In this document: piece after piece, positions 1 through 32,634 of the stretch
Layout of the letters: each line of letters begins with the position of its first letter
Position numbering within the stretch: the stretch's first letter is position 1
Source of the DNA: Gammaproteobacteria bacterium
GTDB lineage: Bacteria > Pseudomonadota > Gammaproteobacteria > BMS3Bbin11
Reading direction: 5' to 3'
Assembly: GCA_013150915.1 (NCBI GenBank)
Contig: JAADJE010000013.1
Location: 1 to 32,634 of the forward strand
Length of the DNA: 32,634 bases
The notes under the pieces: model-generated
Seen by the model: only the letters and a program-made list of their open reading frames with translations
Told to the model about the DNA's origin: nothing
The model's database searches: none
Translations under genes and position numbers: made by a program

Positions 1-2
1 AA

Positions 3-254
3 ATTCTTGATGCATTCGAATCAGGAAAATTGAAAAAATCTAAAACAGAAAAACAGCAAATCAAGCGCCATGCATCTGTCGCTGAGGCAACATTTAAAAA
101 GGATGCCCGTATAAATATTAGGTTGTCCTCCAGGGATCTGCGTTCTTTACAGGCCAGGGCGTTAATGGAAGGCATGCCATATCAAACGTTCGTGTCCAGT
201 ATTTTACATAAATTTATCGACGGTAAGCTTGTAGATAAATCAGCTAACAAGTGA
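3..254 (+). CDS. CopG/ribbon-helix-helix type II antitoxin, 5' end outside window
   Basis: The frame is open from the first complete codon at position 3 to TGA at 252-254. The TTG at 30 is not needed as a start, because the residues encoded before it (ILDAFESGK) continue the family pattern: an acidic N-terminal segment, a basic K/R-rich linker, then the RHH core (RINIRLSSRDLRSLQARA, followed by GMPYQTFVSSILHKF). Antitoxins of this COG5304-like family bind their own promoter and neutralise a toxin usually encoded just upstream, which here would lie outside the window. About 10-15 N-terminal residues are probably missing. The family assignment rests on the RHH core pattern. No partner gene is visible downstream, so completeness of the toxin-antitoxin pair is unknown. 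Confidence 0.75.
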   Translation: MLDAFESGKLKKSKTEKQQIKRHASVAEATFKKDARINIRLSSRDLRSLQARALMEGMPYQTFVSSILHKFIDGKLVDKSANK

Positions 255-262
255 CTGTGGTT

Positions 263-289
263 CCATAAGGGGCGTCCATAAGGGGTCGT
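263..289. repeat. Tandem 13/14-bp duplication
   Basis: CCATAAGGGGCGT (263-275) is followed at once by CCATAAGGGGTCGT (276-289), starting 9 bp after the antitoxin stop codon. No function is apparent. It could be a replication-slippage product or the scar of an inserted element. Confidence 0.6.
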
Positions 290-554
290 ATCTATTTTAC
301 GATGTATAAATCAAAAAAGACTTTTTTAACTGAATATAACTACCGGAACTGGTTGTAGTGGAAAGGATTTCACTTGAGCTGAAAATGACTGCTGCTGAGA
401 GTTATAAGATAGTGACTAATTTTATAGATTTTGCCAACCATATCTCGTAAGCGGCTGTTCGTGTTGTATATAGTAAATGTTTAAGCACCACCGGTTTTTG
501 ACCTTCCTTTCCTCTTTTCCCTGCCTTTTATCAGCCGTGCGCCAGCACAAAAAA
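290..554. other. Intergenic stretch without a recognisable gene
   Basis: This AT-rich stretch lies between two convergent genes. A frame open from 340 to TAA at 448-450 would encode about 36 residues with an ATG at 385 (MTAAESYKIVTNFIDFANHI). It has no clear ribosome binding site, and I recognise no family, so it may be a remnant of a decayed gene. No strong intrinsic terminator is visible on either strand. Confidence 0.35.
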
Positions 555-1502
555 CTACTCAAACGATGCTTTCTCGGCTTCCAGAACAGCAAGACTAATA
601 TGCTTGCCTACGTTCTCATTAAATCCAGGCCACTGCTGGTAATCAGCCAGTGCCGCAACAATTTTATCCTTCATCTCGAAATCTGAAAGGCCTTCCTCAT
701 AGTAGACAGTGGCTTTTCCGTAAAGTGTAGCAACGTATTTGCGAAAGCTTTCTACTATCTTTTTGTCGCCCGTCGGGCCATGGCCGGGAACATAATGTTT
801 GAAGTTTGCTGATATCAACTTTTCAGTCATGGCAAGGGTGCCGCGAAACGTACCGTCATTGAAGCGCGGGATTCTCTTATAGGTAACATTATCACCGGTA
901 AACATTACAGAGTCTTCAACGATTTCAAACATCGCATCCGTATAACTGTGGGTAGCAGGCATGATATGAATGCGCAATGTCAGCCCGCCAATTTTAAATG
1001 TATCGCCATCGGCCAGTGAGTTTTCTGGAATCACTGCGCGCGTTCCTTCTGTTGCTCCTTCAGTCAGCTTACTCATTAGCTTAATCCATGAGTCGGCTTC
1101 AGACTCCTTCGCCTTTCTGATCATTTCCGGGTGGGCATAGAACTTCGCTTTCGGATAAGCCTCCCGTATGGCCTGGTTACCGAGCCAGTGGTCACCGTGT
1201 ATATGGCTGTTGAAGACATGCGTGACGGGTTTATCGGTCAATTTCTTCACCTGCCGCAACACCATGCGTCCGGATTCAAGGCTAGAACCCGGATCAATAA
1301 TAACAACGCTGTCAGATCCGATAATTATTCCCGGGTTATTCATAAACCCCAAATTCTCCGCATTCGGCGTCTGGGTCGGCCCAAAGACAACATAAGTATG
1401 ATCTGCTACCTGTTGTACCCTGAAATCAGGCACAGGAGTCCCCGCCATTGCGTTAAATGAAACAAATACAAGCACCAGTATTAATAAAAAATTTTTGTTC
1501 AT
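555..1502 (-). CDS. Secreted metallo-beta-lactamase-fold hydrolase
   Basis: The product has 315 residues. The start at 1502 is preferred over upstream in-frame starts because an AGGA lies 7-8 nt before it and the protein then opens with a signal peptide (MNKNFLLILVLVFVSFNAMA). The zinc-binding motif HIHGDH covers residues 100-105. Further ligand regions are visible as THSYTD, GDN and VPGHGP. This is the layout of periplasmic MBL hydrolases related to subclass B and SoxH-like proteins. The substrate cannot be inferred. It starts 17 nt after the hemH stop, so the two are probably co-transcribed. The assignment of fold and export is firm, but the reaction is unknown. Confidence 0.85.
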   Translation of the reverse strand: MNKNFLLILVLVFVSFNAMAGTPVPDFRVQQVADHTYVVFGPTQTPNAENLGFMNNPGIIIGSDSVVIIDPGSSLESGRMVLRQVKKLTDKPVTHVFNSHIHGDHWLGNQAIREAYPKAKFYAHPEMIRKAKESEADSWIKLMSKLTEGATEGTRAVIPENSLADGDTFKIGGLTLRIHIMPATHSYTDAMFEIVEDSVMFTGDNVTYKRIPRFNDGTFRGTLAMTEKLISANFKHYVPGHGPTGDKKIVESFRKYVATLYGKATVYYEEGLSDFEMKDKIVAALADYQQWPGFNENVGKHISLAVLEAEKASFE

Positions 1503-1518
1503 AACAAATCCTGTCAAT

Positions 1519-2622
1519 TTATTCATCAGCACCAAGCTCTACAGCTCGTCGCTGTCTTTTATCCATCTGTTCCGGGGCATTATACCGTTCCAGTTCGGGC
1601 ATCCAGTTTCGTGTTTCATCTTCGATTATATCAACCAGCATTTTAATATGCCCAGGCTGTGCATTCAGTGCGGGAATATACTGGAATTTTTCACCGCCGG
1701 CATTCATAAACAAATCTCTGTTATGTTCTGCCACCTCTTCCAGTGTCTCCAGGCAATCCGCGGCGAAGCCCGGGCAGACCACATCGACTGCCCGAACACC
1801 TGATGCGGGCAAGCTACTGAGTGTTTCGTTCAGATAAGGCTGTAGCCAGGACTCCCTTCCAAAGCGTGACTGAAACACTACTTGCCAGGCAGCATCTTCC
1901 AGCCCCAGACGATCAGCCAGCAGCCGTGCCGTTTTCATGCATTCACAATAATACGGATCCCCCGCACGGTGATAGCGCTGTGGCAGACCATGAAAGGACA
2001 TCAATAACTGCTGCCCCTTGCCATTTTTTTGCCAGCTTGCCTCTATGCTCATTACCAGGGCATCTATATACGAAGGCCGGTCATGGTAATGCAAGGGCAT
2101 GCGCAGTTGCGGCAGTAAGCGCCAGGATTTCAAAATCCGTGTGACTTCATCAAAAACGGATGCCGTAGTCGTTGCAGAATATTGCGGAAACATTGGAATG
2201 ACCAGCAGGTAACGGCCATACTGCTGGCGAAATTCTTCCATCACTTTATGAATCGCAGGTTTTCCATAACGCATCGCCAGAGAGACCTTGTATCGTTCGG
2301 GGAAATGCCCGTCCAGCGAGACCTGTAACGCATCTGCCTGGGCCTGCGAATAAACGAGCAGCGGGGAACCCTTCTGTTGCCAAACTGTTTTATATGAACG
2401 TGCGACCTTACGCGACCGAAAACGCAAGATAAACAGGTGCATCACTAACCACCATAGAAATCGGGGGGATTCTACTACCCGTGGATCGGACAGAAACTCA
2501 TCAAGATAGCGACGCACAGCATTGACCGATGTATCATCCGGCGTACCCAGGTTGACCAGCATGACACCTATCCGGGTCTGCTTGTCGTGTTTATAATCTT
2601 CAGCACCGGCAAAATTGCTCAT
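1519..2622 (-). CDS. hemH: Ferrochelatase
   Basis: HemH inserts Fe2+ into protoporphyrin IX in the last step of protoheme synthesis, as a peripheral inner-membrane enzyme. The 367-residue product has the N-terminal GVMLVNLGTP segment, the catalytic His in MSFHGLPQRYH (about residue 211) and the acidic metal-site region GFAADCLETLEE (about residues 285-296). The ATG at 2622 is chosen because the longer frame begins with a GTG at 2664 and adds residues that do not belong to the family. No strong Shine-Dalgarno sequence is seen. The C-terminus carries a charged tail of about 25 residues, a little longer than in E. coli. Confidence 0.95.
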   Translation of the reverse strand: MSNFAGAEDYKHDKQTRIGVMLVNLGTPDDTSVNAVRRYLDEFLSDPRVVESPRFLWWLVMHLFILRFRSRKVARSYKTVWQQKGSPLLVYSQAQADALQVSLDGHFPERYKVSLAMRYGKPAIHKVMEEFRQQYGRYLLVIPMFPQYSATTTASVFDEVTRILKSWRLLPQLRMPLHYHDRPSYIDALVMSIEASWQKNGKGQQLLMSFHGLPQRYHRAGDPYYCECMKTARLLADRLGLEDAAWQVVFQSRFGRESWLQPYLNETLSSLPASGVRAVDVVCPGFAADCLETLEEVAEHNRDLFMNAGGEKFQYIPALNAQPGHIKMLVDIIEDETRNWMPELERYNAPEQMDKRQRRAVELGADE

Positions 2623-2820
2623 CAGTGACGTGTCCGTTAGTTCAAAAAAATAGATTTTACACACAGTGCATAGACAATCCTATCCACAATAAACCATCAC
2701 CACAAAAAGCATGAAAGCTGTTTTTCCTGATCTCAGTACTTACCGACCCGGGCAACCTGTCTCCTTCAACTCTGGAGGGCCTGTCAGCCTTACAATGACG
2801 GTGTCACGATTTGACGTCCC

Positions 2821-3639
2821 CTAATAACTCAACCTGATACGGTAACCACCGAACTTTCGAATATTGACGACCCCCTTGTCGAGAATCAGATACTGCCCCT
2901 TAATCCCCATTAGCCGTCCATGAATCTCATGTGTATTATCAAAATTCAACGGGTTCGCCTTTTCGGGATATTCCAGAACCGGGTAACGGATATCCAGTAA
3001 TTCTGCATCAAGCCATTCTATCGCACCGTCTTCTTCCTCTCTGATCAATGATTCAATCTGAGATCTCATGGCCTCGAACAGCTGGTCTCGTAAAGCACGC
3101 AAATCAATAGCCTTCGGCTCCCCTTTCAGCATCTTGCGCCAGTCGGTTCTGTCTGAGACCTGTTGCCGCAATATGTGCTCCAGTTTACCCGAGAGTAACC
3201 GCGTACCCACCTTGAATATCGGCAAGGTCTGTGATGCCCCCTGATCTATCCAGCGTGTCGGCACCTGAGTGCTGCGTGTAATGCCTACTTTAGCAGCAGA
3301 TGAATTGGCCAGATAAACGACATGATCCTGCATACAATTTGTTTCCCCCCATTTCTCATCACGGCAACTGCCTTCGGCAAAATGGCAGGTCTCAGGTCGT
3401 ACGATGCAAGTATCACATTCCGCCAGGCTACGCATGCAGGGAAAACAATAGCCCTGTGAAAAGCTTTTGCTGGTCCTTCGACCACAATGGATACAATTGA
3501 TCAGCCCCTTGTATTGCAGTGAAATATATTTTCCAATCAGAGGATTGAGGGGCACCACAACCTTGTTCAGCGGCATACCGTATTCCACGGGATTCATCAG
3601 CTGTGACTTGAGCTTGCGAAGATTACCTTCATGGTGCAT
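2821..3639 (-). CDS. DUF2797 family zinc-ribbon protein
   Basis: The product has 272 residues. Near the N-terminus are paired cysteines (CIHCGR, then GYCFPC, CDTC, and further Cys to about residue 100) that look like zinc-binding knuckles. They are followed by a segment resembling a degenerate GIY-YIG fold (VVYLANSSAAKVGITR, then TRWIDQGA). The C-terminal part closes with a short beta-rich region (GIKGQYLILDKGVVNIRKFGGY). This architecture is typical of DUF2797, a widespread gammaproteobacterial family without an established role. The Cys clusters and the GIY-YIG-like core suggest nucleic-acid binding, which is inference. Flanks of 115-200 nt on either side argue for its own promoter. Confidence 0.85.
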   Translation of the reverse strand: MHHEGNLRKLKSQLMNPVEYGMPLNKVVVPLNPLIGKYISLQYKGLINCIHCGRRTSKSFSQGYCFPCMRSLAECDTCIVRPETCHFAEGSCRDEKWGETNCMQDHVVYLANSSAAKVGITRSTQVPTRWIDQGASQTLPIFKVGTRLLSGKLEHILRQQVSDRTDWRKMLKGEPKAIDLRALRDQLFEAMRSQIESLIREEEDGAIEWLDAELLDIRYPVLEYPEKANPLNFDNTHEIHGRLMGIKGQYLILDKGVVNIRKFGGYRIRLSY

Positions 3640-3755
3640 GGTGTTATGTGTTCTCGTTATATCAGTATCTCGAGTTTATAGCACAAAAGCTGTTGAAGGC
3701 ATGTAACGGTACTGTCGGTTATTTCATGCGTGTGCAGGCATTCATGCCAAACTAA

Positions 3756-4121
3756 TTACTCCGCATAACCAAACTCTCCTACCCACTCATTTCCCACATA
3801 ATCAATATTCGCCCATTTTGGAATATAGGGCTTCGGGTTCACGATCGGGAAATCAGCTGTCCTGCTTTTATCAAACGCTATGATGGAACATTTTCTGGTC
3901 ATGCTTGCCCTGAAATGGATAAACAGACCATCCATCACCCTGGCGCAGTTTTCAACATCTTCTGTTTCACGAAAATAGCAGATCTTTTTGATCAAACAAC
4001 TAAAATAAAGCTCGACTTCAACCAGTAGGGGGATGGTCATTTTTCTCAGACGCCTTTGTGCCGCTTCGCTGACAGTCACCGAGATAAGCTTGCCTTTTAA
4101 TTCCACTTCATAATTCGCCAT
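3756..4121 (-). CDS. Uncharacterised conserved-looking protein, 121 aa
   Basis: I do not recognise a named domain. The protein is soluble, without a signal peptide or membrane segment. A GGGA lies 6 nt before the ATG. The central segment PLLVEVELYFSCLIKKICYF is hydrophobic with two Cys. The C-terminal part is Pro/Trp-containing (NPKPYIPKWANIDYVGNEW). It lies between the DUF2797 gene and the divergent rubredoxin gene. Coding potential looks real, because no competing long frame exists and the ribosome binding site is plausible. Its function is unknown. Confidence 0.65.
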   Translation of the reverse strand: MANYEVELKGKLISVTVSEAAQRRLRKMTIPLLVEVELYFSCLIKKICYFRETEDVENCARVMDGLFIHFRASMTRKCSIIAFDKSRTADFPIVNPKPYIPKWANIDYVGNEWVGEFGYAE

Positions 4122-4168
4122 ATATTTCCCATACTTCTTTTACCTGTTATCAAAACTATCGCGCCGAA

Positions 4169-4210
4169 GGTGGCATTATATCTTACCAACAACAGGGTAG
4201 AAATGCCGCC
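4169..4210. repeat. Imperfect hairpin in the divergent promoter region
   Basis: GGTGGCATT (4169-4177) pairs with AATGCCGCC (4202-4210), with one G-T pair. An inner CTTACC/GGTAG pairing lies between them. The element sits between the divergent start codons at 4121 and 4355, with no T-run. It may be an operator or a small structured element. Confidence 0.35.
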
Positions 4211-4354
4211 CTCGGCACGAAGAAATCCTGAAACGGGAATGCCTCAAACCCTGTAAAGATCAGGCATATATCGGTTCGGAATCCTGTTAAACTATTACCG
4301 TCTGGCAGTCGTCAGCCTGCCGTTCCCGAAACCCTGAATACTGGAGAAACTGTT

Positions 4355-4528
4355 ATGCGTAAATGGCGATGTGCAGTATGCGGTTTTGTCTATGAGGAAG
4401 AAAAAGGGCTGCCCGAAGAGGGCGTCTCGCCCAGCACCAGCTGGAACGATATCCCGGATAGCTGGCAATGCCCTGAATGTGGGGTCACCAAAGCCGAATT
4501 CGAAATGGCAGAACTGGACGACCGATAG
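4355..4528 (+). CDS. rubA: Rubredoxin
   Basis: This 57-residue one-iron electron carrier has two CxxC knuckles: CAVCG (residues 6-10) and CPECG about 29 residues further on. The spacing and the aromatic/Pro core (FVYEEEKGLPEEGV, then WNDIPDSWQCPECG) are those of classical rubredoxins. A GGAG lies 8 nt before the ATG, and the reading frame ends in TAG. Rubredoxins pass single electrons to oxidoreductases such as alkane hydroxylases or peroxide and oxygen reductases. No such partner is adjacent, so the physiological acceptor is open. It is transcribed rightward, 140 nt before uup. Confidence 0.93.
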   Translation: MRKWRCAVCGFVYEEEKGLPEEGVSPSTSWNDIPDSWQCPECGVTKAEFEMAELDDR

Positions 4529-4668
4529 GGACTTCTCATCCAATATTTAATAATAACCAGGAAGTTTTGACATTCAGAGATTGCTGCGCTTCAGTCTCCG
4601 TGACCGATTGAGATGCCCGTAGGGCACAAAAACACTGCACACACACCACATTTAACAGTATATATTCG

Positions 4669-6534
4669 ATGAGTCTTATCACCCTGCATGACATCACCCT
4701 GGGGTTTGGTCACCCTACCCTGATGGAAGGCATCAACCTCCGCATAGAGGAAGGTGAACGTATCGCCCTGCTGGGTCGGAATGGCTGCGGTAAATCCACT
4801 CTTTTAAAACTACTCACCAAGGAAATTTTACCCGATTCTGGCGAAATTCAATTTCGGACTGGACTGGTCGTTGCGCGTATGAGTCAGGATGTTTCCGGAG
4901 ACATATCCGGCACCAACTATTCGGTGATTGCATCCGGTCTGGGGAAAATCGGCCAGCATATTAATGACTACCATCAGTTCAGCCAGCGGATGGATGACCC
5001 GGCTAGCATAGATCGCATGCATCAGGCACAGGAAAAAATTGACTCCGCAAATGCCTGGTACTACATCCAGCGAATAGAAATCATTTTATCGAAACTGTCG
5101 CTTAGCGGTGATAAAGATTTTCGTACGTTGTCAGGCGGCCAGTCTCGTCGCGTCCTACTGGGCCGTGCACTGGTACAGGAACCCCATATTTTACTGCTGG
5201 ACGAGCCGACCAATCATCTCGATATCAGTATGATTGAATGGCTGGAAGACTTCCTGCTGGCACAAAATACCAGTCTGGTTTTTGTCTCACATGACCGACG
5301 TTTCGTACGGCGACTGGCAACACGTATCGTTGAACTGGAACGGGGGCAACTGACCTCATGGCCGGGTGATTACAATGAATACCGAAAGAACCGCGAACTG
5401 ATGCTGGCTGCCGAGCTCAAAAACGAAGCGTTGGAGGATAAGAAACTCGCCACTGAAGAGACCTGGATACGTCAGGGCATCAAGGCCCGACGCACCCGTA
5501 ACGAGGGTCGCGTCAGGGCGCTGAAAGCGCTACGTCGACAACGTCAGGCGCGGCGTGAAAGGACTGGCAATGTAAACATCGCTATCCAGCACAGTGGGCG
5601 CTCCGGAAAAATAGTGATTGAGGCGGAAGATGTCAGCTATGCCTATGATGAGCATGTGATAATCAAAGACTTTTCTATTACTGTCATGCGTGGCGATAAA
5701 ATCGGCCTGTTAGGTCCGAACGGCATCGGTAAAACTACCCTGTTACGATTATTACTGGGAAAGCTGAAGCCCCAGGATGGAAAGATCAAACACGGCACCC
5801 GTCTGGATATCGCCTATTTTGACCAGCAGCGTACACAACTGGATGATAAGGCTACGGTCGTCGACAACCTTAGCCTCGGTAAAAACTCGGTAACCATCAA
5901 TGGCAGGGAAAGGCACGTTATCAGCTACCTGCAGGATTTTCTTTTTACGCCTGAGCAGGCACGCGGCCCGGTCAATGCCCTGTCCGGCGGTGAAAAAAAC
6001 CGTCTGTTACTGGCTAAAATGTTCTGCCGACCCTCCAATATGCTGGTACTCGATGAACCAACAAATGACCTGGATTTTGAAACCCTGGATTTGCTCGAAC
6101 AGCTGTTGGTCGATTACACCGGAACCCTGCTGCTGATCAGCCACGACCGAAGCTTTATTAACGATGTTGTTACTTCGACTTTATCGTTTGAAGGCAGGGG
6201 TGTAATTGATGAATATGTCGGAGGCTTTGATGACTGGATGCGGCAGCGAACAGTGGCTAAAACTGAGAAAAAAACAGCCCTGAAAGTGGCGGCCGTTAAT
6301 ACCCATCCTGCAAAACAAACAAAACTCAGCTATAAACTTCAGCGTGAGCTGGATGAACTGCCACAAAAAATCGAACAGCTGGAGCAGGCCCGGCAGGCCC
6401 TACATAACACAATGGCTGACCCTGATTACTTTAAGCAGAGTAAAGATCAAATTACCAAGAATCAGAATAAACTTGCTGAAACCGATAAAGAACTTGAACA
6501 GGCCTATACCCGATGGGAAGAACTTGATGCTTAG
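4669..6534 (+). CDS. uup: ABC-F family ATPase Uup
   Basis: The product has 621 residues with two ABC domains in one chain and no membrane segments. Domain 1 has Walker A GRNGCGKS (about 36-43), signature LSGGQ (about 154-158) and Walker B ILLLDEPTNHLD. Domain 2 has GPNGIGKT, LSGGE and MLVLDEPTNDLD. An Arg-rich linker lies between them, and the last 80 or so residues form the charged coiled coil typical of Uup (QRELDELPQKIEQLEQ). ABC-F proteins act on ribosomes. Uup also affects precise excision of transposons and binds branched DNA in E. coli. The start lacks a clear Shine-Dalgarno sequence. Confidence 0.93.
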   Translation: MSLITLHDITLGFGHPTLMEGINLRIEEGERIALLGRNGCGKSTLLKLLTKEILPDSGEIQFRTGLVVARMSQDVSGDISGTNYSVIASGLGKIGQHINDYHQFSQRMDDPASIDRMHQAQEKIDSANAWYYIQRIEIILSKLSLSGDKDFRTLSGGQSRRVLLGRALVQEPHILLLDEPTNHLDISMIEWLEDFLLAQNTSLVFVSHDRRFVRRLATRIVELERGQLTSWPGDYNEYRKNRELMLAAELKNEALEDKKLATEETWIRQGIKARRTRNEGRVRALKALRRQRQARRERTGNVNIAIQHSGRSGKIVIEAEDVSYAYDEHVIIKDFSITVMRGDKIGLLGPNGIGKTTLLRLLLGKLKPQDGKIKHGTRLDIAYFDQQRTQLDDKATVVDNLSLGKNSVTINGRERHVISYLQDFLFTPEQARGPVNALSGGEKNRLLLAKMFCRPSNMLVLDEPTNDLDFETLDLLEQLLVDYTGTLLLISHDRSFINDVVTSTLSFEGRGVIDEYVGGFDDWMRQRTVAKTEKKTALKVAAVNTHPAKQTKLSYKLQRELDELPQKIEQLEQARQALHNTMADPDYFKQSKDQITKNQNKLAETDKELEQAYTRWEELDA

Positions 6535-6606
6535 ATCCTCCAATGTGTAAGATAAACCCTACTCCCTGCAGGAACGTCGCGCCTACAAGTGTAATTTGGA
6601 GTCTCC

Positions 6607-7503
6607 ATGACTGAAAACACACCACGTACGCGCCTGATCATCCTCGGCACTGGCAACCCCTACCCTGACCCGATGCGTAGCGGACCAGCTGCAGCCATCA
6701 TTGTTGACGACACACCCTATATCATCGACTTCGGCCCGGGTATTATCCGACGCACTGAGCTCGCGTATCTCAGTGGAGAATATTCACTGCGTTCACGAAA
6801 TCTGAAAACAGCCTTTCTCAGCCACATGCACTCTGACCACGCCATCGGCTATCCAGACCTTATATACACCCCCTGGGTTATGGGACGTGATGAACCCGTT
6901 CAGGTCTATGGCCCAAAAGGCCTGGATAATATGACTGCACACCTGTTGGCCGCCTATGACATGGACAAGGAGCAGCGTATCTGTGGTCTGGAGGCCATCA
7001 ACCCAGACGGTTTTGGTGCTGAGAGCCACGAAATTGAATCTGGATGTATCTATGAGGATGACCTGATTAAAGCTGAGGCCTTTGCGGTTGATCATGGCGA
7101 TACCTGGGATGCTTTCGGTTTCCGATTCGAGACGCCGGATGGTGTGATAGTAATCTCCGGTGATACCCGACCCACACCCGCGCTGATCGAAGCCTGTAAA
7201 GACTGCGACATCTTACTCCATGAAGTCTACTCAGCATCCGGTTTCAAAAAACGCCCGAAAGACTGGCAACTTTACCATTCCCATATGCATACTTCGACAG
7301 AAGAACTGACAATAATCGCCAACGAAATTAAACCGAATTTAGTTGTGATGACCCACTTACTGTTATGGGGAAGCTCAGAAGAGGAACTGATCAAAGAAGT
7401 TGAATCGGCTTATGATGGTGAAGTCGTCTGTGCCGATGACCTGGATATATTTGTACTGGAAACTGATGCTGTCGTCTACGGTAATTTGTTGCTGGAAGAG
7501 TAA
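6607..7503 (+). CDS. RNase Z-like metallo-beta-lactamase-fold hydrolase
   Basis: This is a 298-residue cytosolic protein. The HxHxDH zinc motif is HMHSDH (residues 73-78). Other ligand positions are visible in VDHGD, ISGDTRP and the late His of VVMTHLLL. The opening LIILGTGNPYPDPMRSGPA resembles the RNase Z/arylsulfatase AtsA branch of the superfamily. It lacks the long flexible arm of true tRNA 3' processing RNase Z, so I prefer a generic name. GGAG lies 6 nt before the ATG. It follows uup by 72 nt and could be co-transcribed. The substrate is not predictable. Confidence 0.85.
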   Translation: MTENTPRTRLIILGTGNPYPDPMRSGPAAAIIVDDTPYIIDFGPGIIRRTELAYLSGEYSLRSRNLKTAFLSHMHSDHAIGYPDLIYTPWVMGRDEPVQVYGPKGLDNMTAHLLAAYDMDKEQRICGLEAINPDGFGAESHEIESGCIYEDDLIKAEAFAVDHGDTWDAFGFRFETPDGVIVISGDTRPTPALIEACKDCDILLHEVYSASGFKKRPKDWQLYHSHMHTSTEELTIIANEIKPNLVVMTHLLLWGSSEEELIKEVESAYDGEVVCADDLDIFVLETDAVVYGNLLLEE

Positions 7504-7511
7504 TTTGAGGA

Positions 7512-7699
7512 TTAAAGAGGTTTCTTAAGCCTTACCGAAAAAACGTCACTCTCTACGTCTGCCCGGACTTCATCACCGAACACTCGTCGAATAACCAGGG
7601 CCGATGCCATGGGCACACCGGGTGATAACGAAACCAGGCTTGGTAGTAACTATCGAGGATAGCATCGAAGCGGTCGGCAGTTTGTTTAACGTTATGCAT
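7512..7699 (-). pseudogene. Probable decayed reading frame, two pieces
   Basis: Read leftward from the ATG at 7699, one frame gives ADRFDAILDSYYQAWFRYH, which looks like a genuine protein N-terminus and resembles the opening of DUF885-type proteins. It soon loses sense and stops at 7553. Near 7620 another frame takes over with plausible sequence (PGVPMASALVIRRVFGDEVR and on to SDVF), ending at TAA 7512-7514. A single frameshift or internal deletion would join them. The tail runs through the short repeat at 7513-7533. The identity of the parent gene is a guess. Confidence 0.35.
7513..7533 (-). repeat. Short dispersed repeat, copy 1 (IS-end-like)
   Basis: Read on the minus strand, GCTTAAGAAACCTCTTTAAT matches the repeat starting at 32542 (GCTTAAGGAACCTCTGATTA) with one mismatch over the first 15 bases and then a 2-bp gap. 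A third copy is at the trpD-trpC junction. Confidence 0.45.
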
Positions 7700-7715
7700 G
7701 GGACATAGTTTTAAT

Positions 7716-7800
7716 TTCCAAGTTCCAGGTAGAAGTCAAAACCTCACGATTCTGATTTTTGGTTTTAATCTGTAGACTTGGAACCTGGAACCTGGAACTT
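7716..7800. repeat. Heptamer inverted-repeat element A
   Basis: The left arm holds two 7-bp units, TTCCAAG and TTCCAGG (7716-7729). The right arm holds CTTGGAA, CCTGGAA and CCTGGAA (7777-7797), followed by CTT. An 11-bp stem forms between 7720-7730 and 7790-7800. The intervening 45-60 bp shows no gene. The element begins 16 nt after the osmC-like stop codon on the minus strand. It shares period and layout with elements B, C and D. Confidence 0.7.
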
Positions 7801-7816
7801 CATTTTTCCTTAATCC

Positions 7817-8236
7817 TTAATCTGCTTCTATTACTTCAAAATCATGTGTCATTTCTGCCGCTTTCGACAACATTATCGATGCTGAGCAGTATTTCTCTGC
7901 CGACAATTTCACGGCTCGCTCAATATGCTTTGTGCTCAAACCTCGCCCCGTAACGATAAAGTGTACATGAATATGGGTAAACACAGCCGGCACGGTGTCG
8001 GCACGTTTTGCTTCGATCACGGCCTTGCAGTTTGTCACATCCTGCCGGGATTTTTTCAGCATCAGCATAACGTCAATGGATGAACAGCCGCCGAGACCCA
8101 TCAGCAGTATTTCCATGGGTCTGGAACCTCTATTTTTACCCCCGACGTCGGGGCTGGCATCAATCAGAACTTTATGTCCACTGTCACCGCTGGCCTCAAA
8201 GGCCATGCCATCCAGCCAGTCTACTTCTACCCTCAT
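7817..8236 (-). CDS. OsmC/Ohr family protein
   Basis: The product has 139 residues. The two family cysteines appear in GLGGCSSIDV and in KYCSAS. In characterised OsmC/Ohr members they form the peroxidatic and resolving pair that reduces organic hydroperoxides. The first part (DASPDVGGKNRGSRPMEIL) matches the YhfA-like subgroup, for which peroxidase activity is less well established. The start codon overlaps the trpC stop as ATGA (8233-8236), so translation is probably coupled to trpC. There is no obvious functional link to tryptophan synthesis. Confidence 0.88.
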   Translation of the reverse strand: MRVEVDWLDGMAFEASGDSGHKVLIDASPDVGGKNRGSRPMEILLMGLGGCSSIDVMLMLKKSRQDVTNCKAVIEAKRADTVPAVFTHIHVHFIVTGRGLSTKHIERAVKLSAEKYCSASIMLSKAAEMTHDFEVIEAD

Positions 8237-9039
8237 AATTTCCCCTGGAACAATTCTATCAGTCTATCGCCCGGTTGCTCTGCTCGCATGAACGCCTCTC
8301 CAATAAGAAAGCCGTGTACATTGTGTGCCAGCATGGTTTCAATATCGTCACGCTGATGGATGCCGCTTTCGGTGATGACTATTTTATCATCCGGTATCGC
8401 TGAGAGCAGTTCAAGCGTGGTATCCAGGCTGGTTTCAAATGTTCGCAGGTTTCGATTATTGATACCCAGCAAGGTAATATCCAGTTTCAATGCACGTTGC
8501 AGCTCTTCTGCATCATGCACCTCTACCAGCACGGTCATATCAAGTGAATGGGCGAGACGCGTATATTCTCTCAGTTGATCATCACCCAGTGCAGCCACGA
8601 TAAGCAATATACAGTCAGCACCAATTAGACGCGATTCATAGACCTGGTAGGGATCAATGATGAATTCCTTGCGCAGCACCGGTAGCTGGCAGGCGTCTCT
8701 TGCCAGCTTAAGACAGGCATCATCCCCCTGAAAGTACTCGACATCGGTCAGTACCGACAAACAGGCCGCCCCGCCCCGCTCATAACTGCGGGCAATCTGT
8801 GCCGGATCAAAATTCTCACGCAACACGCCTTTGCTTGGAGAAGCCCTCTTGATTTCTGCAATAACCGCCGTTTTTCCTACCTCAATCCTTTGCCGTATGG
8901 CGTCAAGGAAACCCCTGGTTGGAGCACTATCCTTTAGTTTTTGCTGAATCTGTATCAATGGCAGGCGCTGCTTTCTCTCAACAATTTCCTGTGCCTTGGT
9001 ATCGAGTATCTTCAGTAGTATGTCAGCAAGCTTACTCAT
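8233..9039 (-). CDS. trpC: Indole-3-glycerol phosphate synthase
   Basis: This 268-residue TIM-barrel enzyme converts carboxyphenylamino-deoxyribulose phosphate to indole-3-glycerol phosphate. All family landmarks are present: AEIKRASPSKG, SVLTDVEYFQG, LRKEFIIDPYQVYESRLIGAD, GINNRNL and ITESGIH. It is monofunctional, with no PRA isomerase domain fused. It starts 18 nt after the trpD stop. That gap and the flanking bases are part of a short repeat also found at 7513 and 32541. trpF, trpB and trpA are not in the window. Confidence 0.97.
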   Translation of the reverse strand: MSKLADILLKILDTKAQEIVERKQRLPLIQIQQKLKDSAPTRGFLDAIRQRIEVGKTAVIAEIKRASPSKGVLRENFDPAQIARSYERGGAACLSVLTDVEYFQGDDACLKLARDACQLPVLRKEFIIDPYQVYESRLIGADCILLIVAALGDDQLREYTRLAHSLDMTVLVEVHDAEELQRALKLDITLLGINNRNLRTFETSLDTTLELLSAIPDDKIVITESGIHQRDDIETMLAHNVHGFLIGEAFMRAEQPGDRLIELFQGKL

Positions 9040-9065
9040 GAATTGATCAGAGGTTTCCTAAGCCT
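9035..9065 (-). repeat. Short dispersed repeat, copy 2, across the trpD-trpC junction
   Basis: Read on the minus strand, the bases from the end of trpD (GCTTAGGAAACCTCTGATCA) on to the trpC start (ATTCATGA) match 32542-32569 at 25 of 28 positions. The repeat therefore contains the trpD stop codon and the trpC ATG. Confidence 0.6.
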
Positions 9066-10080
9066 GGAATTGATTTGTAATACTAACCAACTGTTGCAGA
9101 CGTTCTGCCGCGGCACCGCTGGCAAGGACCTGCAGCGCCCGCTCTACGCCAGTATCCATTTCATCAGCCAGCCCGGCAGCATAGATAGCCGCGCCGGCAT
9201 TGAGGGCAACAATATCCCGTGCCGCGCTTTCAACGTTGGCCAGCACATCCCGCATCATCTGCAGACTGCTCTCGATGTCCTCTACCTTGATACTTTCTAC
9301 GGGCTGAGTAGTCATGCCAAACTGTTCCGGGGTCAGGGTGTAGGTACTTATTGCTGAGTCATGCAGCTCAGCGACATACGTCGGTGCCGAGATACTGATC
9401 TCATCCATGCCGTCTTCACCGTGTACGACCAGCACATGCCGACTACCGAGTTTTGCTAACACCTCAGCCAGTGGCTCCAGCAAGTCTTTTGCAAACACCC
9501 CCAACACCTGATTCGGTGCCCCGGCAGGATTGGTTAATGGCCCCAGCACATTAAAAATCGTTCTTACACCCATCTCCCGTCGAGGACCAATAGCATGCTT
9601 CATGGCACTGTGATGCAAGGGCGCAAACATAAAACCAACACCGATTTCATTTACACATTCCGCCACCTGTTCGGGTGTCAGATCCAGCCTGACCCCAGCC
9701 GCTTCCAGTACATCAGCACTACCACTGTTACTGGATACAGAACGATTACCGTGCTTGGCCACCCTGCCACCGGCTGCCGCCACCACTAGCGCGGAGGTTG
9801 TCGAAACATTAAAAGTCCCACTGGAATCACCGCCGGTGCCGCAGGTATCAACCAGATGATCAGGTGTAACATTCACATGTGCAGCCAGCTCACGCATCAC
9901 CTCTGCAGCCGCGGCAATCTCTTCAACTGTTTCGCCTTTGCAGCGCAGCCCAATTAAAAAGCCACCAACCTGTGCCGGTGTGGCCTCTCCGGTCATGATC
10001 AACTGCATAACATGTCGCATCTCACTCGCGGCCAAATTCTTGCCCGAGATCACGTGTTGAATGGCGGTTTGCATGTCCAT
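9058..10080 (-). CDS. trpD: Anthranilate phosphoribosyltransferase
   Basis: The product has 340 residues and transfers phosphoribose from PRPP to anthranilate. The PRPP/Mg2+ binding signature [17 protein letters not shown] and the motif [21 protein letters not shown] are intact, as is the anthranilate-side region [11 protein letters not shown]. Length is normal for the monofunctional family. A GGGG about 9 nt upstream may serve as ribosome binding site. The gene is separated from trpG by about 160 nt that consist almost entirely of heptamer element B, which is unusual inside a trp operon. Confidence 0.97.
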
Positions 10081-10101
10081 ATTTATAACCCCGTTGTTAT
10101 A

Positions 10102-10232
10102 GGTTTTACGTCACTGATGTCCCATAAACTTTCTACTGTCACTTTAATACAATCTTTACTTGCTCATCTGTTGAGGTGTCTTTGTGGGACAGCGGTGGTT
10201 TTACGTAAAGCGTAATACATAAAACGTAAAAC
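10102..10232. repeat. Heptamer inverted-repeat element B, between trpG and trpD
   Basis: The right arm is four 7-bp units in phase: GTAAAGC, GTAATAC, ATAAAAC, GTAAAAC (10205-10232). The left arm carries the inverted unit in GGTTTTACGT (10102-10111). Nested inside is a second inverted repeat, TGTCCCATAAA (10118-10128) with TTTGTGGGACA (10181-10191), 10 of 11 bases complementary. Both stems are separated by 6 nt on each side. The element starts 6 nt after the trpG stop codon on the minus strand. Confidence 0.7.
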
Positions 10233-10238
10233 ATCGCT

Positions 10239-10805
10239 TTATCTCCTTTCCAGAAAATTCGCCAAAAGTTCATGCCCCTGATGCGTCAATATCGACTCCG
10301 GGTGAAACTGTACGCCCTCTACATCCAGTGTTGTGTGCCGTACGCCCATGATCTCATCATCATCGGTCCATGCAGTCACTTCCAGACACTCGGGTAATGT
10401 TTCCCGCTCGATTACCAGTGAATGGTAGCGGGTCGCCTGCAGGGGATTTTCCAGTCCCATAAAGATACCACCATCCCTGTGATGGATCATCGAAGTCTTG
10501 CCGTGCATCAGGGTTTTTGCACGAATGATGTTCCCGCCAAAGGCCTGGCCGATACTCTGATGGCCGAGACAGACGCCCAGTATTGGCACCCGTCCACTGA
10601 AGCGTTTGATCACTTCGACCGACACACCGGCTTCATTCGGTGTACAGGGACCGGGCGAGATGACAATACGTTCAGGCTGCATTGTCTCTATCTCATCGAG
10701 GCTGATCCTGTCATTTCGATGGATATGGACATCGGCACCTAGCTCGCCAAAGTACTGCACCAGGTTATAGGTAAAGGAGTCATAATTATCGATCATTAAT
10801 AACAT
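10239..10805 (-). CDS. trpG: Anthranilate synthase glutaminase subunit
   Basis: This 188-residue class I glutamine amidotransferase supplies ammonia to TrpE. The catalytic Cys lies in [11 protein letters not shown] (residue 79) and the His/Glu pair in VQFHPES (168 and 170). The oxyanion segment [10 protein letters not shown] is present. The start at 10805 is preferred over the in-frame ATG two codons earlier (10811), because an AAGGAGG (10813-10819) is only 1 nt from the earlier ATG but 7 nt from this one. trpG follows trpE by 12 nt. Sequence alone does not exclude sharing with a pabB product. Confidence 0.95.
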
Positions 10806-10817
10806 ATCCATGCCTCC

Positions 10818-12305
10818 TTAACTCAGTTGCCTGAAACCGCCTGCAGCCATTGCTACGGCACGGAAGGTTGCCCTGCCCTTGTTCAAGGTCTCTTCCCATT
10901 CCATTTCGGGCTGGGAGTCCGCAACGATGCCGGCACCCACCTGTATATTCAGTATGCCATCCTTGATTACCGAGGTGCGAATGGCAATGGCGGTATCCAT
11001 ATTTCCATTCCAGCCGAGATAGCCCACCGCACCAGAATAGACACCACGTTTAACCGGTTCCAGTTCATCGATGATTTCCATCGCCCTGATTTTCGGTGCG
11101 CCGCTGACGGTGCCTGCGGGAAATGTTGCTTTTAGTACATCGATGGCATCAAACTCCTGACGAATATCGCAGACCACATTGGAGACGATATGCATAACGT
11201 GCGAATACCTCTCTACAACCATGCGCTCAGTCAATTCCACACTGCCAATTTCGGCGATACGACCGAGGTCGTTACGCCCCAGGTCTACCAGCATAAGGTG
11301 TTCTGCCAGTTCTTTGGGGTCAGCCATTAAATCCTGTTCCAGCTGTAAATCCTCTGCATCAGTTTCGCCTCGTGGCCGAGTGCCTGCTATAGGACGTACA
11401 GTTGCTTTGCCTTCATCGACCTGCACCAGAATCTCCGGTGACGAGCCAACCACCTGAAAGTCGCCCAGATTCATATAATACATATACGGCGAGGGGTTCA
11501 AGGTCCGCAGAGCGCGGTACAGGTCGAGTGGTTCACCCTCATAAGCGATATTCATACGCTGCGATAACACCACCTGCATGATATCACCTGCTCGAATATA
11601 CTCTCGCGCCCGCTCAACCGCCTGCATATAAGCCTCGCGGCTAAAATCAGAATGGAAGTCACCCTCGTTTATCTCACAGGCTGATATTTTGCCCTGATGA
11701 GACAGGGGCTGGTCAAGCTGGCCAACAAGTTCATCAATACGTTGCCGTCCCGACTCCCATGCATCACTCTGGCGCGGGTCAACATTAATGACAATAAACA
11801 AACGACCCTTGAGTTTGTCGAAAATAAGTATCTCATCAGAAACCATCAATAATATGTCGGGTGTCTGCAATGGGTCTGGATGCCTGTTGTCTCCCAGGCC
11901 GGGTTCAATAAAGCGAATGGTATCGTAGCTAAAATAACCCACCAGACCACCGGTAAAACGGGGCAGGCCTTCGATATCTGGAGCACTGAAACGCTGTTGA
12001 TATTCTCGCACAACATCAAGAGGATCATCCGCTGTCAGCGACTCTATAATCTCGCCATCTTTGAGTATTTCTACCCTGCGCCCGAAAGCTCGCAACTGTC
12101 GTCTCGCAGACAGACCGATAATGGAATAGCGGCTGGCCTTCTCACTGCCGGAGACTGATTCAAACAGATAGGAATACTCACCGCCGGCAAGCTTGATGTA
12201 AGTGCTTAATGGAGTATCGAGATCCGCCAATACTTCGCGCACAAGCGGGATGCGCGTGTAGCCGCTAGCGGCATAGGCATCAAATTCAGATTTTTTTATA
12301 GCCAT
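10818..12305 (-). CDS. trpE: Anthranilate synthase component I
   Basis: The product has 495 residues and makes anthranilate from chorismate with TrpG. The N-terminal Trp-feedback region is visible (SYLFESVSG, related to the LLES motif). The catalytic domain contains GGLVGYFSYD, TVRPIAGTRPRG, EHLMLVDLGRNDLGR and FPAGTVSGAPKIRAMEII. Length and order are standard. The ATG at 12305 has only a distant AGG about 14 nt upstream, so translation may depend on the structured leader. Upstream lies a short Trp-rich leader peptide, pointing to control by charged tRNA-Trp. Confidence 0.97.
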   Translation of the reverse strand: MAIKKSEFDAYAASGYTRIPLVREVLADLDTPLSTYIKLAGGEYSYLFESVSGSEKASRYSIIGLSARRQLRAFGRRVEILKDGEIIESLTADDPLDVVREYQQRFSAPDIEGLPRFTGGLVGYFSYDTIRFIEPGLGDNRHPDPLQTPDILLMVSDEILIFDKLKGRLFIVINVDPRQSDAWESGRQRIDELVGQLDQPLSHQGKISACEINEGDFHSDFSREAYMQAVERAREYIRAGDIMQVVLSQRMNIAYEGEPLDLYRALRTLNPSPYMYYMNLGDFQVVGSSPEILVQVDEGKATVRPIAGTRPRGETDAEDLQLEQDLMADPKELAEHLMLVDLGRNDLGRIAEIGSVELTERMVVERYSHVMHIVSNVVCDIRQEFDAIDVLKATFPAGTVSGAPKIRAMEIIDELEPVKRGVYSGAVGYLGWNGNMDTAIAIRTSVIKDGILNIQVGAGIVADSQPEMEWEETLNKGRATFRAVAMAAGGFRQLS

Positions 12306-12364
12306 GGGAAAACATTACCTAAAAACAAATTAACAGGATAAAACGAATAAAAACGCATAGCGCC
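12306..12364 (-). promoter_or_regulatory. Putative trp attenuator region before trpE
   Basis: Immediately after the leader-peptide stop codon, the minus strand can form a small stem (AGGCGC-TAT-GCGTTT, with two G-T pairs) running into a T-rich stretch. A 7-bp pairing, AACAGGA inside the leader reading frame (minus strand, 12387-12393) with TCCTGTT (12332-12338), encloses the Trp codons and the small stem. These could be mutually exclusive structures. The terminator stem is weak, so the exact mechanism is uncertain. Confidence 0.4.
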
Positions 12365-12412
12365 TCACCATCGCCAGATCCATGCCTCCTGTTTTTTGAT
12401 CATGCTTTCCAT
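12365..12412 (-). CDS. trpL: trp operon leader peptide (three Trp codons)
   Basis: The minus strand between gph and trpE encodes MESMIKKQEAWIWRW followed by TGA, with TGG codons at 12380-12382, 12374-12376 and 12368-12370. Three Trp in the last five residues of a 15-residue peptide, placed directly before trpE, is the hallmark of ribosome-mediated trp attenuation. The peptide starts 16 nt after the gph stop codon. A second ATG at 12403, with GGAA upstream, would give a 12-residue version. It lies in the same transcript direction as gph, so attenuation could separate expression of the rpe-gph part from trpE-G-D-C. Confidence 0.75.
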   Translation of the reverse strand: MESMIKKQEAWIWRW

Positions 12413-12428
12413 TTGTAAGGATATCTCT

Positions 12429-13112
12429 TCAATTCAGCAAATTGATATGCTGATCCAGTATGTCCAGTGAATCTATCACACCCTGTGTCTGCAGGGTAGT
12501 AAGATCGACACCCTGATTGTAACCATAATTAACACAGATAACTGGCATACCGGCTGCGTTGGCTGCCTTGACATCATTGGCCGAGTCGCCGATCAGCACT
12601 CCCTGCTGCGGGGTAATGCCAAATTGCTCACAGGCATACGTCAGCGGCAATGGATCCGGTTTCTTACGTGGCAACGAATCACCGGAGACCACCAGTTCAA
12701 AATAACCATCGAGTTTCAGGTCGGCCAGCAGGGGCAGGGTAAAGACTGCAGCCTTATTGGTGACACAGGCCAGCCTGAAACCCGCCGATTTAAGTTTATC
12801 AAGGCCGGCTACAACCCCGTCATAGGGTCGGCTTTTGGCTGAGACGTTTTCACCATAGGCTTCAAGAAACAGTGCATAGCCCCTGTCATAGTCATCACTA
12901 TCCGGCTCAGCGTCCATGGAATTCGTCAGGGCGCGTTTGACAAGGCGGCCGACGCCATTGCCAATCCAGCCAGACACCTTGTCCAGCGGCCATATATCAC
13001 GTCCCATACGCTCGAGCATGATGTTAACGCTGTCAGCAAGATCCGGTGCGGTATTGATCAGGGTTCCATCAAGGTCAATCATGACCATTTTGACGGGTAT
13101 TTTATTTGTCAT
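12429..13112 (-). CDS. gph: Phosphoglycolate phosphatase
   Basis: This 227-residue HAD-superfamily hydrolase removes phosphate from 2-phosphoglycolate. Motif I is IDLDGTLINTAPDLADS, motif II is VTNKA, and motif III/IV is GDSANDVKAANAAGMP. The order rpe-gph-trpE is common in gammaproteobacteria. There is no clear Shine-Dalgarno sequence before the ATG at 13112, and an internal ATG at 13088 (MVMIDLDGTL) is possible. It is separated from rpe by a pair of REP-like sequences. Confidence 0.93.
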   Translation of the reverse strand: MTNKIPVKMVMIDLDGTLINTAPDLADSVNIMLERMGRDIWPLDKVSGWIGNGVGRLVKRALTNSMDAEPDSDDYDRGYALFLEAYGENVSAKSRPYDGVVAGLDKLKSAGFRLACVTNKAAVFTLPLLADLKLDGYFELVVSGDSLPRKKPDPLPLTYACEQFGITPQQGVLIGDSANDVKAANAAGMPVICVNYGYNQGVDLTTLQTQGVIDSLDILDQHINLLN

Positions 13113-13165
13113 AACAATATTTACCAGTGAAAATCAGCTCAAGGTAAAAGCCGCCTTATGTGTTC

Positions 13166-13244
13166 GTAGGAGCGTCGTCTCGACGCGATTTTTTTTATTG
13201 ATTTATCAGCTCTAACCACAATCGCGCCGAGACGACGCTCCTAC
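13166..13244. repeat. BIME-like pair of inverted REP sequences
   Basis: Two 24-bp arms (13166-13189 and 13221-13244) are inverted copies with one mismatch. Each begins or ends with GTAGGAGCG/CGCTCCTAC, and each alone forms a small hairpin (GCGTCG-TCT-CGACGC on the left). The GTAG head and internal stem-loop are typical of REP elements mobilised by RAYT (TnpA-REP) transposases. The pair lies between rpe and gph, and could protect or terminate the rpe transcript. Confidence 0.8.
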
Positions 13245-13272
13245 AGCATGTCATTGGCAATTGAACAAAGTA

Positions 13273-13965
13273 CTAGTCGACTTTCGCAAGCTCTGCGCGC
13301 ATCGCCGCGACTACCGTCTCATAGTGGTGTGGATCCGCTTCATTGGCCGCACCAAAAATAGCGGAGCCCGCGACAAACATATCGGCGCCAGCCTCGGCAA
13401 TTTCACGGATATTATCAATTTTGACTCCACCATCAACTTCCAGGCGAATGTCCCTGCCGGAAGCATTAATCAGTTTGCGACACTGTTTAAGTTTGGTCAG
13501 TGTGGCGTCAATAAAACTCTGCCCACCAAAACCGGGGTTTACAGACATCAGTAGAATCATGTCAATCTTATCCATGACATATTCAAGGGCATCCAATGAC
13601 GTGGCCGGGTTAAATACCAGGCCGGCCTTACAGCCTTCCCCTTTTATCAGCTGCAGGCTACGATCGATATGCTCGGAAGCCTCCGGATGGAAGGTGATGT
13701 AGGTGGCACCTGCTGCAGCGAAATCAGGAATAATACGATCAACAGGCTTTACCATTAAATGCACATCAATATCCGCCGTTATGCCGTGCTTACGCAGTGC
13801 ATCACAGACTAATGGGCCAATGGTCAGGTTGGGGACATAGTGGTTATCCATAACATCGAAATGCACCACATCGGCACCGGATGCCAATACATTGTCGACC
13901 TCTTCACCGAGTCTGGCGAAATCTGCAGACAGGATTGAAGGTGAGATAAGGAAATCTGTAGCCAT
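13273..13965 (-). CDS. rpe: Ribulose-phosphate 3-epimerase
   Basis: This 230-residue TIM-barrel enzyme interconverts ribulose-5-phosphate and xylulose-5-phosphate in the pentose phosphate and Calvin cycles. Landmarks are [63 protein letters not shown] and [12 protein letters not shown] lies about 8 nt before the ATG. It is the first gene of the leftward rpe-gph-trp cluster. Confidence 0.96.
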
Positions 13966-14079
13966 CGTAATGCTCCCTGGTATTTTAGTGGATACTGAGT
14001 TTCAGTAAGAAAAATAGAGGCGCGACTTTACCCTATTTGGAGTGGTTTTTCAGTATTTCGTGTGAATCCAGGGGTAAAA

Positions 14080-15148
14080 TTAACCATCCACGAGAAGATT
14101 GCGCAAATCAATAATGGCCGCATTGGCCCGCGAGATATACGACGCCATTACCAGCGAATGGTTGGCGACAAAGCCAAAGCCGTTGCCATTCAGAATGATC
14201 GGACTCCAGATGGGGTCCTGGGTAGATTCCAGTTCACGGATAATCTGGCGCAGGCTGACAACGGCATTTTTCTTGCGTAATACCGGCTCAAAATCGATCT
14301 CAACCGCTTTCAGAAAATGCAGCAGTGCCCATGCAGCACCCCGTGCCTCGAAGAAATTGTCATCAAGCTTGCTCCAGGGTGTTTTAACTTCCAGATTTTC
14401 AGGGGCCGGCGTTGATTGGGTCGCCGCTGCATCACCGGCCATATCTGTATTCACACGCGATTGACCGACACTGGCCGATAGGCTTTGAGACAGACCACCG
14501 AGCCGCTTTTCGACCGTTCTTAACCAGTTTACAAGATTGTCTGCACGGACATAAAACTGCGCATTCGTCACCTTGGTATCGGTCAGCCGGGAAAGGTAGG
14601 ACTCCAACGCATCTATCCCCTTACGGTAAGCGCCTTCAGCTGACGGGAACAGCCAGGATTCATTATTGATGTTAAATTGTGGCTCAGCCACCATCAAATC
14701 CTTGTCTTCCATTGACTGCGATTGTGAACGGCTCATGTCATTACGTAGCGCACGGGCCAAATCCCGTACCTGCACTAAAACACCAAACTCCCAGCTCGGC
14801 ATATTATCCAGAAATACTGAAGGTGGCAGGACATCATTGCTAAGAAAACCCGGGCTTGTCCAGCAGTGTTTTGCTAACAGAAATCAGCGCGGCTGTTGTA
14901 ACGCTACCGGGTACAAGCTTTGCACCCTGATCAACAAGGCCCACCAGCTGCCGCGCATTGTCCTGCACATCAAACTGGCCAGGGGTGCGACTCCAGTATA
15001 TGGCTAGCAGCAGCATCAGAATGATAAACAATAATGATGCCATACCAATTGACCAACGCAGGCCTTTTTCCTTCCATGTCGTGGGTTTTAGTACACCGCC
15101 GACTGCGCCGGTAACAATTTTTGCTTTTTGCTGGATATTGCTAACCAT
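14080..15148 (-). pseudogene. DUF2333 family inner-membrane protein, frameshifted
   Basis: The N-terminal piece (15148 to the stop at 14840) has a cytosolic head, one membrane segment (about residues 33-51) and continues to LLDKPGF. The remainder is one frame away, resuming as LSNDVLPPSVFLDNMPSWEF and running to 14080. Together they give about 355 residues, the usual DUF2333 size, with no missing segment. The shift lies in the G3/T4 run at about 14845-14853: one extra T, or two missing G if the family motif is DKPGGFLS. This may be a recent mutation or an error in a homopolymer. The family has no established function. Confidence 0.85.
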
Positions 15149-15282
15149 GTTTGCGTACCCTTATTTTCATAATGGACATCTTAACATGCTGTCCAAATGT
15201 TTTATCTGACTGTTCCTGGGCTCGTCCTTATTTCCTCAGCACCTAATGTGCGTTTCTTTATTTTTGTGCTCGCACGCAAAAA

Positions 15283-15966
15283 CTACCGCTTCATCACCCG
15301 TATCCAGCGCCAGAAATTTAACAGACCTGCCAGTGAGGCCGCCACATAGGTAAATGCCGCTGCACGCAGGATTTTTCTCGCCGGCCCGTATTGCTCGGGC
15401 AAGAGATAGCCCGATTCAAGCATGGGCAGGGCCTTGTGAAAACTGGCATCAATCTCTACAGGCAGGGTAATCAACTGTACAAGCAGGGCAATACCCATAA
15501 CAAGAAACGCCGCTAATAGTGTTATCAGTCCAACAACAGGGGCACGTGAAATAATAGATAACAGTGGCACCAGAAACAATAACAATGAACCCACCTTTTG
15601 GGCCCCCACAGCCAGTGTTGCCAAGCGAGACCGCCACTGGAACAGGTTCTCATTCCGGGCATCCTGAATAGCATGCCCAACTTCATGCGCTGCAATCGTA
15701 ATGGCTGTCAGTGTCTGCCCATAAAAACGGTCCTCACCCAGACGTACTGACTTTGCAATCGGGTCGTAGTGATCACCTTCAGACGTAATGTCTACTTTCA
15801 CTGACTGCAGTTCAAACCGGTCAAGCAGATGCCGTGCCAGCTCCCCGCCAGTACCGGTGAAATTCTGCTCCGGCTTACGGTTATAACGATTTAAAACAGC
15901 ACTGACCCAGTATTGGGGGCCAATAATCAATACCACTAGAACGATAAGGATAATTGCTGCATACAT
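15283..15966 (-). CDS. YugP-type membrane zinc metallopeptidase
   Basis: The product has 227 residues. The zinc-binding HEVGH lies at residues 94-98 in the pattern AAHEVGHAIQDA. A downstream Glu in LPVEIDAS (about 171) is the likely third ligand. There is one N-terminal membrane helix, and two or three further hydrophobic segments lie at about 125-170 and 205-220. This matches the YugP/neutral zinc metallopeptidase 2 family. The substrate is unknown. It is the first gene of the leftward block that contains the broken DUF2333 gene. Confidence 0.88.
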   Translation of the reverse strand: MYAAIILIVLVVLIIGPQYWVSAVLNRYNRKPEQNFTGTGGELARHLLDRFELQSVKVDITSEGDHYDPIAKSVRLGEDRFYGQTLTAITIAAHEVGHAIQDARNENLFQWRSRLATLAVGAQKVGSLLLFLVPLLSIISRAPVVGLITLLAAFLVMGIALLVQLITLPVEIDASFHKALPMLESGYLLPEQYGPARKILRAAAFTYVAASLAGLLNFWRWIRVMKR

Positions 15967-16047
15967 GGCATTGTGTTGTATAGTATTCGGGTGAGTAAGT
16001 TCGGTGATTCCCGTCTATCTGAACCGTGGTGAATTGTAACGTTTTTC

Positions 16048-16081
16048 CGCTGCCTTAACCCGCGAAAAAGGTAAGGCAGCG
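16048..16081. repeat. Hairpin-forming inverted repeat
   Basis: CGCTGCCTTA (16048-16057) and TAAGGCAGCG (16072-16081) are perfect inverted copies with a 14-bp spacer. No T-run follows on either strand, so it is not a standard terminator. It lies between the divergent yugP-like and sulfur-globule-like genes. Confidence 0.5.
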
Positions 16082-16137
16082 ACATGTATTCGACCTGTGT
16101 GGTGGGTAATTTATCCTTATGTTTCAGATAAGTGGCG

Positions 16138-16167
16138 TTGACTATATTAGTATCTTATAATATAGTC
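16138..16167 (+). promoter_or_regulatory. Putative promoter overlapping a perfect inverted repeat
   Basis: A consensus -10 box TATAAT lies at 16156-16161, inside an inverted repeat GACTATATTA (16140-16149)/TAATATAGTC (16158-16167). TTGACT at 16138-16143 is only 12 bp away, too close for an ordinary -35. The repeat may be an operator for an activator or repressor of the gene starting at 16266. The rest of 15967-16265 holds only the hairpin at 16048-16081. Confidence 0.35.
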
Positions 16168-16265
16168 ATACCCCTGTTGCAAGAATGTAACAAATATGCC
16201 GGGAAAATATCTGCTATGGGAATCCCTGCAAACAACTTTAACTTTAATTATTTGGAGATTTTCAA

Positions 16266-16766
16266 ATGAAACTCGTACAAATTGTATCAATTGCTGCTCT
16301 GATGAGCATGTCAGCAGCGTCTTCAGCCTTCTGGGGCAACGGTTATGACAACGGTAACGGTTATGGCTCCGGTAACGGTTCCGGCTATGGCAACGGATAT
16401 GGCTATGGTGATGGTTATGGCAATGGCTACGGCAGTGGCGACACGCGTGGCCGAGGCCGTGGTTACGGTAGAGGCAACATGGACAGTGACGTTAATGGTG
16501 AATTCAACATGAGCTTCAAGGGCAAAGGTCGTGGACGCGGTGCGGGACGTGGCTATGGTTCGGGCTACGGCTCAGGTTATGGCGACGGTTATGGCCGTGG
16601 TTACAATAACTATCGTGGTAATTACCGTGGCAACTACTACGGTGGCAATCGTTACGGCTCTGGTGGATATGGCCCATACGGTTATGCGCCATATGGCTAT
16701 GGCGCTCCTATGATGCAAGGCGCTCCTATGATGCAAGCCCCTGCTGCGCCTGCGGCTAAAAAATAA
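16266..16766 (+). CDS. Secreted Gly/Tyr-rich protein, probable sulfur globule protein
   Basis: The product has 166 residues. A signal peptide (MKLVQIVSIAALMSMSAASSA) is followed by repeats of GYG, NGYG and GDGYG. A less repetitive central segment follows (DSDVNGEFNMSFKGKGRGRG), then more GY repeats and a Pro/Ala/Met tail with GAPMMQ repeated. Composition, size and the D-x-NGEF-x-MSF-x-G-x-GRGRG segment resemble the structural proteins that coat periplasmic sulfur globules in Allochromatium and relatives. The family call is by recall of this pattern, not alignment. GGAG precedes the ATG and a strong terminator follows, so it is probably monocistronic. A different Gly-rich envelope protein cannot be excluded. 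Confidence 0.65.
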   Translation: MKLVQIVSIAALMSMSAASSAFWGNGYDNGNGYGSGNGSGYGNGYGYGDGYGNGYGSGDTRGRGRGYGRGNMDSDVNGEFNMSFKGKGRGRGAGRGYGSGYGSGYGDGYGRGYNNYRGNYRGNYYGGNRYGSGGYGPYGYAPYGYGAPMMQGAPMMQAPAAPAAKK

Positions 16767-16787
16767 GAATTTTTAATTCTTGTTTTT

Positions 16788-16822
16788 AAAAAGCCCGCGC
16801 GGGGAACTGCACGGGCTTTTTT
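16788..16822 (+). terminator. Rho-independent terminator
   Basis: AAAAAGCCCG (16788-16797) pairs with CGGGCTTTTT (16812-16821), followed by further T. It lies 21 nt after the stop codon of the sulfur-globule-like gene. The A/T flanks make it partly bidirectional. Confidence 0.85.
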
Positions 16823-16833
16823 GTATTTAAAAT

Positions 16834-16909
16834 CAGTGTTCGGTTTTCAGTGTTCAGTAAAATCAAAAGCTTTAAAAGCCATAAACTGAACACTGAAAAC
16901 TGAACACTG
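16834..16909. repeat. Heptamer inverted-repeat element C
   Basis: The 25-bp arms 16834-16858 and 16885-16909 are inverted copies with one mismatch, separated by 26 bp. Each arm is a run of 7-bp units (CAGTGTT, CGGTTTT, CAGTGTT, CAGT on the left). The element ends 3 nt from the stop codon of the minus-strand outer-membrane protein gene at 16913. It shares its heptamer with element D. Confidence 0.85.
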
Positions 16910-16912
16910 CCC

Positions 16913-18097
16913 TTAAAAATAATACCCAAGCTCAATCTGTACAAAATCATCCCGAGCAAATGACTTAAGAGACTGATCCAGTTTATCTACCACAAATTTA
17001 CTGGCCTGCATCGATAGCTTCCAGCTGTCACCAATTCGTCGGCTGGCCTCCAGGCTGATCAAATAACTATCATTGAACCGATCCTTAATTATTCCCAGTA
17101 ACGCATCACTACTTTGTTCATCATTCAAGGTCATTCTAAGACCGACCATGATGTCATCTTCAAATGGCGTGGTCGCCAGTTCACCACGTGAATCATAGAG
17201 ATATTCCATCACCAGGCCCATATCGGCGCTACCAACAACACCATAAAATGTGTATTCGAAGCCACCTGTGGCACGCCGATATTTTGCATAGTTGCCATCC
17301 AGATTAATGGCCTCCAGCTTCCACAACCAGCTGCCCCGGGTCAACTGTATGTCCAGCCCTGCCTGGTCGATAATCTGGTAAAACGGTGCCAGCACGATCT
17401 CACCATTGTACCGGGCAGGCGACAGCAGAGGCTCTCTGCTGGTGCCATGAAACAAGGATAACCCAATATCCATATCACCGAGGGTATGCGACCACCTGGC
17501 TGCCAGGTCGACATGCTTGTCCTGCTGTGATGATTCATAACGGGTCAGATTTTTTTCAACACGGGGAATAATGCGAGGACGACCTTTGACACCGGCAAAT
17601 GTCCGCTCACGAAAACCGGGCAGTACAAATAAGTCGACGGTACCCCAGTCGCGAATAAGCACAAGCCTGGCCATAGGCTGACCGAGTTTTTCCTCCTGAT
17701 TGAAGTCTTCAACCAGGTCTGTCTGATTAATTATATCGACAATATGCCGAGCCTCGGTAACACCCCAGTAAACTTTACTTATCCCAAGCGTCCATTCATA
17801 GTCCCTGGCAATGTATGACCATGACAGCTCTCTGATATCGGCATGAGTACGTTCGTCATCCCTCTGATCCAGACGAACAAATGGAATAAAACTAATGTTC
17901 TGCTTACCCCCCTCCCATTCGTAATACATTTCAGGTTGCGCCACAATTGAAGCATTATTCCCGTGTTGCCGGGGATCAGTCGGATCCTTAAGAAACAGCC
18001 TTTCCTGAATCGTTACATTACCCCGCCAACTGACAGACTGTGCTGGCGATGACATCACCAGCAGAGACCCGATCAGCACTAGAAGGGATTTTTTCAC
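16913..18097 (-). CDS. Outer-membrane beta-barrel protein of an RND/LolA-like cassette
   Basis: The product has 394 residues. A signal peptide (MKKSLLVLIGSLLVMSSPAQS) is followed by alternating amphipathic strands. The C-terminus FVQIELGYYF ends in the terminal Phe expected for BAM-assembled barrels. The protein resembles DUF1302-type porin-like proteins, but I could not assign it to a named family. The GTG start at 18095-18097 overlaps the stop of the preceding gene as TAGTG, so translation is coupled. With the periplasmic and inner-membrane partners upstream, it probably forms the outer-membrane part of one transport system. Confidence 0.75.
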   Translation of the reverse strand: MKKSLLVLIGSLLVMSSPAQSVSWRGNVTIQERLFLKDPTDPRQHGNNASIVAQPEMYYEWEGGKQNISFIPFVRLDQRDDERTHADIRELSWSYIARDYEWTLGISKVYWGVTEARHIVDIINQTDLVEDFNQEEKLGQPMARLVLIRDWGTVDLFVLPGFRERTFAGVKGRPRIIPRVEKNLTRYESSQQDKHVDLAARWSHTLGDMDIGLSLFHGTSREPLLSPARYNGEIVLAPFYQIIDQAGLDIQLTRGSWLWKLEAINLDGNYAKYRRATGGFEYTFYGVVGSADMGLVMEYLYDSRGELATTPFEDDIMVGLRMTLNDEQSSDALLGIIKDRFNDSYLISLEASRRIGDSWKLSMQASKFVVDKLDQSLKSFARDDFVQIELGYYF

Positions 18098-18879
18098 TAA
18101 CGCGCACGTTTTAGTGAATTGCGGTCAAAATCGCGATCGGTATAACCATTCTTGAAACTATAATCACTAAAGATCAGCAAGGTACTTTTTCCATTCTGAT
18201 GGTTGACCATCTGCATACGATCAGCTCGCCAGTATTTGTCCAGGTACTGTTTGTAACCGGTCAGCGTCAGAGTTTTCAGCAGTGAATTCTTGCGGTCATA
18301 GAACTCTACCTTTAGCGGGCGATAGATCACTTTGTCACCCCAGACGATCTGTCTTGTGTAGCCCGAATATTTATCCACAGGTACCCGCTCAATTACATAA
18401 ACATCTTTGCCGTCCAGTTTTTCATCTCTTAACCATTTATAGGTATATTTACCCACTTCCTGAGAAGACATATCCTCGAAGGCAAACTCACTGCCCATAA
18501 ACGGTCCAGACTTGTTTTTAGATGCAATACGTTTGACTCGTTTCAGCGCCGGCAGGTATAGCCACTGGTCGTCCGGTTTATTGACATGGGTAAAGCTTAA
18601 AAAGGCGGTCCCCTTGATGTCAGCCGGTGTATCAAAAATAGACATCGATTTATCACCATCACCTATAACCTCCAACTCACGACCGTGAATTTGGCGGCGA
18701 CTCTCCTGCCCCTGTTTGTTTCGCAGTATCATCACCAGAGACTGCTTCTGGTCTCCCCAGCCGGTATCCAGTTCATCTGCTTTTTGTGCGATCTTAAGTC
18801 CTTTTTCTTCTGCTGTAATGGCCCAGGCCGGGGTGATTGACAAGCTAAGAAGCAACAGTAGCAGGGCTATTTTTTTCAT
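18097..18879 (-). CDS. LolA-like outer-membrane lipoprotein-sorting protein
   Basis: The product has 260 residues. The ATG at 18879 has GAGGA 8 nt upstream and gives a clean signal peptide (MKKIALLLLLLSLSITPAWA). An upstream TTG at 18894 is therefore not used here. The mature part fits the LolA-like superfamily of half-open beta barrels that carry lipids or lipoproteins: DTPADIKGTAFLSF, QWLYLPALKRVKRI and FMGSEFAFEDM are recurring landmarks of this exporter-associated group. The start lies 35 nt inside the RND gene, and the stop overlaps the outer-membrane gene. It is distinct from housekeeping LolA. The cargo is unknown. Confidence 0.83.
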   Translation of the reverse strand: MKKIALLLLLLSLSITPAWAITAEEKGLKIAQKADELDTGWGDQKQSLVMILRNKQGQESRRQIHGRELEVIGDGDKSMSIFDTPADIKGTAFLSFTHVNKPDDQWLYLPALKRVKRIASKNKSGPFMGSEFAFEDMSSQEVGKYTYKWLRDEKLDGKDVYVIERVPVDKYSGYTRQIVWGDKVIYRPLKVEFYDRKNSLLKTLTLTGYKQYLDKYWRADRMQMVNHQNGKSTLLIFSDYSFKNGYTDRDFDRNSLKRAR

Positions 18880-21172
18880 CAGATTTTTCCTCAATTTTCA
18901 TAAGCAGGGTTGGTAATAACAGAAAATCAGCGAGTAAGGCCAACGAAATAACCAGCGCCGTCAGGGTACCCATACCGGAGTTAAGTTTGAAAGAAGACAT
19001 GGCAAGAATCAGGAAGCCAGCGATAAGAACCACTGAAGTCACCAGCAGGGCTTGCCCGACACTAATGAAGGCGTACCGTACTGCTTGCTCAGGATCGTAG
19101 CCCTTCTCCGAACGGGCACGTTTATATTTAGTCATATAGTGTACGGTGTCATCAACCACGATACCCAGGGTCATACTGGTAACGATTGATAAACCCAGAC
19201 CAACTTCACCTACCAACAGGCCCCATATGCCAAACCCCATAGCCGCCGGCACCAGATTCGGCACCATCGATATCAGCCCAAGCTTGAACGAGCGCAGTGC
19301 CAGAATCATGATGAATGAGATAAGAACAAGTGCAACCGTTGTCCCCATCAGCATACTAATAATATTGCGTTTTCCTATATGTGAGAACATCAATGATGGC
19401 CCACTGGCCGCTGCCGCCTTTATGTAGTGGGCATTCTCTGCCAGCCACCGATCGGATCGCTTCTCAAGTTCCAGCATTTCATTGGTTGACAAGGTTCTGA
19501 ATGTTACGACCATGCGCGTTGCTGATTTATCGACATTGATCTGATTATTAAGATCCAACCCATACGGCAATGACATTTCATACATCAACAAATACTGCGC
19601 AGCGAGATTTCGTCCATCCGGTAATCGATACATTTTGTCATTATCACCATGCATATTCTTGTTCAGTCGCTTCATAATATCAGTAAGGACATTGACGTGC
19701 TTCGTTTCAGGCTGCTGCCTGAACCAGTTGGCAAAGTCTTCCAGTTCCTGTAAAAACTCTGGCTGGCTGATCCCACCCGGCTCTCCCGACTCAACGGAAA
19801 ACTCCATGATGTACATACCGGTAAGGTTGTCTACCGTGAAGTCTGTTGCAACACGAAAGGGAATGGATTCATCAAAATACTCAAGAAATACATCATTCAA
19901 CTCATTGCGTGGTATAAAGGCAATGAGTATCACCACCAACGCAAGCATGGAAGGTAAAATTTTACGGCGATACCTGACGACAAAGTCGCCAAACCAGGTC
20001 ATCAAACGATCACCTTTCCCATGCTGTTTGCGCACCCTGACCGGAAGCAGGCTCATTACCGCAGGCAGGAATGTGACAGCCAGTAGAAATGATATCAGTA
20101 CACCGATAGCAACAAAATTACCCAGATGGTTAAAGGGTGGCACATCTGAAAAATTCATTGCAAGAAAACCAATCGCCGTCGTTATACTGGTCAGAAAAAC
20201 AGGCTGTAGATTAATTCTCAGGCTTTCGATCAACGCGTGCTTCTTCTCCATTCCCTCACGCATCTGATGATAGAAGGATACCAGCACATGAACTGAGTTA
20301 GCGATTGCCACTGTCAATATAACTATCGGGGCCGATGCACTCGGGGGTGTAATCGGGTAACCAAGATACCCCCCCGCACCCATCGCCGAAACGATGGACA
20401 TAGCAATTACAAACATAGTCATCACCGTCCCGGCAAACCCTCTGATCATCAGAAGAAGCACCAGCATCATGACGACAAAACTTAATGGCAGTAGTGACGT
20501 CATATCAGATATTGATGCCTCTGAGAAGGCGTTATTCATCATGATCATACCCGTCAAATAAATTTTTATCGACGGATATTTTGCTTCTATTTCCGACTTA
20601 ATCTTACGTGCATAGGCTACGGCTTCGGGTGTTTCTTTTGATTCGTTGATACCCGGCAATTGAATCGTTACATTGACGGCCGTGACACGGCCATCATCCG
20701 ATATCAAACGCCGAACTAATAAGGGTTCGGCCAGCGCTATCCTTCTTATTCGTCGCAATTCGTCTTCATCCAGCGACTCAACATCCTCAACCAGATCCCT
20801 GACCATCAGGTTGTCACCTTCTGCCTCTGTATGCTGAAAATTGCTTACTGAATCAACACGTGAAGAATAGGGTACCTGCCAGGCCTTTTTCGTCAATTCA
20901 GATACGGCTGTCAATACTTCCTTGCTAAAGACTTCACCTTCCTTCGGTGCCAACACGAACATAATGTTATCGTTTTTGGAGTAGGTATTTTCCAGCGCCT
21001 CAAAAGCCATGCGCTGTGGGTTATCCTCACTGAAAAAGACCCGGTAATTCGTCGTCATCGACAGGTTTTTTACACCACTCGCCAGAAGCCCGACAACAAG
21101 AAAAGTAATGACAATTATCAACCAGCGGAACCGTAAGACCCAATTAGCAAAATTTCTTTCAAAATTTTTCAT
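18845..21172 (-). CDS. RND superfamily (MMPL-type) exporter
   Basis: The product has 775 residues. The start at 21172 is chosen because AAGG lies 8 nt upstream and the product opens MKNFERNFANWVLRFRW followed by the first membrane helix. Earlier in-frame starts add only a charged stretch. Two repeats each show one N-terminal helix, a large periplasmic loop and a five-helix bundle (for example MTSLLPLSFVVMMLVLLLMI and VPAAMGFGIWGLLVGEVGLG). The motif VDDTVHYMTKYKR is typical of the family. MMPL/HpnN-like exporters move lipids or hydrophobic compounds. Overlap with the LolA-like gene suggests lipid or lipoprotein transfer across the periplasm. Confidence 0.88.
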   Translation of the reverse strand: MKNFERNFANWVLRFRWLIIVITFLVVGLLASGVKNLSMTTNYRVFFSEDNPQRMAFEALENTYSKNDNIMFVLAPKEGEVFSKEVLTAVSELTKKAWQVPYSSRVDSVSNFQHTEAEGDNLMVRDLVEDVESLDEDELRRIRRIALAEPLLVRRLISDDGRVTAVNVTIQLPGINESKETPEAVAYARKIKSEIEAKYPSIKIYLTGMIMMNNAFSEASISDMTSLLPLSFVVMMLVLLLMIRGFAGTVMTMFVIAMSIVSAMGAGGYLGYPITPPSASAPIVILTVAIANSVHVLVSFYHQMREGMEKKHALIESLRINLQPVFLTSITTAIGFLAMNFSDVPPFNHLGNFVAIGVLISFLLAVTFLPAVMSLLPVRVRKQHGKGDRLMTWFGDFVVRYRRKILPSMLALVVILIAFIPRNELNDVFLEYFDESIPFRVATDFTVDNLTGMYIMEFSVESGEPGGISQPEFLQELEDFANWFRQQPETKHVNVLTDIMKRLNKNMHGDNDKMYRLPDGRNLAAQYLLMYEMSLPYGLDLNNQINVDKSATRMVVTFRTLSTNEMLELEKRSDRWLAENAHYIKAAAASGPSLMFSHIGKRNIISMLMGTTVALVLISFIMILALRSFKLGLISMVPNLVPAAMGFGIWGLLVGEVGLGLSIVTSMTLGIVVDDTVHYMTKYKRARSEKGYDPEQAVRYAFISVGQALLVTSVVLIAGFLILAMSSFKLNSGMGTLTALVISLALLADFLLLPTLLMKIEEKSDEKNSPATVAS

Positions 21173-21231
21173 CATCCTATCCTTTATTTTTATTCCCTTA
21201 TCTATTTTTATTTCTTTAACCGCGATCAACC

Positions 21232-21249
21232 GCAGAGGATGCAGAGGAT
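21232..21249. repeat. Tandem 9-bp duplication
   Basis: GCAGAGGAT is repeated twice without a gap, 60-77 nt upstream of the RND gene start. No inverted partner is seen. It may be a degenerate relative of the short tandem repeat class found elsewhere in the window, but this is weak. Confidence 0.4.
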
Positions 21250-21361
21250 CGCATCGATTCTTTTGTTGTGTTAAACGTTATACGCCCCTAACAGAAGGAA
21301 AATAGTCATACGCTATGAATAAGCCGTATCATTTCAATACCGGGAATCCCCCACAGGCCTT

Positions 21362-22666
21362 TCAATCTCTGTCTTCAAGGGTCACATAATCTCTTTGGGC
21401 CTTGCCGACAAATAATTGACGAGGTCGCCCGATGCGTTGCTCCGGGTCATCCATCATTTCCATCCACTGCGCAATCCAGCCGACGGTACGCGCCATGGCG
21501 AAAACCACTGTGAACATATTTATCGGTATGCCCATAGCACGCATGATGATGCCGGAGTAAAAATCAACATTCGGGTAGAGTTTTCGCTCCTTAAAATAAT
21601 CATCCTCCAGTGCAATTCGTTCAAGCTCCAATGCTATCTCAAACAACGGGTCGTCGTGGTCACCCATATCTTCGAGTAAATCGTGACAGGCGCCTCTAAT
21701 CAGCATGGCACGCGGATCGAAGTTTTTATAAATCCGATGCCCAAAGCCCATTAAGCGATAGTCATCATCCTTGTCCTTTGCACGCTCAACAAATTTGGAA
21801 ATATTTTTTGCTTCACCTATCTCTTCAAGTGTCCTGATTACCGCCTCATTGGCACCGCCGTGTGACGGCCCCCACAGTGATGCTATGCCGGCACAGACAC
21901 TGGCAAAAGGATTTGCACCGGATGAACTGGCCAGCCTGACCGAAGAGGTGCTGGCATTCTGCTCATGATCAGCATGCAGGATTAAAATAAGATTCAATGC
22001 TCGCGCATGAACTGGATTAACGACGTACTCCTCTGTCGGCAGTGCAAACATCATGTGTAGAAAGTTTTCAGAATAATCCAGGTTATTCTTTGGGAAATTG
22101 AACGGTAATCCCATCGAGTATTTGTAACTGTCAGCCGCGAGGGTCGGCATTTTAGCAATGAGTCTATGGGCAGAAATTTCACGATGGCGTGGATTCGAGA
22201 CATCGGTCGAGTCGTGATAGAAGGAAGACATGGCACCGACAGAACCCAGCATAAATGCCATTGGGTGGGCATCATGGCGAAAACCGCTGTAGAAACGGCG
22301 CATGCCTTCATGCACCATGGTATGACGGGTGATGTTGGCACTGAAGTTATGGAGCTGTATCTTAGAAGGAAGTTCACCATTTAACAGCAAATAGCAGACT
22401 TCAATATAACTACTCTTTTCTGCGAGCTGTTCAATCGGATAACCGCGATACAGCAAAACACCTTTATCGCCATCAATGTAGGTAATGTAACTGCTGCAGG
22501 TGGCGGTCGAGACAAAACCCGGATCATAGGTGAACATACCCAGGCTGGAATACATCTTGCGTATATCAAAAACATCCGGCCCATGCGTCCCTGTTTTAAC
22601 AGGCAAATCAACCTTGTTACCTGTTCGATTATCAGTAATTGTTACTGTTTGTTTCTTTTCTGCCAT
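21362..22666 (-). CDS. gltA: Citrate synthase
   Basis: This 434-residue enzyme condenses oxaloacetate and acetyl-CoA at the entry of the TCA cycle. The catalytic triad is visible as His in [10 protein letters not shown] (about 269), His in [14 protein letters not shown] (about 310) and Asp in NVDFYSG (about 368). The N-terminal domain of the hexameric, NADH-regulated type of Gram-negatives appears to be present. The ATG at 22666 is chosen because AGGGGG lies about 9 nt upstream and the alternative GTG at 22675 would sit on top of it. It follows nadA by 110 nt and probably has its own promoter. Confidence 0.97.
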
Positions 22667-22776
22667 CCGACGCACCCCCTCTCAAAACTAAAATCCTTTC
22701 CGCTAATGGAACCAAAAATGGTGTAAACAGTTTCACCCGATCGAAAATTATATCAGAATAAAGGCCACCAATAGGG

Positions 22777-23880
22777 TCATGCATCACCGCGTATCTTCAT
22801 ATCCACGTCACGTTGATTTGCAAAATCAAGCATACGCTGTATAGGTATAACTGCTTTTTCGACGATTTTACCGTCTATTTCTATAGATTTACCGTTATTT
22901 AGAAGAAGTTCACGTAACTTATGCAGGGTATTGATAGCCATCCATGGACAATGTCCACAGGAAACACAGCTGGCCCCTTCCCCTGCGGTGGGGGCCTCGA
23001 AAAGTTCCTTATCACTGGCAACAGAACGCATTTTGTAAAAGATGCCACGGTCCGTGGCGACGATAAAGCGTTTTGCATCACTCTGCTGCACTGCATTGAT
23101 CAACATAGTCGTTGAACCGACCACATCGGCCAATTTTATGATTGAACGCGGGGCTTCAGGATGTACCAACACCCTGGCGTCCGGATACCGTTTCATCATC
23201 TGCTGCAACTCCGTACTGCGAAACTCGTCATGCACCACACAGACGCCCCCCCACAACAACATATCTGCACCCGTCTGATGCTGAATATAATCACCCAGAT
23301 GGCGATCCGGCGCCCAGATAATTTTCTCTCCCTGATCACGCAGATGACGCACGATATCCAGCGCAATGCCGGATGTAACAACCCAGTCAGATCGTGCCTT
23401 GATTTCAGCACTGGTATTTGCATACACCACTACCTTACGGTCAGGGTATGTATCACAGAACTGGCTAAACCGGTCAATCGGACAGGACAGATCAAGTGAG
23501 CATGTGGCCTCATCATCAACCATCAGTACCCGCTTTTCCGGGTTAAGTATCTTGGCTGTTTCGCCCATGAAGCGCACACCGGCAACGATCAGTGTTTGTG
23601 CCGGGTGATCATGACCAAAACGAGCCATCTCTAACGAGTCGGCTACATGACCACCCGTTTTTAGCGCCAGCTCCTGCAGATTATCATCGACATAATAATG
23701 TGCCACCAGGACTGCGTCCTGCTGGGTCAGCAACCTGGAAATTTCAGCCATCAGGTCTGCCTTTTCATTCTCACTGATGGGTAGCGGACAGGAAATCTGT
23801 GCCGCCATTTCTTCTATGCGATGCAGCTCTTCAGCACTGATAGTCGTATTAATACTTTCGGATGTTGGATGAGATGACAT
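22777..23880 (-). CDS. nadA: Quinolinate synthase A
   Basis: The 367-residue [4Fe-4S] enzyme joins iminoaspartate and dihydroxyacetone phosphate to form quinolinate for NAD synthesis. Cluster cysteines are in [10 protein letters not shown] (about 127), [10 protein letters not shown] (about 214) and [10 protein letters not shown] (about 311). The core [21 protein letters not shown] is typical. The start codon is odd: six perfect 7-bp repeats end 2 nt before the ATG, leaving no Shine-Dalgarno sequence. The first 30 or so residues ([15 protein letters not shown]...) are not conserved, so initiation further in, for example at the Met of EEMAAQIS (23808), is possible. No nadB or nadC is near. Confidence 0.95.
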
Positions 23881-23882
23881 GG

Positions 23883-23993
23883 GTTCAGTGTTCAGTGTTC
23901 AGTGTTCAGTGTTCAGTGTTCAGTAGTATATGTGAAACTTTGTGGGAGGCGCGCCCCCATTCCCCTTAAAACTGAACACTGAACACCGAAAAC
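23883..23993. repeat. Heptamer inverted-repeat element D
   Basis: The left arm is GTTCAGT repeated six times without error (23883-23924). The right arm carries the inverted units ACTGAAC, ACTGAAC, ACCGAAA, ACT (23971-23994). The centre holds a near-perfect palindrome around GGCGCGCC (about 23943-23959). The element fills the gap between the DUF2788 stop codon (24001) and the nadA ATG (23880), so nadA mRNA made from upstream would start with a long hairpin. Confidence 0.9.
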
Positions 23994-24000
23994 TACGCCG

Positions 24001-24207
24001 TCATTTAATATCCAGCACAAATTCAACCAATATAATCTTCGCAATAAATCCGACAAAACCAAGCCCGAGCGCAAGGGATAAAATAATATAGGCCCATTTA
24101 CCACCCCCTGATTCCTTTCCTAATTTCCAGATAATCAACACCATCCATAGGATAAAAATTGTCACTGATATGTTCAGTGCATAGTTTTCAAATTCAGCGA
24201 GAACCAT
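24001..24207 (-). CDS. DUF2788 family small inner-membrane protein
   Basis: The product has 68 residues with two membrane helices (about 12-28 and 39-62) separated by a conserved-looking LGKESGGGKWA loop. It matches the pattern of DUF2788, a gammaproteobacterial family without known function. It lies downstream of djlA (59 nt gap) in the same direction. Heptamer element D begins 7 nt after its stop codon. Confidence 0.75.
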   Translation of the reverse strand: MVLAEFENYALNISVTIFILWMVLIIWKLGKESGGGKWAYIILSLALGLGFVGFIAKIILVEFVLDIK

Positions 24208-24266
24208 AGGGCCTTCCAGCGGAAGCAGATTACAGGGGAAAATATAGGGAAAAGGTTAAGCAGGAT

Positions 24267-25040
24267 CTATCGTGACTTTTTTATCACTTCGTAGGCGGCC
24301 TGGATCTCCTGTGTTTTTTCTGTCGCCAGTTTCATCATCTCTTGCGGCAACCCCTTGGCAACCAGTTTATCCGGGTGATGACGCGACATCATTCTGCGAT
24401 AGGCCTTTTTGACCTCACGGTCATTGCTGCTACGATCAATTTCGAGTATGGCATAAGCGTCGTCCAGGCTCATACGGTTGCGGCCAGCAACACCGCCATA
24501 GTTTCTTTCGGCACCGGCTGCACCTGCCAGCACATCAAACTCGTCCGGAGATATCCCCAGGCGACGACAGATGTGCAACAACAGGGCACGCTCTTTCGGG
24601 TGCATCACACCGTCGGCATAGGCAGCCTGTAACTGGATCTCTATAAAGAGGCGAATTAGATGCTGGCGACGATGACATTCCCGGCGAAACTGTTCGAGAA
24701 TAGTATCAAGGGGGAAGTCGCTGGCCTTGCCCTGTTGGAACAGGTTTATGGCCACCTTCTGCATTTCTGCATCCAGTCCCATTGATGACATCACCTGTCG
24801 GGCATTGGCAATTTCATCTTTTGAGACATGGCCATCCGCCTTCGCAATATGGCCCATGACGGAAAATGTTGCGGTGAAAAAAGCAGTTTGTACACGCTCC
24901 TGATCACCCGGTGAGCCGCTGGCCTGAAGATTCAGGCCTGAGTCAAAATTATGACCAATCGCCGCACCAATCAATGCACCCAGCGGCCCACCGACCATAA
25001 AACCAAAGGTACCGCCGACCAGTTTTCCCCACCAACTCAT
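24267..25040 (-). CDS. djlA: Membrane-anchored DnaJ-like co-chaperone DjlA
   Basis: The product has 257 residues. An N-terminal Gly-rich membrane helix (GGTFGFMVGGPLGALIGAAIG) is followed by a TerB-like helical domain (about 50-150; KADGHVSKDEIANAR and YADGVMHPKERALL). A C-terminal J domain carries HPD at about 222-224 (MMSRHHPDKL). This is the DjlA architecture. DjlA stimulates DnaK and influences envelope stress signalling in E. coli. Length and order of domains are normal. The gene is preceded by about 200 nt without a gene. Confidence 0.92.
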   Translation of the reverse strand: MSWWGKLVGGTFGFMVGGPLGALIGAAIGHNFDSGLNLQASGSPGDQERVQTAFFTATFSVMGHIAKADGHVSKDEIANARQVMSSMGLDAEMQKVAINLFQQGKASDFPLDTILEQFRRECHRRQHLIRLFIEIQLQAAYADGVMHPKERALLLHICRRLGISPDEFDVLAGAAGAERNYGGVAGRNRMSLDDAYAILEIDRSSNDREVKKAYRRMMSRHHPDKLVAKGLPQEMMKLATEKTQEIQAAYEVIKKSR

Positions 25041-25240
25041 TTCATAACCTCAAGAAAACCATTTACCAGGAAACACGGGGGTCACAGAGAATAAAAGGAT
25101 GTCACTATACGCAAAATAAATTCCATGAACTCGATACCGTAGCCATCACTGAATGCTGCGACTGTAAATTTAAGTCCAAAAACTCCCGAAAGCCCAGTCC
25201 CCTCTCAGTGGTGATAAGGCACATCAAAAAGCCGACAGCA

Positions 25241-25318
25241 TCATGACTTACCCAACCAGAACCACCAGACAACCAACGTGATCACAAACAATCCAGCAAT
25301 ATTCACTAAAAGTGTCAT
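25241..25318 (-). CDS. Very small membrane peptide behind copA (25 aa)
   Basis: The ATG at 25316-25318 lies 2 nt after the copA stop codon (TAACAATG), with GGGGAA inside the end of copA as a possible ribosome binding site. The peptide has 25 residues. It is a single membrane helix with the striking motif VVWWFWLGK near the C-terminus, then TGA at 25241-25243. It resembles the N-terminal anchor of membrane cupredoxin-like proteins (COG4633 type) found beside copper ATPases, without the copper-binding domain. It could be a stand-alone small protein or what remains after truncation. The evidence is its position, coupling and composition only. Confidence 0.5.
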   Translation of the reverse strand: MTLLVNIAGLFVITLVVWWFWLGKS

Positions 25319-25320
25319 TG

Positions 25321-27546
25321 TTATTTCCCCGGTTTCCAAAAACGTAGGCGGTTGGCATTTGTAACAACGGTTACTGATGACATCGCCATCGCCGCACCGG
25401 CCAGGATAGGATTAAGTAGCAGGCCGCTGACCGGATAGAGTATACCTGCAGCAACGGGAATACCGACCGTATTGTAGACAAAAGCGCCAAACAAATTTTG
25501 CCAGATATTCTTTACTGTTGCACGGGATAGCTCTATGGCCGTCGGCACACCACGGATAGAGCCACCCATCAGTGTGATGTCGGCGCTTTCTATGGCCACA
25601 TCCGTGCCACTACCGACGGCAAAACCGACATCGGCGCGGGCCAGCGAGGGCGCATCATTCAGACCATCGCCGACCATGCCGACCTTTTCACCTTCAGCCT
25701 GTAATTTACGGATTAGCTGCTCCTTTTCCTCTGGCATCACTTCGGCAACGACTTCATCAATGCCGACGATAGCTGCAATAGCTTCGGCCGATGCCCGTCG
25801 ATCGCCACTTAACATGACCGTGCGAATTTTGAGCTTATGCAGCGCCTGAATAGTGGCTGCAGAATCCTGCTTGATCTGATCTTCAATTAGCAGCACACCT
25901 GCAAGAACGCCAGCATGTGCCAGCAATACAGGTGTTGCAGTAGGGTTGTCAGACTTTGCCAGCAATTCGTTCAGCACACCAACATCCACTGCATGCTCTC
26001 GCATGAAGCGCTCATTACCGAGCAGTACTTTTTCGCCCTGGTAAATCGCCATTACCCCCTGTCCCGACACTGCCTCAAATTGCTCAACATCGAAAACAGG
26101 AACGCCCTGTTTTTTTGCTGCTTCCATGACGGCTTCTGCTAGCGGGTGTTCAGACTGCTTTTCCATACCGGCAGCAAGAGACAACAGCTCCTGCTCATCT
26201 CTTGCAGCTAACACATGGATTGTACTGACTTCCGGCCTGCCTTCTGTGATCGTGCCGGTCTTATCAAGCACCACAACCGTCAGCTTCCCCGCCAGCTGCA
26301 GCGCCTCACCATTGCGTATCAATATACCATTCTCAGCAGCCTTACCAATGCCGGCCATAATCGAAATAGGCGTGGCCAGACCCAGTGCACAGGGACAGGC
26401 TATGATAAGTATAGTCATCATAGTAACCAGAGCGTAGGCCAGTCTTGGGTCGGGACCGATGTCGAACCATATAAGAAATGTCACTATAGCAATGATCAGG
26501 ACTGTAGGAACAAAAAGGCCAGCAATACGATCAACCAGGCGACCTATGGCCGGTTTCGTATTCTGCGCATCCCTGACCAGCTCAATGATCCGGGCAAGCA
26601 CAGTTTCACTGCCTATGTGGCTGGCCTTGAACAAAAAACTGCCACTTTTATTCAATGTACCGCCAATGACGGTGTCACCGATTTTGCGGGAAACTGGCAT
26701 CGGCTCCCCTGTCAGCATCGACTCATCAATGGTAGAACTGCCTTCGATAATCTCACCATCGACTGGAATTTTTTCACCGGGACGAACACGCACGGTCTCA
26801 TCCAGACCGACATCATTGATGGGGATATCGATTTCTTTGCCGTCTCGAACAACACGTGCCGTACGGGGTTGCATGCCAATTAAACGTTTGATCGCCTCAG
26901 AAGTTTTGCCTCTGGCACGCATCTCCAGTGCATTACCAAGATTCACCAGCGAGATAATCACCAGCGCAGCCTCAAAATAGGCATGCTGTGCCATGCTGGG
27001 AACAATGTTGGGAAACAGTACAACTGCCATCGAAAATAACCAGGCCGACCCGGTACCCAGAGCGATCAGGGTATCCATATTGGCATTATGGTGGCGGAGG
27101 GTACTCAGTGCACCGGAAAAAAAGTGGCCCCCTGAATAGATAAAAACAGCCAGCGTCACCAGGCCGGTGATTATCCAGAAAATCTGTCCGCCCGATGTGG
27201 TAACCGGCGGCAGCCAGTCGAGCAGGCCAGCCAGAAATAAAGGGAAACCAACGACGCCTGCCACCACCGTCTTCTTCAACAGGCTGTGGTAAAAGTCTAG
27301 CTCAGCGGCCTCTTTCTCCTCTTCATCGGCAACGCCGCGCATGACCGCAGCACCGTAGCCCGCAGCTTTAATGGCCTCAACAACATCCTCTACCAAGGCC
27401 TCGCCTGTATAGCTGGCTGTGTGTTCTGCAAAATTAACTGAAGCCTGCGCAACACCCGGTACCGCAGACAGAGCACCCTCAACTGCACCGACACAACCGG
27501 CGCATGACATGCCAGTCACTGACAGGCGATAACTTTCTTCAGACAT
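25321..27546 (-). CDS. copA: Copper-exporting P1B-type ATPase
   Basis: The product has 741 residues. One N-terminal metal-binding domain (GMSCAGC, Cys 15 and 18) precedes the membrane region. Motifs in order are LTGEP (279-283), the transport site CPC (384-386), the phosphorylated Asp in DKTGT (428-432), SEHP (465-468) and GDGLND (626-631). The last helices carry YN and MSS (FVYNTVGIP and [17 protein letters not shown]), the Cu+ signature of class P1B-1. The start codon overlaps the copZ stop as TAATG. The pump moves Cu+ out of the cytosol. Its position near an FNR gene recalls cbb3 oxidase gene clusters, but no cco genes are present. Confidence 0.96.
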
Positions 27547-27746
27547 TAATCCGCTCTCTCTGCCGGGTAGCCGGCCTCAGTCAAACGCTGCAATGCATCG
27601 TCAAGGTTAAAATTCCCAGTCAACACGGCGTTAGCCTCCTGGAGATCAACCTCTACACTCTCCAGTCCAGGCAGGTCTTCCAGTGCTTTTTTCGCATTGG
27701 TAACGCAGCCACTACACTTCATGTTGCTGATATTAATCGTTGTCAT
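27546..27746 (-). CDS. copZ: CopZ-like copper chaperone
   Basis: This 66-residue stand-alone heavy-metal-associated domain has the metal site MKCSGC near the N-terminus and the usual beta-alpha-beta pattern ([16 protein letters not shown] and LTEAGYPAE). Such proteins hand Cu+ to CopA or bind it as a buffer. The 1-nt stop/start overlap with copA (TAATG) shows translational coupling. No CueR-type operator could be recognised in the short region upstream, where a terminator for the preceding gene is found instead. Confidence 0.9.
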
Positions 27747-27791
27747 CTATATGTTCCTCTCACCGCGATGTAGAAAAAAAGTACAGAAATG

Positions 27792-27817
27792 AAAAAAGGT
27801 GTCGCATGCGACACCTT
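27792..27817 (-). terminator. Rho-independent terminator upstream of copZ
   Basis: A perfect 22-bp palindrome, AAGGTGTCGCAT and its complement (27796-27817), is followed on the minus strand by six T (27792-27797). It would end the DUF2892 transcript before copZ, leaving only about 45 bp for a copZ promoter or requiring read-through. Confidence 0.85.
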
Positions 27818-27851
27818 CCTCCGGCCTCCGGCCCAAATATTCATTAAGAAT

Positions 27852-28052
27852 TCAGAAAGCATTTCCAGGCTTGGCGCCTATTGCTTTCAGTATTGTAGCC
27901 AATGGACAGAAGCGAGTAAATGCTGATTGAAACAGATTTGCACCAACAAACACCGTTAACCACACCCAATTTGGGTTGTGATACTGGGTTAATATGATAC
28001 TAATAAGAACCACTGCGCCTGCAAAGGCAAAAACCAGTCTATCGATAGTCAT
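27852..28052 (-). CDS. DUF2892/YgaP-type transmembrane protein
   Basis: The product has 66 residues with two membrane helices and the family ending [17 protein letters not shown]. The ATG at 28052 is chosen over the one at 28058, because AGGAG (28061-28065) lies 8 nt from the former and only 2 nt from the latter. In YgaP-like proteins this module is joined to a rhodanese. Stand-alone copies are often found beside Crp/Fnr-type regulators, as here. A palindromic operator candidate lies about 120 nt upstream and a terminator follows the gene. Its function is not established. Confidence 0.82.
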
Positions 28053-28172
28053 ATTCATTACTCCTGAAAAATTTTGAATACATTCCTGGGAGAATGTGGG
28101 GTCATTTCTGCTGAAAAGGTCTTACAGCCCTGAAGCAGGGTTCCAATTATCGCAAAGCTACAGGCACCCGTA

Positions 28173-28187
28173 TGTGACTAGGTCACA
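28173..28187. promoter_or_regulatory. Palindromic Crp-like operator candidate
   Basis: TGTGAC-TAG-GTCACA is a perfect 6+6 palindrome. Crp sites read TGTGA-N6-TCACA, and here the spacing is N5. The adjacent Crp/Fnr-type regulator has a Crp-like recognition helix (R-E-x-x-S-R). The site lies between that regulator gene and the DUF2892 gene, upstream of the latter. Confidence 0.5.
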
Positions 28188-28271
28188 AAAGAGACGACGG
28201 TGTGTTATGGAGGCATGGCTCACCATGAGTAGATTTTTCTTCGCTCCCGATCACCTAATTCCGACAGGCGC

Positions 28272-28991
28272 TCAGAAGGGCGTAGACAGGTGTTTCCTGA
28301 GGGCCGCTGGATCAGAAACTTTTATCACACCCCGTCCCAGCTTTAACCAGCCGCGGCGCTCAAATTCCTTCAGCTGGCGACTGACGACTTCCCGTGCGGT
28401 ACCGAGTTCAGCCGCCATTGCCTGATGAGTCCCGGCCACATTACCCTCCTCATCTACCGTATCCAACAGATACTGCCCCAGCCGAATGTCCATGCGCCCG
28501 AAGGCAACATCTTCTACCAGCAGTATTAAATCGGCGATACGTCGACCATAACTGGAGAATACGAAGGCGCGGAACCCCGAGGATCCGGCTACCCCTTCAT
28601 CAAAACGGGCGACCGGGATACTAATGGCCCGTATATCCGTTTCTGTTATACCTTCAGCAGGATAGCGCTGGTGGCTGAGCAAGCAGGAGGTTGTCAGTAT
28701 ACAGGCCTCGCCAGCGTTGACCCTGTAAAGTACGATTTCGCGGCCATTTTCTGCCATTTTCTGGACCCTGACAGAGCCCTCAATGACAAACATATAATTC
28801 TGACAACCGTCACCATCGCGAAACAGTGTCGTGCCCGCCGAAATCTCTACCGGACGTGCTGAATCCAGCACTTTTTGCCAAACCGGATCATCCAGGGCGT
28901 TTAAATCCGGAAATTGTGCCAACCACTCGTCAATAACGGTACGATCCAGTCGGGGAGGTGCAGGAACTACAAAATGATCACTTTTGTTCAA
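28272..28991 (-). CDS. Crp/Fnr family transcription regulator without FNR cysteines
   Basis: The product has 239 residues: a cyclic-nucleotide-binding-like sensor domain (about 35-150) and a C-terminal winged helix with recognition helix TAREVVSRQLKEF (R200, E201, S204, R205, as in Crp rather than Fnr). The N-terminal cysteine cluster of FNR is absent. Two cysteines in GEACILTTSCLL (97 and 103) may matter for sensing, which is inference. The only available start is TTG at 28991, lying inside a tandem 10-bp repeat (28984-29003). It follows fnr by 48 nt and precedes the DUF2892 gene, its likely target. Confidence 0.88.
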   Translation of the reverse strand: MNKSDHFVVPAPPRLDRTVIDEWLAQFPDLNALDDPVWQKVLDSARPVEISAGTTLFRDGDGCQNYMFVIEGSVRVQKMAENGREIVLYRVNAGEACILTTSCLLSHQRYPAEGITETDIRAISIPVARFDEGVAGSSGFRAFVFSSYGRRIADLILLVEDVAFGRMDIRLGQYLLDTVDEEGNVAGTHQAMAAELGTAREVVSRQLKEFERRGWLKLGRGVIKVSDPAALRKHLSTPF

Positions 28992-29039
28992 TATTGTTCA
29001 ATTCTCTTCGAGGGGAATAGCCTTGCCTGCCCTTCCTGT

Positions 29040-29774
29040 TCAGCTACAAAGCGCCTGTAATTTGTCGATGTTTTCCAGTTTAATCAATCGATTTTCTACT
29101 TCTATAATGCCCTCTTCGTGCAAACTGCTCATACGGCGACTGACGGTTTCCAGTGACAATCCAAGGTAGTTGCCGATTTCTTCACGTGTCATCGGCAACC
29201 TGAATATACTCTTTTGTTTATTTCTCAACATCAGGCGCCGGTACAGACTGAATAAAAAACAAGCCACCCGCTGTTCAGCACGCATGCTGCCGATGGCCAT
29301 TAGCATTTCCTCATCATTATGTATTTCCAGGCTCATCAGGCGAGTGATTTCCCGTTGTACCCCGGGAATTAGCAGGTTAATACTTTCAATATTTTTGTAG
29401 GGTAATTCACACACCACTGTCTTTTCCAGAGTGACCGCATTGCAATTGTGCGTATTGTTACCAATAGCATCGAGACCGATCAGCTCACCAGCAAAATGGA
29501 AACCGGTAATCTGCTCCCGCCCGTCACGCGTGTTGCCATAGGTTTTGATGGCACCTGATTTAATAGCAAAAAGCGACTGGAATTTATCAGCGGAATGAAA
29601 AAGATAATCACCTTTTTTCAGCAGTGGTCGACTGGCAACCAGCTCATCGATTATATTGATTTCCTTTTTGGCGACAGAAACAGGTAAGCACAGTTGCCTT
29701 ACGGAACAGTACGCACAGGATGAAAAGTCCTTTATCGGTACCACACGATGATCTATTTTTTTTGATAAGGCCAT
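29040..29774 (-). CDS. fnr: FNR-type oxygen-sensing regulator
   Basis: The product has 244 residues. Cysteines at 20, 23, 29 (CAYCSVRQLC) and 122 (VVCELP) coincide with the [4Fe-4S] ligands of E. coli FNR. The recognition helix LSLETVSRRMSSL has Glu 209, Ser 212 and Arg 213, also at E. coli positions, which predicts binding to TTGAT-N4-ATCAA. Oxygen would destroy the cluster and inactivate the dimer. I saw no such site within the flanking gaps. It lies 36 nt after the MEMO/AMMECR1 fusion gene, so the two may share a transcript. Confidence 0.95.
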   Translation of the reverse strand: MALSKKIDHRVVPIKDFSSCAYCSVRQLCLPVSVAKKEINIIDELVASRPLLKKGDYLFHSADKFQSLFAIKSGAIKTYGNTRDGREQITGFHFAGELIGLDAIGNNTHNCNAVTLEKTVVCELPYKNIESINLLIPGVQREITRLMSLEIHNDEEMLMAIGSMRAEQRVACFLFSLYRRLMLRNKQKSIFRLPMTREEIGNYLGLSLETVSRRMSSLHEEGIIEVENRLIKLENIDKLQALCS

Positions 29775-29810
29775 AGTCCTTCTTCAGGATCACCTGATAG
29801 ACGTTATTGT

Positions 29811-31190
29811 CTACCAGGAAATGGTTTTATATCGCTCTATTTTCATAGTACCTGACCAGTAATCAGCGGGCAGACCCGCTTTCAGTTTCAGGTGCGACAA
29901 AAATGACGCGGGTTCCGGGTAATTTTCCCACACCGACGGTAGAAACGTCCCCCGGTTTCCACCTTCCGTTAGTATTATACCATCTACAAATGGTTGCAGC
30001 TGAGAAATCAAATCCTGTTCAGAGGTGAACACCATCAGCTCTGGTGCTGTCAATACCGAGATAGATATCTCGATTTCATCCAGCTCATCCTCCGTTAACG
30101 GAGTAAATCGATGATCACGAAATGCAGCGGCAAAGGCATTTTCGGCGACATCTTCAGGCAAGGACCGATAAGCAGAGAGGCTACCGATACACCCTCGCAG
30201 CTGTCCATTCTTCTTCAGTGTGACAAACGTAGCCGCCTGATAATCAGGCAGTTTTTCCCCGTTACCCTTTTCATCGATGTAGGCATCCACAGAAAGTGGT
30301 TCCCCCGTCTCCAACCCGTGACGGATTGATGCCAGGGACAGTTTTTTCAGGCTGTCTTTTTGTTCATCTGACAACACCTGTTGTTGAACAGGTCTCTCCC
30401 GAAACAGCCACGCACCATAACCAACCACCCTGCTTTTGTCACCGGCCGTATCGCCAGAATTACACAGTCCCACCCGCTCAGGCCACATCTGTCGCCGACG
30501 GGCAGCCAAAATCAGCCCCGAAACGGGCAGGAAACCACAGGCAAACTCTCCGCTCAATATTTGTGGCTGCAGGGTTTCGATCGCATTCGCCGTCTGGCCG
30601 TCCATGGACTGTGCCGTAGGATAATCATGAAAATGACTCAGATCAGAACTAATGACAAGCAATGTGCTTTCATCGCCCCATAAATAATCAATCACTTTGT
30701 CTACCTGGTCTGGCCGTGAATCACCGACCACCAATGGAATCAGACAAAAATCTTTCAACACCTCCTGCAGAAAAGGCAGTTGCACCTCTAGACTGTGTTC
30801 ATCACGGTGTGCCTGCGACAAACGCTGAACAAACGGAAATTTTTCCAATAGGGCCTCGATTGCATTTTGGTCAATCGGGACCTCACCCAAAGGCGTCTTG
30901 AATTCATCGGCTACGGGGGCGGCAAGCCCACGGAAATAAACCTTATGTGCAGGGCCGAGCAAGACAACAGTTTTGATTTTCTCGCTGGCTACATTTAAAG
31001 AAGCATAAGCCTGGGCGGCCAGCTCACCCGAATAAATATACCCTGCGTGCGGAACAATCATCGCCTTAATCGAGGCCGATGAGTCATTCTTAGCTTCCGC
31101 CTCCCCCAGTAGCCCGCTTACCGTTTGCTGGAGTACTTCAGAGTCAGCGGGATAAAAAGTGCCGGCGACTGCAGGTTCTCTTGTGAGCAT
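29811..31190 (-). CDS. AmmeMemoRadiSam fusion protein: MEMO domain plus AMMECR1 domain
   Basis: The product has 459 residues. The MEMO-like domain (about 1-268) keeps the metal-site residues seen in human MEMO1: His 48 in VPHAGYIYSG, His 82 in GPAHKVYFRG and Cys 243 in GLCNSGD, along with DEHSLEVQLPF and SSDLSHFH. The AMMECR1 domain (about 285-459) carries the invariant LRGCIG (331-336). Many bacteria encode these as separate proteins B and A, but here they are one chain. The radical SAM partner is divergent, 148 nt away. The reaction of the system is not established. MEMO1 is known to bind iron. Confidence 0.93.
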   Translation of the reverse strand: MLTREPAVAGTFYPADSEVLQQTVSGLLGEAEAKNDSSASIKAMIVPHAGYIYSGELAAQAYASLNVASEKIKTVVLLGPAHKVYFRGLAAPVADEFKTPLGEVPIDQNAIEALLEKFPFVQRLSQAHRDEHSLEVQLPFLQEVLKDFCLIPLVVGDSRPDQVDKVIDYLWGDESTLLVISSDLSHFHDYPTAQSMDGQTANAIETLQPQILSGEFACGFLPVSGLILAARRRQMWPERVGLCNSGDTAGDKSRVVGYGAWLFRERPVQQQVLSDEQKDSLKKLSLASIRHGLETGEPLSVDAYIDEKGNGEKLPDYQAATFVTLKKNGQLRGCIGSLSAYRSLPEDVAENAFAAAFRDHRFTPLTEDELDEIEISISVLTAPELMVFTSEQDLISQLQPFVDGIILTEGGNRGTFLPSVWENYPEPASFLSHLKLKAGLPADYWSGTMKIERYKTISW

Positions 31191-31338
31191 AATTCACTTC
31201 CCGCGATTTATTGGTAGTGGATGCAGAGTGTCATTGTATCATCTGGGTGCGGGGGGGCAATGTGATTTCGTTTAATGTCCTGGCTCTTTTTGTTTTTAAG
31301 GGTATTGTATTAACCCCATAAAACACTATCTGGTAGAT

Positions 31339-32454
31339 ATGAAATCGGAAAATGCAATGAGCGAGACAAACACCATCCCCAGTAGCCTTCACCCAACCCG
31401 CTACTGGCACAAAACAGACGACGGTCGAATACAATGCGACCTGTGCCCGCATTTATGCCGTCTGAAAGAGGGCCAGCGTGGCCTGTGCTTTGTTCGTGCA
31501 AGGAAAAATGATGCCATCGTATTGACCACCTATGGGCGCTCAAGTGGTTTTTGTGTAGACCCGATCGAGAAAAAACCCCTTAATCACTTTCTGCCCGGTA
31601 CCAGCGTGCTTTCCTTTGGCACTGCCGGCTGTAATCTGACCTGTAAGTTCTGCCAGAACTGGGATATGAGCAAGTCCCGCGAAATGGACACCCTGGCCGA
31701 TGCCGCCTCACCAGAAAGAATTGCCCAGGCGGCACAGCAACTGGGTTGCCGCAGCGTCGCTTTCACTTATAACGACCCGGTTATTTTTCATGAGTATGCC
31801 ATTGATATCGCACAGGCCTGTCATGAACTGGGCATACAGACGGTTGCTGTCACAGCAGGCTACATCCTGCCTGAACCACGTGCTGAGTTCTTCCGATATA
31901 TGGATGCCGCCAATATAGACCTCAAGGCTTTCACAAACAGCTTCTATAAAAGCCTGTGCGGTGCTGAACTGGAAAAAATTCTGGAGACACTCGAATACGT
32001 CAAGCATCACACCAACACATGGCTGGAAATAACCAATCTGCTAATCCCGGGCAAGAATGATTCCGATGAGGAAATCGACCGGATGACCAAATGGGTGGTC
32101 GAGCATCTGGGCCATAATGTCCCCATGCATTTTTCTGCTTTTCACCCAGATTGGAAGATGAATGATATTCCTGCCACACCCGAACTGACCCTCAGGAAGG
32201 CACGGCGTATAGCGATGGAAAATGGGGTACATTATGCCTATACCGGTAATATCAGCGACACCGCTGGTGGCAGCACCTATTGTCATCATTGTGGTGTAAA
32301 AGTGATAGATCGAAATCAGTATCAGCTGGGTGACTGGCATCTTGATGCAAGTGGGCATTGTCAAAGCTGCGGCACACAAATTCCGGGTGTATTTGATGGG
32401 CCACCCGGGACGTGGGGGGCACGGAGGTTGCCGGTCAGGTTAAATTCGGAATGA
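31339..32454 (+). CDS. amrS: AmmeMemoRadiSam system radical SAM enzyme
   Basis: The 371-residue PflA-like radical SAM protein has the cluster motif CNLTCKFC (Cys 98, 102, 105). An N-terminal cysteine set (CDLCPHLC, then GLC) and a C-terminal zinc-ribbon-like pair (CHHCG and CQSCG) flank the barrel, as in this subfamily. It would cleave SAM reductively to start radical chemistry. The substrate is unknown. A second ATG at 31357 with GGAA upstream (MSETNTIPSS) is an equally good start. It is divergent from the MEMO/AMMECR1 gene, and the pair forms a complete AmmeMemoRadiSam set. Confidence 0.93.
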   Translation: MKSENAMSETNTIPSSLHPTRYWHKTDDGRIQCDLCPHLCRLKEGQRGLCFVRARKNDAIVLTTYGRSSGFCVDPIEKKPLNHFLPGTSVLSFGTAGCNLTCKFCQNWDMSKSREMDTLADAASPERIAQAAQQLGCRSVAFTYNDPVIFHEYAIDIAQACHELGIQTVAVTAGYILPEPRAEFFRYMDAANIDLKAFTNSFYKSLCGAELEKILETLEYVKHHTNTWLEITNLLIPGKNDSDEEIDRMTKWVVEHLGHNVPMHFSAFHPDWKMNDIPATPELTLRKARRIAMENGVHYAYTGNISDTAGGSTYCHHCGVKVIDRNQYQLGDWHLDASGHCQSCGTQIPGVFDGPPGTWGARRLPVRLNSE

Positions 32455-32540
32455 AAGGGAAGAGGGAAAAAATCAAAGACGGAAGGAAGAGAGAGGATGA
32501 AAGTGTAAACAGATCACAATAGAGCGGTTTACGCATTTGA

Positions 32541-32634
32541 AGCTTAAGGAACCTCTGATTAATTCATGAACTCGTATCTTACGCCTAAAATATCCAGCTT
32601 TTTCGTTGGAAACCTTCGCAATAGCCAGCTATTA
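32541..32634. mobile_element. Probable terminus of an insertion sequence, continuing past the window
   Basis: From AGCTTAAGGAACCTCTGATT the sequence runs to the window end without coding sense. It has the look of an IS terminal region ahead of a transposase gene. The first 28 bases recur, diverged, at the trpD-trpC junction and partly at 7513. The preceding 32455-32510 is an almost pure purine tract. No transposase is visible, so the call depends on the repeat and on recall of similar IS ends. Confidence 0.4.

Follow-up and report, generated by a model that had tools for sequence, protein, structure and literature searches.

Heptamer-armed inverted repeats behind stop codons in an uncultured gammaproteobacterium and a same-genus relative, with repeat units that differ between the two species

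In cyanobacteria, heptanucleotide repeats such as the STRR of Calothrix and GGGGA(T/C)T of Nostoc form short tandem arrays between genes. REP elements have a RAYT transposase partner and a conserved tetranucleotide beside the stem, and are said to benefit the mRNA 3' end or the operon junction. According to a 2007 survey by Mrazek, as relayed in an excerpt of PMC4679880, heptanucleotides are the most abundant long simple repeats in most genomes. The TAACTGA repeats of marine Beggiatoaceae comprise 169 sets, one of them inverted, and are mostly located upstream of start codons (MacGregor 2015, PMC4679880). In Xanthomonas, heptamers of the type GGGAATC / GGGANTN build inverted, stop-linked arrays (Rehm et al. 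2015, PMC4692102), so that the initial annotation of the DNA studied here was mistaken in regarding such a form as undescribed; for Nostoc, the same article mentions few inverted pairs only. Statements on cited articles refer throughout to the excerpts that we used.

The window, a stretch of 32,634 nt from contig JAADJE010000013.1 of an uncultured gammaproteobacterium (the source genome, G000), contains the following features:

Positions 7716 to 7800: element 1, arms TTCCAAGTTCCAGGT / ACCTGGAACCTGGAA around a centre of 52 bp, 16 nt past the stop codon of an osmC-like gene.
Positions 10102 to 10232: element 2, irregular GTTTTAC / GTAAAAC arms in the trpG-trpD gap, 6 nt past the trpG stop codon.
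Positions 10110 to 10200: sequence nested in the centre of element 2, dispersed, with 44 bp recurring at two other sites of the sampled genome.
Positions 16834 to 16909: element 3, CAGTGTTCGGTTTTCAGTGTTCAGT and its inverted copy around a centre of 26 bp, 3 nt past a minus-strand stop codon.
Positions 23883 to 23994: element 4, six GTTCAGT units with an ACTGAAC arm in inverted orientation, flanked by nadA on its start side and a DUF2788 gene on its stop side.

All four elements that had been claimed are present and fold as hairpins, with RNA folding z-scores of -5.0, -2.9, -8.5, and -5.1 for elements 1 to 4 (against 200 shuffles). The arms of element 1 are complementary at 14 of 15 positions and the 25-nt arms of element 3 at 24, while the six GTTCAGT units of element 4 are perfect and face a right arm complementary at 22 of 24 positions. 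The strict 7-bp units read at all four loci fail for element 2, which has one left GTTTTAC and irregular right-hand heptads with 73% matches (TRF). With the end points of the initial annotation and the called ORFs, the distances of 16, 6, 3, and 7 nt to the stop codons are reproduced, the last becoming 6 nt if the arm of element 4 is extended to 23994. Among the neighbour genes, Pfam recognized OsmC, a class-I glutamine amidotransferase (taken as TrpG), and DUF2788; the supposed outer-membrane ORF beside element 3 had no Pfam match at E 0.001, and Rfam 15 covariance models gave no match at gathering score within the window. The centres of elements 1, 3, and 4 had no second match in 1.96 Mb. 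The other two copies of the 44 bp nested in element 2 are 93% and 89% identical in the source genome, and the nested sequence is absent from genomes G004 and G005. By eye, another hairpin, GC-rich and carrying a T-run, is visible in the stretch from the upstream gene to element 3, and the centre of element 4 holds a REP-like GC-rich palindrome.

The proposal that a constant period, a changing unit, and a position past stop codons define a family could be extended genome-wide using 1.00 Mb of the source genome and 0.96 Mb of a same-genus relative (G002). Inverted repeats with arms of 14 or more numbered 59 in 695 kb, against 4 in one Markov-resampled copy. Arrays of period 7 numbered 39, against 0 to 3 at periods 5, 6, and 8 to 11. 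Some of the sampled stretches had been selected for GTTCAGT dimers on their contigs; in 308 kb not chosen in that way, arrays of at least 2.85 exact copies numbered 7 at period 7, 2 each at periods 5 and 6, and none at periods 8 to 13. In the larger samples, 42 (G000) and 72 (G002) intergenic arrays of period 7 compare with 0 to 4 at periods 4 to 6 and 8 to 13, the 29 and 48 arrays of period 14 being a harmonic of 7. Nearly all period-7 arrays are intergenic (42/46 and 72/74, respectively). Octamer palindromes (CGCAAAGG, CGCAGAGG), considered as part of the heptamer family, were set apart as a separate class; they supply 15 of the 17 period-8 arrays in 80 named loci.

Placement was assessed against gene calls made with our own codon-score method (coding fraction 0.79 in G000 and 0.76 in G002), which misses small genes. 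Elements outside any called gap (10 of 41 in G000, 2 of 63 in G002) and those in a gap without a stop side (a further 4 and 2) were excluded from the distance counts. A stop codon lies within 20 nt of 22 of the 27 remaining elements in G000 (mean of 9.9 and maximum of 17 in 2000 runs of uniform placement in the same gaps) and of 44 of 59 in G002 (mean 24.0, maximum 33). Start codons within 20 nt are not enriched (6 against 6.9 expected in G000, 8 against 13.2 in G002). Of the suggested link to minus-strand stop codons, the link to stop codons stands and the restriction to one strand does not, since genome-wide the stops are of either strand. The three outcomes that had been named as speaking against a family, namely rare copies, no enrichment at stop codons, and no preference for period 7, were all looked for, and none was found.

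The elements are intergenic repeats that form a stem-loop, both arms of which consist of tandem heptamers. Two arms are clear in 17 of 41 elements of G000 and 30 of 63 of G002, over half having no clear second arm. Where both arms contain mixed units and at least three heptads, the real unit order was the best of all possible orders in 11 of 13 elements (3.8 expected), in a test that used arms selected for complementarity; mixed-unit arms of G002 match at 30/30, 28/28, and 24/24 positions. Within one genome, an element's own arm matched no better than the best foreign arm (0.924 against 0.928) because unit families are common to many loci.

Comparison of orthologous gaps between G000 and G002 showed that arrays are retained. 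Both species carry an array in 8 of 148 gap pairs in which both gaps are at least 40 bp long (1.5 expected, P 3.5e-6) and in 8 of 102 in which both are at least 100 bp long (1.7 expected, P 7.6e-6). The raw count is 9 of 189 (1.4 expected), but 8 of 148 was used instead because the G002 gap of one pair measures 7 bp and is doubtful. Retained pairs often differ in their unit, and three pairs aligned base by base show this change in register: two gaps have AGTTTAA/AGTTGAA versus AGTTCCA, and a third, before a presumed polA start, has AAAACTG versus TAAATCG. In the aligned pairs, the unit positions that differ are the same throughout the array, and where a second arm exists, it shows them too. 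All three have the left flank entering the array at the identical point, and one has a clean right boundary. The earlier suggestion of a process acting on 7-nt periodic DNA is thus supported in spirit by these three pairs. Beyond the three aligned pairs, five others with different units could be replacements.

Within the window, the gap of G002 orthologous to element 1 contains GACGAAA/GATAAAA heptads and that orthologous to element 4 an octamer CGCAGAG palindrome. At positions 7716 and 10102, the units of G000 and G002 look unrelated, an observation compatible with replacement. Element 2 is below the inverted-repeat and array detectors used, and the trpG-trpD gap of G000 was therefore scored empty in the gap-pair table. 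In this gap, G002 has GTTCCAA/GATCCAA arms, G001 and G006 have TTCCAAG-type units, and G004 and G005 GTTTTAC-type units; in G007, the element is absent from the gap. Here the unit type of G000 matches that of G004 and G005 and differs from that of G002, the genome with the nearer TrpG, which calls for parallel change or exchange. In G001 and G006, some arrays hold two unit types side by side (AAGTTGAAAGTTCCAAG, AAGTTGAAAGTTCCAGG). The dominant unit also differs between species, as threefold AACTTGG gave 0 overlapping match positions in one and 55 in the other. G001 has only 1 array in 170 kb, and the elements therefore look dispensable within the genus. When three palindrome classes, defined by ad hoc motifs, were pooled, 19 of 189 gap pairs had a palindrome of some class in each of the two species (3.8 expected), and of 13 gaps with arrays detected in G002 only, 5 contain a REP-like or octamer palindrome on the G000 side. 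By eye, palindromes were also seen nested inside one another.

A PF05635 (S23p) gene lies inside one element of G000 and G002; between the two species the right flank of this element (mostly insert) is 98% identical and its left flank 89%. In Coxiella, heptameric repeats precede the ORF of the S23p intervening sequence (PMC4990558). Threefold AACACTG was found in three of 185 genomes, all with a PF05635 gene, two of them by shared descent, which is only a lead. As a control in scans of other genomes, the reversed unit gave 3 matches, all in one genome (G029); a second control was void because reversing that repeat only rotates it. The S23p gene as driver of the arrays is unsupported: G000 and G002 have one copy each, none was detected in G005 (91% complete), which is array-dense (12 in 128 kb), and PF05635 matches occur in 39 of the 185 class members. 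Four AACACTG-type elements have AGTAAAATCAA beside their arm. AAAATCAAAA, considered as a conserved core after the first arm, was dropped as a universal feature, ATCAAAA showing no consistent excess over its reversed motif across all elements (7 against 8 in G000, 7 against 5 in G002).

We see about an even chance that hairpin-forming heptamer repeats are tolerated behind genes and homogenised in place by slippage combined with hairpin template switching. Slippage in replication or unequal exchange would keep the unit uniform inside one arm, and template switching across the hairpin (quasi-palindrome correction) would allow one arm to rewrite the other; a mutation in a single unit could thus take over the whole element while the flanks change slowly. 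The elements may persist behind stop codons because this site tolerates a hairpin or profits from it, at the mRNA 3' end or operon junction. Both the creation and the maintenance of RNA hairpins have been ascribed to template switching (PMC8794818). The use of one unit at many loci within a species points to exchange between loci as well.

The same sharing of one unit by many unlinked loci, with other dominant units in the sister species, would be produced by non-autonomous MITE- or foldback-like elements whose arms are internally repetitive terminal inverted repeats and whose lineage-specific active families insert repeatedly into permissive gaps past stop codons. The palindromes seen nested by eye, those found in 5 of the 13 counterpart gaps, the recurrence of AGTAAAATCAA, and the enclosed S23p gene are in line with such mobility. 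We nevertheless hold such mobility, which the initial annotation had also raised, to be unlikely, as ATCAAAA is no commoner than its reversed control in G000, the centres of elements 1, 3, and 4 are single in 1.96 Mb, and in the three aligned arrays the units change within an unchanged register and with at least one boundary in place.

Also improbable, in our view, is selection for mRNA hairpins (3'-end protectors, attenuators, or operon-junction structures), for which any palindrome would suffice, so that the sequence turns over freely. Close placement behind stop codons, folding z-scores of -2.9 to -11.6 across six example elements, and the retention of palindrome classes would be expected under such selection. 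Mismatches in 36 inverted-repeat elements, read on the presumed transcript strand, comprise 23 G-U, 14 A-C, and 25 others, a leaning towards G-U that does not settle the matter. In G002, divergent gaps hold fewer elements than their share (2 of 61 elements against 99 of 541 gaps), but in G000 they are hardly depleted (4 of 31 against 85 of 537), 3' ends may merely tolerate repeats, and the sparsity in G001 looks like dispensability.

The genome-wide dominant units are not explained by slippage and in-place switching because independent loci should drift apart. A lineage-specific trans-acting process, perhaps a nucleic-acid-binding protein or copying from a master array, might rewrite arrays across the chromosome to a species "dialect," with the 7-nt frame and mirrored arms inherited per gap and part of the unit overwritten throughout the array and in both arms; we consider this quite unlikely. 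Neutral unit-7 microsatellites arising by polymerase slippage, with inverted pairs formed by chance or inversion, would suit the abundance of heptanucleotides in most surveyed genomes (PMC4679880) and are very unlikely in view of the mirrored unit order, the joint change of arms in aligned orthologous gaps, and the stop-codon linkage. Intrinsic (bidirectional) terminators, as the initial annotation had partly suggested, would account for stable stems past stop codons but can hardly be what these elements are, since T-runs follow the stem in 7 of 35 cases on the transcript strand versus 9 of 35 on the opposite strand, the trpG-trpD junction holds such an element, and element 3 has the separate T-run hairpin upstream.

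Where sister species retain an array at its site and in register but not its unit, they make it possible to study, as in a natural experiment, how such repeats arise, become homogeneous, and acquire mirrored arms; the same comparison bears on whether the cell needs a hairpin past the stop codon. Orthologous intergenic repeats may be overlooked if they are compared by sequence alone. Homogenisation in place does not account for the period of 7 itself.

The cyanobacterial heptamers resemble these elements as short intergenic tandem units. REP/BIME elements share the extragenic hairpin, and GTAGGAGC palindromes, which we take to be REPs by eye, occur in gaps orthologous to heptamer elements; unlike the elements here, REP/BIME sequences are GC-rich and fixed and lack tandem heptamer arms. 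Foldback/Galileo-type elements also have inverted arms built of tandem repeats (PMC3573991), but these are transposons of Drosophila. The TAACTGA repeats are likewise gammaproteobacterial heptamer arrays in mostly intergenic positions; that system consists of one direct unit with related heptamers rarely repeated (PMC4679880), whereas start codons are not enriched here, and TAACTGA is absent among the up to 30 commonest units per genome. The array before the presumed polA start resembles the TAACTGA layout. Convergent inverted pairs near stop codons are shared with Xanthomonas, where one G-rich unit family is read as a quadruplex former (PMC4692102); here, each genome has many, mostly A-rich units, the commonest of which (AACACTG, AAAGTTG, AACTTGG, and AAACCGT) have a GGG run on neither strand, although minor AAAGGGG units have one. 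Unit turnover between sister species is seen here, and the excerpts of that article contained no comparison of orthologous gaps; a description of coordinated unit change between species was not found in the literature either. Seven-nucleotide repeats and their inverted, stop-linked form are thus already known, and what appears to be new, judging from the literature considered, is an array kept in an orthologous gap while its unit changes.

The genome that carries the window (G000, from an uncultured gammaproteobacterium; 2.65 Mb in 122 contigs, 97.7% complete; the window is C90:1-32634) was compared in depth with one relative of the same genus (G002), whose TrpG is 97% identical, using 1.00 Mb of the former and 0.96 Mb of the latter. 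The assemblies are drafts, genes were called with a simple codon-score caller, and units were compared partly by eye. The initial annotation had proposed a family of inverted heptamer elements (tandem 7-nt units in two mirrored arms around a centre) just behind stop codons. Its four elements in the window were borne out as described, including the gaps to the stop codons, and each folds as a hairpin in RNA folding:

7716-7800, element 1, 16 nt behind the stop codon of the osmC-like gene
10102-10232, element 2, 6 nt behind the stop codon of trpG, in the trpG-trpD gap, with irregular heptads and a nested insertion inside
16834-16909, element 3, 3 nt behind the stop codon of the 'outer-membrane' gene
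23883-23993, element 4, 7 nt behind the stop codon of the DUF2788 gene

A repetitive protein encoded at 16266-16766 of the window weakly matches sulphur globule protein (PF17228, E 1.2e-6); after it comes a GC-rich hairpin that has a T-run.

The period of 7 stands out in both samples. At a score of at least 11, 42 (G000) and 72 (G002) intergenic arrays have period 7, as against 0 to 4 for each other period from 4 to 13; the 29 and 48 arrays of period 14 are a harmonic of 7. The G000 sample was partly picked for GTTCAGT content, and a portion picked without regard to it shows the same pattern. Restricting the intergenic inverted repeats to those with arms 60% or more periodic at the optimal period leaves 13 in G000 and 21 in G002, of which 11 and 21 are best fitted by period 7; this is also the top value among all intergenic inverted repeats (19/69 and 36/153).

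The elements are placed behind genes. Where a stop codon borders the gap, 22 of 27 G000 elements and 44 of 59 G002 elements start no more than 20 nt from a stop codon, whereas uniform placement in the same gaps (2000 runs) gave means of 9.9 and 24.0 and maxima of 17 and 33. Start codons showed no enrichment (6 versus 6.9 expected in G000, 8 versus 13.2 in G002). Elements in divergent gaps number 2 of 61 in G002 (99 of 541 gaps are divergent) and 4 of 31 in G000 (85 of 537), so that depletion is clear in G002 only. A direct heptamer array was seen just 5' of the start of a gene that we take to be polA from its protein's N-terminus (G000 C98:10277-10333, about eight AAAACTG; G002 C33:62638-62685, about seven TAAATCG), identical in place and register.

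Two clear arms are present in 17 of 41 G000 and 30 of 63 G002 elements, more than half thus being devoid of a clear second arm. In mixed arrays the second arm mirrors the first unit for unit: the G002 trpG-trpD element pairs GTTCCAA-GATCCAA-GTTCCAA-GATCCAA with its exact inverted copy (30/30), and two more mixed-unit arm pairs match at 28/28 and 24/24. Thirteen elements have three or more heptads and mixed units in each of their arms; the real unit order comes out best in 11 of them (3.8 expected), in a test whose arms were picked by complementarity, which somewhat favours the mirrored order.

Arrays are retained at orthologous gaps. Of 619 G000 gaps, 189 have an orthologous counterpart within the G002 sample, leaving 148 pairs when both gaps must be at least 40 bp and 102 at 100 bp or more. 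Among the 148 pairs, arrays occur in 11 G000 and 20 G002 gaps and in both partners of 8, versus 1.5 expected (P 3.5e-6); for the 102, the figures are 8 and 1.7. Judged by eye, the units of these eight are the same or nearly so in three (C111:7948, C80:70399, C40:5922) and different in five (C21:69067, C35:2559, C40:13393, C98:9820, C98:13792), and three extra pairs also differ (window 7716, window 10102, C111:10956). Base alignment covered three of the eight differing pairs (C35:2559, C98:9820, C111:10956). In all three the left flank enters the array at the same point, the 7-nt register is retained, and the differing positions within the unit are the same throughout the array; the second arm shows like differences in both two-armed pairs, and only C111:10956 has a clean right boundary. 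The changes are AGTTTAA/AGTTGAA versus AGTTCCA (two pairs) and AAAACTG versus TAAATCG (before the presumed polA start). At window 7716 and window 10102, which belong to the five differing pairs outside the alignment, the units look unrelated. Genomes G001 (same genus) and G006 have arrays with both unit types adjacent. In the trpG-trpD gap, GTTTTAC-type units occur in G000, G004 (same genus) and G005 and TTCCAAG-type units in G002, G001 and G006; since G000 differs here from G002, its nearest relative by TrpG, parallel change or exchange is required.

Dominant units differ between the two species. AACACTG is the commonest among sampled arrays in G000 (10/46) and AACTTGG in G002 (17/74), with a unit-spectrum overlap of 0.20. 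Whole-genome exact three-unit matches, whose overlapping positions count one long array several times, number 0 (G000) and 55 (G002) for AACTTGG, 23 and 0 for AAAGTTG (each found in 1 of 185 class genomes), and 17 and 12 for AACACTG, with 29 in genome G090 (3 of 185). Arrays per Mb amount to 46 in G000, 77 in G002, 94 in G005 (128 kb only) and 6 in G001 (170 kb only); the single period-7 array in the latter (L180, L181, L252-L262) makes density strongly variable within the genus. A set of 80 named trpD loci from gammaproteobacteria (597 kb) contains 24 period-7 arrays whose units are different again and which in L149, L164 and L170 lie shortly 5' of trpD.

Other palindromes share these gaps: in some of them, one species has a heptamer element and its counterpart a REP-like GTAGGAGC or octamer CGCAGAG palindrome. 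A separate octamer-arm family (CGCAAAGG, CGCAGAGG, CACAGAGG), recurrent in these gammaproteobacteria, occupies gaps where the sister species has heptamer elements and in some cases lies between heptamer arms (G002 C6:51400). Its sites include:

named trpD loci L111, L126, L129, L131, L135, L143, L151, L153 and L170
G000 C111, about 15599-15792
G002 C33, about 35609

REP-like palindromes GTAGGAGCG...CGCTCCTAC occur at window 13166-13244, G000 C85:9420, C111:949 and in other gaps, and several times their counterpart in the sister species is a heptamer element. An S23p gene (PF05635, 23S_rRNA_IVP) lies between inverted AACACTG arms (G000 C111:7948-8504, G002 C33:76278-76858), its insert-bearing stretch being 98% identical between the species and the left flank 89%. 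Finally, G000 C98:9820-10401 and C98:13792-14148 contain an extra stretch with ends around GTTAACGGGACAGYAGTG, beside two heptamer arrays and missing from the orthologous G002 gaps, which is perhaps a small mobile element.

Slippage could spread a unit within one arm, and template switching across the hairpin could copy it into the opposite arm, with the place behind stop codons being where a hairpin would be tolerated or useful. Template switching has been argued (PMC8794818) to make and keep RNA hairpins. The sharing of one unit by numerous loci within a species would also allow for exchange among loci, for mobility or for an agent acting in trans.

Literature searches, which covered open-licence papers, turned up no earlier description of arrays in orthologous gaps whose units have changed in register. 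Inverted stop-linked heptamers are already known: the initial annotation was mistaken that no such form had been described, as PMC4692102 reports one, GGGAATC in Xanthomonas, which is inverted and stop-linked as here. The TAACTGA repeats of Beggiatoaceae (PMC4679880) are direct and start-linked.
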